The notes beneath the pieces were generated by a model. The model did not search any database. It was not told where the DNA came from and saw nothing but the letters and a program-made list of their open reading frames with translations. From Anadara kagoshimensis (taxonomy: Eukaryota; Mollusca; Bivalvia; Arcoida; Arcidae): a DNA stretch of 64,000 nucleotides. The translations under genes and the position numbers were made by a program. Each line of letters starts with the position of its first letter. The stretch's first letter is position 1. Below, piece by piece: positions 1 to 64,000 of the stretch. The DNA is taken from the NCBI GenBank assembly GCA_021292105.1, contig CM037857.1, positions 43,517,464 through 43,581,463 on the forward strand. The letters are read 5' to 3'.

Positions 1-169
1 TTTGCGGATAATTTCAATATTACTCCTGCAAAACATTCTATAAAAATCAAACAATAAGAAATAGGGAATTTGTTCGCATGTTTCGTTTTCTTAATACTGA
101 TCATATCCTTATTGAATTACATCCGATACAAGCAATTTTCATACTTTTTTCAACTTAGTGAAAACATAC

Positions 170-341
170 ATTTTTCGCAACTTCCATTGATCTTTGTCCA
201 ACTACCATTGGTGTTACAATAAGATACGTTAATCACCTACGGCCAGATATCCATCTTCACATGTTAGTTGTGCTTCAGACCCGGCGATAATACCAGATGC
301 GTTCCATAATCCATCTTCACGTCGGGAACATTTTCGCACCA
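170..341 (-). CDS. CCP exon B1, indel-damaged
   Basis: Leftmost recognisable CCP exon, B-type, 172 bp. It has inserted bases (GTTAATCACC, CGCACCACTATG) and a missing T in CCATCTTCACG. The array evidently continues beyond the left edge. Confidence 0.65.
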
Positions 342-775
342 CTATGTATGAAAAAAAACTTACTTTTACTATGTGCAGTAATTCATAATTTTAATCCTGT
401 TTCGTTTGGTATAACAAACATATACTAACTGTTACTAAAAATTGTATCTTGCACTGTGAAAAGTATAAAATGCAAATTGAATAAAATTGAATATAATATG
501 CTATCGTTTTATTTTCAACATACAGCCTATTTTATCCCTTTTCATAAAGTGGTAGGCATTTGACTATTTGTACTATTACCATACCAATTTTTTTTACATT
601 TTTATTCCATTGTCCGTCCAAAGTCAGGACGTCATAATGAGTGTTCAATATGTTTTTTGTTTTTCTGATCTTCATTGACTTGCTAGGCTCTCTATTTTTC
701 ATATTAAACATTTTTTAGTTACAAATTTCTTAGTCTAGTAGAAAAAAAATTGTTAAGATACTGATTTTCACCTAC

Positions 776-943
776 TTTTTCGCATCTCCCATTATTGTTG
801 TCCAACTTCCATTGAGTTGCAGTACGAAACATTATAGCCTATAGCCAAATACCCATCTTCACATGTCAGATGTGCTTCAGATCCGTCTATAATCCCGAAT
901 GCGTTCCAAATCCCATTCTCCACATCAGGAACCTCGTCACATA
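776..943 (-). CDS. CCP exon A1, indel-damaged
   Basis: A-type exon with at least five small indels. Both splice junction contexts have lost a base (CCTACTTTTT for CCTACATTTTT, CATACTCAAT for CATACTACAAT). Confidence 0.65.
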
Positions 944-1409
944 CTCAATGACAATATACTTATTTATGTTTTCTAAAGAATGAATGTAATATTTCTATTT
1001 TGTTTCATGTGTCTTAAGTCTAATCACAGGAAAATGGCTATATAAAATTCGAGAGTGTGAAATAAAACTAGCACTAGATTGAGCAAAACTACTTTAACGT
1101 GAAACAGTTGTTTCTTAATCAAAGAAAGAACATGTGATCTGATTATGCTGTTTAAAATTTAAGTGTAATTATACCATGCATATACATTCACGGAAAATAA
1201 TTTTGAAATAAGAAATTTGAGACTTTTCTTCAGAACAACTCTTTAGCGGATACTTTTCAATATTACTCCTGCAACACATTCTATAAAATCAAACAATAAG
1301 AAAATAGGAATTTGTTCGCATGTTTCGTTTTCTAAATACTGATCATATCCGTATGAACTTAATCCGAACAAGCAATTTCATATCTTTTTTAAACTTAGTG
1401 AAAACCTAC

Positions 1410-1574
1410 ATTTTTCGCAACTTCCATGATCTTTGTCCAACTACCATTGGTGTTACAATAGATACGTTATCACTACGGCCAGATATCCATATTCAACATG
1501 TTAGTTGTGCTTCAGACCGCGATAATACCAGATGCGTTCCATAATCCATCTTCACGTCGGAACATTTTCGCACA
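1410..1574 (-). CDS. CCP exon B2, indel-damaged
   Basis: B-type exon of 165 bp with several scattered single-base losses and gains, including CAGACCGCG for CAGACCCGGCG and CCATCTTCACG for CCATTCTTCACG. Splice sites remain. Confidence 0.7.
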
Positions 1575-1997
1575 CTATGTATGAAACAAACTTTACTTAC
1601 TATGTGCAGTAATTCATAATTTTAAATCACCGTTTCGTTTGTATACAAACATATTATAACTGTTACTAAAATTGTATCTTGCACTGTGAAAAGTATAAAA
1701 TGCAAATGAATAAATTGAATATAATGCTATCGTATTTTCAATATACAGCCTATTTTATCCCTTTTTCATAAAGTGGTAGGCATTTGACTATTTGCTATAT
1801 TACCATACCAATTTTTTTTACATTTTATTCCATTGTCCGTCCAAAGTCAGGACAGTTATAATGAGTGGTCAATATGTTTTTGTTTTTTAGATCTTCATGA
1901 CTTGCTTGGCTCTCTACTTTTTCATATAAACATTTTAGTTACAAATTTCTTTAGTCTAGTAGAAAAAAAAATTGTTAAGATACTGATTTTCACCTAC

Positions 1998-2164
1998 ATT
2001 TTCGATCTCCCATTATTGTTTGTCCAACTTCCATTTGAGTTGCAGTACGAAACATTATCGCCTATAGCCAAATACCCATCTCACATGTCAGATGTGCTTC
2101 AGATCCGTCTATAATCCCGAATGCGTTCAAACTCCATTCTCCACATCAGGAACCTCGTCACATA
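1998..2164 (-). CDS. CCP exon A2, indel-damaged
   Basis: Recognisable A-type exon of 167 bp with splice sites kept, but single bases are missing (for example in the terminal homopolymer, in TCGCATC and in CATCTTCAC). The frame is not maintained as written. Confidence 0.7.
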
Positions 2165-2635
2165 CTACAATGACAATATACTTATTTATGTTTTCTAAGA
2201 ATGAATGTAATATTTCTATTTTGTTTCATGTGTCTTAAGTTCTAATCACAGGAAAATGGCTATATAAATTCGAGAGGTGAAATAAAACTAGCACTTAGAT
2301 TGAGCAAAACTACTTTAACGTGAAACACTTGATTCTTAATTCAAAGAAAGACATGTGATCTGAATTATGCTGTTTAAAATTTAAGTGTAATTATACCATG
2401 CATATACATTCACGGAAAATAATTTTGAAATAAGAAATTTGAGAGCTTTTCTTCAGAACAACTCTTTTGCGGATAATTTTCAATATTACTCCTGCAACAC
2501 ATTCTATAAAATCAAACAATAAGAAATAGGAATTTGTTCGCATGTTTCGTTTTCTTAAATACTGATCATATCCTTATTGAATTACATCCGATACAAGCAA
2601 TTTTCATATCTTTTTTCAACTTAGTGAAAACCTAC

Positions 2636-2806
2636 ATTTTTCGCAACTTCCATTGATCTTTGTCCAACTACCATTGGTGTTACAATAAGATACGTTATCA
2701 CCTACGGCCAGATATCCATCTTCACATGTTAGTTGTGCTTCAGACCCGGCGATAATACCAGATGCGTTCCATAATCCATTCTTCACGTCGGGAACATTTT
2801 CGCACA
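2636..2806 (-). CDS. CCP exon B3
   Basis: B-type consensus module, intact, 171 bp. It is the leftmost copy without frame damage. Confidence 0.9.
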
Positions 2807-3245
2807 CTATGTATGAAACAAACTTTACTTTTACTATGTGCAGTAGTTCATAATTTTAAATCCTGTTTCGTTTGTTTAACAAACATATTACTAACTGTTA
2901 CTAAAAAGTGTATCTTGCACTGTGAAAAGTATAAAATGCAAATTGAATAAATTGAATATAATGCTATCGTTTTATTTTCAATATACAGCCTATTTTATCC
3001 CTTTTTCATAAAGTGGTAGGCATTTGACTATTTGCTACTATTACCATACCAATTGTTTTTTTTACATTTTTTTCCATTGTCCGTCCAAAGTCAGGACAGT
3101 TATAATGAGTGGTCAATATTTTTTTGTTTTTTTAGATCTTTCATTGACTTGCTTGGCTCTCTACTTTTTCATATGAAACATTTTTAGTTACAAATTTCTT
3201 TAGTCTAGTAGAAAAAAAATTGTTAAGATACTGATTTTCACCTAC

Positions 3246-3416
3246 ATTTTTCGCATCTCCCATTATTGTTTGTCCAACTTCCATTTGAGTTGCAGTACGA
3301 AACATTATCGCCTATAGCCAAATACCCATCTTCACATGTCAGATGTGCTTCAGATCCGTCTATAATCCCGAATGCGTTCCAAACTCCATTCTCCACATCA
3401 GGAACCTCGTCACATA
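3246..3416 (-). CDS. CCP exon A3
   Basis: A-type consensus module, intact, 171 bp. Confidence 0.9.
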
Positions 3417-3882
3417 CTACAATGACAATATACTTATTTATGTTTTCTAAGAATGAATGTAATATTTCTATTTTGTTTCATGTGTCTTAAGTTCTAATCA
3501 CAGGAAAATGGCTATATAAATTCGAGAGGTGAAATAAACTAGCACTTAGATTGAGCAAAACTACTTTAACGTGAAACAGTTTATTCTTAATTCAAAGAAA
3601 GACATGTGATCTGAATTATGCTGTTTAAAATTTAAGTGTAATTATACCATGCATGTACATTCACGGAAAATAATTTTGAAATAAGAAATTTGAGACCTTT
3701 TCTTCAGAACAACTCTTTAGCGGAACTTTTCAATATTACTCCTGCAACACATTCTATAAAATCAAACAATAAGAAATAGGAATTTGTTCGCATTTTTCGT
3801 TTTCTTAATACTGATCATATCCTTATTGAATTACATCCGATACAAGCAATTTTATCTTTTTTTAAACTTAGTGAAAACCTAC

Positions 3883-4052
3883 ATTTTTCGCAACTTCCAT
3901 TGATCTTTGTCCAACTACCATTGGTGTTACAATAAGATACGTTATCACCTACGGCCAGATATTCATCTTCACATGTTAGTTGTGCTTCAGACCCGGCGAT
4001 AATACCAGATGCGTTCCATAATCCATTCTTCACGTCGGGACATTTTCGCACA
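3883..4052 (-). CDS. CCP exon B4, one base short
   Basis: This copy is 170 bp. One A is missing after the first few codons (CATTTTCGCA preceded by GGGA rather than GGGAA), so VCENVPD cannot be read in phase with the rest of the module. It also carries Gly31Glu. Either this exon is truly frameshifted, which would truncate the protein unless skipped (a 1-1 exon can be skipped without harm), or the base was lost in the assembly. Confidence 0.8.
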
Positions 4053-4490
4053 CTATGTATGAAACAAACTTTACTTTTACTATGTGCAGTATTCATAATT
4101 TTAAATCCTGTTTCGTTTGTTTAACAAACATATTACTAACTGTTACTAAAAAGTGTATCTTGCACTGTGAAAAGTATAAAATGCAAATTGAATAAATTGA
4201 ATATAATGCTATCGTTTTATTTTCAATATACAGCCTATTTTATCCCTTTTTCATAAAGTGGTAGGCATTCGACTATTTGCTACTATTACCATACCAATTG
4301 TTTTTTTTACATTTTTTTCCATTGTCCGTCCAAAGTCAGGACAGTTATAATGAGTGGTCAATATTTTTTTGTTTTTTCAGATCTTGCATTGACTTGCTTG
4401 GCTCTCTACTTTTTCATATTAAACATTTTTAGTTACAAATTTCTTTCGTCTAGTAGAAAAAAATTTGTTAAGATACTGATTTTCACCTAC

Positions 4491-4661
4491 ATTTTTCGCA
4501 TCTCCCATTATTGTTTGTCCAACTTCCATTTGAGTTGCAGTACGAAACATTATCGCCTATAGCCAAATACCCATCTTCACATGTCAGATGTGCTTCAGAT
4601 CCGTCTATAATCCCGAATGCGTTCCAAACTCCATTCTCCACATCAGGAATCTCGTCACATA
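4491..4661 (-). CDS. CCP exon A4
   Basis: A-type module with Val5Ile, as in A10. Otherwise consensus. Confidence 0.9.
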
Positions 4662-5135
4662 CTACAATGACAATATACTTATTTATGTTTTCTAAGAATG
4701 AATGTAATATTTCTATTTTGTTTCATGTGTCATAAGTTCTAATCACAGGAAAATGGCTATATAAATTCGAGAGGTGAAATAAAACTAGCACTTAGATTGA
4801 GCAAAACTACTTTAACGTTCAACAGTTGTTTCTCAATTCAAAGAAAGACATGTGATCTGAATTATGCTGTTTAAAATTTAAATGTAATTATACCATGCAT
4901 ATACATTTACGGAAAATAATTTTAAAATAAGAAATTTGAGACCTTTTCTTCAGAACAACTCTTTAGCGGATACTTTTCAATATTACTTCTGCAACACATT
5001 CTATAAAACTAAACAATAAGAAATAGGAATTTGCTCGCATTTTTCGTTTTCTTAAATACTGATCATATCCTTATTGAATTACATCCGCTAAAACAAGCAA
5101 TTTTCATATTCTATTTAAACTTAATGAAAATCTAC

Positions 5136-5306
5136 ATTTTTCGCAACTTCCATTGATCTTTGTCCAACTACCATTGGTGTTACAATAAGATACGTTATCG
5201 CCTACGGCCAGATATCCATCTTCACATGTTAGTTGTGCTTCAGACCCGGCGATAATACCAGATGCGTTCCATAATCCATTCTTCACATCGGGAACATTTT
5301 CGCACA
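5136..5306 (-). CDS. CCP exon B5
   Basis: B-type consensus protein, donor GTAGAT, acceptor ACTTAG. Confidence 0.9.
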
Positions 5307-5733
5307 CTAAGTATGAAACAAACTTTACCTTTACTATGTGAAGTAATTCATAATTTTAAATCCTGTTTCGTTTGTTTAACAAACATATTACTGTTACTAA
5401 AAATTGTATCTTGCTCTGTGAAAAGTATAAAATGCAAATTGACTAAATTGAATATAATGCTATCATTTTATTATCAATATACAGCCTATTTTATCTTTTT
5501 CTCACAAAGTGGTAGGCATTTGACTATTTGCTTCTACTATCATACCAATTTACATTTTTATTCCACTGTCCGTACAAAGTCAGGAGAGTTATAATCAGTG
5601 GTCAATATGTTTTTGTTTTTACAGATCTTGCATTGACTTGCTTTGCTCTCTACTTTTTCATATTAAACATTTTTAGTTACAAATTTCTTTCATCTAGTAG
5701 AAAGGATTTGTTAAGATACTGATTGTAACCTAC

Positions 5734-5904
5734 ATTTTTCGCATCTCACATTATTGTTTGTCCAACTTCCATTTGAGTTGCAGTACGAAACATTATCGCC
5801 TATAGCCAAATACCCATCTTCACATGTCAGATGTGCTTCAGATCCGTCTATAATCCCGAATGCGTTCCAAACTCCATTCTCCACATCAGGAACCTCGTCA
5901 CATA
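5734..5904 (-). CDS. CCP exon A5
   Basis: A-type consensus module. Its 3' intron shares a shortened poly-purine tract with units 6 and 10. Confidence 0.9.
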
Positions 5905-6378
5905 CTACAATGACAATATACTTGTTTATGTTTTCTAAGAATGAATGTAATATTTCTATTTTGTTTCATGTGTCATAAGTTCTAATCACAGGAAAATGGC
6001 TATATAAATTCGAGAAGTGAAATAAAACTAGCACTTAGATTGAGCAAAACTACTTTAACGTGAAACAGTTGTTTCTTAATTCAAAGAAAGACATGTGATC
6101 TGAATTATGCTGTTTAAAATTTAAATGTAATTATACCATGCATATACATTCACGGAAAATAATTTTGAAATAAGAAATTTGAGAGCTTTTCTTCAGAACA
6201 ACTCTTTAGCGGATACTTTTCAATATTACTCCTGCAACACATTCTATAAAATCAAACAATAAGAAATAGGAATTTGCTCGCATTTTTCGTTTTCTTAAAT
6301 ACTGATCCTATCCTTATTGAATTACATCCGCTAAAACAAGCAATTTTCATATTCTATTTAAACTTAATGAAAATCTAC

Positions 6379-6549
6379 ATTTTTCGCAACTTCCATTGAT
6401 CTTTGTCCAACTACCATTGGTGTTACAATAAGATACGTTATCGCCTACGGCCAGATATCCATCTTCACATGTTAGTTGTGCTTCAGACCCGGCGATAATA
6501 CCAGATGCGTTCCATAATCCATTCTTCACATCGGGAACATTTTCGCACA
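6379..6549 (-). CDS. CCP exon B6
   Basis: B-type consensus protein with donor GTAGAT and acceptor ACTTAG, both shared with B5, so units 5 and 6 are sister copies. Confidence 0.9.
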
Positions 6550-6978
6550 CTAAGTATGAAACAAACATTTACTTTTACTATGTGCAGTAATTCATAATTT
6601 TAAATCCCGTTTCGTTTGATTAACAAACATATTACTGTTACTAAAAATTGTATCTTGCTCTGTGAAAAGTATAAAATGCAAATTGAATAAATTGAATATA
6701 ATGCTATCATTTTATTATCAATATACAGCCTATTTTATCTTTTTCTCACAAAGTGGTAGGCATTTGACTATTTGCTACTATTATCATACCAATTTACATT
6801 TTCATTCCACTGTCCGTACAAAGTCAGGAGAGTTATAATCAGTGGTCAATATGTTTTTGTTTTTACAGATCTTGCATTGACTTGCTTGGCTCTCTACTTT
6901 TTCATATTAAACATTTTTTAGTTACAAATTTTTTTCATCTAGTAGAAAGGATTTGTTAAGATACTGATTTTAACCTAC

Positions 6979-7149
6979 ATTTTTCGCATCTCACATTATT
7001 GTTTGTCCAACTTCCATTTGAGTTGCAGTACGAAACATTATCGCCTATAGCCAAATACCCATCTTCACATGTCAGATGTGCTTCAGATCCGTCTATAATC
7101 CCGAATGCGTTCCAAACTCCATTCTCCACATCAGGAACCTCGTCACATA
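6979..7149 (-). CDS. CCP exon A6
   Basis: A-type consensus module. Donor GTAGGT followed by TAAAATC, a variant shared with A10. Confidence 0.9.
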
Positions 7150-7620
7150 CTACAATGACAATATACTTATTTATGTTTTCTAAGAATGAATGTAATATTT
7201 CTATTTTGTTTCATGTGTCTTAAGTTCTAATCACAGGAAAATGGCTATATAAATTCGAGAGGTGAAATAAAACTAGCACTTAGATTGAGCAAAACTACTT
7301 TAACGTGAAACAGTTGATTCTTAATTCAAAGAAAGACATGTGATCTGAATTATGCTGTTTAAAATTTAAGTGTTATTATACCATGCATATACATTCACGG
7401 AAAATAATTTCGAAATAAGAAATTTGAGACCTTTTCTTCAGAACAACTCTTTAGCGGATACTTTTCAATATTACTCCTGCAACACATTCTATAAAATCAA
7501 ACAATAAGAAATAGGAATTTGTTCGCATTTTTCGTTTTCTTAAATACTGATCATATCTTTATTGAATTTCATCCGATACAAGCTATTTTCATATCTTTTT
7601 TAAACTTAGTGAAAACCTAC

Positions 7621-7791
7621 ATTTTTCGCAACTTCCATTGATCTTTGTCCAACTACCATTGGTGTTACAATAAGATACGTTATCACCTACGGCCAGATAT
7701 CCATCTTCACATGTTAGTTGTGCTTCAGACCCGGCGATAATACCAGATGCGTTCCATAATCCATTCTTCACGTCGGGAACATTTTCGCACA
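7621..7791 (-). CDS. CCP exon B7
   Basis: B-type consensus module, splice sites intact, four sequons. Confidence 0.9.
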
Positions 7792-8230
7792 CTATGTATG
7801 AAACAAACTTTACTTTTACTATGTGCAGTAATTCATAATTTTAAATCCCGTTTCGTTTGTATAACAAACATATTACTAACTGTTACTAAAAATTGTATCT
7901 TGCACTGTGAAAAGTATAAAATGCAAATTGAATAAATTGAATATAATGCTATCGTTTTATTTTCAACATACAGCCTATTTTATCCCTTTTTCATAAAGTG
8001 GTAGGCATTTGACTATTTGCTACTATTACCATACCAATTTTTTTTTACATTTTTATTCCATTGTCCGTCCAAAGTCAGGACAGTCATAATGAGTGTTCAA
8101 TATGTTTTTGTTTTTTTCTGATCTTGCATTGACTTGCTTGGCTCTCTACTTTTTCATATTAAACATTTTTAGTTACAAATTTCTTTAGTCTAGTAGAAAA
8201 AAAATTGTTAAGATACTGATTTTCACCTAC

Positions 8231-8401
8231 ATTTTTCGCATCTCCCATTATTGTTTGTCCAACTTCCATTTGAGTTGCAGTACGAAACATTATCGCCTAT
8301 AGCCAAATACCCATCTTCACATGTCAGATGTGCTTCAGATCCGTCTATAATCCCGAATGCGTTCCAAACTCCATTCTCCACATCAGGAACCTCGTCACAT
8401 A
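8231..8401 (-). CDS. CCP exon A7
   Basis: A-type consensus module, splice sites intact. Confidence 0.9.
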
Positions 8402-8872
8402 CTACAATGACAATATACTTATTTATGTTTTCTAAGAATGAATGTAATATTTCTATTTTGTTTCATGTGTCTTAAGTTCTAATCACAGGAAAATGGCTAT
8501 ATAAATTCGAGAGGTGAAATAAAACTAGCACTTAGATTGAGCAAAACTACTTTAACGTGAAACAGTTTATTCTTAATTCAAAGAAAGATATGTGATCTGA
8601 ATTATGCTGTTTAAAATTTAAGTGTAATTATACCATGCATGTACATTCACGGAAAATAATTTTGAAATAAGAAATTTGAGACCTTTTCTTCAGAACAACT
8701 CTTTAGCGGATACTTTTCAATATTACTCCTGCAACACATTCTATAAAATCAAACAATAAGAAATAGGAATTTGTTCGCATTTTTCGTTTTCTTTAATACT
8801 GATCATATCCTTATTGAATTACATCCGATACAAGCAATTTTCATATCTTTTTTAAACTTAGTGAAAACCTAC

Positions 8873-9043
8873 ATTTTTCGCAACTTCCATTGATCTTTGT
8901 CCAACTACCATTGGTGTTACAATAAGATACGTTATCACCTACGGCCAGATATTCATCTTCACATGTTAGTTGTGCTTCAGACCCGGCGATAATACCAGAT
9001 GCGTTCCATAATCCATTCTTCACGTCGGGGACATTTTCGCACA
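8873..9043 (-). CDS. CCP exon B8
   Basis: B-type module with Gly31Glu, as in B9 and B4. The acceptor is ACTTAG rather than ACATAG. Cysteines intact. Confidence 0.9.
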
Positions 9044-9482
9044 CTAAGTATGAAACAAACATTTACTTTTACTATGTGCAGTAATTCATAATTTAAAAAC
9101 TCGTTTCGTTTGTTTAACAAACATATTACTAACTGTTACTAAAAATTGTGTCTTGCTCTGTTAAAGTATAAAATGCAAATTGACTCAATTGAATATAATG
9201 TTTTCGTTTTATTTTCAATATACAGCCTATTTTATTCCTTTTTCATAAAGTGGTAGGCATTTGACTATTTGCTATTATTACCATACCATTTTTTTTTTTA
9301 CATTTTAATTCCATTGTCCGTCCAAAGTCAGGACAGTTATAATGAGTGGTCAATATGTTTTTGTTTTCTCAGATCTTGCATTGACTTGCTTTGCTCTCTA
9401 CTTTTTCATATTAAATATTTTTTAGTTACAAATTTCTTTCATCTAGTAGAAAGGATTTGTTAAGATACTGATTTTCACCTAC

Positions 9483-9653
9483 ATTTTTCGCATCTCACAT
9501 TATTGTTTGTCCAACTTCCATTTGAGTTGCAGTACGAAACATTATCGCCTATAGCCAAATACCCATCTTCACATGTCAGATGTGCTTCAGATCCGTCTAT
9601 AATCCCGAATGCGTTCCAAACTCCATTCTCCACATCAGGAACCTCGTCACATA
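9483..9653 (-). CDS. CCP exon A8
   Basis: A-type consensus module. In this copy the upstream intron happens to stay open, so it appears as an 80-residue ORF starting in the intron. The real exon begins at the ATTGTAG acceptor. Confidence 0.9.
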
Positions 9654-10121
9654 CTACAATGACAATATACTTATTTATGTTTTCTAAGAATGAATGTAAT
9701 ATTTCTATTTGTTTCATGTGTCTTAAGTTCTAATCACAGGAAAATGGCTATATAAATTCGAGAGGTGAAATAAAACTAGCACTTAGATTGAGCAAAACTA
9801 CTTTAACGTGAAACAGTTTATTCTTAATTCAAAGAAAGATATGTGATCTGAATTATGCTGTTTAAAATTTAAGTGTAATTATACCATGCATGTACATTCA
9901 CGGAAAATAATTTTGAAATAAGAAATTTGAGACCTTTTCTTCAGAACAACTCTTTAGCGGATACTTTTCAATTACTCCTGCAACACATTCTATAAAATCA
10001 AACAATAAGAAATAGGAATTTGTTCGCATTTTTCGTTTTCTTTAATACTGATCATATCCTTATTGAATTACATCCGATACAAGCAATTTTCTTATCTTTT
10101 TTAAACTTAGTGAAAACCTAC

Positions 10122-10292
10122 ATTTTTCGCAACTTCCATTGATCTTTGTCCAACTACCATTGGTGTTACAATAAGATACGTTATCACCTACGGCCAGATA
10201 TTCATCTTCACATGTTAGTTGTGCTTCAGACCCGGCGATAATACCAGATGCGTTCCATAATCCATTCTTCACGTCGGGGACATTTTCGCACA
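10122..10292 (-). CDS. CCP exon B9
   Basis: B-type module carrying Gly31Glu (CEDEYLAVG), a substitution of the usually conserved Gly after Cys2. The whole surrounding unit is almost identical to that of B8, including flanking intron variants, which points to a recent duplication or gene conversion. Confidence 0.9.
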
Positions 10293-10734
10293 CTAAGTAT
10301 GAAACAAACATTTACTTTTACTATGTGCAGTAATTCATAATTTAAAAACTCGTTTCGTTTGTTTAACAAACATATTACTAACTGTTACTAAAAATTGTGT
10401 CTTGCTCTGTTAAAAGTATAAAATGCAAATTGACTCAATTGAATATAATGTTTTCGTTTTATTTTCAATATACAGCCTATTTTATTCCTTTTTCATAAAG
10501 TGGTAGGCATTTGACTATTTGCTATTATTACCATACCATTTTTTTTTTTTACATTTTTAATTCCATTGTCCGTCCAAAGTCAGGACAGTTATAATGAGTG
10601 GTCAATATGTTTTTGTTTTCTCAGATCTTGCATTGACTTGCTTTGCTCTCTACTTTTTCATATTAAATATTTTTTAGTTACAAATTTCTTTCATCTAGTA
10701 GAAAGGATTTGTTAAGATACTGATTTTCACCTAC

Positions 10735-10905
10735 ATTTTTCGCATCTCACATTATTGTTTGTCCAACTTCCATTTGAGTTGCAGTACGAAACATTATCGC
10801 CTATAGCCAAATACCCATCTTCACATGTCAGATGTGCTTCAGATCCGTCTATAATCCCGAATGCGTTCCAAACTCCATTCTCCACATCAGGAACCTCGTC
10901 ACATA
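10735..10905 (-). CDS. CCP exon A9
   Basis: A-type consensus module, CDEVPDVENG at the start and VRCEK at the end. Sequons at residues 38 and 45. Confidence 0.9.
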
Positions 10906-11379
10906 CTACAATGACAATATACTTATTTATGTTTTCTAAGAATGAATGTAATATTTCTATTTTGTTTCATGGGTTTTAAGTTCTAATCACAGGAAAATGG
11001 CTATATAAATTCGAGAAGTGGATAAAAATAGCACTTAGATTGAGCAAAACTACTTTAACGTTCAACAGTTGTTTCTTAATTCAAAGAAAGACATGTGATC
11101 TGAATTATGCTGTTTAAAATTTAAATGTAAGTATACCATGCATATACATTCACGGAAAATAATTTTAAAATAAGAAATTTGAGACCTTTTCTTCAGAACA
11201 ACTCTTTTCCGGATACTTTTTGAATATTACTCCTGTAACACATTCTATAAAATCAAACAATAAGAAGTAGGAATTTGTTCGCATTTTTCGTTTTCTTAAA
11301 TACTGATCCTATCCTTATTGAATTACATCCGCTAAAACAAGCAATTTTCATATCTTATTTAATCTTAGTGAAAACCTAC

Positions 11380-11550
11380 ATTTTTCGCAACTTCCATTAA
11401 TCTTTGTCCAACTACCATTGGTGTTACAATAAGATACGTTATCACCTACGGCCAGATATCCATCTTCACATGTTAGTTGTGCTTCAGACCCGGCGATAAT
11501 ACCAGATGCGTTCCATAATCCATTCTTCACGTCGGGAACATTTTCGCACA
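11380..11550 (-). CDS. CCP exon B10
   Basis: B-type consensus protein: four Cys, and NAS, NVS, NGS and NGS sequons at residues 14, 38, 45 and 52. One silent change in the Ile51 codon. Confidence 0.9.
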
Positions 11551-11982
11551 CTATGTATGAAACAAACTTTACTTTTACTATGTGCAGTAATTCATAATTT
11601 TAAATCCCGTTTCGTTTGTATAACAAACATATTACTAACTGTTACTAAAAATTGTATCTTGCACTGTGAAAAGTATAAAATGCAAATTGACTAAATTGAA
11701 TATAATGCTATCATTTTATTATCAATATACAGCCTATTTTATCTTTTTCTCACAAAGTGGTAGGCATTTGACTATTTGCTTCTATTATCATACCAATTTA
11801 CATTTTTATTCCACTGTCCGTACAAAGTCAGGAGAGTTATAATCAGTGGTCAATATGTTTTTGTTTTTACAGATCTTGCATTGACTTGCTTGGCTCTCTA
11901 CTTTTTCATATTAAACATTTTTTAGTTACAAATTTCTTTCATCTAGTAGAAAGGATTTGTTAAGATACTGATTTTAACCTAC

Positions 11983-12153
11983 ATTTTACGCATCTCACAT
12001 TATTGTTTGTCCAACTTCCATTTGAGTTGCAGTACGAAACATTATCGCCTATAGCCAAATACCCATCTTCACATGTCAGATGTGCTTCAGATCCGTCTAT
12101 AATCCCGAATGCGTTCCAAACTCCGTTCTCCACATCAGGAATCTCGTCACATA
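11983..12153 (-). CDS. CCP exon A10
   Basis: A-type module with Val5Ile and with Glu56Val after Cys4 (GTAAAAT instead of GAAAAAT at the exon end). All four cysteines are intact. Acceptor ATTGTAG, donor GTAGGT. Confidence 0.9.
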
Positions 12154-12628
12154 CTACAATGACAATATACTTATTTATGTTTTCTAAGAATGAATGTAAT
12201 ACTTCTATTTTGTTTCATGTGTTTTAAGTTCTAATCACAGGAAAATGGCTATATAAATTCGAGAAGTGAAATAAAACTAGCACTTAGATTGAGCAAAACT
12301 ACTTTAACGTTAAACAGTTGTTTCTCAATTCAAAGTAAGACATGTGATCCGAATTATGCTGTTTAAAATTTAAATGTAATTATACCATGCATATACATTC
12401 ACGGAAAATAATTTCGAAATAAGAAATTTGAGACCTTTTCTTAAGAACAACTCTTTAGCAGATACTTTTCAGTATTACTCCTGCAATACATTCTATAAAA
12501 TCTAACAATAAGAAATTGTAATTTGCTCGCATTTTTCGTTTTTCTTAGATACTGATCCTTTCCTTATTGAATTACATTCGCTAAAACAAGCAATATTCAT
12601 ATCCTATTTAAACTTAGTGAAAATCTAC

Positions 12629-12799
12629 ATTTTTCGCAACGTCCATTCATCTTTGTCCAACTGCCATTGGTGTTACAATAAGATACGTTATCGCCTACGG
12701 TCAGATATCCATCTTCACATGTTAGTTGTGCTTCAGAACCGGCAATACTACCAGATGCGTTCCATAATCCATTCTTCACATCGGGAACATTTTCGCACA
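12629..12799 (-). CDS. CCP exon B11 (first array module in transcript order)
   Basis: This is the most diverged B-type module. Relative to the B consensus it has Ile18Ser, Ala34Thr, Ile51Met and Ser54Arg. The last change removes the N-glycosylation sequon just before Cys4. The donor is GTAGAT. As the array-edge copy it is expected to escape homogenisation best. Confidence 0.9.
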
Positions 12800-12983
12800 C
12801 TATGTATTAAACAAAGATTTACTTTTACTGTGTGCAGTAATTCATAACTTTAAATAAGATTCCAAAAGAAACGCATTACTAATTTTAACAAATAATCATC
12901 TCTTCCATTTCTGGCCATGTCTCGAGACAGGGTTTTCTGCCATGTGAGATAAAGAAAATCTCTAACAATATCAAAATCGGGAT

Positions 12984-13793
12984 GAGAAAGATTCCAGTCG
13001 AGTGGTCAGATATTTTCATTTCTAAAATAAAAAAAAAATGGAATTTCCTTATCTCGGTCTGAAACGAGACATTAATTATTTTTGTCGTATATGGATTCTA
13101 GTTGTAGCATGAAGGCATTGAAATTTCCCTCTACATAGCAAATATTTTGCCAGCGGATGAATACATTTATGACGTAATGCTGTAACGTCATCAATAACGT
13201 GTTGCTCAAAGCAGAAATGTAGATCTACGCGATAATAAATAGCAACAAAATATATTTTCTTTTGATACACTCATTGGTCAAAATTAAAAATGTTATAACA
13301 AGTACTAATAATAAAATAGAATTAAAAATTATAGAAATATTAGGGAAAAAGTTCTAATATGTTATGATATCCCTCGTATCAGCAATCACGTCACTCACTA
13401 ATCTTGAAAAAGTAGTCCCCGTTGAAATGATACATACACGTGCGATATAGATATAGAAACATATCGTACCACCTATGTTGTTAGATTTATCTGTCACATA
13501 TGCGAGAAACGAAAGAAGTATATAAAAAGAAAATGTATTTTGTTGTTATTTATCATCGCGTATGTTCACATTTTTGAGCTACACGTTATTGGTGACGTTA
13601 CAGATTTACGAATACACGTATTCATCCCCTTGCAAAATCTTTGCTTTGTAGTAGCAAATTTCAATGATTTTAGGCTACAACAGTAGATTCTATATGCGAG
13701 AAAAATAATCAATAATAAATCTCGTGGTCAGATAATTTTATTTAAAACTAGGTGGAGCCTCGTTTGACCACTCGACTGGAATTTCCTTTTCTC
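12984..13793. mobile_element. Fold-back (long inverted repeat) non-autonomous element
   Basis: The two ends are inverted and both carry ATTCCAGTCGAGTGGTC (12,991-13,007, and its complement ending near 13,782). The inner arms are also inverted copies: the stretch near 13,080-13,262 reads backwards as the stretch near 13,526-13,700, diverged by roughly a fifth by eye. No credible ORF is inside. It lies in the intron between exon 5 and the CCP array. Confidence 0.7.
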
Positions 13794-14003
13794 GATATAG
13801 ATTCATTTTTTCTAACATGACCACGTGATCTTTAGTGTTCACAGTTTACAAAGTATGTATAAACTAAAATTACTCTTATCGTTGATCATGTTTATTTTCA
13901 AGTAGAACGTTGATATATTTTGAAAGTTAGATATTTTAAATATGGCGTCGATGTCTAAGTAAATCGTATTTGAAGCTAAATATTGGCATTAAAATGGGAG
14001 AAA

Positions 14004-14143
14004 TAAAAAGCAAACATACTAATCCATGTCCGAATCACAATCCAGAAGCAAAGTAAAAACTTTGGAACTGACACGTTAGGTTAGACACGCGAACTTCCAC
14101 CAGGGAAGTGAGGCCGGGTGCTCCGGAAGGGCAAGCAAAAGAA
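14004..14143 (-). mobile_element. Fragment of dispersed retroelement family R, 3' terminal part
   Basis: Shares the block ACATACTAATCCATGTCCGA through GGGTGCTCCGGAAGGG with copies at 16,621, 17,285, 22,325, 23,205, 47,213 and 55,105. Only the terminal ~140 bp is present. The rest of this intron (14,144-14,540) shows nothing I recognise. Confidence 0.75.
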
Positions 14144-14540
14144 TCTATTATGAATCTATCCATGAAAGATAGCAAAATCTCTCCCGATGGGTTGAACATT
14201 TCTGGTTAGACTGAAATGATAAACCCCTCGGGTGAGATTTTCCAATCGTACATGGGTAATCATAGTGGATTCTTATAATCTGGCTTCCTGAAAACAAGTA
14301 AAATTCAATATAGAATTTCATGATTTCGTTTTCAAAACACAACATATTTTATCCATTAAGTAATATTTTATTTCCTGATACTATAACAAAGCCATTTTAC
14401 ATTTTATTCCATTGTTCGTCCAAAGGCGGGACACTTATAACCAGTGGTCAAAATGTATTTGTAATTTCTATTATTGTCTTATTGGTTAATTTTCGCCAAG
14501 TACATATTTCTCTAATTTGTTAGATATTGTTAAAACTTAC

Positions 14541-14711
14541 ATTTTTCGCATCTCCCATCATTGTTTGTCCATCTCCAATTTGAGTTGCAGTATGAAACGT
14601 TATTGCCTATGGCCAGATATCCATTTTCACACACGAGTTGTGCTTGAGATCCTATGTTATATCCCGTTGCTCTCCATATTCCATTCTGCACATCGGAAAC
14701 ATTTCCGCAAA
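14541..14711 (-). CDS. Exon 5: CCP/sushi module, single-copy, NIDO-proximal
   Basis: The module is 171 bp (57 aa), phase 1-1, with acceptor ATACATAG and donor GTAAGT. Its four cysteines are spaced as in sushi domains, with NGIW after Cys1, CENGYLAIG around Cys2, YCNSNWRW around Cys3 and GRCEK at Cys4. It differs from both array types (for example GYNIGSQAQLV in the middle), so it is the founder-like or diverged module next to NIDO. Sequons are NVS at two places. Confidence 0.92.
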
Positions 14712-15689
14712 CTATGTATAAAATATCAAATAAACATTTACTGTTACTGTGTGTAGTAATATCTTCGGCTATTTTCTTTTTAAGGGAATCCGACAAAATT
14801 TCAATTGGACTCGTATCAGAAGAATTTTCAGGCAAGTCAAGGATAGAAATGTTCATTGTTTTTAGAAACCACTTAGACGATTTAGTTGTATAAGCAGGAG
14901 CAATACTTTATGAAAGATGAATTGTGTTTTTGGGGAAAACGAAACATTCACACTGATTTTTTAAAGTGTTTATTAATTTTTGGTAGCCTAGACTATTTAA
15001 GGTTTCAGTAACCTTCTTTTGTACACTTACGCCATTATATGACATAAACATGAACTTTAGCAAGATTTTTAACTGTGAATTGCGTACAAGAACTTGGGAA
15101 GACGTCTATTCCTGAATCGTTTTCTGTTGTTGTTAGGGTTAGGGTTAGTAAGTATCCAAAGAAAGTTTGAAATAGTCAATAGAGCTTTTGCAGTCTAAAA
15201 AGCACTGGTGTCAAATCAAGAAATCACAATGTCAAAATTTGCAATCGAATAAACCACTTCTATATGAAATATAGATTGAAAGCGAAATACTTACAAATGA
15301 GAATAGGAGGCTGTAATTTTACCAAAATATAGCGATCAAAACCTTGATCATCCGTGGTTTGATTGGATTTGTTCGTCTAGTGTTTTACATCGGTTTTTAG
15401 TGTAATATTGAAGGCTTGCTCAAGTCAGAATTATTCAACAGAGCAATATCTTAAAAAACGCTGGTGTCAGCATAAGAAACCAGAATGTCAACATTTGCAT
15501 ACTTCCCCATCGTGTTAGAGCTGTTATTCAAGCAAGAAGTGCTTCTACACAGTGTTTCAAGTTGTTTTGGATGTTGCCAAGTCAATAGTATTCCATCGGT
15601 TATCAAGGAGTGTTTTGCACGCTCAGGCTGACGAATGTAGGAGATCATCAATTAACACATCTGATACTAGTAATATTAAACTACTGTAC
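14712..15689 (-). other. Intron 4 of the NIDO-CCP gene
   Basis: Contains (TTAGGG)-like sequence GTTAGGGTTAGGGTTAG at 15,132-15,148 and a diverged pair of ~80-bp repeats (GCACTGGTGTCAAATCAAGA near 15,202 and GCTGGTGTCAGCATAAGAAA near 15,460). No gene seen. Confidence 0.6.
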
Positions 15690-15822
15690 CTTTCTCAGTA
15701 ATATCGAAGACAAATTTTCCTGCGGTGTTGACATTAGAACGACTGGGCAGGTACAATACATCAGGTGTCATAGATTCACTTATAACGCGATGTGTAACAT
15801 TGTCTCCAGCATTAAATCCTAC
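15690..15822 (-). CDS. Exon 4: end of NIDO domain
   Basis: The exon starts after TTTTTGCATGCAG and ends before GTACAG, in phase 1 (44 codons plus one base). It begins VGFNAGDNVTHRVI and contains SNVNTAGKFVFDI, which match the C-terminal NIDO consensus (aGFNAGDG ... SNVxxxGxWxFrI). The 5.5 kb intron separating it from exon 3 is heavily colonised by mobile DNA. Confidence 0.92.
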
Positions 15823-16620
15823 CTGCATGCAAAAATAAAAAATGGAATTATATAACAGTGTTCTTTTCGACAAAATGAAATTCATTTCAAAAGGAATAAA
15901 TTCCCTGGTGTAAATGAAAGCATTAGTAATTTTATTCCAAATTAAAGGATTAAACAGGCTTGTGTGAAGAATTCAACTGAAAACTGTCCTCGTGATTTAT
16001 TCCCTTCAAGTTTTTGTTCGAGTACTACTGATGAGGAAGTTAATTCCGAAAAGGCTGCCTAGTACTGCAAAATTAAAATGGGTTTAAGCACTGGGCTGGT
16101 ATTTGCCAGTGAACTAAGCATCCTGTGGATATTGTCAATCCAGGAGTCAATACATTGCATTGTCAGATAAACATTGTTCATCAAAACTATCTGCTACTAA
16201 AATTTTGAAACGCCTCGAAAAACTAAACAACACTTTATTGTTCAAATTGTTGCCTTAGGTAGATTTGATAAAATACATTTTGTTCCTTTATTTTCCTGAA
16301 AGTATTTAGATTTCCAGGTTTTGTCCGAACACAACTGATGAGTAATTTCAGTTTGAAACGGTAGTCTAGTGCTGCAAAATTACAACAAGTTTAGTGATAA
16401 TTTTCATTTTTTACGCTTACAATCACTGATTACAATTTTATGTAAATATCTGTAAATACATGTACATGTATGATGTTCACTGAAGTTGTTTAGTAAAGAT
16501 CGAACACATATTTTCGAAGCAAATGTAAATAGAATGAATCTCGAAATATTACAATTTCTATGTATTTGATTTCTCGGACGTGGTTATTCAATCTTGTGTT
16601 ATCACTGGTCACACAATTTA

Positions 16621-17263
16621 TCAAAAACAAACATACTAATCAATGTCCGAATCACATTCCGGAAGCAAAGTAAAAACTTTGGAATTGACAAGTCCGGTTA
16701 GACACGTGAACTTCCATCAGGGAAGTGAGGTCGGGTGTTTCGGAAGGGTAAGCACCTCCTGTTAAGTTAGCTACACCCGCCATGTGTGTAATCAAAATTG
16801 TGTGAAAAGGAACATGGAAGTATGGGGTCCAGGGCAATTTTGGACACAGAGACATCAAACTTATCAACAATACTGTGATGACGGCCGTAAACTTTTTGAT
16901 GGCCTTGATTAGCATAGGCTTGCAATATCCCTGAGTCAACAATTTATCTGCAAGCAGCCTGTACAAAGTCCCCGTAGTGGGAACAAGCTCTCCCATAGCG
17001 TATAAATTTGGAAACAAATACACCATATGCAGATATATTGCTGCATAGAAAAGGAAAGTTGACAATATAAAATTGAAGTCATCAAGTATGTCATAAACTT
17101 TCAAATGTAGCCTTTTGTGGACGTTATAATTCAGGTATAAGTCTAAATATGAAGCAGAACTTGAGGCTTTTATTTCAAGCTCACTAGTATAGATGGCATT
17201 CACGTAGTTTTTACTTTGCTTCTGGATTGTGATTCGGACATGGATTAGTATGTTTGTTTTTGA
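16621..17263 (-). mobile_element. Retroelement family R copy with 57-bp inverted ends
   Basis: On the minus strand this copy encodes a decayed protein fragment (183-codon ORF at 16,652-17,203) with YDILDDFNF, ADKLLTQGY and, after a one-base slip, KFYGRHHSIVDKFDV. This resembles the region downstream of the palm in a reverse-transcriptase family common in invertebrate genomes (KLYDKRDDFNF...KFYGRH). The two ends are inverted repeats of 57 bp with three mismatches, starting TCAAAAACAAACATACTAAT, and the trinucleotide TTA flanks both sides (16,618-16,620 and 17,264-17,266). Family naming is tentative. Confidence 0.6.
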
Positions 17264-17284
17264 TTAGAATCAAGATGTTCAATT

Positions 17285-17575
17285 AATTCTTAAAAATATT
17301 CATGCTCAAACCAAACTTCCAAAGCAAAGCAAAAATCTTTTAAGCTGGCAAATTAGGTTAACCTATGAACTTTCGCCAGGGAATTGAGGCCGGGTGCTCC
17401 GGAAAAGCGAAATGGTAAGTATATCCTGTTTAGCTAGCTACATCCGCCACACCACATGCGTAATCAAAATTGGGATTTAAAGAAACTATGGGACGTCGAA
17501 TATATCGAGGGTAATTTTGGATACAGAGACGTCATACTTATCAACAATATTTTGATGACGGCAATTAAAATTATT
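17285..17575 (-). mobile_element. Retroelement family R, older 3' fragment
   Basis: A more diverged copy placed just after the previous one in the same orientation. The minus strand still reads RHQNIVDKYDVSVSKITLD followed shortly by a stop, the same protein end as in the neighbouring copies. Confidence 0.65.
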
Positions 17576-18680
17576 GCCCCGAATAGGTCTTGATATTTCG
17601 TAATCACTGTAGCATCATGACTATTACAGTACTAGTAAATAATCATGGAACTATTACACTAAATAACTGCGTCAGCATTAGAGAATACATCTGAAATACT
17701 ATTACAGCAAATCACCCTGTGCACTCTTACAGTAAATAACTATGACACTTATTTTGGCCTTTTTCTAATGTCTGCAATTTTAAGGCTTAAATTTTGTATT
17801 TGAAATAGTACATATTACTATAATATGCTTGGCTGATTTGAACATGAAAGTAAGAAAGCAATGAAATTGAAACAATTTGATTTATAGTCTGGTGGGAAAA
17901 AAATGAAATTTTACAATAGGGGGACATGAGTGTTCAAAGCTGGCAACATAGCTGTCTTATATCATCATAGGTTAGGGGTCAAGAATCAACCTGTTGCCAA
18001 GCTGATCGACCCTTGGTTTAGTAGATAAAAGGTCAAAGGTCAGATAGTGGTTTTTTCCCCAAAAATTAATCTTTATTAGTTTATAGCTGTCCAAATATAT
18101 ACTTTCTGAGATTTAAATAAATCAAATAAATCTGTTCTCATGCAATCATAGCATTTCGTGTATTTTAACATTGACTTGGAAGTTAATTGAGACTGTTTAG
18201 GGTAAAATTTAAATATTTTAATGTTATTTTTCAAAATTCTGACACAAGCTTCAAGATAGAAAAATAAAAGTATACATTCAACATCAAAGCATGAATCAAA
18301 ATGCTAAAATATAATTCTTTTGCAAATACATGACTGTGATTAAAACAAATATATTGTTTAAACCCAGCTAATAATTTGAAATTTATTAAAAGTTTAAAAT
18401 CAAAGTACTGCAAGTACTGTAATCGGCAAGGCATAGTCATAATCTCTGAAATCTATCAGTCACATCTAAAGATTTCTTTTCATTTATCAATATCACTATC
18501 TGTGGCATTATCATTCAAAGGGTTTAACCAATCAACGGTTCAACGGTCCCATTGCAAGTGCATGCAGCCACCCACTTTAAATTGTATGCCCTACATGTAC
18601 ATCTTGTAGTGCAACATGATTTATATTTACATTTCAGCAATGCATGACATGATTTTGGTAAAGGTTATTTTCTCATTAAA

Positions 18681-19016
18681 TACCCCTACTGTAGCTCGAT
18701 TGGTATAGCGCTCACTCCCCGTATGTGGTGAGGCCTGGGTTCGAGCCCTAGTTGGGTCTGACCAAGACTTGAAATAAGGTAGTGACTGTTCTTGTGCTAA
18801 ACACTCGGTATTTAGTAACGAAAGTCACGAAATCCTTTGAGAGAGATATTAAAATCCGATGCCCCGTGCCAAGGCGGGTGTAACATGTTAAGGAACTTTT
18901 CCTGCACATTTCCCTAAGTTCACTGCAAAGGTCAAAATTTCTGCCACTGGTGACGTCTTGATATGACTGAAATACGTAAAAGCCCGTAAAACCCCAAGCA
19001 ATCAATCCAATTTATA
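18681..19016 (+). mobile_element. tRNA-derived SINE with 14-bp target-site duplication
   Basis: The head carries a pol III A box (TAGCTCGATTGG) and B box (GGTTCGAGCCC) in tRNA spacing. The tail ends CCCCAAGCAATCAATCC. Perfect 14-bp direct repeats ATTTTCTCATTAAA flank it (18,667-18,680 and 19,017-19,030). The central-to-3' part with CCCGTAAAACCCC resembles the conserved core or Meta-type SINEs of bivalves (from memory). It sits in intron 3. Confidence 0.9.
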
Positions 19017-19287
19017 ATTTTCTCATTAAAACTGTTTTTAAGTCACATTCAGACTCGCACTAACTTAACTGTCCGAGAATAATCGTGAACATCAGGAAAA
19101 TACTTAAGTCCAAAAAGTTAAGTTTTGTTCATGATCCTTTGACCTGTAATTGTCTTAGGAAAGTTAAAGTTCAAAGTAAGATTTAAGCAAAAAAAAATAA
19201 TAAGTTTAATTTGTGAAAAAACCTCAGATTTAAGTATAAAAACTAGTATTGTTCGTGGTCTTGTTGCCAGATGACAAGACAAAATTA

Positions 19288-19425
19288 GTAACGAATAGTT
19301 TATGGTGGATCACAAAACAAGGACGTTTTGAAACATAAACACAAAAGCGACATTGGGAATGGATAGGTCACACCATCAAGACACCTGCCAACAACATCAC
19401 AAGACTTTGAAATGGAACAAACAAG
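19288..19425 (+). pseudogene. Decayed non-LTR retrotransposon fragment (C-terminal RT region)
   Basis: The plus strand reads NSLWWITKQGRFET, a stop, then KRHWEWIGHTIKTPANNITR and another stop. This matches the strongly conserved motif W-x-WIGHTLRK-P found after the RT in RTE-like and related LINEs. No intact frame remains. Confidence 0.55.
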
Positions 19426-19449
19426 AATAAAATACACATTGAGACAAGT

Positions 19450-20665
19450 TACTGAAATTGAAACAGAGGGGGTAAAATTGTGCAGAACAGAGCCAGTTTG
19501 AGGGATTTTGTCGATGGACTAACATCCACTGGGAGTGAAAGGCATACAGTATGCAAGTTAGTGAGACTAGCACCATCCGTGTGATGGGAGATCTGGAACA
19601 AATACCAGGTATAACTAAATGCAGCCCGGCAAACAGCAGTTATATAGTGTGCACGTTGAATATGTAGGTCGGTTGCATATGATGTTGGAAACAAATTTTC
19701 AATTGTACTTTTCCCCTGAGAGGAACAGTTTACATCGTAGATAAGAAATCCTCGCTAGGTACATTCAATGAAGGGATCTGCACTCACAAGTTCAGAAAAA
19801 AATTCCTCTTGCAAGAGTGGGAAGAAGATCTGTGTTTTCCCTGGAAACACGGAATACTGTATTTAGAATGTCCAGAAAGTTAATTGACAGCCTTGCAGTC
19901 TGTAATTGCATGGAATACTGGGAGCTTATTCCTCTCCAGAGGTGATAATTTTATGCTATGAACAGGGACGAACTTTAGATGTCCCCGTCTGGAATCATAC
20001 TTCCTCATTTAAAAGCAACAGAAGAATAAGGTCATCAATATCACGACAGACAACAACTGTTCTTTTATAGCCTTGCATGTAAGCATCAACACCATGGGGA
20101 ACAATTCTAGTATCGGCTTCCTTGTGTAAAGCTTTAAAAACGGTTACACTCCTTCCTCTTTATGAATTGGACCTCCTGATACCCTCAGCTAAGCTAAGAC
20201 GTGTCTTGGATTACTACGAGATCCTATTTGTTTTCTTGGTGACTTATAAAATCTTACCAATTTGATGGCAGAGGGACATTTTAGTTATCAATAATTCTTC
20301 TAACAGAACGGGGACCTGATCCTCTTTTATCTCTAGATGGTTTCACCTTTTATGGATTAGTTGTCATATCTATCATAATGACATCAATTTTCATACATTT
20401 ATCTTTCGCGTGGATAAACAGTTTGTGCGTTTCCTAATTCGCCGAATGTATTGATGTCTTTACGTGTTCCCAGTACTACAACTAAAGTTTGACCATTAAT
20501 TATGTTGGTAGTAATGTCTCCATGCAAACTTCTTCCTCAGGGATATTTTGAAGATCCGACTCGTCGGCTGCAGATAACAAGGGTCCTGATGTATCAGGTA
20601 TAGAAAGCGACACTGGGAATAGTTCGTGTTTCAACAGTTCACTAATACTTCCACCAGAAAAAGAG
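19450..20665 (-). pseudogene. Decayed coding remnant of a dispersed invertebrate protein family
   Basis: The minus strand has separate readable pieces in the expected order: SISELLKHELFPVSLSIPDT (near 20,640), a broken stretch with KIDVIMIDM and SVRRIID (near 20,300-20,400), and LHIQRAHYITAVCRAAFSYT (near 19,600-19,680). They resemble a repeat-associated protein often seen in mollusc assemblies whose function I do not know. Many stops and frame changes make it a relic. Confidence 0.45.
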
Positions 20666-21331
20666 AACACATTGATAGTATTATACAGATACAGTCATTA
20701 TAGCTAATCAAATCTTTCAGTACCACCAGTACTTTGATTTTTTTTTTTTAAAGTGGATACTTATATAAATACGGGCAATATGATTCAGTAAAATTATTTT
20801 AACAGAAGTCTAAAGTTTTGTTAAACAATTTCAAATGCACAAATGTGTTTATACTAGTATTTATTTGCCACAATTAATCATATTTGTAAAGGTCAAATTG
20901 TGCACACGTCTAATCTTATTTTTTTATGGGAAACTTTGAAAATAAGTGACTGAATTAGTTGGATATGACTTTCTTTTAATTTGAAGATACCACTTACATA
21001 TTTAGAAGACAAAATGTATGAAGAAAAACTTCTGTAAGCCACCTTGAATTTGTGTATAGGTCAATATGGGCATTTTCACTTGAACTTTGCACCCATTGAC
21101 CTTTAGGTGTCCCCACAATGGCCCCTGGGTGAAATCTTGCTTGGTAACAAGCCGATTCTACCAAAGTAAAGTTCAAAGAAGGTTATGACATAACTTGCCA
21201 CCTTTGAACACGTTGTCCTCCCTACATCGAAAAATAAGCGTTTTTTTCAAAATCCTCTACCAGACTATTAGAATAACAATAACTGTTTCAGCAAATGGTT
21301 TTCAATCATATGTTATACTAAATGTAAATAC

Positions 21332-21457
21332 CGCTGCTGGTGTTCCACTGAGCCCGGTGTCAGAGTTGCCTTTGCCAAACCATTGTATTTTACTATAATG
21401 GTACATCACGAAGGATATAGTTCCGTTTGTTATAAGGACAACTTGAAATGTATTTCT
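21332..21457 (-). CDS. Exon 3: NIDO domain, third part
   Basis: The exon is 42 codons between a CACATTTCAG acceptor and a GTATTT donor, phase 0-0. Translation contains NTFQVVLITNGTISFVMYHY and later GKGNSDTGLSGTPAA, which match the NIDO segment NxFQxVLxTxGxxSFxxxxY followed by SGGxGGTPAxxG. It has no Met, so it is easily missed by an ORF finder. Confidence 0.92.
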
Positions 21458-22010
21458 CTGAAATGTGACAAATACATAATGTTAGTACATGTATACAGTA
21501 TACAACAAAAACCATGGATTTCATTGTATTTTAATAAAAACATGTTGGTATATGTTACGTGTAAAGACAAGTGCTATCAATCAGAATTCTTCTCTGCTTT
21601 TTTGATGAACTAAAACATGTTTTGTAGATATTTTGTTTTATGCAGTTTGCAAATAGCAATTAATTGATACGAAAATTCTTCTTTAAAAACTAGCAATGTC
21701 TTTTATTCGAAAGTCTGTCTTTCCTTGTTTCAGTTTGATGCAGAAATAATACATTATTCAATTCAAGATTCATAATTTGGTAAACGTCACACATATTGCT
21801 ATTTCAAAGTGCAATGCAACAGTAAAACCTACTTATAATGCCCCTCGATAACACAGTATTTTGAATTTCTGTTTTGTTTTTCTTTATACACCAAACTCCT
21901 CTTTAAAGCCAAAGTATGGTTGAACAATCGTTTTACTAGATAAAATAATCTATACCCCGATATCAGATATGCCAATGTTAATTAGTTACAGTTATATCTG
22001 CGATTCTTAC

Positions 22011-22301
22011 TTTATTTTTGCCTACAGTACTTGCACCATAGAAGGCTACATCTTCCCAGGTGGCAATGAAAACCATAGTGGCTTGAAAACTGGACATGCC
22101 CGTCAAGTGAGTTCTTATTTCCGTTGTTGCCATTTGAAGTGTACTAACATCTGTTGTTTTTCTATACCATATGTATCCACCATTACGAATGTCTATGTCT
22201 ACCCAGAACACAGCAATTAATGCATATGTAGCAAAAGGAAACCTGACTGGAGTATATACTGTGTAAGGTATATTGAATGACAGTATACCGTTTGTGTTAA
22301 C
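22011..22301 (-). CDS. Exon 2: NIDO domain, central part
   Basis: The exon is 97 codons, phase 0-0, with an ATTACACAG acceptor and a GTAAGA donor. It reads VNTNGILSFN, then TPVRFPF, then AVFWVDIDIRNGGYIWYR, and finally ATWEDVAFYG. These are the diagnostic NIDO blocks (NTNGxxSF; xxFWxDxDxRxxGxxxYR; xTWxxVxxY). NIDO domains are extracellular and typical of nidogen, alpha-tectorin, SNED1 and mucin-4. A retroelement fragment ends about 23 bp upstream of the acceptor, so the branch point may lie in transposon-derived DNA. Confidence 0.92.
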
Positions 22302-22324
22302 CTGTGTAATAAATATTGGAATAA

Positions 22325-22722
22325 TCAAAACCAATCCATGTCAAAACTACCATCCCAAAGCAATGTAAAATCTTTGAAAACTGACGACGAAGGGAAGTGA
22401 GGCCGAATGCTCCGAAAGGGTGAGCACGTTCTGATTAGCTAAATACATAATTGTGTAATCAAAATTGAGAATGACAAGAACTGGAACTGGAGGTTTGCTA
22501 TATACCTGCGTCGACAGTTTGTTTGTAAATAGCTTGCTTCTTTGAATAAAGTTTCCATAATGAGAACAAGCTCTATCATAACGTATTATCTGTGAAACCA
22601 ATAACTCATAAGCAGGAGAAGCAGGTATACTGCTACATGGAAAAGGAAAGTTGACATTAGAAAAAAAGTAATCACGTTTGTCATACAGCTTCAAATAAAT
22701 GCTTTTCAAAAAGTGTTGTTAT
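22325..22722 (-). mobile_element. Retroelement family R fragment next to NIDO exon 2
   Basis: A 120-codon ORF (22,347-22,709) contains LKLYDKRDYFF, IPASPAYELLVSQIIRYDRA and LFTNKLSTQ, matching the same decayed protein region as the copy at 16,621. Its terminus lies 23 bp from the exon 2 acceptor. Confidence 0.7.
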
Positions 22723-23204
22723 TGAACAGGGGCCATATGTCCAATAGTACCTAACAGTGGATTTGTAAAACAATTGTCTTCATCGCCTTAACTTTGCAAG
22801 TGAAAAGTATTATAAATGGAAACGTGAAAATGACTGTTGGCGTCGTAAACTTTACTAAATATGTCCGTAAAACACAGAATCGTTTAAAACACGTGTTGTA
22901 TAGAACCAACCAATGCCTGTACGAATTAATGGTAAGTGTGGACTAGATATACAGCACTGATTAAATGATTCAGACAGAGGAAAAAATCTGCAATTGAAAA
23001 TCAGTTACTTAGCAACAGAACACTACCAAGATCACGGAACTAGTTAATAATAAAGCAACCAAAAATGACAAAAACGGGAAAGAAAACACAAACGCATTTT
23101 GGGATTACTGATCGTTAATTGTATTACCAGTGGTTATAATAAGACAGTAAATCAACTGCTTTATATTATTTCAAATAATAGAGATACATATAACTGCACG
23201 TTCA

Positions 23205-23468
23205 TCAAAAACAAACATACTAATCCATGTCAAAATCACATTCCAGAAGCAAAGTAAAAACTGACAATTTAAGTTAAACACGTAAACATCTACCAGGAAA
23301 GTGAGACCGCGTGCTCTGGAAGGGTAAGCACCTCCTGTTCAGATAGCTACACCCACCAAGTGTGTAATCAAAATTGATCGAAAGGAATATGGAACTATGG
23401 GACGTCATATATATCCAGGGCAATCCTGGACACAGAGACATCAAACTTATCAACAATACTGTATCAAT
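23205..23468 (-). mobile_element. Retroelement family R, 3' terminal fragment
   Basis: Starts TCAAAAACAAACATACTAAT and ends in the coding end of the family, SIVDKFDVSVSRIALDIYDV then a stop, so the non-coding ~230 bp is the family's 3' untranslated region. Confidence 0.7.
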
Positions 23469-23651
23469 GCCATGTCATAAATAATGTTATAAAATAAAAT
23501 TAATGAAAAATGCTATACGTGGACAAGAAATAACAAAATAAATACATAATGTTCATTTGACAGTATCCAAGCTTGTATCACCAACAAAATACGATATTTT
23601 TAATTAAGGAATAACTGTGATATTATTTTTTTCATTGGTGTATATAAGAAA

Positions 23652-23716
23652 AAACGATTTGCACACTGGATAATGCGCGTAGCGCATTATTTAAAAGTGT
23701 GCAAATCGTTTTTTCT
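23652..23716. repeat. Near-perfect 65-bp palindrome
   Basis: AAAAAACGATTTGCACACT at the left is repeated inverted at the right, and inside it ATAATGCGC and GCGCATTAT form a second stem around GTA. It would form a long hairpin or cruciform. No ORF. It lies in intron 1 and may be a tiny fold-back mobile repeat. Confidence 0.85.
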
Positions 23717-24373
23717 TTTATTATAATTATATTTAGACATTCTTTAATTATTCAAGAAATTAAAAAAAAAAACCAAAAATCTGAAACATTTAAATCAAGT
23801 TTAATAATATCTACATCGATAGTCATCATGAGGCGGATGAATATAACCTGATTGTTTTTTATAATCGTGATCTCATTCATAGTGATGTGTATTGCAGATG
23901 TAAACAATGAAGAAGTTCCGGTTAAATCCGCCAAAACGGGGCAAGTGGGCGGAGCTAATCTAAACTTTTTATTGAGGTATAAAGAAAACAATTGGTCACG
24001 TGGTCTCCATTGTTTTGTATTGTGTTCTGTTGTATAAACAAATTTTAATTAAATTATTGAATAGTATAATGTTTATTCTACTTATATTTTACAAGCCTGA
24101 CTTTTTGTTTTTCATTGCGGCACAGGAACCCGAGTATTAACAAAATTTAAAAAAAACCAAGCCAGTCCATGTTCAAACATAATCATATTTTCAATGTGTA
24201 ATGCTTCAAAGACCCTTATCTCATTTCTACGGGATTGATCTCACAATATACACAATGGTGACAGCCAGGATTTGGATTGGAAGTCTTAGGAGCAAAACCA
24301 AGATAGTTGGTTAAAAATATCAAGATGCGTCTCTGTTGGTGAAAAATACTCTTTATGGCTAATCTGGAAATAT

Positions 24374-24375
<2 letters not shown>

Positions 24376-24421
<46 letters not shown>
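24376..24421. repeat. (GA)n microsatellite
   Basis: About 23 GA dinucleotides directly beside the exon 1 donor. On the transcript this is a (CT)n polypyrimidine tract just inside intron 1. Confidence 0.95.
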
Positions 24422-24425
<4 letters not shown>

Positions 24426-24432
24426 TATTTAC

Positions 24433-24672
24433 ATATAATTTCGTATATGACGTTCCATAAAATGGGAAAGAAGTTGACAATGTGATCAAGTTGGAACTGC
24501 CGTCGTCGGTGTTCGTTAGATTTATGTTAGCTATATTTGTGTCGCCTGCTGATGCTCCAAAATTATAAAACTGGTTGATGTCAAGAGCTTTCAGAATATT
24601 TACAGCAATGCACAAATACAGAATAAGGCTCCACCAAATACCCATACTTGTAGGATATATAAGTGACGTCAT
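24433..24672 (-). CDS. Exon 1: signal peptide and start of NIDO domain
   Basis: This exon encodes 80 residues. A second Met at residue 10 begins MGIWWSLILYLCIAVNILKA, a good signal peptide, so translation may start there (24,645) rather than at Met1. The following stretch contains FPFYGTSYTKLY, the usual run-in to a NIDO domain. The exon ends at a GTAAAT donor in phase 0, just before a (CT)n tract in the minus-strand intron. Joining it to exon 2 gives KLY-VNTNG, matching the NIDO consensus (lyVNtNG). Start choice is uncertain between the two Mets, and an upstream non-coding exon cannot be excluded. Confidence 0.75.
24664..24671. promoter_or_regulatory. CRE-like palindrome TGACGTCA over the first start codon
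   Basis: The consensus cAMP-response element lies inside ATGACGTCAC, so its first two bases overlap the upstream ATG, and a TTATATAT tract follows. It could be chance; if real it would be a promoter element and translation would begin at Met10 or further in. Confidence 0.25.
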
Positions 24673-24912
24673 CGCTTCATAATCCTTTATGTTTGTGACG
24701 TGTTTCTTCTGATATCTACAATGATCTAATAATAAACGACATGTATCGCATACTGCTGTATTTCCATAAATTCAGTGCACATGGAAACTGCAAGAATAAA
24801 GTCGTATTTTCCAACAAACTCAAAAAAAATTACCAATTAATAATACTTATTTCACCGGACTGAGAAACAATAATCCGCAATAAAGAACCAACAGTCCGAC
24901 ACGGTATACATA

Positions 24913-25125
24913 CAGTACACACCTGTCGAAAGTTTAACAAAAGAAAAATGCTAACGAATTAGTTCATATCCGCCCAGTGTTAGCTATATCTCGACAGCGA
25001 TTTCACAGCTGGCATCCATTTCGGCAGCTTTTTTGCGACTAACTATCCATATCTCAGACAATTGACAGCCGAACTTCGACTCCTTTTCGTTATCCCAGTG
25101 TTAAACTTTTGACAGGTCTGTACTG
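24913..25125. mobile_element. 213-bp Tc1/mariner-like MITE
   Basis: The ends are ~27-bp inverted repeats (CAGTACACACCTGTCGAAAG at the left, with two mismatches over the arm) and are flanked on both sides by TA (24,911-24,912 and 25,126-25,127), the target duplication of the Tc1/mariner group. There is no ORF. Confidence 0.75.
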
Positions 25126-27014
25126 TACAACGGCAAACAAAATTGACCTGTCCGTCAGCTTGACCTTTAATTTAAATATCAATGATGGACGGGTACATTT
25201 GATGTGTAAGCAATACAAGAAGCACTAATATGGGACGTAGAACCAATGGTCGAGGGTATATAAAGCAGTAAGGAAAATATTAACCAAAAGTTAGGTCTAA
25301 AGGTGCAAGTTAATGCATTGTGTAAGTATGAGCTGCGAATTCTCACACTACCCGTGCACCGAGTGAATCCTCCAATAAGGATATTCCTGATGATAGGTCA
25401 AGTGGACAGGTCAATGTCGTTTGACTATACAATGTATGCTGTCCGTATTATTTTCTGTTTAAAATCTAAAAAATACGCATTACATAATTTTATTTATCAA
25501 ATCTACAAAGGATTATATAACAATGTTTTAATGAATTTAAATGCAACAACTTTTTATAACAATACCTCAGTTGTTGTTTTTTTTTTTTTTTTTTTTTTTT
25601 TAGAAATTATATCTAACATCTGTATAAAGTCTGGTTTCTTTCAGATTTGTCAGTTCCAATCGAGGCCTCAACCCAAGATTCCGGACCGTCATTACACTTA
25701 GGAATATAAAGCTTTAGTCATCTCAGTTTGTTGATATTTTTGTAGATTCTATGTTATTTTTTATTACTTATTAGTACCGTTTATAAAATATACTAGCATA
25801 AGTTTGTTATTATTGTCAAAACCCTAATCTGTCAAAAACATTTAAATCTCTTGTCTTCAGTACTGGGTTATATGTTGAACGTGACGAAATAATGATTTGT
25901 GATATGTCACACCAATAACTTAAACACATTTCAATCGCCATATCGAACCATCTCAGACTCTGTGTGCCAGATTTGTCTAATATTTACACTTACCAGTTAC
26001 TTGTGAGCCGCCATCATCGCCTCTACCAGGAAGATAATTTCAGAAACCTAATTTAGTCCTGCATGAATTACTACATTATATCTATGCCTTACATAATAAT
26101 ATAAGGATGTTTTATTGTTAAAGTATCAAAATGGAGCGACAACATGATAGTCAGATAAAAGAACAACATTCTCAGTTTTCAGTAAACTTGCACGACATTG
26201 GGGAATATATTCTAAAAACTTAACTTTAAATTTTATCATACCTGTGTGGTTTTTTTTTTTTTAAACAACAAAAATTATTGTAGTAAGTTTTAATTCATTA
26301 TATTAATAAAAACATTACACAACTGTAATAGTATAACTACTACCGTCATCAGTGATACCAGAAATCTATACAAACGAGTTTTATTGAATTTGACGGTGTT
26401 GTGCGAACCTCTCAAATGACGCAGCCTGGAAAAAATTATCACATGGGAAAATGGCGAATTAATGGGTTCATTTACGTTTATCCAACATTTGAAAAATCAC
26501 TATTCACACTTATCCAACATTGGGTTTACGCACCATTGATTTAAGATATTATTTAATTACCTGTAGTGTGATCAGCTAGTTTCCCCTACCAGAATAAAAG
26601 TTCCTTTAATTAAAAAGTATGAAATAACATGTCATATTTTTACTGAAAGTTTAAAATTTTAACTTAAATTGAATAAATATCTAACATTTTAGAAATTCCA
26701 GTTTTATTTTCTACCGTAATGAATTTGAATAAAGTTATATTTAAAGAATAATAATATTTATTCGTAATTGAGAATTAAAAATGACTATAAATAAGAAATA
26801 AATATGTCACTTTTTTACCCTACCTAATTAAATTTTGATAACATAGTATTTTGACAAATAAATATGGTTTTCTCTCAAATTTATTCATTAATTTATTCTT
26901 TCATATACGGTATTTTCCATCACAAGAGGATTGGAGGTTTGGTTGATTGAGAAATTGATTATATTACTTAATCACTTAAATGTCATGTGTAAAAATCTTA
27001 GTGGTTTCAAAAAA
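25126..27014. other. Intergenic AT-rich DNA
   Basis: Holds a ~26-bp poly-T run (25,576-25,601), a second short poly-T (~26,249), and a small direct repeat TTATCCAACATT (26,478 and 26,508). No gene recognised. Confidence 0.6.
25242..25265 (+). promoter_or_regulatory. CCAAT/TATA-like promoter motif
   Basis: ACCAATGG is followed 8 bp later by TATATAAAG on the plus strand. The only ORF downstream (25,303-25,701) contains a poly-Phe stretch made by a poly-T run and resembles nothing I know, so transcription here is not supported. Confidence 0.25.
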
Positions 27015-27016
27015 TG

Positions 27017-27048
<32 letters not shown>

Positions 27049-27392
27049 TTATTTTATTTAAGTGTCACATATAAAAATTCAAAATTCACATACACATAAA
27101 AAAACCTTGTAAAATTTTTATATCCGGCCACATGTGGCCTATGAGACACTACATATCGTATCTATAATTAAAATACATGTAAAAAAATACAACAAAAATT
27201 TACTCATAAAACTTAAAACATTTGATCATATAAATTAAAAACATTTGATCATAAACATTAAAACATTTTGATCATAAAATTTAGTTGGACATGGGTAAAA
27301 GTAAAACTGCAGTTAACCGTTTAAAAACATCATAAAAAGGCATTAAAAGATCTACGTCTGTTGGTCATATTAAATAAAAAGATGCCTAGTTT

Positions 27393-28306
27393 TTATTGGA
27401 CCTCAGCAACGTTACAGGACATAATAAAATTTAACTTATCCGAAGGGCTAAAATCATTAAAACTGGAATTTATATTATTACATAAGTTAAAAAGTGAAAA
27501 CCTTAAATCGCTATAAGAATGACAATTAATTAAAACATGTTGTTCGTTTTCAACTTCTAAAATATCACAATATTTACAAATTCTGTTTTGTAACGGTGTA
27601 GGCGGTTTAGTGTATCTACCTGTTTCTACCGCAATAGGGAGAGAACCACTTCTAAACTGGCAAATTAATCGCCTGTGATATCGCGGAATCTGGTTACATG
27701 TAATATATGTTTCTAATGAAATGTTATTTTTGTATTGTCTATATGTTCTAAGTTTGTTACCATTTAAGCACTTGTGGTCATTAAATAATTGACAGTGCCA
27801 TTCATTGTTATCTATAATATTAACATTTTGTACAATATTTTTAACTACCTCTTTAGTTGAAATATTAATGTCCCACACAATATCGTGTGCCTGTATAGTG
27901 TCTATAAAACCTGAATCTTTATGGAACCAACCCTTAAAGAACAAATAGCTTATAAATAATCATATTACAGTCATGGATACGAACAAGTTTACTGAATTGT
28001 CTTATACACTCTATCTTTTGTTTAGAGAAACAAGATAACCAGTTCATATCACCTCTAACTGAAATGTTTGATGTGTATTTACCAACACCAAGGAACATTT
28101 TACAGGCCTTGTTCTGCACAGAATTAATACAGCTAAATTGTTTTGTTCCCCAAATCCCAGCACAATAAAACAAAATTGGCTCGACCATGCTTTTATAAAG
28201 TTTTGTGAACACATTATAGGAAAAGTCACCATAACATTTTAACTTCGAGAACACCATTCCAAGTGCACGATTAGCTGATTTTGATAGTTCTTTAGCAGTT
28301 TTTTGC
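27393..28306 (-). pseudogene. LINE C-terminal region, downstream of the insertion
   Basis: Continues the same protein with KTAKELSKSANRALG, the usual sequence after the RT thumb, and ends with a Cys/His cluster ICKYCDILEVENEQHVLINC. A frameshift near 27,940 breaks it into two frames. Confidence 0.8.
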
Positions 28307-28606
28307 GGTTTATTCATGATTGTCCCTTTTTTGAAAATCCAGGTAAGAATTTTGTTAAAAAAAGAGGGACAATCATGAATTCGACCTTAAGGGAACAATA
28401 GGACTTAAGTTAAGCTTGGGGTATAGTTTATTCCAGAAAAGAAGGTAAAAAAAGAATTAAATTTTTAAAAACCATTCATAAATTAAACAAAATTACAAAT
28501 ACATGTATCTAAATAAATAATTAAATAATATTAATATAAACCCAAATAAAAACATTTTAAATAAATAAATAAAACATTTTGAAAAATCAAATAAAACATA
28601 CACATA

Positions 28607-28645
<39 letters not shown>

Positions 28646-29759
28646 AATGAAAATCAAAATACATGTAAAAAAACGGTACATTGCATTTTTAAAGAAAACT
28701 ACTGTGAATTTTGAGACAATATTCTAACAGACAAATTTTTCAATGTTTCTTCTTGAAATTTTAAATATAGTTTCTACCAACATGGAACTTCAACATATAT
28801 TACAGGTTTTAAAGAATATTTTACATTTTTGGGGTAAAAAGAAGCTTAAAAAACAGTTTTTAGAGAAAACCTGTGAATTTTAAAAGAATAATCTAATAGA
28901 CACATTTTTCAATGTTTTTCTTAAAATTTTTAATAAAGCTTCTACAAAGATAACTTTATTCTATATATATTATCAGTTTTTTTGAAAATATTTTACATTT
29001 TGTTTTGAAATTTTAGAGGAATAAGTACAACTTTAAAAAAATAAATAATAAAATCTCCTTTAAACCTCTATGAAATTGGCATACATGTTATGTGATGAGT
29101 TTGCAATAATGCAATATCTGCTTATCATTTAATTCAATCTTAGGATAAGCTTGAAATTTCTGATAAAAAAATGCAGATGTTTTTTCCACTTATTTAAATT
29201 TTTACTGTATCTAAGTTGTAAATGTAGTTGGAATTTAACATTTATATGGAGTGGAAAGGCTATATGTAAGTTTTTGTTGAATTAATGCAAAATTTGAAAA
29301 AAGTATTTTCTTCAAAAAATGTTTACTAGGCGATAAATCTAACTCCATGGAATTCCTGTTATTCTTCATGTTCTTATTGGTTGAATAAATGCAAAATTTG
29401 AAATCAGTATTTTTTTCTCAAAAAAGTTTACATCTAATTTTTTGGAATTCTTGTTAATCTTATTTTATTTGTTTTTAGTAAATAAATCAATAACATTTAA
29501 GAATGATAAATAAAATGATACTTGCACAGATTAAAATTTCAAATTAAAAATTAAAATAAATGTAATTTAATTTTTATTTCATTTGTTTCAAGTAAAAAAG
29601 TAACATAAGTTAAAACTTATTCCATTAAGTCCACTAGGTAAAATTCTTACAGGTAAAGTTGGAACAGACTATAATTGTTTGTTTGAACAGCACATCAAAC
29701 CCAGAAAGGGACAATAATGAATATCTGTTTTTAAGGAAAGGGACAATCATGAACAGACC
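28307..29759. mobile_element. 1,453-bp TIR DNA element inserted in the LINE, 9-bp TSD
   Basis: The insertion is bounded by GTTTTTTGC at 28,298-28,306 and 29,760-29,768. Its ends are inverted repeats: GGTTTATTCATGATTGTCCC at the left and the complement of GGTCTGTTCATGATTGTCCC at the right. The left end repeats this motif inverted at ~28,364-28,388, and the right end repeats it directly at ~29,708. Internally there are (TAAA)n at 28,604-28,644 and two diverged ~170-bp copies (28,690-29,000). There is no transposase. A 9-bp duplication fits Mutator-like or Merlin-like elements; I cannot choose. Confidence 0.85.
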
Positions 29760-31305
29760 GTTTTTTGCATGTCTAAGTGTTCATCAAGCCATAGGCCTAG
29801 GTAACGGTACGTATCCGAAAAGTCAATAATAGACTCACCACATCTGAAAACATGTTTTGAACGTTCATGGGAGGGTATACGGTAATGCACTACTTTAGTC
29901 TTTGTTGGATTTATAAACAGTTTCCATTTTTCACACCAATTATTTAGCACTGTTAATAGTTTATCCATTGACTGTTCATCAGGTGCGATGAGCGCAATGT
30001 CATCTGCGTATAAAAGTATTGAAATGTTTGTTCCATCAACACTAAGTCCACACTGTAATTGATTTATATCGGAGACTAAATCGTCAATAAAAAGAGAAAA
30101 TAATGTTGGCGACAACAAACATCCTTGTTTCACGCCTGAATTAACGTCAAACCAATCTGTTAAGATATTATTCACTTTAACAGAACTTTTAACACCATGG
30201 TATAACCCTTGTAATGCAGATAAAAATTTACCAGAAATACCCAATTTTTCTAGTTTATACCACAAAAAGGGCCTGTAAACAGAATCAAAGGCCTTTTTCA
30301 TATCTACATAACACACAAATGTATCTTTTCTTGCTATTTTTCTATCATTAATAAGATTAAAGAGCGAAAAAATATGATCTGAGCAACCCCTACCCTTTCT
30401 GAAACCGTTTTGGTTATCAGATAAAATACTATTCACATCAATATATTCATTAATTCTCTTATTTAACACATGACAATAGACTTTACTAGGTACGGAAATT
30501 AGTGAAATTCCTCTATATTTTAGAGGATCACGTTTATCACTATAATCACGTTTAAAAATAGGATTAATAACACTTGATTTCCATTGATCGGGGACAATTC
30601 CACTATCAAAACACGCAGAGCATATTTTATGCAGCATTTTTACACAATCATCATTTTTTAACACTTCTGCTGGAATTTTATCTATGCCACACGATTTATT
30701 CAATTTCAACGCATTTACGGCACTATAAACTTCGTCAACTGTGATTGGTGCATTTAACAGCTCGGAATTTGAAATATCAAAATTATTTCCATTTTCAACG
30801 AAGCTACTACTAACATCGTGAACATTATACAACTTATGAAATTCATTTCTCCACTTATTCAAAACACTTTTCGTATCTGATTTCACAACACCTTCATCGA
30901 CTACTTCCCAAGGAATATCAACACAACGATCGTTCACAATACCTATCTTTCCAATTTTTTCCCAAAAATTCACGGAATCGTTTCCTTCACAAAGGTCGTT
31001 TAACTCCTGTTGTAGCTTTTGCTGGTATTGACGCTTGAATTTCCTATTTAGTTTATCAAATTTTTTCCTTTCGCGACAGAATACTTCCTTTAATTTCTTT
31101 CTATGCGCATTTTTACACTTTAGCCATTTGGTTTCACATTCGCGAGAAATATCCCACTGTGTTTGTAGTTCCTTGTTCCAGTATGGTTTGTAGAACGATT
31201 TCTTCGATGTTTTAAACCGATTTTGAGGGTATTTTATTTCCTTTGACGTTAGTGTCGAATCCATTTGTTCCACTATAAGATATTCGAATTCATTGTATGC
31301 ACTTT
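29760..31305 (-). pseudogene. LINE reverse transcriptase, upstream part
   Basis: About 510 codons are open. Conserved RT blocks appear in order: CGIDKIPAEVL, PIFKRDYSDKRDPLKYRGIS, QNGFRKGRGCSDHI, VDMKKAFDSV (first catalytic Asp), VKQGCLLSPTLF and LLYADDIALIA with the YADD active site. The frame ends where the DNA element is inserted (after HLDMQKT). The reading frame upstream of the first Met (GTG/ATG near 31,260-31,273) is still LINE-like until a stop near 31,310. Confidence 0.9.
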
Positions 31306-31949
31306 GATGTTATATGATATTACTGCTAAAAATGTGACAACTGTTTGATGCTTTAACTAAATGGAAAAAATATATACTCATTAAAGGTTATTTTCTTGGA
31401 ATATCTTTTTTCCAAAATGTAGCATATTTTGGATTTTTTTCCAATAAGGTTCTAATCTGGGAATGTTTTTTTCCAAAATGGAGAATATTTTATATATTTT
31501 CCAATTCGATTTTTTTTTTGTTCTGAAATGGAGCGTATTTTGGATATTTTTCCAAATAAAAGTTATTTTGGATTCCTATTATATATTTGATATCTTTCCA
31601 AAGTAAGTAAGTTAGATTTTTAAAAAAAAATCTCAAAAACAATAAAAAAAAATTTAAATAAATGAATAAATTGAAAATTCAAAATAAAGCTTTAGTTTTC
31701 ATTTTACTAGGCACCCGGTTTCACAATCTTTCCATTACTAAGATTTTCCTAAACTTATATTTAGCAAATTTTAACCATTTTTGGCAATCTTTGGAACTTA
31801 GAATAAACATTTTTGACAAAGCTTTATGTGATCTTCAAAATCACAAATTAAACTAGGGTATTTTAAAATTTACCAAAATCATAAACTTATCAATTTTGCC
31901 AGATTTAATTAAGGAAAAACTTAGTAAAAGAATTATTGTGAAACTAGAG
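31306..31949. other. Spacer between the two LINEs
   Basis: AT-rich. Contains three or four imperfect repeats of TTTTCCAAAATGGAG and ATTTTGGATATTTTTCC (31,390-31,575). A 64-codon plus-strand ORF at 31,662 has no recognisable features. Confidence 0.5.
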
Positions 31950-32087
31950 CCAGGTATATTTACTTTTTAAATTTTCTTTATTTCTCACAATTGTCAAATA
32001 ACAATACAGAGAACATGTTAACATAATTATAAATAAACATGTTGCATGCGCGTGTTACATACATATACATTATACATAATATAAATG

Positions 32088-33374
32088 CTAACCTGGAGGA
32101 TTGACTCTCTCAAAAATGACACATATAAATTTGCATAGGTTATTTAACAATGACAATTTTTTTGTAGAAAATAATGAATTGTATTTTAACACATTTGGAT
32201 TTTTTCTATAAAACAGAGGTAAATATTTCTTTCTTTCTTCAGCAAAATTTTTACAAATCATTATGTAATGAAATTCATCCCCAAGTTCTTCAAGACACAA
32301 ATTACATATTCTTTCTGATTTTGGAATATTGGACCATCTACCTGTTTCAATGGGTAATCTGTGATTACTGGTCCTAAATTTACTCAATAAAATTTTGTTT
32401 TTTGTAGAAATTGTAGATAACAAATAATATTGAATATCAAAATTATTAATAAACAATCTATAAGATATACCTTTAGAAGAATTATTAATATCACTATTCC
32501 ATTTTTGTAAAAATTGATCAAATAATCTTTGTTTAACACATTTCACTAACCATGTTTTACTATAAAAAGTCTGAGATAACCATATATTGCATAAACCACA
32601 TTCTTCAAAAATAGATTTTAAATTACATAACCATTTTGAATTTATACCTTGAGAATAATATGAATATAAAAGTCCATAAACAAGAAAAGCATATTTAGTT
32701 TCTTTGCCCGTTATAATATTTGTCCAAAAATTCACAATTCTTGCTTTGATATTTATAATAAGGGGGTATCTTGCCAATTCACCATACACTATAAAATTTG
32801 GAGTTGATTTTTTAAGATGTAGAATAATTTTACAAAATTTCAAATGTACTTTTTCTAACACATCACAATTTTCAAATCCCCATACCTCACATCCATATAA
32901 TAAAATAGGCATAACTGTTTTATCAAACAAATCAAGTTGGCAGTCAATTGATAAATTAAACAAACGTGCTTTCTTAATAACACAGTACATTGCTTGAGTA
33001 GCCCTTTCTGCTAAATACTTCTTTGTATAAATAAAAGAACCAGACTTACTGAAAAATATACCCAAATATTTAAAATCTTTAACAACTTCTAAAACTGAAC
33101 CATTTATTGTAAAATTCAAATTCTGTGGAAGTCTACCTTTTGAAAAAATAACAATTTTTGTTTTAGGAACATTTACAGTCAACTTCCACAATTTACAATA
33201 ATTTGAAAAACAGTCCAACTGACATTGTAGATCTTCTTTAGCTTCAGCCATTAGAACAGTGTCATCAGCGTAAAGTAATAAAAACAATCTAAGATAAACA
33301 TCAAATATACTTTCTAATTCATCAGTAACAGTTGTAAGACCATTGATGTTATTTTCAATAAAAAATTCTTCCAA
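32088..33374 (-). pseudogene. LINE-2nd reverse transcriptase active site and C-terminal region
   Basis: LLLYADDTVLMAEAKEDL carries the catalytic YADD. Downstream are the thumb (KYLGIFFSKSG), ILLYGCEVWGFEN, and the terminal Cys/His cluster ICNLCLEELGDEFHYIMIC. Confidence 0.88.
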
Positions 33375-33379
33375 GTCAT

Positions 33380-34291
33380 TTAAATAAATAGCAAATAAAA
33401 AGGAGATAAATTCTCCCCTTGTCTAACACCAGTGTTACATACAAAAAAATCTGAATAACCACCATTTAATTTAATTCTAGACTTAGTAGTATTATACATA
33501 TTGACAATATATCTCAAACATTTACCAGTAATATTATATTTAAACAACTTTTGCCATAAACCATTTCTCCATACTTTATCAAAGGCTGATTGAAAATCAA
33601 TAAATGCACAAAATAACTTCTTGCGTTTCATAAAAAGTATATCAATTAAATTATAAAGTACAAATATATTATCAAGAGTAGAATATGTATGTCTAAAACC
33701 AGACTGATTTTCACTCAATATAGAAAACTCATCAGCAAATGTATTTAATCTTTTACATAATATAGAGGTAAATAGTTTACTGATACAACTAAGTAAAGTA
33801 ATTGGTCTATAATTTTTGACATCATTTTTGCTACCTTTATTTTTATAAATAGGAATAATATTGCCAATTGTCCAAGCATCAGGTACAATACCTGTATCAA
33901 AAATCAAATTAAACAATTTGTTATAAATAGGTAACATAAAATCAATTGAATATATTATATACTCATTTAAAACATTGTCAATACCTGGAGATTTATTATT
34001 TTTCAATGATTTTACACATGACAAAATTTCCTCATTTGTAATAACATCATTTAATTTACCCGTATTAATGTCATTATGTACATATACATTATCATCTGTT
34101 ACAACAGTTTCTTTACTATCAACATTAATATCTTTAAAATAATGATAAAATTCTTGAATATTAACACCACCAAATTTAGACTTATTAGATTTATTCAACA
34201 ATTTCCAATACACTTTTGGATTTGAAGATCTCAGTTTCTTAAGTTTTCTTTGTAATAATATTCTATGATTTCTATAACTTTTATCTAACAC
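33380..34291 (-). pseudogene. LINE-2nd reverse transcriptase, fingers and palm
   Basis: Contains KSPGIDNVLNEYI, IPIYKNKGSKNDVKNYRPIT, ENQSGFRHTYSTLDNI, AFIDFQSAFDKV (catalytic Asp) and TGVRQGENLSPF. It stops just before the YADD motif, which lies in the next frame. Confidence 0.88.
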
Positions 34292-34904
34292 TTTTTATAA
34301 TATTTTTCTTCATTACACATTTCCTGTTTAAAAATACTAGATCTATATTTTTATACAACCTCTGTGACTTTCTATATTTTTTCCTGGCTTTATAACAATC
34401 ATGATTAAACCACTCTTTACGATTACTAACATTTGAATCACAATCTGAATTTTTGGGTAAAAAAGTACTAAATGTCTTTTTAGCTGCATCAATAATAACA
34501 TCAGCTACATTCGTAAACTGTTCATTGATAAAATTAGCATCTACGTTATTACAATTTCTATTTAAAATATCAATAGTATTAGCAATTTTAACAAAATCAA
34601 AACTTTTACAAAAATCATTTGACTTTTCAATATCCCATGGCTTAATAATAGGATCTGATACAAAATCAGTAACATTATCATGTCTAACATAATTATTAAA
34701 AATAAGTTCACATACCAATGGGCAATGAATATCAGAAAAAAGTTTACTGAATTCCAAAATATGAAAATTTTGTACAATTTTAAGAAAATCTATAGAACCA
34801 ATAAAATAATCAACAACACTTGATCTATTAGTAGTAAAATCATCATTAAATTTATCTTCACCAACACGTCCATTAAATATAACCAAATTATTATATTTAC
34901 AAAA
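34281..34904 (-). pseudogene. LINE-2nd endonuclease end and linker
   Basis: Begins LLNFCKYNNLVIFNGR and contains FSDIHCPLVCEL, the SDH block that completes the endonuclease, then a linker rich in KKxYRKSQRLYK before the RT. Confidence 0.8.
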
Positions 34905-34906
34905 AT

Positions 34907-35550
34907 TTAATAGCTATATAGGTAATTCCCGTAACTATTCTTTTTAGTATCCTTGTTTACTCTTTCTAAAGACAGATTTAGCAAGTTAAGCTGGTCTACC
35001 ATAAAAATTTCATTAATTTCACCAAAAATATCAATTTCAATATCTGACAATTCCACATCTTGTATAAAATCATAATGATTAGACACTCTACTGTTAAAAT
35101 CACCAGTTAAACATACATGTTTATATTTACTTGATAAATCAATGTATTCAGATTCAATTTCACTGAATGCATCAGGTGAACTATAGTCTGAGCCTTCCGG
35201 TGGTATATACACAATCCCATATAATAAGTCATTTTCAAAATTAAATAAACAACCCTTCAAGATAAACCAATACACATAATCGCAATTAGTTTCTATTGGA
35301 GTAATATAGTCTGCTAGATAATCTTTAAAACCCAAGATTATACCACCTGAACGGGTGGTTGATAATTTTCTCCTGTTCTTGGATTTAAACTCGTGACCAT
35401 CAAGTTCGATAGTGTCACAATTGTCAGTTTTTGTTTCAGTAAAACACAAAATATCATACTGAGTTATTAAGTTTTCAAATTCAGGATAATTTAAGCGTCT
35501 AAGAATTCCACACACATTTAATGAAAGTAATTTACACTTACTGTTTTTAG
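34907..35550 (-). pseudogene. LINE-2nd AP-endonuclease domain
   Basis: Conserved APE-type motifs are visible: LSLNVCGILRRLNYPEF, CFTETK, RSGGIILGFKD, YGIVYIPPE and LTGDFNSR. The frame ends in a stop near 34,907; the continuation, with the SDIHCPLV catalytic block, is in another frame. Confidence 0.85.
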
Positions 35551-35829
35551 GTAGATCTGTTCTTCCACTGAGAGAGTCACTATTATTTACATTGTCACTT
35601 AATTGTCCATTCTCGCTTGTTCCTCCGTGGTTGTCCTATCTTCGTGCGTTAGAGACTTTAGAGTTACTTCCCTTCGCCTTTCCAAAATCCTGTGATCCGT
35701 AACGGGGTGTAAATTCGTCTGCATCAGCTGATAATCCTCTCTGACTTGGGCTCCTGTATTCCCGCGTTTTTTCCTCCGGGTTGAATAATTTTCCATCTAT
35801 ATACAGTTTGTCGTAGATTAGGCTAGCTT
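35516..35829 (-). pseudogene. LINE-2nd ORF1 C-terminal remnant
   Basis: Reads ASLIYDKLYIDGKLFNPEEK and continues ~60 codons to a stop near 35,637. DKLYIDGKLF resembles the end of the ORF1 product of many molluscan LINEs. The upstream part is displaced by E1. Confidence 0.6.
35824..35829. other. TAGCTT, left target-site duplication of E1
   Basis: These six bases belong to the LINE and recur between E1 and E2 (50,116-50,121). Confidence 0.75.
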
Positions 35830-37680
35830 TGTTACAACGCATTTGGTAACAAAAACGCATTTGGTAACAAAAATTTAAACAACTTCTAAAAATAAAATAC
35901 ACGGCATCTGAGTGTCAGTCGGAGTTGTAGATATGAAAAATAGTAGATATCTGATGAGATATCACCAAAAACAAAGAGATATCCAACTTTTCCCGAAAAC
36001 GCATTTGGTAACAAAAGTATGTTCAACGTGAAACGCATTTGGTAACAAAAATTTAAACAACTTCTAGAAATAAAATACACAGTATCTGAGTGTCAGTCGG
36101 AGTTGTAGATATGAAAAATAGTAGATATCTGATGAGATATCACCAAAATTTAACAGATATCCAACTTTTCCCGAAAACGCATTTGGTAACAAAAGTATGT
36201 TCGACCTGAAACGCATTTGGTAACAAAAATTTAAACAACTTCTAGAAATACAATACACGGCATCTGAGTGTCATTCGGAGTTGTAGATATGAAAAATAGT
36301 AGATATCTGATGAGATATCACCAAAAACAAAGAGATATCCAACTTTTCCCGAAAACGCATTTGGTAACAAAAGTATGTTCAACGTGAAACGCATTTGGTA
36401 ACAAAAATTTAAACAACTTCTAGAAATAAAATACACAGTATCTGAGTGTCAGTCGGAGTTGTAGATATGAAAAATAGTAGATATCTGATGAGATATCACC
36501 AAAATTTAACAGATATCCAACTTTTCCCGAAAACGCATTTGGTAACAAAAGTATGTTCGACCTGAAACGCATTTGGTAACAAAAATTTAAACAACTTCTA
36601 GAAATACAATACACGGCATCTGAGTGTCATTCGGAGTTGTAGATATGAAAAATAGTAGATATCTGATGAGATATCACCAAAATTTAACAGATATCCAACT
36701 TTTCCCGAAAACGCATTTGGTAACAAAAGTATGTTCGACCTGAAACGCATTTGGTAACAAAAATTTAAACAACTTCTAGAAATAAAATACACAGTATCTG
36801 AGTGTCAGTCGGAGTTGTAGATATGAAAAATAGTAGATATCTGATGAGATATCACCAAAATTTAACAGATATCCAACTTTTCCCGAAAACGCATTTGGTA
36901 ACAAAAGTATGTTCGACCTGAAACGCATTTGGTAACAAAAATTTAAACAACTTCTAGAAATACAATACACGGCATCTGAGTGTCATTCGGAGTTGTAGAT
37001 ATGAAAAATAGTAGATATCTGATGAGATATCACCAAAATTTAACAGATATCCAACTTTTCCCGAAAACGCATTTGGTAACAAAAGTATGTTCGACCTGAA
37101 ACGCATTTGGTAACAAAAATTTAAACAACTTCTAGAAATACAATACACGGCATCTGAGTGTCATTCGGAGTTGTAGATATGAAAAATAGTAGATATCTGA
37201 TGAGATATCACCAAAATTTAACAGATATCCAACTTTTCCCGAAAACGCATTTGGTAACAAAAGTATCTTCAACCTGAAACGCATTTGGTAACAAAAATTT
37301 AAACAACTTCTAGAAATAAAATACACGGCATCTAAGTGTCAGTCGGAGTGGTAGATATGAAAAATAGTAGATATCTGATGAGATATCACCAAAAACAAAG
37401 AGATATCCAACTTTTCCCGAAAACGCATTTGGTAACAAAAGTATGTTCGACCTGAAACGCATTTGGTAACAAAAATTTAAACAACTTCTAGAAATAAAAT
37501 ACACAGTATCTGAGTGTCAGTCGGAGTTGTAGATATGAAAATTAGTAGATATCTGATGAGATATCACCAAAATTTAACAGATATCCAACTTTTCCCGAAA
37601 ACGCATTTGGTAACAAAAGTATGTTCAACGTGAAACGCATTTGGTAACAAAAATTTAAACAACTTCTAGAAATAAAATAC
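35830..37680 (-). repeat. E1 left terminal array of 178-bp repeats (~10 units)
   Basis: Unit starts recur every 178 bp exactly (35,886, 36,064, 36,242 and so on to 37,310). Each unit has two copies of ACGCATTTGGTAACAAAA about 36 bp apart, and a small palindrome GATATCTGATGAGATATC. Two variant forms alternate, ACAAAGAGATATCC and TTTAACAGATATCC. Confidence 0.97.
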
Positions 37681-39853
37681 ATTGTACAATATAATTATCT
37701 TCTATAAATGGAATACACTGCCCAGGAATACCAGCAGGAGGTGTTGATGTTATATTAGAGTGTTTCCTGTAAGACATTGGTAACAAAAATGTTGGATGGC
37801 AATTAGTTTCTGTTAATTTTGTACTTAAAATTGATAACCATGTTTGGATAAAGCAAAATGCAACCGTAGATCAATTTCTGGACCCTGAGACAAACAAGAC
37901 TAAAATTCAGCTATTTAGAAGCCATTTGGATGTATATGTAACACACACAACATTCTTTCTTAATTCTTTTAATGTACAATAAGATATGACTGAGCTTTGG
38001 TTGTCGAAACGTATTTGATGTTTTCTGTTTCGGTCGCTTTTTCTAATATCAAGGATTGCGTTGTACAGTTTTTGTACCTTGTGTTTTGACATTGTGTTTA
38101 GACAAACTCAGAAACTGGTTAATGTAATCTGGATTTCGGTTTATTTCATTAATATAAATTAAAATTTCCTTAAAGATTCAGATTAGCTATTATTTAGATC
38201 TCAACTGGTTCAACCTAATTTCAAACTCACCAAAGAAAAAGACTACTTATCCTAACTTTTTCACAGAGCATTTATCTTCTCCCTCATTTTGATTTTTTCT
38301 TTGCTTCAGTTATTTCTTTTTATTTACTAAATTAATTTCTTTCTATTTGTTAGTAAACATTTTTTGAAATTCTTATTATATCCACAGCTCAATCGACCTT
38401 TATCATTCTTGTTCGCTATTCCACTTTTTTGATTCAACTAAACTATTTACGGTCTATATCTAGCTAAAAAAAGATGAAAAAGTAATAATTTCCTACTGTG
38501 TTTACCTAAATTTTGAAAGCACTCCTTATATCCGCACTTCTCCTTTGCATGTACCTCTCCACATTTCTAATATGTTACTTTTTGCTCTTGCAATCAATGT
38601 CTTTTCAATGTCCCTAGCTATGTTTAGTAGCGTTTTACCTGCTATTCGGGCTCATCTAGCAAACGAAGTTTTCTGGAGAGCCAAACGTATCTATGAAGGA
38701 AGATCTAGGAAAATGCAACCTTAGCAGTCACTAATATTGTTTTCATTATATTTGCTGTAAATACCCCTGATGGTTGTTTTAAGACATGAAGCCATTATCT
38801 AATGGATATTTTATATAATAAAGCTGCTATACTAAAATTTGTATTTGTTGGTAATGTTTCCCTGTCTCCCCAGGATCTACCAAATCTGGCTAAAAAGAAA
38901 TCATCGACATTCGACTTATGTAAAAAATATAAATGGCAATATATATATATAATAATAAAAAGGTTCTGAAACAGTGTTTGGACTCTACTGCAATATTTGT
39001 TGTATCATTCTATGTATACATGTCAAAAGGTTTGTGAATTCTTTAATTTTATGAAAAGAAAAATGTTTCCAAGATCTGGTTAATAGATTTAGGTCATGGC
39101 ACGGTTTGCTTATTACACTGGTCATAGGTTATTATTTCATATAAAATGAAATCAATTTTTTTGTTTCATATAAAATGAAACAAGAATTTGAATGTTTATT
39201 CGACCGATCTGCCCCAAAATGTTACGTATTGGCTTTATTTTTAATCATTGTAGCTTGTTTTTCTATTGTCACAGGCCACTTGTTTTACGCAAGGTACAAA
39301 ATTTCAACCAAAACCTCCAAATAATACTTCTAAAACATAATTGGAAAAGGTGAAAGATATAACAAACAATGATGTTTTGTTTAGAGCACACATTAAAAAG
39401 TTTTGCCAAAAAGTTTTTTATTTTTTCATTTTGGGGTACGGGAAACATTTTTTCTTTTAATTAAACAATAAGGTACCATATAACACTGTTTTCCACAAAA
39501 CTATCAGGGCCTTTTAAAATGATTTAACAGATTGATAACAAATTTACAAGAATCGGAAGACATACTAAAAAAATTGTTTCTGATTGAAAAAATTAGGACG
39601 AGTTGACACGTTAATAATTGGTTTTCAATACCTAGAGACATTTTCCCACATGATGGCGTTTGAAAATGGCCAATTTATTGAGAATGGGTGACAATACTAT
39701 TAATCGACTATTGTCTCAATCTTTCGTTGCTTACGTAGATGATACATCTCTTATTTGAATTTGATTTTTACACACTGTCTTTTGTTAATACAACGTTTGA
39801 TCTAAGTGCTGAAGAAAAAGGCGTAGTCTCCTGTCGCTGGTGTATGCGTTATA
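37681..39853. other. E1 non-coding region upstream of the integrase ORF
   Basis: AT-rich. A relic of the terminal motif (CATTGGTAACAAAAAT) lies at ~37,777. A (TA)n tract is near 38,940. A doubled palindrome is at 39,135-39,180. I see no credible additional gene. Confidence 0.6.
39135..39180. promoter_or_regulatory. Two copies of palindrome TTTCATATAAAATGAAA
   Basis: Identical 17-bp dyads at 39,135-39,151 and 39,164-39,180, ~0.7 kb upstream of the ORF, and again in E2 at 63,385-63,401 and 63,414-63,430. They could be binding sites for a dimeric regulator or the integrase. Function is inference. Confidence 0.4.
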
Positions 39854-42800
39854 ATGGGGCTGCGAGAGCTAGAGCCAGAAACGTACGACACTCTCCTGAA
39901 AATTGTTAAAGGCGAATTTAAAAAACCAGTGAATTTGCGAACTCGACTGGAAAACAATGCTCGCGTCTTATATTGGCGGAGAAAAGAAGGTCTTTATATT
40001 GAAAAACACAATGGCATTGACATTTTAATGTATGAAGGTAGACAGGTCCTTACAAAGAAAGAGTTTCAAAAAAATGTCAGCAAACATGTCATTAAAAGTA
40101 AAGGTGGAAATGCCCGAGCATTGAGCCATACCATGAAACAACACTATACGGGCTGCAGTGAAAGGAAAGTAATGGGTCTTTTAAAAAAAAATAAACAGCA
40201 TGGATACATTCATGCAAAATTCAATAACAAGGCCCCACTAAGACCGATCAGTGCGTCAAGGGTATTTCAAAGGGTCCAGATTGACCTTCTTAGCATGAGA
40301 GACCAATCTGTGATATATGAAAACAAGACCTTTAATTATATTTTGACAGCTGTGGATGTCTTCTCTAGATTCATATTTGTTAGAGCTCTGACTAATAAAA
40401 CTGCCAAAAATGTGGCAATCGCTCTTAAGCAAATTTTTGGAGAACATGGTTACCCGGAAATTATTCAATGTGACAATGGACCGGAATTTTTCGGTGACGT
40501 ACAGAAATTCCTTTGTAAAAAAAACGTAAAAATGATAAGGGGTCGGCCATACCACCCTGAGTCTCAAGGGAAAGTAGAAAGACAGAACAGAATAATTCGA
40601 GATAAAATCCGTTTCGATTCTTTGAGAAGTAGTAATTGTGGTTCGAATTGGGTGGAACATCTCCCTGCTGTAGCAGAAGCCATAAATAATCAACCAAAGG
40701 AAGTACTTGGATATCAAACACCGTTTCAGTGCTATTTTGGGAGGGGTCAAAATATCTCTGCTGATGTTATTCGTAAAAAAGCTAAAGTAGCATCGGAAAG
40801 ATGTCAAAGGCGTACTGTTTTGGCCCAAAACAGAAAGAACGGTTGTTCCATTTACAAAAGAGGGGACAGGGTTCTTCTGAAACACCCATTCGGACGTAGC
40901 CGTGTTCCGTATAAACGGTGTGTCCTAAAAGCGAAAATTTTGAAAAGGGTTCGTAATTTTGACAAATATTTCGTAGTATTCAAAGATAGAAACAACAAAG
41001 AGACAAAAAAGTGGGTGAGAGTTGAAAATATAACGAGCAGAACAAACAAGGAAGAGCTCGATAGAAGGGCTCGAGCCAAAGAAATATTTGAAAAACTTGA
41101 GCAAAAGAGGATTCACAGGTGCAAATACTATATACCTCTAGAATCTTCTGAGAAGGAAAACATTGGCGAAGACACGCGTAAACAAATGGAAATATATTGT
41201 GAAGACCATTGCGAAGAGACAGAGGTCAACATAGGTAACCAAAACAACAGGACGAGGTACTTTTGTGGCAATAATAGAGTGCTTATTAGTGAAGATCCGA
41301 TAGGAGACGGTAGCTGCCAATTTGGAGCAATTGCCCCACAAATTCGAAAACTTGGCATACATAAAACACCTCAAAATTTGCGAGCTATTGCTGTACAACA
41401 CCTTGAATCAAACAGCGACCATTACAGTAACTTTTTGCATGAAGACAGGAACTTCGAATCCTATATTGCAGAAATGCGTAGACCGTATGCATATGGGGAC
41501 AATCTGACTCTTCAGGCTCTGGCCAGGGAGTTTAATTGTCAATTTTTAGTTTTGAACTCCCTTGGTGGCACGTATCACCGAATAGTCTCAAATATGAGTA
41601 CTTTTAACAGCTCACTGCCTCTTCTAACACTTGGTTATTATCCAGAGGATAGGGGAGATCATTATGTTTCTGTGGAAGTGGAAACGACGTATCTTAAGAG
41701 TATAATTAGCCAGATCGTATCCCTGGAAAGTGGTATTCAACCAAATGTGGGCCATGCAACCCAACCAGATGTTGTCAGTACCGCAAATATACATCCAATT
41801 GATGCAACCGATACACCTCTAGTTAATGCTGATAATATGACTGGTGCATTTTCAACTGAAGATTCTAGTATAAATGATATGCTCCCACCTGATGTTACTA
41901 ACATTAACGCCGCTGATGCGCTACCACAGGATGATATCAATGCAGCTGATCTATCAAAGGAATATTTCAATGCTGCTGATGCGCTTTTACAGGATGATTC
42001 CATTGCGGTTGATGAGTTATTACACGGTGATGATGACAATGCGGCTGATGAACTTCAAACTGATGTTGTCGATTTGCCTAATGCGCTTGCACCTGATGTT
42101 ACTAGCACAGCTGGCGCACTTTCAAATGAATATTCCAATGCTGCTGATGCGCTTTTACAGGATGATTCCATTGCGGTTGATGAGTTATTACACGGTGATG
42201 ATGACAATGCGGCTGATGAACTTCAAACTGATGTTGTCGATTTGCCTAATGCGCTTGCACCTGATGTTACTAGCACAGATGGTGCACTTTCAAAGGACGA
42301 TGCCAGTATGGTTAGTACGCTTCCTTGTGACGATGCTAACGTAGCTGATGATGGGCTTTCACATGGTTTTGACACTGCAGATAATGCGCTTATATCCGAA
42401 ATTCAAGCGAATGAGCATGATGCCAGTGTGAACCGTGCGCTTAGACCTGATGTTGCCAATATGACTGATACGCTTGTGCACGATGCCGTAGTGTCGCATC
42501 TTGGTTCAAATGTTGTTACTCTGCCGTATCTGCCTGATATGATTTTGGAGAATATTGTTCGTGTTAGTATTGAAATGTTCCCACTCACGCGGTATCGATT
42601 ACAGTACGTCTGTCGACGTTTTCGCGAGATCGTTCTCTCAATTGGGTATCCAACCATTCATTTAAGCCCAAATATCATGCCTATTGTTCCTTGGGTTGTA
42701 AGTGTACGTCGCTTGCGCCGGATGTTTGGGTCACATAGTGGAGTATTGTTTGAAGTAAAACAAGTTTTGTCCGGGTCAGAACGTCGATGGGATTTCGCAT

Positions 42801-42865
42801 GGTTGAGATTACGTGAAACAGAAAATAACTGGTTCGAAATCCGAAATATTGGTTGGCGCCATTAA
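39854..42865 (+). CDS. DD35E integrase / OTU protease / F-box-like fusion protein of E1
   Basis: The ORF is 1,003 aa. The ATG is set by an in-frame TAG ten codons upstream with no other Met between. A degenerate zinc-finger-like segment (H92, H97, cysteines lost) precedes an rve integrase core with D144 (QIDLLSM), D207 (QCDNGPEF) and E242 (GKVER), a DD35E triad. An SH3-like integrase C-terminal segment (KRGDRVLLKHPF, ~335-395) follows. Residues ~470-612 look like an OTU cysteine protease: GDGSCQFGAI gives D485 and C488, and EDRGDHYVSV gives H603. Residues 640-885 are acidic and repetitive, with one exact-looking 56-residue duplication (706-761 and 762-817). The end (LPDMILENIV...LQYVCRRFREIV, ~890-927) fits an F-box. 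It should cut and join element ends in the nucleus; the ubiquitin-linked domains might stabilise the protein or alter host factors. No introns are seen. Confidence 0.9.
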   Translation: MGLRELEPETYDTLLKIVKGEFKKPVNLRTRLENNARVLYWRRKEGLYIEKHNGIDILMYEGRQVLTKKEFQKNVSKHVIKSKGGNARALSHTMKQHYTGCSERKVMGLLKKNKQHGYIHAKFNNKAPLRPISASRVFQRVQIDLLSMRDQSVIYENKTFNYILTAVDVFSRFIFVRALTNKTAKNVAIALKQIFGEHGYPEIIQCDNGPEFFGDVQKFLCKKNVKMIRGRPYHPESQGKVERQNRIIRDKIRFDSLRSSNCGSNWVEHLPAVAEAINNQPKEVLGYQTPFQCYFGRGQNISADVIRKKAKVASERCQRRTVLAQNRKNGCSIYKRGDRVLLKHPFGRSRVPYKRCVLKAKILKRVRNFDKYFVVFKDRNNKETKKWVRVENITSRTNKEELDRRARAKEIFEKLEQKRIHRCKYYIPLESSEKENIGEDTRKQMEIYCEDHCEETEVNIGNQNNRTRYFCGNNRVLISEDPIGDGSCQFGAIAPQIRKLGIHKTPQNLRAIAVQHLESNSDHYSNFLHEDRNFESYIAEMRRPYAYGDNLTLQALAREFNCQFLVLNSLGGTYHRIVSNMSTFNSSLPLLTLGYYPEDRGDHYVSVEVETTYLKSIISQIVSLESGIQPNVGHATQPDVVSTANIHPIDATDTPLVNADNMTGAFSTEDSSINDMLPPDVTNINAADALPQDDINAADLSKEYFNAADALLQDDSIAVDELLHGDDDNAADELQTDVVDLPNALAPDVTSTAGALSNEYSNAADALLQDDSIAVDELLHGDDDNAADELQTDVVDLPNALAPDVTSTDGALSKDDASMVSTLPCDDANVADDGLSHGFDTADNALISEIQANEHDASVNRALRPDVANMTDTLVHDAVVSHLGSNVVTLPYLPDMILENIVRVSIEMFPLTRYRLQYVCRRFREIVLSIGYPTIHLSPNIMPIVPWVVSVRRLRRMFGSHSGVLFEVKQVLSGSERRWDFAWLRLRETENNWFEIRNIGWRH

Positions 42866-44002
42866 CATGTTCTCATGAATATTTTTTTATTTTTCAAACA
42901 TTGTGCTCCAATGATTTAATTCATATTTGTTTTACTAGTATAAGTTTACATTACAAGGTCGTAAATTCAACTAGGTTTTTTTTGCTTCTCATTGTTTATT
43001 AGATTTTTGTTATTTGTCGATAATTTGTACCATCTTTTTGTGTATTGTGAATGTTCTATGCAACATTAAAGCGATTAAGTGTCATTTGCTCTCAAAAATT
43101 ATAATTGTCCAGTATTTTTATAGCTTCTTATTTAATTTGATTTTAGTTTGTAGATTATATCAGGAAGGTGCATGTGATAGTTTAAATCAAAACTATTTTG
43201 ATTGACGGCAAACTTATTTTGATATATATGTCTGTAAATAAATAATCAAAAAATAAGTAAAGGTATAAATTGATATATAAATAAGAAATGACATACGAAA
43301 ATGAATAATAATCAAAATAACTATGGTCATTGTGTGTGTGTGTGTTTTGTTTTTTAACATTCTTTCAAGACATGACTATTACGTGTACATAATGTACAAA
43401 TTATAATTTTATAAGATTATTTTTGTTGTAACCGGTTAGATAACATAATCATAACGTGTATACATTATCTTGAACTAGTAAGGGCTAAAACATCTTTTCT
43501 CATCACAATATTGATATTATTATAAACACCATTCCAATTCTTAACCAAACCCATAACATTTTTTTAATTTTATTTGCAATGTTAAGAAAGTTTGTCACAC
43601 GAACCCGTGTATTAATTATGGGGATGTTTCTCATTTTTCATCAATCCCAAAGTGGTTAGCCACAAGAGTCAAATCGTTAGAGTAAATGCACTTCCAAACT
43701 GCTAAATGATTATGTTTGAACACTTTGCCTCTTGTTGTTTCTGCAGTATGAGTTGCGGTTAGTGTCTGGTGCATCAAATTGTGCAATAAACCACCACTCA
43801 CTGCTTACTGAAACTTTAAGTTCTTGCTAAAATAGAAAGTAGGCAATATTTTGTTGTACTACAATGAAATGATACCATCACCATAGTTACATATAGTAAT
43901 TATATATTTTCTATATCAGTTATACTAACTAATGTTACTGAAGAATGATAACCTTAAGACTTTTTTTAAACAAGCATTCTGAGAGTATTGCAAAACAATA
44001 CA
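42866..44002. other. E1 non-coding region after the ORF
   Basis: AT-rich with a short (TG)n run near 43,330. Nothing gene-like. Confidence 0.6.
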
Positions 44003-44004
44003 TA

Positions 44005-44760
44005 GTCCCCTACCGGTCGCATATTTCACTAATCCCAAAGTTTTAGGTAAAATGTACCTTATTATATGGTACAAAGATTTATAGTTATAAATTATACGTG
44101 CTGTTTAAGATGAAAGCAAAACTCGATCATAGTAAAATCAAAAACCAGCAATGGAGTTCTCAAAAAATCATTATCTGCAAGCAAGTAGAAAAAAGTGCTA
44201 AAAACTGAAATTTCATTAAATTTTCAAAGTTCAAAGGGCCATAACTCCCATAAAAACTAGTGGAATGAAACGAAAAATAAACTTGATCTCTAACTCATCA
44301 TGGTTGACCTGCATACCAAAAAACAAATCATTAACTGCAAGCGTGTAGAAAAAAAGAGCAGAAAACTGAAATTTCAGTGAATTTTCAAAGATCAAAGGGC
44401 CATAACTCCGGTTAAAATCAGCAGATGGATACGGAACGTAAACTTGATCTGTAACTCATCATGGTAGACTCATATACCAAAAATCAGTTCATTAAATAAA
44501 AGTATTTAGAAAAAAGTGCGGAAAACTGAAATTTCAGTGAATTTTCAAAGTTCAAAGGGCCATAACTCATGTAAAAATTTGCGGACCAGAATAAAACGCT
44601 AACTTGATCTGCAACTCATCATGGTAGACTCACATACAAAAAATCAGTTCATTATCTACAAAAAAGTGTGGAAAACTGAGGTGTGAGAGACGGACGGACG
44701 GACAGACAGATAGACAGAGCGCAAACCTAAAGTCCCCTTCGGCTTTCGCCGGTAGGGGAC
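44005..44760. mobile_element. Nested non-autonomous element with GTCCCCTACCGG ends (in E1)
   Basis: Inverted ends GTCCCCTACCGG are flanked by TA on both sides (44,003-44,004 and 44,761-44,762). Inside are about four tandem ~130-bp units with TTCAAAGGGCCATAACTC, then a (GACG)n-like stretch. It was present before E1/E2 duplication, because E2 has it too. Confidence 0.75.
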
Positions 44761-44762
44761 TA

Positions 44763-45603
44763 AAATTAAGCAAAAAATGAGAAAATAATTTTGTTATTGG
44801 TAAATAATTTTACTCTTGTAAGCTGCCGAAAGTACTTAAGCATTAAGTTGTACACGCTTTTACTCTTTTTGGGGGTAATTACATACACAAGAAAAGTTCA
44901 TACAAATAATACTGTGATATACAAGTTACAGTCATTCCAATGTTTCCATACCACTAATGATTTGTTCAAAATTACAACCGGCTATGTGCCTGTTATTATG
45001 TCTATAGATAAATTTAGAAAATTTATATAACCCCCTAACAAAAGTGATTACAACACTAGTAACGGCCTGCTCATCTGGTAGGTGGTAGGTGGGTGTATCG
45101 TGTATATTTTGTATATACATGTATGTTATTAAAAACAAAAACAAAAACAAAAAACAAAAAAAACCTGCCAGACAGTTTTCAAGCTTAACGTGTTTGGCTG
45201 GCTTCGCCCTAACAGGAAACTGGTTAAATTGTTTAATTCCAGTCTGCATTAGGTATGATTGAACAAAAGTTTTAACGGACAATGATTAAACATTTTATTA
45301 AGCTTTATCTGAATAAAAGCTTAAAAATGACAGTGATGTCAATAGCCCGTCAACCAGGACCGTACTTAAACAAAATTGGCATCACTTTTTCTTAAACTTG
45401 ATCTGCAAAATATCACTGCGACCTTTTTTGTAGTCTTACAGAAAAAAGCATTTTCTGGAATCATTTTCTAAAGCTGTTAGTTAGCTTTTCCAATAATATT
45501 GGGAAAATACAATGTATATGGCAACTAATTCCAGCTCGTAAATAACTGCCCACTCGATATACATAGAAAAAGAACTGGACACAGAACAGCATTAAAAGAA
45601 ACC
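44763..45603. other. E1 non-coding spacer
   Basis: Includes an (AAAAAC)n-like tract near 45,130-45,165 that differs in length from the E2 copy, and otherwise unique AT-rich DNA. ORFs here are low-complexity. Confidence 0.5.
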
Positions 45604-46600
45604 AACAAGAGGCCCATGGGCCTTAACGCTCACCTGATGCAGAGTACATATCTTATGCAGAGGTTCAATGGTCAATGACATTAATAAAAGAGAATATCAA
45701 AATTTTCAGCAGTAAGGGCAAATAATATGCAAGTATTTTTGCAAATTAATTTTAATAATTATTATATAAGTATGCTATATATAACATATCTAAAGTCTAG
45801 CTACAATATATTATTTATAAACAGCTAAAACATCTATATATTAAAATACGCATCAGGCCAATACCTACAATATTCTAAGATAAGATACATGCCTATACAA
45901 AATGTTTATAATTTTTGAGATAATTAACCATTTAAGTATTTGTTCGTGTCTATGACCTTGAACTTTGAGCCTATGACCTTTATTCATATATCAAAATGAT
46001 GGTTGTGCAAATGCCCACAATATTCTAATATACATGCCGTTACAAAAAGTTTATAGTTTTAAGATAATTGGTCATTTAAATATTCGTTTGCATCTATGAC
46101 CTTGACCTTTTAACCTATGACCTTTATTCATATATCAAAATGATTGTTAGGCCAATACCTACAATATTCCAATATACATGCCTATGCAAAATGTTTATAG
46201 ATAAGAAATATTGACCAATACATTAATTTTAGTGATTTTCCACTTAAGTACATTGCCATTTCCCCATTTTGGTCCTTACAGCTACGATTTGTGCAAATCT
46301 GAAACTAGATGCTCTAAGTATGTTTCACATGAAATATCTATGCTATATCTCTTGTAAGTTCAGAGGAGATGATTTTTAAAGATTTTCACAATTTCCCCCT
46401 TTATAGGGCCCCAAGGGGACATAATCCTTTTATTTGTGCAAATCTGAAAGACCTTTACCTAGGCATCATAATCACTAAGTTTCATCAAATTTGGCTTGGT
46501 AGTTATAGAGAAGATGATTAAAATGTACAAAGTTAACAGACGACGGACGGTGAACCATTGCAATAGCTCATCTGAGCTTTCAGCTCAGGTGAGCTAAAAA
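45604..46600. mobile_element. Dispersed bivalve-type repeat, AGAGGCCCATGGGCC...AGGTGAGCT (in E1)
   Basis: Begins AACAAGAGGCCCATGGGCCT and ends with a hairpin AGCTCATCTGAGCTTTCAGC followed by TCAGGTGAGCT. The middle has three diverged ~180-bp repeats with CTATGACCTTGA. From memory, repeats with these ends are abundant in bivalve genomes. No ORF. Confidence 0.7.
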
Positions 46601-47212
46601 TGTAGATTATGTTAAAAAGGTTTCCAAACTTCCGATTCAGAGAATGTTTTGGCAGTACAACAGGGAAATAACACAAAAGCGCGTTCTTTTGCAACATACA
46701 AATGAAATGTATAAATGACTTCAATAAGTTTTCGTTAATCATTTAATCGGAATAACATCTTTGACACCCAATTTTGACTTCTCTTCTGAAACAACTGAAC
46801 ATATATTCTGAAGTGTATATAGGCTGGTGTAGTTCAGATTTATTCGTGGCGTTGCTACGGTTACCATAACTAAGACAAGGTGTTTCAAGAAGCAAAAACA
46901 TTTTCTCTCCGTAACCGATAATGGAAAAATATGATGTTGCATTAACCTCTGAAGGTTTTACCCTTTAGAAATATTCGGTAGAAAAATGGGTGCCACATCT
47001 TTGTGTGAATTTCGTAAAATGGCTTCTAATTATGACAGTTTACATCAGGTTTCAATTTTTACTTTCTTTTGAAATGACCTTCAAAATGGGTCGAAGTAAG
47101 ATGTCAATAGCTGAAAATTGCTATATCTTAAAACTGGGTCGAGGTAATGGCTTTGCTTGGTATGTGTGCTTTTGTTTCTATTTTAGCTTATAATTGGGAA
47201 CATTTCAAAGAA
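46601..47212. other. E1 non-coding spacer
   Basis: Unique-looking DNA without recognised coding content. Confidence 0.5.
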
Positions 47213-47475
47213 TCAAAAACAAACATACTCATCCATGTCCAAATCACAATCCAGAAGCAAAGTAAAAACTTTGGAACTGACAAATCAGGTTAGACACGTG
47301 AACTTCCACCAGGGAAGTGAGGTCGGGTGCTTCGGAAGGTTAAGCACCTCCTGTTTAGCTAGCTACACCCGCCACTTGTAATCAAAATTGTGTGTGAACA
47401 TGGAACTATGAGACGTCAAAAATATCCAGGGCAATCCTGATCACAGAGACATCAAACTTATCAACAATATAAGAC
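47213..47475 (-). mobile_element. Retroelement family R 3' fragment inside E1
   Basis: Starts TCAAAAACAAACATACTCAT. The minus strand ends in IVDKFDVSVIRIALDIFDVS then a stop, the same protein end as the copies in the NIDO-CCP introns. Confidence 0.7.
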
Positions 47476-47689
47476 TTTTTGAGAGCCTTCATACGCCTAG
47501 GATTGCAAGAAGATATACCTAAGATCAAAGGTCAATGTCATGACCTACTTTGCCATTTAAGCCTTTAATTGCTCTGTCTTGTCTATATGTAAACATTTTG
47601 ACATCATTTCTTTTATTTTAATTTTGATGTTTCCTATAATGGAGTCAGGATTAAAGGTTAAAGTCAGGAAAAGTTCAATATCTCTTTGT

Positions 47690-50115
47690 TTTTGGTGATA
47701 TCTCATCGGATATCTACTATTTGTCATATCTACAACTCCGACTGACACTCAGATGCCGTGTATTTTATTTCTAGAAGTTGTTTAAATTTTTGTTACCAAA
47801 TGCGTTTCAGGTTGAACATACTTTTGTTACCAAATGCGTTTTCGGGAAAAGTTGGATATCTGTTTTTTGGTGATATCTCATCAGATATCTACTATTTTTC
47901 ATATCTACACTCCGACTGACACTCAGATGCCGTGTATTTTATTTCTAGAAGTTGTTTAAATTTTTGTTACCAAATGCGTTTCAGGTTGAACATACTTTTG
48001 TTACCAAATGCGTTTTCGGGAAAAGTTGGATATCTGTTAAATTTTAATGATATCTCATCAGATATCTACTATTTGTCATATCTACAACTCCGACTGACAC
48101 TCAGATACTGTGTATTTTATTTCTAGAAGTTGTTTAAATTTTTGTTACCAAATGCGTTTCAGGTCAACATACTTTTGTTACCAAATGCGTTTTCGGGAAA
48201 AGTTGGATATCTCTTTGTTTTTGGTGATATCTCATCAGATTCTACTATTTTTCATATCTACCACTCCGACTGACACTTAGATGCCGTGTATTTTATTTCT
48301 AGAAGTTGTTTAAATTTTTGTTACCAAATGCGTTTCAGGTTGAACATACTTTTGTTACCAAATGCGTTTTCGGGAAAAGTAGGATATCTGTTAAATTTTG
48401 GTGATATCTCATCAGATATCTACTATTTGTCATATCTACAACTCCGACTGACACTCAGATACTGTGTATTTTATTTCTAGAAGTTGTTTAAATTTTTGTT
48501 ACCAAATGCGTTTCAGGTCGAACATACTTTTGTTACCAAATGCGTTTTCGGGAAAAGTTGGATATCTGTTTTTTTGATATCTCATCAGATTTCTACTATT
48601 TTTCATATCTACACTCCGACTGACACTTAGATGCCGTGTATTTTATTTCTAGAAGTTGTTTAAATTTTTGTTACCAAATGCGTTTCAGGTCAACATACTT
48701 TTGTTACCAAATGCGTTTTCGGGAAAAGTTGGATATCTTTTTTTTGGTGATATCTCATCAGATATCTACTATTTTTCATATCTACAACTCCGAATGACAC
48801 TCAGATGCCGTGTATTTATTTCTAGAAGTTGTTTAAATTTTTGTTACCAAATGCGTTTCAGGTCGAACATACTTTTGTTACCAAATGCGTTTTCGGGAAA
48901 AGTTGGATATCTGTTAAATTTTGGTGATATCTCATCAGATATCTACTATTTTTCATATCTACAACTCCGACTGACACTCAGATGCCGTGTATTTTATTTC
49001 TAGAAGTTGTTTAAATTTTTGTTACCAAATGCGTTTCAGGTTGAACATACTTTTGTTACCAAATGCGTTTTCGGGAAAAGTTGGATATCTTTGTTTTTGG
49101 TGATATCTCATCAGATATCTACTATTTTCATATCTACAACTCCGACTGACACTCAGATGCCGTGTATTTTATTTCTAGAAGTTGTTTAAATTTTTGTTAC
49201 CAAATGCGTTTCAGGTTGAACATACTTTTGTTACCAAATGCGTTTTCGGGAAAAGTTGGATATCTGTTAAATTTTTGATATCTCATCAGATATCTACTAT
49301 TTGTCATATCTACAACTCCGACTGACACTCAGATACTGTGTATTTTATTTCTAGAAGTTGTTTAAATTTTTGTTACCAAATGCGTTTCAGGTCAAACATA
49401 CTTTTGTTACCAAATGCGTTTTCGGGAAAAGTTGGATATCTCTTTGTTTTTGGTGATATCTCATCAGATTTACTATTTTTCATATCTACCACTCCGACTG
49501 ACACTTAGATGCCGTGTATTTTATTTCTAGAAGTTGTTTAAATTTTTGTTACCAAATGCGTTTCAGGTTGAACATACTTTTGTTACCAAATGCGTTTTCG
49601 GGAAAAGTTGGATATCTTTTTTTTTGGTGATATCTCATCAGATATCTACTATTTTTCATATCTACAACTCCGACTGACACTCAGATGCCGTGTATTTTAT
49701 TTCTAGAAGTTGTTTAAATTTTTGTTACCAAATGCGTTTCAGTTCGAACATACTTTTGTTACCAAATGCGTTTTCGGGAAAAGTTGGATATCTGTTAAAT
49801 TTTGGTGATATCTCATCAGATATCTACTATTTGTCATATCTACAACTCCGACTGACACTCAGATACTGTGTATTTTATTTCTAGAAGTTGTTTAAATTTT
49901 TGTTACCAAATGCGTTTCAGGTCGAACATACTTTTGTTACCAAATGCGTTTTCGGGAAAAGTTGGATATCTGTTTTTGGTGATATCTCATCAGATATCTA
50001 CTATTTTTCATATCTACAACTCCGACTGACACTCAGATGCCATGTGTATTTATTTCTAGAAGTTGTTTAAATTTTTGTTACCAAATGCGTTTTTGTTACC
50101 AAATGCGTTGTAACA
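47690..50115 (+). repeat. E1 right terminal array of 178-bp repeats (~13-14 units)
   Basis: Same unit as the left array but inverted. Many units here are shortened by small deletions in poly-T stretches or in GATATCT blocks (for example near 48,240, 48,570, 49,275 and 49,465), unlike the clean 178-bp spacing of the other arrays. Confidence 0.95.
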
Positions 50116-50121
50116 TAGCTT
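50116..50121. other. TAGCTT junction between E1 and E2
   Basis: Six bases, identical to the left flank of E1, lie between GTAACA (end of E1) and TGTTAC (start of E2). Confidence 0.8.
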
Positions 50122-53100
50122 TGTTACAACGCATTTGGTAACAAAAACGCATTTGGTAACAAAAATTTAAACAACTTCTAGAAATATAATACATGGCATC
50201 TGAGTGTCATTCGGAGTTGTAAATATGAAAAATAGTAGATATCTGATGAGATATCACCAAAAACAAAGAGATATCCAACTTTTCCCGAAAACGCATTTGG
50301 TAACAAAAGTATGATCGACCTGAAACGCATTTGGTAACAAAAATTTAAACAACTTCTAGAAATAAAATACACAGTATCTGAGTGTCAGTCGGAGTTGTAG
50401 ATATGACAAATAGTAGATATCTGATGAAATATCACCAAAATTTAACAGATATCCAACTTTTCCCGAAAACGCATTTGGTAACAAAAGTATGTTCAACCTG
50501 AAACGCATTTGGTAACAAAAATTTAAACAACTTCTAGAAATAAAATACACGGCATCTGAGTGTCAGTCGGAGTTGTAGATATGACAAATAGTAGATATCT
50601 GATGAGATATTACCAAAATTTAACAGATATCCAACTTTTCCCGAAAACGCATTTGGTAACAAAAGTATGATCGACCTGAAACGCATTTGGTAACAAAAAT
50701 TTAAACAACTTCTAGAAATAAAATACACAGTATCTGAGTGTCAGTCGGAGTTGTAGATATGACAAATAGTAGATATCTGATGAAATATCACCAAAATTTA
50801 ACAGATATCCAACTTTTCCCGAAAACGCATTTGGTAACAAAAGTATGTTCAACCTGAAACGCATTTGGTAACAAAAATTTAAACAACTTCTAGAAATAAA
50901 ATACACGGCATCTGAGTGTCAGTCGGAGTTGTAGATATGACAAATAGTAGATATCTGATGAAATATCACCAAAATTTAACAGATATCCAACTTTTCCCGA
51001 AAACGCATTTGGTAACAAAAGTATGTTCGACCTGAAACGCATTTGGTAACAAAATTTAAACAACTTCTAGAAATAAAATACACAGTATCTGAGTGTCAGT
51101 CGGAGTTGTAGATATGACAAATAGTAGATATCTGATGAAATATCACCAAAATTTAACAGATATCCAACTTTTCCCGAAAACGCATTTGGTAACAAAAGTA
51201 TGTTCGACCTGAAACGCATTGGTAACAAAAATTTAAACAACTTCTAGAAATACAATACACGGCACTGAGTGTCATTCGGAGTTGTAGATATGAAAAATAG
51301 TAGATATCTGATGAGATATCACCAAAATTTAACAGATATCCAACTTTTCCCGAAAACGCATTTGGTAACAAAAGTATCTTCAACCTGAAACGCATTTGGT
51401 AACAAAAAATTAAACAACTTCTAGAAATAAAATACACGGCATCTAAGTGTCAGTCGGAGTGGTAGATATGAAAAATAGTAGAAATCTGATGAGATATCAC
51501 CAAAAACAAAGAGATATCCAACTTTTCCCGAAAACGCATTTGGTAACAAAAGTATGTTTGACCTGAAACGCATTTGGTAACAAAAATTTAAACAACTTCT
51601 AGAAATAAAATACACAGTATCTGAGTGTCAGTCGGAGTTGTAGATATGACAAATAGTAGATATCTGATGAGATATCATTAAAATTTAACAGATATCCTAC
51701 TTTTCCCGAAAACGCATTTGGTAACAAAAGTATGTTCAACCTGAAACGCATTTGGTAACAAAAATTTAAACAACTTCTAGAAATAAAATACACGGCATCT
51801 AAGTGTCAGTCGGAGTGGTAGATATGAAAAATAGTAGATATCTGATGAGATATCACCAAAAACAAAGAGATATCCAACTTTTCCCGAAAACGCATTTGGT
51901 AACAAAAGTATGTTCAACCTGAAACGCATTGGTAACAAAAATTTAAACAACTTCTAGAAATAAAATACACAGTATCTGAGTGTCAGTCGGAGTTGTAGAT
52001 ATGACAAATAGTAGATATCTGATGAAATATCACCAAAATTTAACAGATATCCAACTTTTCCCGAAAACGCATTTGGTAACAAAAGTATGTTCAACCTGAA
52101 ACGCATTTGGTAACAAAAATTTAAACAACTTCTAGAAATAAAATACACGGCATCTGAGTGTCAGTCGGAGTTGTAGATATGACAAATAGTAGATATCTGA
52201 TGAGATATCACCAAAATTTAACAGATATCCAACTTTTCCCGAAAACGCATTTGGTAACAAAAGTATGATCGACCTGAAACGCATTTGGTAACAAAAATTT
52301 AAACAACTTCTAGAAATAAAATACACAGTATCTGAGTGTCAGTCGGAGTTGTAGATATGACAAATAGTAGATATCTGATGAAATATCACCAAAATTTAAC
52401 AGATATCCAACTTTTCCCGAAAACGCATTTGGTAACAAAAGTATGTTCGACCTGAAACGCATTTGGTAACAAAAATTTAAACAACTTCTAGAAATACAAT
52501 ACACGGCATCTGAGTGTCATTCGGAGTTGTAGATATGAAAAATAGTAGATATCTGATGAGATATCACCAAAATTTAACAGATATCCAACTTTTCCCGAAA
52601 ACGCATTTGGTAACAAAAGTATCTTCAACCTGAAACGCATTTGGTAACAAAAATTTAAACAACTTCTAGAAATAAAATACACGGCATCTAAGTGTCAGTC
52701 GGAGTGGTAGATATGAAAAATAGTAGAAATCTGATGAGATATCACCAAAAACAAAGAGATATCCAACTTTTCCCGAAAACGCATTTGGTAACAAAAGTAT
52801 GTTTGACCTGAAACGCATTTGGTAACAAAAATTTAAACAACTTCTAGAAATAAAATACACAGTATCTGAGTGTCAGTCGGAGTTGTAGATATGACAAATA
52901 GTAGATATCTGATGAGATATCATTAAAATTTAACAGATATCCTACTTTTCCCGAAAACGCATTTGGTAACAAAAGTATGTTCAACCTGAAACGCATTTGG
53001 TAACAAAAATTTAAACAACTTCTAGAAATAAAATACACGGCATCTAAGTGTCAGTCGGAGTGGTAGATATGAAAAATAGTAGATATCTGATGAGATATCA

Positions 53101-54890
53101 CCAAAAACAAAGAGATATCCAACTTTTCCCGAAAACGCATTTGGTAACAAAAGTATGTTCAACCTGAAACGCATTTGGTAACAAAAATTTAAACAACTTC
53201 TAGAAATAAAATACACAGTATCTGAGTGTCAGTCGGAGTTGTAGATATGAAAATAGTAGATATCTGATGAAATATCACCAAAATTTAACAGATATCCAAC
53301 TTTTCCCGAAAACGCATTTGGTAACAAAAGTATGTTCAACCTGAAACGCATTTGGTAACAAAAATTTAAACAACTTCTAGAAATAAAATACACGGCATCT
53401 GAGTGTCAGTCGGAGTTGTAGATATGACAAATAGTAGATATCTGATGAGATATCACCAAAATTTAACAGATATCCAACTTTTCCCGAAAACGCATTTGGT
53501 AACAAAAGTATGATCGACCTGAAACGCATTGGTAACAAAAATTTAAACAACTTCTAGAAATAAAATACACAGTATCTGAGTGTCAGTCGGAGTTGTAGAT
53601 ATGACAAATAGTAGATATCTGATGAAATATCACCAAAATTTAACAGATATCCAACTTTTCCCGAAAACGCATTTGGTAACAAAAGTATGTTCGACCTGAA
53701 ACGCATTGGTAACAAAAATTTAAACAACTTCTAGAAATACAATACACGGCATCTGAGTGTCATTCGGAGTTGTAGATATGAAAAATAGTAGATATCTGAT
53801 GAGATATCACCAAAATTTAACAGATATCCAACTTTTCCCGAAAACGCATTTGGTAACAAAAGTATCTTCAACCTGAAACGCATTTGGTAACAAAAATTTA
53901 AACAACTTCTAGAAATAAAATACACGGCATCTAAGTGTCAGTCGGAGTGGTAGATATGAAAAATAGTAGAAATCTGATGAGATATCACCAAAAACAAAGA
54001 GATATCCAACTTTTCCCGAAAACGCATTTGGTAACAAAAGTATGTTTGACCTGAAACGCATTTGGTAACAAAAATTTAAACAACTTCTAGAAATAAAATA
54101 CACAGTATCTGAGTGTCAGTCGGAGTTGTAGATATGACAAATAGTAGATATCTGATGAGATATCATTAAAATTTAACAGATATCCTACTTTTCCCGAAAA
54201 CGCATTTGGTAACAAAAGTATGTTCAACCTGAAACGCATTTGGTAACAAAAAATTAAACAACTTCTAGAAATAAAATACACGGCATCTAAGTGTCAGTCG
54301 GAGTGGTAGATATGAAAAATAGTAGAAATCTGATGAGATATCACCAAAAACAAAGAGATATCCAACTTTTCCCGAAAACGCATTTGGTAACAAAAGTATG
54401 TTTGACCTGAAACGCATTTGGTAACAAAAATTTAAACAACTTCTAGAAATAAAATACACAGTATCTGAGTGTCAGTCGGAGTTGTAGATATGACAAATAG
54501 TAGATATCTGATGAGATATCATTAAAATTTAACAGATATCCTACTTTTCCCGAAAACGCATTTGGTAACAAAAGTATGTTCAACCTGAAACGCATTTGGT
54601 AACAAAAATTTAAACAACTTCTAGAAATAAAATACACGGCATCTAAGTGTCAGTCGGAGTGGTAGATATGAAAAATAGTAGATATCTGATGAGATATCAC
54701 CAAAAACAAAGAGATATCCAACTTTTCCCGAAAACGCATTTGGTAACAAAAGTATGTTCAACCTGAAACGCATTTGGTAACAAAAATTTAAACAACTTCT
54801 AGAAATAAAATACACGGCATCTGAGTGTCAGTCGGAGTTGTAGATATGACAAATAGTAGATATCCTATGAGATATCACCAAAAACAAAGA
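50122..54890 (-). repeat. E2 terminal array of 178-bp repeats (~27 units) with higher-order structure
   Basis: About twice as long as the corresponding E1 array. Variant units recur every seven units: a variant with GTAGAAATCTGATG starts at 51,421, 52,666 and 53,909, and a variant with ATATCATTAAAATTTAAC at 51,599, 52,844 and 54,087, which gives a ~1,244-bp higher-order repeat. Confidence 0.95.
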
Positions 54891-55104
54891 GATATTGAAC
54901 TTTTCCTGACTTTAACCTTTAATCCTGACTCCATTATAGGAAACATCAAAATTAAAATAAAAGAAATGATGTCAAAATGTTTACATATAGACAAGACAGA
55001 GCAATTAAAGGCTTAAATGGCAAAGTAGGTCATGACATTGACCTTTGATCTTAGGTATATCTTCTTGCAATCCTAGGCGTATGAAGGCTCTCAAAAAGTC
55101 TTAT

Positions 55105-55358
55105 ATTGTTGATAAGTTTGATGTCTTGTGATCAGGAATGCCCTGGATATTTTTGACGTCTCATAGTTCCATGTTCACACACAATTTTGATTACAAGTGG
55201 CGGGTGTAGCTAGCTAAACAGGAGGTGCTTAACCTTCCGAAGCACCCGACCTCACTTCCCTGGTGGAAGTTCACGTGTCTAACCTGATTTGTCAGTTCCA
55301 AAGTTTTACTTTGCTTCTGGATTGTGATTTGGACATGGATGAGTATGTTTGTTTTTGA
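55105..55358 (+). mobile_element. Retroelement family R 3' fragment inside E2
   Basis: Mirror copy of the E1 fragment, with small changes (for example GATGTCTTGTGATCAGGAAT against GATGTCTCTGTGATCAGGAT). Confidence 0.7.
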
Positions 55359-55970
55359 TTCTTTGAAATGTTCCCAATTATAAGCTAAAATAGAAACAAA
55401 AGCACACATACCAAGCAAAGCCATTACCTCGACCCAGTTTTAAGATATGGCAATTTTCAGCTATTGACATCTTACTTCGACCCATTTGAAGGTCATTTCA
55501 AAAGAAAGTAAAAATTGAAACCTGATGTAAACTGTCATAATTAGAAGCCATTTTACGAAATTCACACAAAGATGTGGCACCCATTTTTCTACCGAATATT
55601 TCTAAAGGGTAAAACCTTCAGAGGTTAATGCAACATCATATTTTTCCATTATCGGTTACGGAGAGAAAATGTTTTTGCTTCTTGAAACACCTTGTCTTAG
55701 TTATGGTAACCGTAGCAACGCCACGAATAAATCTGAACTACACCAGCCTATATACACTTCAGAATATATGTTCAGTTGTTTCAGAAGAGAAGTCAAAATT
55801 GGGTGTCAAAGATGTTATTCCGATTAAATGATTAACGAAAACTTATTGAAGTCATTTATACATTTCATTTGTATGTTGCAAAAGAACGCGCTTTTGTGTT
55901 ATTTCCCTGTTGTACTGCCAAAACATTCTCTGAATCGGAAGTTTGGAAACCTTTTTAACATAATCTACAT

Positions 55971-56964
55971 TTTTAGCTCACCTGAGCTGAAAGCTCAGAT
56001 GAGCTATTGCAATGGTTCACCGTCCGTCGTCTGTTAACTTTGTACATTTTAATCATCTTCTCTTATAACTACCAAGCCAAATTTGATGAAACTTAGTGAT
56101 TATGATGCCTAGGTAAAGGTCTTTCAGATTTGCACAAATAAAAGGATTATGTCCCCTTGGGGCCCTATAAAGGGGGAAATTGTGAAAATCTTTAAAAATC
56201 ATCTCCTCTGAACTTACAAGAGATATAGCATAGATATTTCATGTGAAACATACTTAGAGCATCTAGTTTCAGATTTGCACAAATCGTAGCTGTAAGGACC
56301 AAAATGGGGAAATGGCAATGTACTTAAGTGGAAAATCACTAAAATTAATGTATTGGTCAAATTTCTTATCTATAAACATTTTGCATAGGCATGTATATTG
56401 GAATATTGTAGGTATTGGCCTAACAATCATTTTGATATATGAATAAAGGTCATAGGTTAAAAGGTCAAGGTCATAGATGCAAACGAATATTTAAATGACC
56501 AATTATCTTAAAACTATAAACTTTTTGTAACGGCATGTATATTAGAATATTGTGGGCATTTGCACAACCATCATTTTGATATATGAATAAAGGTCATAGG
56601 CTCAAAGTTCAAGGTCATAGACACGAACAAATACTTAAATGGTTAATTATCTCAAAAATTATAAACATTTTGTATAGGCATGTATATCTTAGAATATTGT
56701 AGGTATTGGCCTGATGCGTATTTTAATATATAGATGTTTTAGCTGTTTATAAATAATATATTGTAGCTAGACTTTAGATATGTTATATATAGCATACTTA
56801 TATAATAATTATTAAAATTAATTTGCAAAAAATACTTGCATATTATTTGCCCTTACTGCTGAAAATTTTGATATTCTCTTTTATTAATGTCATTGACCAT
56901 TGAACCTCTGCATAAGATATGTACTCTGCATCAGGTGAGCGTTAAGGCCCATGGGCCTCTTGTT
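55971..56964. mobile_element. Dispersed AGAGGCCCATGGGCC-type repeat (in E2)
   Basis: Inverted counterpart of the E1 copy, differing by a few single-base indels. Confidence 0.7.
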
Positions 56965-57803
56965 GGTTTCTTTAATGCTGTTCTGTGTCCAGTTCTTTTT
57001 CTATGTATATCGAGTGGGCAGTTATTTACGAGCTGGAATTAGTTGCCATATACATTGTATTTTCCCAATATTATTGGAAAAGCTAACTAACAGCTTTAGA
57101 AAATGATTCCAGAAAATGCTTTTTTCTGTAAGACTACAAAAAAGGTCGCAGTGATATTTTGCAGATCAAGTTTAAGAAAAAGTGATGCCAATTTTGTTTA
57201 AGTACGGTCCTGGTTGACGGGCTATTGACATCACTGTCATTTTTAAGCTTTTATTCAGATAAAGCTTAATAAAATGTTTAATCATTGTCCGTTAAAACTT
57301 TTGTTCAATCATACCTAATGCAGACTGGAATTAAACAATTTAACCAGTTTCCTGTTAGGGCGAAGCCAGCCAAACACGTTAAGCTTGAAAACTGTCTGGC
57401 AGGTTTTTTTTTTTTGTTTTTGTTTTTTTTTTTAATAACATACATGTATATACAAAATATACACGATACACCCACCTACCACCTACCAGATGAGCAGGAC
57501 GTTACTAGTGTTGTAATCACTTTTGTTAGGGGGTTATATAAATTTTCTAAATTTATCTATAGACATAATAACAGGCACATAGCCGGTTGTAATTTTGAAC
57601 AAATCATTAGTGGTATGGAAACATTGGAATGACTGTAACTTGTATATCACAGTATTATTTGTATGAACTTTTCTTGTGTATGTAATTACCCCCAAAAAGA
57701 GTAAAAGCGTGTACAACTTAATGCTTAAGTACTTTCGGCAGCTTACAAGAGTAAAATTATTTACCAATAACAAAATTATTTTCTCATTTTTTGCTTAATT
57801 TTA

Positions 57804-58560
57804 GTCCCCTACCGGCGAAAGCCGAAGGGGACTTTAGGTTTGCGCTCTGTCTATCTGTCTGTCCGTCCGTCCGTCTCTCACACCTCAGTTTTCCACACTT
57901 TTTTTGTAGATAATGAACTGATTTTTTGTATGTGAGTCTACCATGATGAGTTGCAGATCAAGTTAGCGTTTTATTCTGGTCCGCAAATTTTTACATGAGT
58001 TATGGCCCTTTGAACTTTGAAAATTCACTGAAATTTCAGTTTTCCGCACTTTTTTCTAAATACTTTTATTTAATGAACTGATTTTTGGTATATGAGTCTA
58101 CCATGATGAGTTACAGATCAAGTTTACGTTCCGTATCCATCTGCTGATTTTAACCGGAGTTATGGCCCTTTGATCTTTGAAAATTCACTGAAATTTCAGT
58201 TTTCTGCTCTTTTTTTCTACACGCTTGCAGTTAATGATTTGTTTTTTGGTATGCAGGTCAACCATGATGAGTTAGAGATCAAGTTTATTTTTCGTTTCAT
58301 TCCACTAGTTTTTATGGGAGTTATGGCCCTTTGAACTTTGAAAATTTAATGAAATTTCAGTTTTTAGCACTTTTTTCTACTTGCTTGCAGATAATGATTT
58401 TTTGAGAACTCCATTGCTGGTTTTTGATTTTACTATGATCGAGTTTTGCTTTCATCTTAAACAGCACGTATAATTTATAACTATAAATCTTTGTACCATA
58501 TAATAAGGTACATTTTACCTAAAACTTTGGGATTAGTGAAATATGCGACCGGTAGGGGAC
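57804..58560. mobile_element. Nested GTCCCCTACCGG-ended element (in E2)
   Basis: Same TA-flanked element as in E1, one base longer. Confidence 0.75.
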
Positions 58561-58562
58561 TA

Positions 58563-59699
58563 TGTATTGTTTTGCAATACTCTCAGAATGCTTGTTTAAA
58601 AAAAGTCTTAAGGTTATCATTCTTCAGTAACATTAGTTAGTATAACTGATATAGAAAATATATAATTACTATATGTAACTATGGTGATGGTATCATTTCA
58701 TTGTAGTACAACAAAATATTGCCTACTTTCTATTTTAGCAAGAACTTAAAGTTTCAGTAAGCAGTGAGTGGTGGTTTATTGCACAATTTGATGCACCAGA
58801 CACTAACCGCAACTCATACTGCAGAAACAACAAGAGGCAAAGTGTTCAAACATAATCATTTAGCAGTTTGGAAGTGCATTTACTCTAACGATTTGACTCT
58901 TGTGGCTAACCACTTTGGGATTGATGAAAAATGAGAAACATCCCCATAATTAATACACGGGTTCGTGTGACAAACTTTCTTAACATTGCAAATAAAATTA
59001 AAAAAATGTTATGGGTTTGGTTAAGAATTGGAATGGTGTTTATAATAATATCAATATTGTGATGAGAAAAGATGTTTTAGCCCTTACTAGTTCAAGATAA
59101 TGTATACACGTTATGATTATGTTATCTAACCGGTTACAACAAAAATAATCTTATAAAATTATAATTTGTACATTATGTACACGTAATAGTCATGTCTTGA
59201 AAGAATGTTAAAAAACAAAACACACACACACACAATGACCATAGTTATTTTGATTATTATTCATTTTCGTATGTCATTTCTTATTTATATATCAATTTAT
59301 ACCTTTACTTATTTTTTGATTATTTATTTACAGACATATATATCAAAATAAGTTTGCCGTCAATCAAAATAGTTTTGATTTAAACTATCACATGCACCTT
59401 CCTGATATAATCTACAAACTAAAATCAAATTAAATAAGAAGCTATAAAAATACTGGACAATTATAATTTTTGAGAGCAAATGACACTTAATCGCTTTAAT
59501 GTTGCATAGAACATTCACAATACACAAAAAGATGGTACAAATTATCGACAAATAACAAAAATCTAATAAACAATGAGAAGCAAAAAAAACCTAGTTGAAT
59601 TTACGACCTTGTAATGTAAACTTATACTAGTAAAACAAATATGAATTAAATCATTGGAGCACAATGTTTGAAAAATAAAAAAATATTCATGAGAACATG
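58563..59699. other. E2 non-coding region downstream of the ORF
   Basis: Mirror of 42,866-44,002 with a (CA)n run near 59,222. No gene. Confidence 0.6.
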
Positions 59700-62600
59700 T
59701 TAATGGCGCCAACCAATATTTCGGATTTCGAACCAGTTATTTTCTGTTTCACGTAATCTCAACCATGCGAAATCCCATCGACGTTCTGACCCGGACAAAA
59801 CTTGTTTTACTTCAAACAATACTCCACTATGTGACCCAAACATCCGGCGCAAGCGACGTACACTTACAACCCAAGGAACAATAGGCATGATATTTGGGCT
59901 TAAATGAATGGTTGGATACCCAATTGAGAGAACGATCTCGCGAAAACGTCGACAGACGTACTGTAATCGATACCGCGTGAGTGGGAACATTTCAATACTA
60001 ACACGAACAATATTCTCCAAAATCATATCAGGCAGATACGGCAGAGTAACAACATTTGAACCAAGATGCGACACTACGGCATCGTGCACAAGCGTATCAG
60101 TCATATTGGCAACATCAGGTCTAAGCGCACGGTTCACACTGGCATCATGCTCATTCGCTTGAATTTCGGATATAAGCGCATTATCTGCAGTGTCAAAACC
60201 ATGTGAAAGCCCATCATCAGCTACGTTAGCATCGTCACAAGGAAGCGTACTAACCATACTGGCATCGTCCTTTGAAAGTGCACCATCTGTGCTAGTAACA
60301 TCAGGTGCAAGCGCATTAGGCAAATCGACAACATCAGTTTGAAGTTCATCAGCCGCATTGTCATCATCACCGTGTAATAACTCATCAACCGCAATGGAAT
60401 CATCCTGTAAAAGCGCATCAGCAGCATTGGAATATTCATTTGAAAGTGCGCCAGCTGTGCTAGTAACATCAGGTGCAAGCGCATTAGGCAAATCGACAAC
60501 ATCAGTTTGAAGTTCATCAGCCGCATTGTCATCATCACCGTGTAATAACTCATCAACCGCAATGGAATCATCCTGTAAAAGCGCATCAGCAGCATTGAAA
60601 TATTCCTTTGATAGATCAGCTGCATTGATATCATCCTGTGGTAGCGCATCAGCGGCGTTAATGTTAGTAACATCAGGTGGGAGCATATCATTTATACTAG
60701 AATCTTCAGTTGAAAATGCACCAGTCATATTATCAGCATTAACTAGAGGTGTATCGGTTGCATCAATTGGATGTATATTTGCGGTACTGACAACATCTGG
60801 TTGGGTTGCATGGCCCACATTTGGTTGAATACCACTTTCCAGGGATACGATCTGGCTAATTATACTCTTAAGATACGTCGTTTCCACTTCCACAGAAACA
60901 TAATGATCTCCCCTATCCTCTGGATAATAACCAAGTGTTAGAAGAGGCAGTGAGCTGTTAAAAGTACTCATATTTGAGACTATTCGGTGATACGTGCCAC
61001 CAAGGGAGTTCAAAACTAAAAATTGACAATTAAACTCCCTGGCCAGAGCCTGAAGAGTCAGATTGTCCCCATATGCATACGGTCTACGCATTTCTGCAAT
61101 ATAGGATTCGAAGTTCCTGTCTTCATGCAAAAAGTTACTGTAATGGTCGCTGTTTGATTCAAGGTGTTGTACAGCAATAGCTCGCAAATTTTGAGGTGTT
61201 TTATGTATGCCAAGTTTTCGAATTTGTGGGGCAATTGCTCCAAATTGGCAGCTACCGTCTCCTATCGGATCTTCACTAATAAGCACTCTATTATTGCCAC
61301 AAAAGTACCTCGTCCTGTTGTTTTGGTTACCTATGTTGACCTCTGTCTCTTCGCAATGGTCTTCACAATATATTTCCATTTGTTTACGCGTGTCTTCGCC
61401 AATGTTTTCCTTCTCAGAAGATTCTAGAGGTATATAGTATTTGCACCTGTGAATCCTCTTTTGCTCAAGTTTTTCAAATATTTCTTTGGCTCGAGCCCTT
61501 CTATCGAGCTCTTCCTTGTTTGTTCTGCTCGTTATATTTTCAACTCTCACCCACTTTTTTGTCTCTTTGTTGTTTCTATCTTTGAATACTACGAAATATT
61601 TGTCAAAATTACGAACCCTTTTCAAAATTTTCGCTTTTAGGACACACCGTTTATACGGAACACGGCTACGTCCGAATGGGTGTTTCAGAAGAACCCTGTC
61701 CCCTCTTTTGTAAATGGAACAACCGTTCTTTCTGTTTTGGGCCAAAACAGTACGCCTTTGACATCTTTCCGATGCTACTTTAGCTTTTTTACGAATAACA
61801 TCAGCAGAGATATTTTGACCCCTCCCAAAATAGCACTGAAACGGTGTTTGATATCCAAGTACTTCCTTTGGTTGATTATTTATGGCTTCTGCTACAGCAG
61901 GGAGATGTTCCACCCAATTCGAACCACAATTACTACTTCTCAAAGAATCGAAACGGATTTTATCTCGAATTATTCTGTTCTGTCTTTCTACTTTCCCTTG
62001 AGACTCAGGGTGGTATGGCCGACCCCTTATCATTTTTACGTTTTTTTTACAAAGGAATTTCTGTACGTCACCGAAAAATTCCGGTCCATTGTCACATTGA
62101 ATAATTTCCGGGTAACCATGTTCTCCAAAAATTTGCTTAAGAGCGATTGCCACATTTTTGGCAGTTTTATTAGTCAGAGCTCTAACAAATATGAATCTAG
62201 AGAAGACATCCACAGCTGTCAAAATATAATTAAAGGTCTTGTTTTCATATATCACAGATTGGTCTCTCATGCTAAGAAGGTCAATCTGGACCCTTTGAAA
62301 TACCCTTGACGCACTGATCGGTCTTAGTGGGGCCTTGTTATTGAATTTTGCATGAATGTATCCATGCTGTTTATTTTTTTTTAAAAGACCCATTACTTTC
62401 CTTTCACTGCAGCCCGTATAGTGTTGTTTCATGGTATGGCTCAATGCTCGGGCATTTCCACCTTTACTTTTAATGACATGTTTGCTGACATTTTTTTGAA
62501 ACTCTTTCTTTGTAAGGACCTGTCTACCTTCATACATTAAAATGTCAATGCCATTGTGTTTTTCAATATAAAGACCTTCTTTTCTCCGCCAATATAAGAC

Positions 62601-62711
62601 GCGAGCATTGTTTTCCAGTCGAGTTCGCAAATTCACTGGTTTTTTAAATTCGCCTTTAACAATTTTCAGGAGAGTGTCGTACGTTTCTGGCTCTAGCTCT
62701 CGCAGCCCCAT
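59700..62711 (-). CDS. DD35E integrase / OTU protease / F-box-like fusion protein of E2
   Basis: The translated protein is identical over all 1,003 residues to that of E1, including D144, D207, E242, the OTU residues D485, C488 and H603, and the F-box-like end. Overlapping reading frames on the opposite strand are also identical, so the 3-kb DNA is essentially unchanged between copies. Both copies are therefore potentially functional. Confidence 0.9.
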   Translation of the reverse strand: MGLRELEPETYDTLLKIVKGEFKKPVNLRTRLENNARVLYWRRKEGLYIEKHNGIDILMYEGRQVLTKKEFQKNVSKHVIKSKGGNARALSHTMKQHYTGCSERKVMGLLKKNKQHGYIHAKFNNKAPLRPISASRVFQRVQIDLLSMRDQSVIYENKTFNYILTAVDVFSRFIFVRALTNKTAKNVAIALKQIFGEHGYPEIIQCDNGPEFFGDVQKFLCKKNVKMIRGRPYHPESQGKVERQNRIIRDKIRFDSLRSSNCGSNWVEHLPAVAEAINNQPKEVLGYQTPFQCYFGRGQNISADVIRKKAKVASERCQRRTVLAQNRKNGCSIYKRGDRVLLKHPFGRSRVPYKRCVLKAKILKRVRNFDKYFVVFKDRNNKETKKWVRVENITSRTNKEELDRRARAKEIFEKLEQKRIHRCKYYIPLESSEKENIGEDTRKQMEIYCEDHCEETEVNIGNQNNRTRYFCGNNRVLISEDPIGDGSCQFGAIAPQIRKLGIHKTPQNLRAIAVQHLESNSDHYSNFLHEDRNFESYIAEMRRPYAYGDNLTLQALAREFNCQFLVLNSLGGTYHRIVSNMSTFNSSLPLLTLGYYPEDRGDHYVSVEVETTYLKSIISQIVSLESGIQPNVGHATQPDVVSTANIHPIDATDTPLVNADNMTGAFSTEDSSINDMLPPDVTNINAADALPQDDINAADLSKEYFNAADALLQDDSIAVDELLHGDDDNAADELQTDVVDLPNALAPDVTSTAGALSNEYSNAADALLQDDSIAVDELLHGDDDNAADELQTDVVDLPNALAPDVTSTDGALSKDDASMVSTLPCDDANVADDGLSHGFDTADNALISEIQANEHDASVNRALRPDVANMTDTLVHDAVVSHLGSNVVTLPYLPDMILENIVRVSIEMFPLTRYRLQYVCRRFREIVLSIGYPTIHLSPNIMPIVPWVVSVRRLRRMFGSHSGVLFEVKQVLSGSERRWDFAWLRLRETENNWFEIRNIGWRH

Positions 62712-64000
62712 TATAACGCATACACCAGCGACAGGAGACTACGCCTTTTTCTTCAGCACTTAGATCAAACGTTGTATTAACAAAAGACAGTGTGTAAAAA
62801 TCAAATTCAAATAAGAGATGTATCATCTACGTAAGCAACGAAAGATTGAGACAATAGTCGATTAATAGTATTGTCACCCATTCTCAATAAATTGGCCATT
62901 TTCAAACGCCATCATGTGGGAAAATGTCTCTAGGTATTGAAAACCAATTATTAACGTGTCAACTCGTCCTAATTTTTTCAATCAGAAACAATTTTTTTAG
63001 TATGTCTTCCGATTCTTGTAAATTTGTTATCAATCTGTTAAATCATTTTAAAAGGCCCTGATAGTTTTGTGGAAAACAGTGTTATATGGTACCTTATTGT
63101 TTAATTAAAAGAAAAAATGTTTCCCGTACCCCAAAATGAAAAAATAAAAAACTTTTTGGCAAAACTTTTTAATGTGTGCTCTAAACAAAACATCATTGTT
63201 TGTTATATCTTTCACCTTTTCCAATTATGTTTTAGAAGTATTATTTGGAGGTTTTGGTTGAAATTTTGTACCTTGCGTAAAACAAGTGGCCTGTGACAAT
63301 AGAAAAACAAGCTACAATGATTAAAAATAAAGCCAATACGTAACATTTTGGGGCAGATCGGTCGAATAAACATTCAAATTCTTGTTTCATTTTATATGAA
63401 ACAAAAAAATTGATTTCATTTTATATGAAATAATAACCTATGACCAGTGTAATAAGCAAACCGTGCCATGACCTAAATCTATTAACCAGATCTTGGAAAC
63501 ATTTTTCTTTTCATAAAATTAAAGAATTCACAAACCTTTTGACATGTATACATAGAATGATACAACAAATATTGCAGTAGAGTCCAAACACTGTTTCAGA
63601 ACCTTTTTATTATTATATATATATATTGCCATTTATATTTTCTACATAAGTCGAATGTCGATGATTTCTTTTTAGCCAGATTTGGTAGGTCCTGGGGAGA
63701 CAGGGAAACATTACCATCAAATACAAATTTTAGTATAGCAGCTTTATTATATAAAATATCCATTAGATAATGGCTTCATCATCAGGGGTATTTACAGCAA
63801 ATATAATGAAAACAATATTAGTGACTGCTAAGGTTGCATTTTCCTAGATCTTCCTTCATAGATACGTTTGGCTCTCCAGAAAACTTCGTTTGCTAGATGA
63901 GCCCGAATAGCAGGTAAAACGCTACTAAACATAGCTAGGGACATTGAAAAGACATTGATTGCAAGAGCAAAAAGTAACATATTAGAAATGTGGAGAGGTA
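62712..64000. other. E2 region upstream of the ORF, running off the window
   Basis: Mirror of 38,565-39,853, with the doubled palindrome at 63,385-63,430. A small deletion relative to E1 lies near 63,778-63,786. Nothing gene-like. Confidence 0.6.

Follow-up and report, generated by a model that had tools for sequence, protein, structure and literature searches.

Two inverted integrase/OTU transposons at one 6-bp target site in the bivalve Anadara kagoshimensis

Two large DNA transposons of one family, E1 and E2, lie in opposite orientation at a single 6-bp site within a LINE in the genome of Anadara kagoshimensis, and this arrangement probably arose by two separate insertions, the second landing exactly in one of the target copies beside the first. 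The window analysed here is a stretch of 64,000 nucleotides (assembly GCA_021292105.1, contig CM037857.1, positions 43,517,464 to 43,581,463); E2 is cut by the window edge, and the next 15 kb beyond the window were added. In window numbering, the order is TAGCTT, E1 (14,286 bp), TAGCTT, inverted E2 (16,943 bp) and TAGCTT, the far end of E2 falling at window-equivalent position 67064 in the added flank. The features are as follows.

34907..35829, strand -, LINE split by the insertions: endonuclease-like frame followed by part of an ORF1-like frame
35824..35829, no strand, first 6-bp target copy TAGCTT
35830..50115, strand +, E1, integrase/OTU DNA transposon with ends TGTTAC...GTAACA
35830..37681, strand +, E1 left terminal array, about 10 units of 178 bp
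39854..42865, strand +, E1 ORF, 1003 aa
47667..50115, strand -, E1 right terminal array, about 13 units running opposite to those of the left array
50116..50121, no strand, middle TAGCTT, common to E1 and E2
50122..64000, strand -, E2, inverted copy, the part inside the window
50122..54906, strand +, E2 right terminal array, as long as about 26-27 units, adjoining E1 via TAGCTT
59700..62711, strand -, E2 ORF, 1003 aa, protein identical to that of E1
67065-67070 (window-equivalent), after the E2 far end, third TAGCTT, then new flank
from 67071 (window-equivalent), beyond E2, remainder of the LINE ORF1-like frame

The first-pass annotation of this DNA had described two 14-kb integrase transposons separated only by TAGCTT between GTAACA and TGTTAC, with TAGCTT again to the left of E1, and had suggested that a further target copy and the rest of the LINE might lie past E2. 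The abutment and the left copy are both present, a third TAGCTT follows directly after 67064, and the alternation of three target copies with E1 and inverted E2 is complete; the size given holds for E1, on the + strand, but not for E2, which spans 16.9 kb on the - strand. The abutting ends are both right ends, i.e., those downstream of the ORF, and a genome-wide search allowing up to 3 mismatches found a junction with 6 bp between two ends at this one place. The double structure at one 6-bp site is therefore confirmed as real. The missing part of the LINE was also recovered: when the outer flanks are joined, a single 217-codon LINE frame is open across the site and the endonuclease-like frame follows it, from which the LINE can be seen to continue on the far side. 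The endonuclease assignment is a weak one, as the Pfam Exo_endo_phos match in 34907-35512 (E 0.0004) falls under the curated cut-off. On the basis of the restored frame, the empty site would have been an uninterrupted LINE.

The family to which E1 and E2 belong has 240 recognisable ends in the 1.1-Gb genome, and dozens of its copies allow the target rule and the duplication length to be read. Of the 38 further elements with both ends read, 35 carry an exact 6-bp flanking duplication (the matching duplication is missing at C4:15875024, C7:24840190 and C11:41308865), so that 6 bp can be taken as the stagger of the enzyme. The target is the palindromic NAGCTN, with GC at the two central positions of 68 of the 80 flank 6-mers sampled and a weaker symmetric preference at the outer positions; TAGCTT or its complement AAGCTA accounts for 5 of the 80. 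The end flanks covered are the first 100 of the 139 that do not begin with T.

E1 and E2 would thus be separately arrived copies of a transposon of the cut-and-paste (or copy-out/paste-in) type, whose integrase would join TGT...ACA ends to the two strands of NAGCTN with a 6-bp stagger, the 6 bp then being copied by gap repair. One element would first have entered TAGCTT within the LINE, and the other would then have inserted in opposite orientation across one of the flanking TAGCTT copies, leaving three in all; this order of events is inferred.

The terminal arrays support separate arrival. The terminal inverted repeats of the family consist of a 178-bp unit repeated in long arrays, with AACGCATTTGGTAACAAAA motifs occurring mostly twice per unit in the E1 left array, and their lengths differ between the two elements (about 1.9 + 2.4 kb in E1, 2.2 + 4.8 kb in E2). 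The junction-side array of E2 is 99.2% identical to the corresponding array of the C13 copy, which lies on another contig, and 96-97% identical to that of E1: its terminal 650 bp show 4 mismatches and 1 gap against C13 but 17 mismatches and 9 gaps against E1 in the same register, and the C13 copy is the best match in 11 of 12 windows of the E2 right array. Counting the other way, the E1 arrays are, among the copies compared, nearest to those of E2 (in five of six windows on the right and three of four on the left), mostly by small margins.

The inverted arms (38786-44665 and 57900-63779) are 5,880 nt long and 100% complementary after rounding; three substitutions lie at their start, and the remaining 5,742 nt are identical between E1 and E2. 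Compared with the copies on C3, C5 and C7, three substitutions falling within 76 bp are private to E1, and a 13-bp deletion next to them is private to E2, in agreement with the point differences and deletion first noticed between the arms. Every other pair compared differs in the unique part by substitutions or indels; E1-C13 and E2-C13 come closest, with 0 substitutions and 6 gaps over 4,337 bp. The identity of E1 and E2 counts against the separate-arrival reading. We read it as ancestral sequence that has been kept, although the two arms could also be closely related locally or have undergone conversion. A sister relationship between E1 and E2 was considered and set aside: where two or more other copies could be aligned, over up to about 5 kb, no change was common to E1 and E2 alone, and the E2 arrays point elsewhere; given the 5,742 identical bp, a close relation may nevertheless hold.

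Whether the second insertion was attracted by the first is a separate question. That two insertions simply coincided at a favoured site, with no attraction, is a sub-case of the two-insertion reading to which we give slightly less than an even chance. The target 6-mer preference makes a hit about 74-fold more likely than at an average position, and given how many transposon families and genomes are read, a rare event is to be expected in some of them. Nevertheless, assuming 120 elements and the 6-mer preference, only about 0.001 flush pairs are expected by chance in the family, and plain independent insertion therefore needs either luck or self-attraction. A second, rearranged insertion next to the family's own end-array sequence also exists (C7:37032628), where a rough estimate gives roughly 0.05 expected. 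Self-attraction is in turn not frequent, since a single flush junction was found against 240 ends. The rare double hit may hint that the element sometimes aims at its own ends. Targeting of its own junction by the integrase, as first suggested, is possible, with one clear and one rearranged case, and is unproven. On the preferred reading, something beyond the bare 6-mer would have helped the double hit, most likely the arrays of end-like repeats, which could hold the integrase near a resident end. In its full form, which we put forward tentatively and regard as rather unlikely, this would be a eukaryotic IS481/IS3-like integrase with an IS30-like dual target choice, using NAGCTN hot spots and, less often, the copy beside a resident end, with the arrays as a landing platform capturing transpososomes. 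A further candidate, C2:40475785, whose empty site matches the E1 sequence at 45636 in 49/54 positions, was not counted as self-targeting because a nested insertion in a diverged copy, or a repeat common to both, may explain it.

Insertion of a dimer or tandem intermediate had also been proposed. E1, spacer and E2 would then have moved as one unit via the outer ends, the middle TAGCTT coming from the donor and matching by coincidence. There is precedent for such composites in the abutted-end circular dimers that are described as IS30 transposition intermediates (PMC9333248), and within the family itself C7:37026756-37040696 has an internal extra end between matching outer duplications (AGGCAG/AGGCAG). 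However, the middle 6-mer would have to be the donor's, and with TAGCTT or AAGCTA at only 5 of 80 sampled targets the match in the needed orientation has a frequency of about 3%; the unit, at 31 kb, would have almost double the length of the longest copy measured; and the IS30 junctions described join left to right ends (PMC9333248), whereas E1 and E2 meet right to right. This origin is accordingly disfavoured and we hold it to be improbable.

We consider quite improbable an inverted duplication after a single insertion, by replication fold-back or a sister-chromatid event, with the arrays changing later. The inverted order, the nearness of most E1 array windows to E2 and the identical unique sequence, cleaner than in any other pair compared, are what such an event would leave, but it does not account for the clean third TAGCTT with the in-frame LINE beyond it, for arrays differing by kilobases, or for an E2 junction-side array that matches a copy on a different contig better than it matches E1. 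High similarity is moreover family-wide, since six copies, including those on other contigs, are 98.9-99.8% alike around the integrase/OTU gene. Finally, an assembly artefact (fold-back or merged haplotypes) is very improbable: long inverted repeats do assemble poorly, and the many small unit-length shifts in the E1 right array (units of 172-178 bp) could be residual errors, but the private differences, three exact target copies, restored LINE frame and arrays that differ by kilobases, with the E2 end array resembling a third copy more than E1, are unlike a fold-back, as the first-pass annotation had argued from the arm differences, and merging of haplotypes would also require that one 6-bp site was hit twice.

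The insertions, on the preferred reading of two separate events, would be the work of the protein encoded by the 1003-codon frame, which is intact in E1, E2 and one more copy. That the elements are integrase transposons is borne out by an rve integrase core at residues 136-235 of the E1 ORF, for which the best NCBIfam profile is the prokaryotic IS481 family (E 3.6e-28), followed by IS3 and by IS30 (E 1.1e-9, under its cut-off). An OTU protease domain lies at 484-573 (PF02338, E 2.3e-9), where C488-Q-F is invariant in 16 aligned rows and a later His-Tyr is present in most; this region matched OTUD5 in a profile comparison. The C-terminal ~110 aa are conserved in most homologues. The enzyme is an integrase that has IS481 as its nearest profile and carries an OTU protease in fusion. 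The integrase of PFV was matched by profile (E 7.7e-22), and a fold search with a predicted model of the E1 protein (mean pLDDT 68.5, pTM 0.36) gave the PFV and Ty3 intasomes as best matches (E 4e-17 and 4e-15), which points to a DDE core with a retroviral/Ty3-type intasome-like fold. Apart from the integrase ORF, only overlapping frames reach 120 aa in E1, and seven smaller interior frames have no Pfam match at E<=0.05.

Among known eukaryotic systems, IS3EU/GingerRoot elements are described as having an integrase core without an upstream HHCC finger and usually 6-bp target duplications (PMC10045372). The E1/E2 family shares both features: no H2C2 Pfam match was found before the core at E<=0.1, nor, by eye, any C-x-x-C pair in the E1 translation. 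Complete IS3EU families have TA..TA ends, TG..CA being occasional in GingerRoot (PMC10045372); E1 and E2 have TG..CA, the rarer GingerRoot form. Compared by published description, E1 and E2 differ in their OTU protease, 14-17 kb length and 178-bp-unit terminal arrays, and the words "OTU" and "subterminal" are absent from the main text of PMC10045372. IS481EU is described there with duplications of ~4, ~15 or ~25 bp. Ginger1 is described as an integrase fused to an OTU protease, with TGTNR ends, an H2C2 finger, 4-bp CCGG/CCGT duplications, 40-270 bp TIRs and a length of 2.6-7 kb (PMC2836005). E1 and E2 resemble it in the OTU protease C-terminal of the integrase, in line with its OTU or Ulp1 criterion, and in ends that fit TGTNR, but not in the H2C2 finger, in TIR or element length, nor in target, which here is an exact 6-bp NAGCTN-like duplication. 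Polintons/Mavericks are comparable in their 6-bp duplication, integrase and size of around 15 kb, although an open-frame search, which would miss intron-split genes, found no DNA polymerase, packaging ATPase or capsid frame. AG...CT ends are the Polinton rule, which TGTTAC...GTAACA does not follow. In Drosophila, the P-element double insertion at singed consists of two opposite elements with one common target duplication, but its transposase is unrelated and its duplication is 8 bp. A literature search for that insertion returned nothing fitting; P{lacW} self-insertions are described among general cases of nested and self-insertion (PMC4744444). The likeness to IS30 lies in the dual target choice and in the profile match under cut-off, but end-targeting in IS30 is left to right and leaves an active junction, while here right meets right with a normal 6-bp duplication on each side. 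No published element with this set of features was found among titles and abstract openings of the Ginger, OTU, IS3EU and GingerRoot literature.

The eukaryotic integrase transposon group is known mostly from shorter elements; this family extends it by an integrase/OTU element of 14-17 kb whose terminal repeats are satellite-like arrays. The locus preserves a clean, naturally occurring record of a double hit on a single 6-bp site, and the three intact genes and six highly similar copies make the family a good subject for the question of IS30-like end-targeting in eukaryotes. If the dual target choice were true, flush inverted pairs could then mobilise as giant composites.

Outside eukaryotes, tblastn confirmed no relative in the viral and prokaryotic genome collections. 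Plasmids gave 149 matching records, all below 60% identity; among the 20 of these listed, identities were 24-32% and 14 were annotated as IS3 family transposases.

The window is placed in contig C1 of a genome of 1.115 Gb (36 contigs), and it contains E1 and most of E2, two inverted copies of one integrase/OTU DNA transposon:

35830-50115, E1, 14,286 bp
50122-67064, E2, inverted relative to E1, 16,943 bp; cut by the window end at 64000, positions beyond being window-equivalent

The hexamer TAGCTT is present 5′ of E1, at the E1/E2 boundary and beyond E2, after 67064, where the first-pass annotation had advised looking for it; the order that it proposed (target copy, E1, target copy, inverted E2, target copy) thus holds. 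Its description of two 14-kb elements fits E1 and is too short for E2. All four ends of the pair read TGTTACAACGCATTTGGTAACAAAAACGC inward with no mismatch, and inside each lies an array of 178-bp units, left and right arrays being mutually inverted, with approximately 10 units on the left and 13 on the right of E1, and 12 and 26-27, respectively, in E2. The elements meet right end against right end, i.e., by the ends located downstream of the open reading frame.

The left flank carries a partial LINE on the minus strand, recognized by reverse transcriptase matches, together with a weak endonuclease match below cut-off. When E1, E2 and the two extra copies of TAGCTT are removed, a 217-codon frame is open across the emptied site and is followed by an endonuclease-like frame. 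For this reason, the outer flanks look like parts of one LINE copy, and the original target like a single TAGCTT; the missing part of the LINE, expected past E2, is found there as the continuation of the 217-codon frame. Further into the left flank (29747-35515), reverse transcriptase matches fall in three frames, so two adjoining LINE copies may be present:

29747-31273, minus strand, reverse transcriptase match
32088-33374, minus strand, reverse transcriptase match
33380-34291, minus strand, reverse transcriptase match

Six copies of the element are nearly identical around the gene (98.9-99.8% in the longest matches), in an alignment built from fetched stretches in which copies differ in coverage. 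The differences between the arms that the first-pass annotation had reported were recovered as three private substitutions of E1 inside 76 bp and, immediately beside them, a private 13-bp deletion of E2. No change common to E1 and E2 alone was found up to ~5 kb, where several copies align; beyond, the copy on contig C3 is the sole comparison and differs from both at a few places. Past those private differences, the two elements match perfectly over 5,742 bp, cleaner than every other pair compared; against the copy on contig C13, E1 and E2 each show 0 substitutions and 6 gaps across 4,337 bp. The E1-E2 identity is what would be expected from ancestral sequence kept in both, from a close relation at this locus or from conversion of one arm by the other.

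The arrays evolve faster and are more informative. The terminal right 650 bp of E2 are 99.2% identical to the C13 copy vs. 96.0% to E1 in the same register and 96.9% in the best one. Among 12 windows of the E2 right array, the C13 copy is nearest in 11 and E1 in one; in the left array, the C7 or C13 copy is nearest in 4/5 and E1 in 1/5. Conversely, E1 windows are nearest to E2 in 5/6 cases on the right and 3/4 on the left, mostly by small margins. Because of this comparison, which covers just five or six copies, several of them partial, we read E1 and E2 as two copies from one young pool, neither made from the other.

The terminal 29-mer has 123 forward and 117 reverse matches in the genome (≤3 mismatches) and its reversed control 0 genome-wide at the same threshold, i.e., a family of ~120 elements if every end is paired. 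An exact 6-bp duplication flanks 35 of the 38 other elements with both ends read, the exceptions being C4:15875024, C7:24840190 and C11:41308865. The 35 include a 310-bp non-autonomous derivative, mostly end sequence, with a perfect duplication of ATGCAC (C3:32555420-32555729, locus L053); therefore, short non-autonomous copies move. The copy at C3:33575070 (loci L043, L042, L034, L044), which encodes the same 1003-aa protein and has a left array of ~5 kb or more with ~30 unit starts, lacks the last bases of its right end and was not scorable for duplication. The target is a palindrome with a GC centre (GC in 68/80 flank 6-mers, AGCT in 30/80), and a weaker preference, likewise symmetric, is seen two to three bases further out; the 80 were treated as independent, excluding the E1/E2 locus, keeping flanks that recur at duplicated loci and entering separately the ends of pairs without matching duplications. 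Identical 12-bp flanks occur at the end pairs C1:23487591/C1:24292603, C13:22106628/22699549 and C2:14979595/15141044, some 160-800 kb apart, among the flanks listed (100 of the 139 not beginning with T), a pattern suggestive of segmental duplication or of insertion into a single repeat.

E1 has one long open reading frame of 1003 codons, overlapped by all its other frames of at least 120 aa. Its product contains an integrase core (E = 5e-15) and an OTU protease domain (E = 2.3e-9) whose Cys-Gln-Phe motif is invariant in 16/16 rows of an alignment with 15 homologues; the C-terminal stretch, F-box-like by eye, is kept in most rows and has no Pfam match at E ≤ 0.1. Between the OTU domain and this C-terminal stretch, an acidic segment of ~50 aa is duplicated (window 41900-42300, approximately) and is probably disordered, according to a low-confidence prediction. 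The nearest solved structure by profile is PFV integrase, the PFV and Ty3 intasomes rank first for the predicted fold (mean pLDDT 68.5), and among NCBIfam models IS481 is best by far (3.6e-28), followed by IS3, IS30 and IS21, all below curated cut-offs. Given these matches, the enzyme probably acts, with a stagger of 6 bp, in the manner of IS481/IS3 or retroviral-type integrases. Inspection of the protein revealed no H2C2 finger. By features alone, the transposon is closer to IS3EU/GingerRoot than to Ginger1.

The family thus combines a 6-bp duplication, a palindromic target, TGT..ACA ends and an open gene. The second element would have taken the TAGCTT copy adjoining the first because this copy was a good target 6-mer and also lay near a resident end, where the repeats may keep the enzyme close by. 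A parallel may be seen in the double insertion of P elements at Drosophila singed. A preference matrix for the 6-mer, built on 30 other sites, puts the use of TAGCTT at ~74 times that of the average position; with this preference and 120 elements assumed, ~0.001 flush pairs are expected by chance, and one place, listed on both strands, was observed (two ends exactly 6 bp apart, that spacing only, ≤3 mismatches). At C7:37026756-37040696 (loci L085, L103, L105, L086), matching outer duplications (AGGCAG) enclose one left end too many, at 37032628, which directly follows the end-array sequence TTTCAGGTCG; this is probably an insertion into or beside the element's own end, reshaped later by recombination between arrays. 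Insertions into own arrays are expected roughly 0.05 times by chance (a rough estimate from ~3-kb arrays in 120 elements), and two self-associated cases against this expectation give ~0.001, a value that flatters self-targeting because both were noticed before counting. IS30 (PMC9333248) offers a precedent of dual target choice, hot spot or own end; there, end-targeting yields left-right junctions, whereas E1/E2 is right-right.

Two other empty targets resemble the interior of E1. That of the element at C2:40475785-40481128 (loci L049, L050) is identical at 49/54 positions to window 45636-45689, which would place this element in a diverged relative or in a repeat that E1 also carries. That of the C7 composite has 7/54 mismatches to E1 at 47405-47458 and 6/54 to window 23394-23447, outside E1; since it resembles both, E1 seems to contain a stretch of dispersed repeat.
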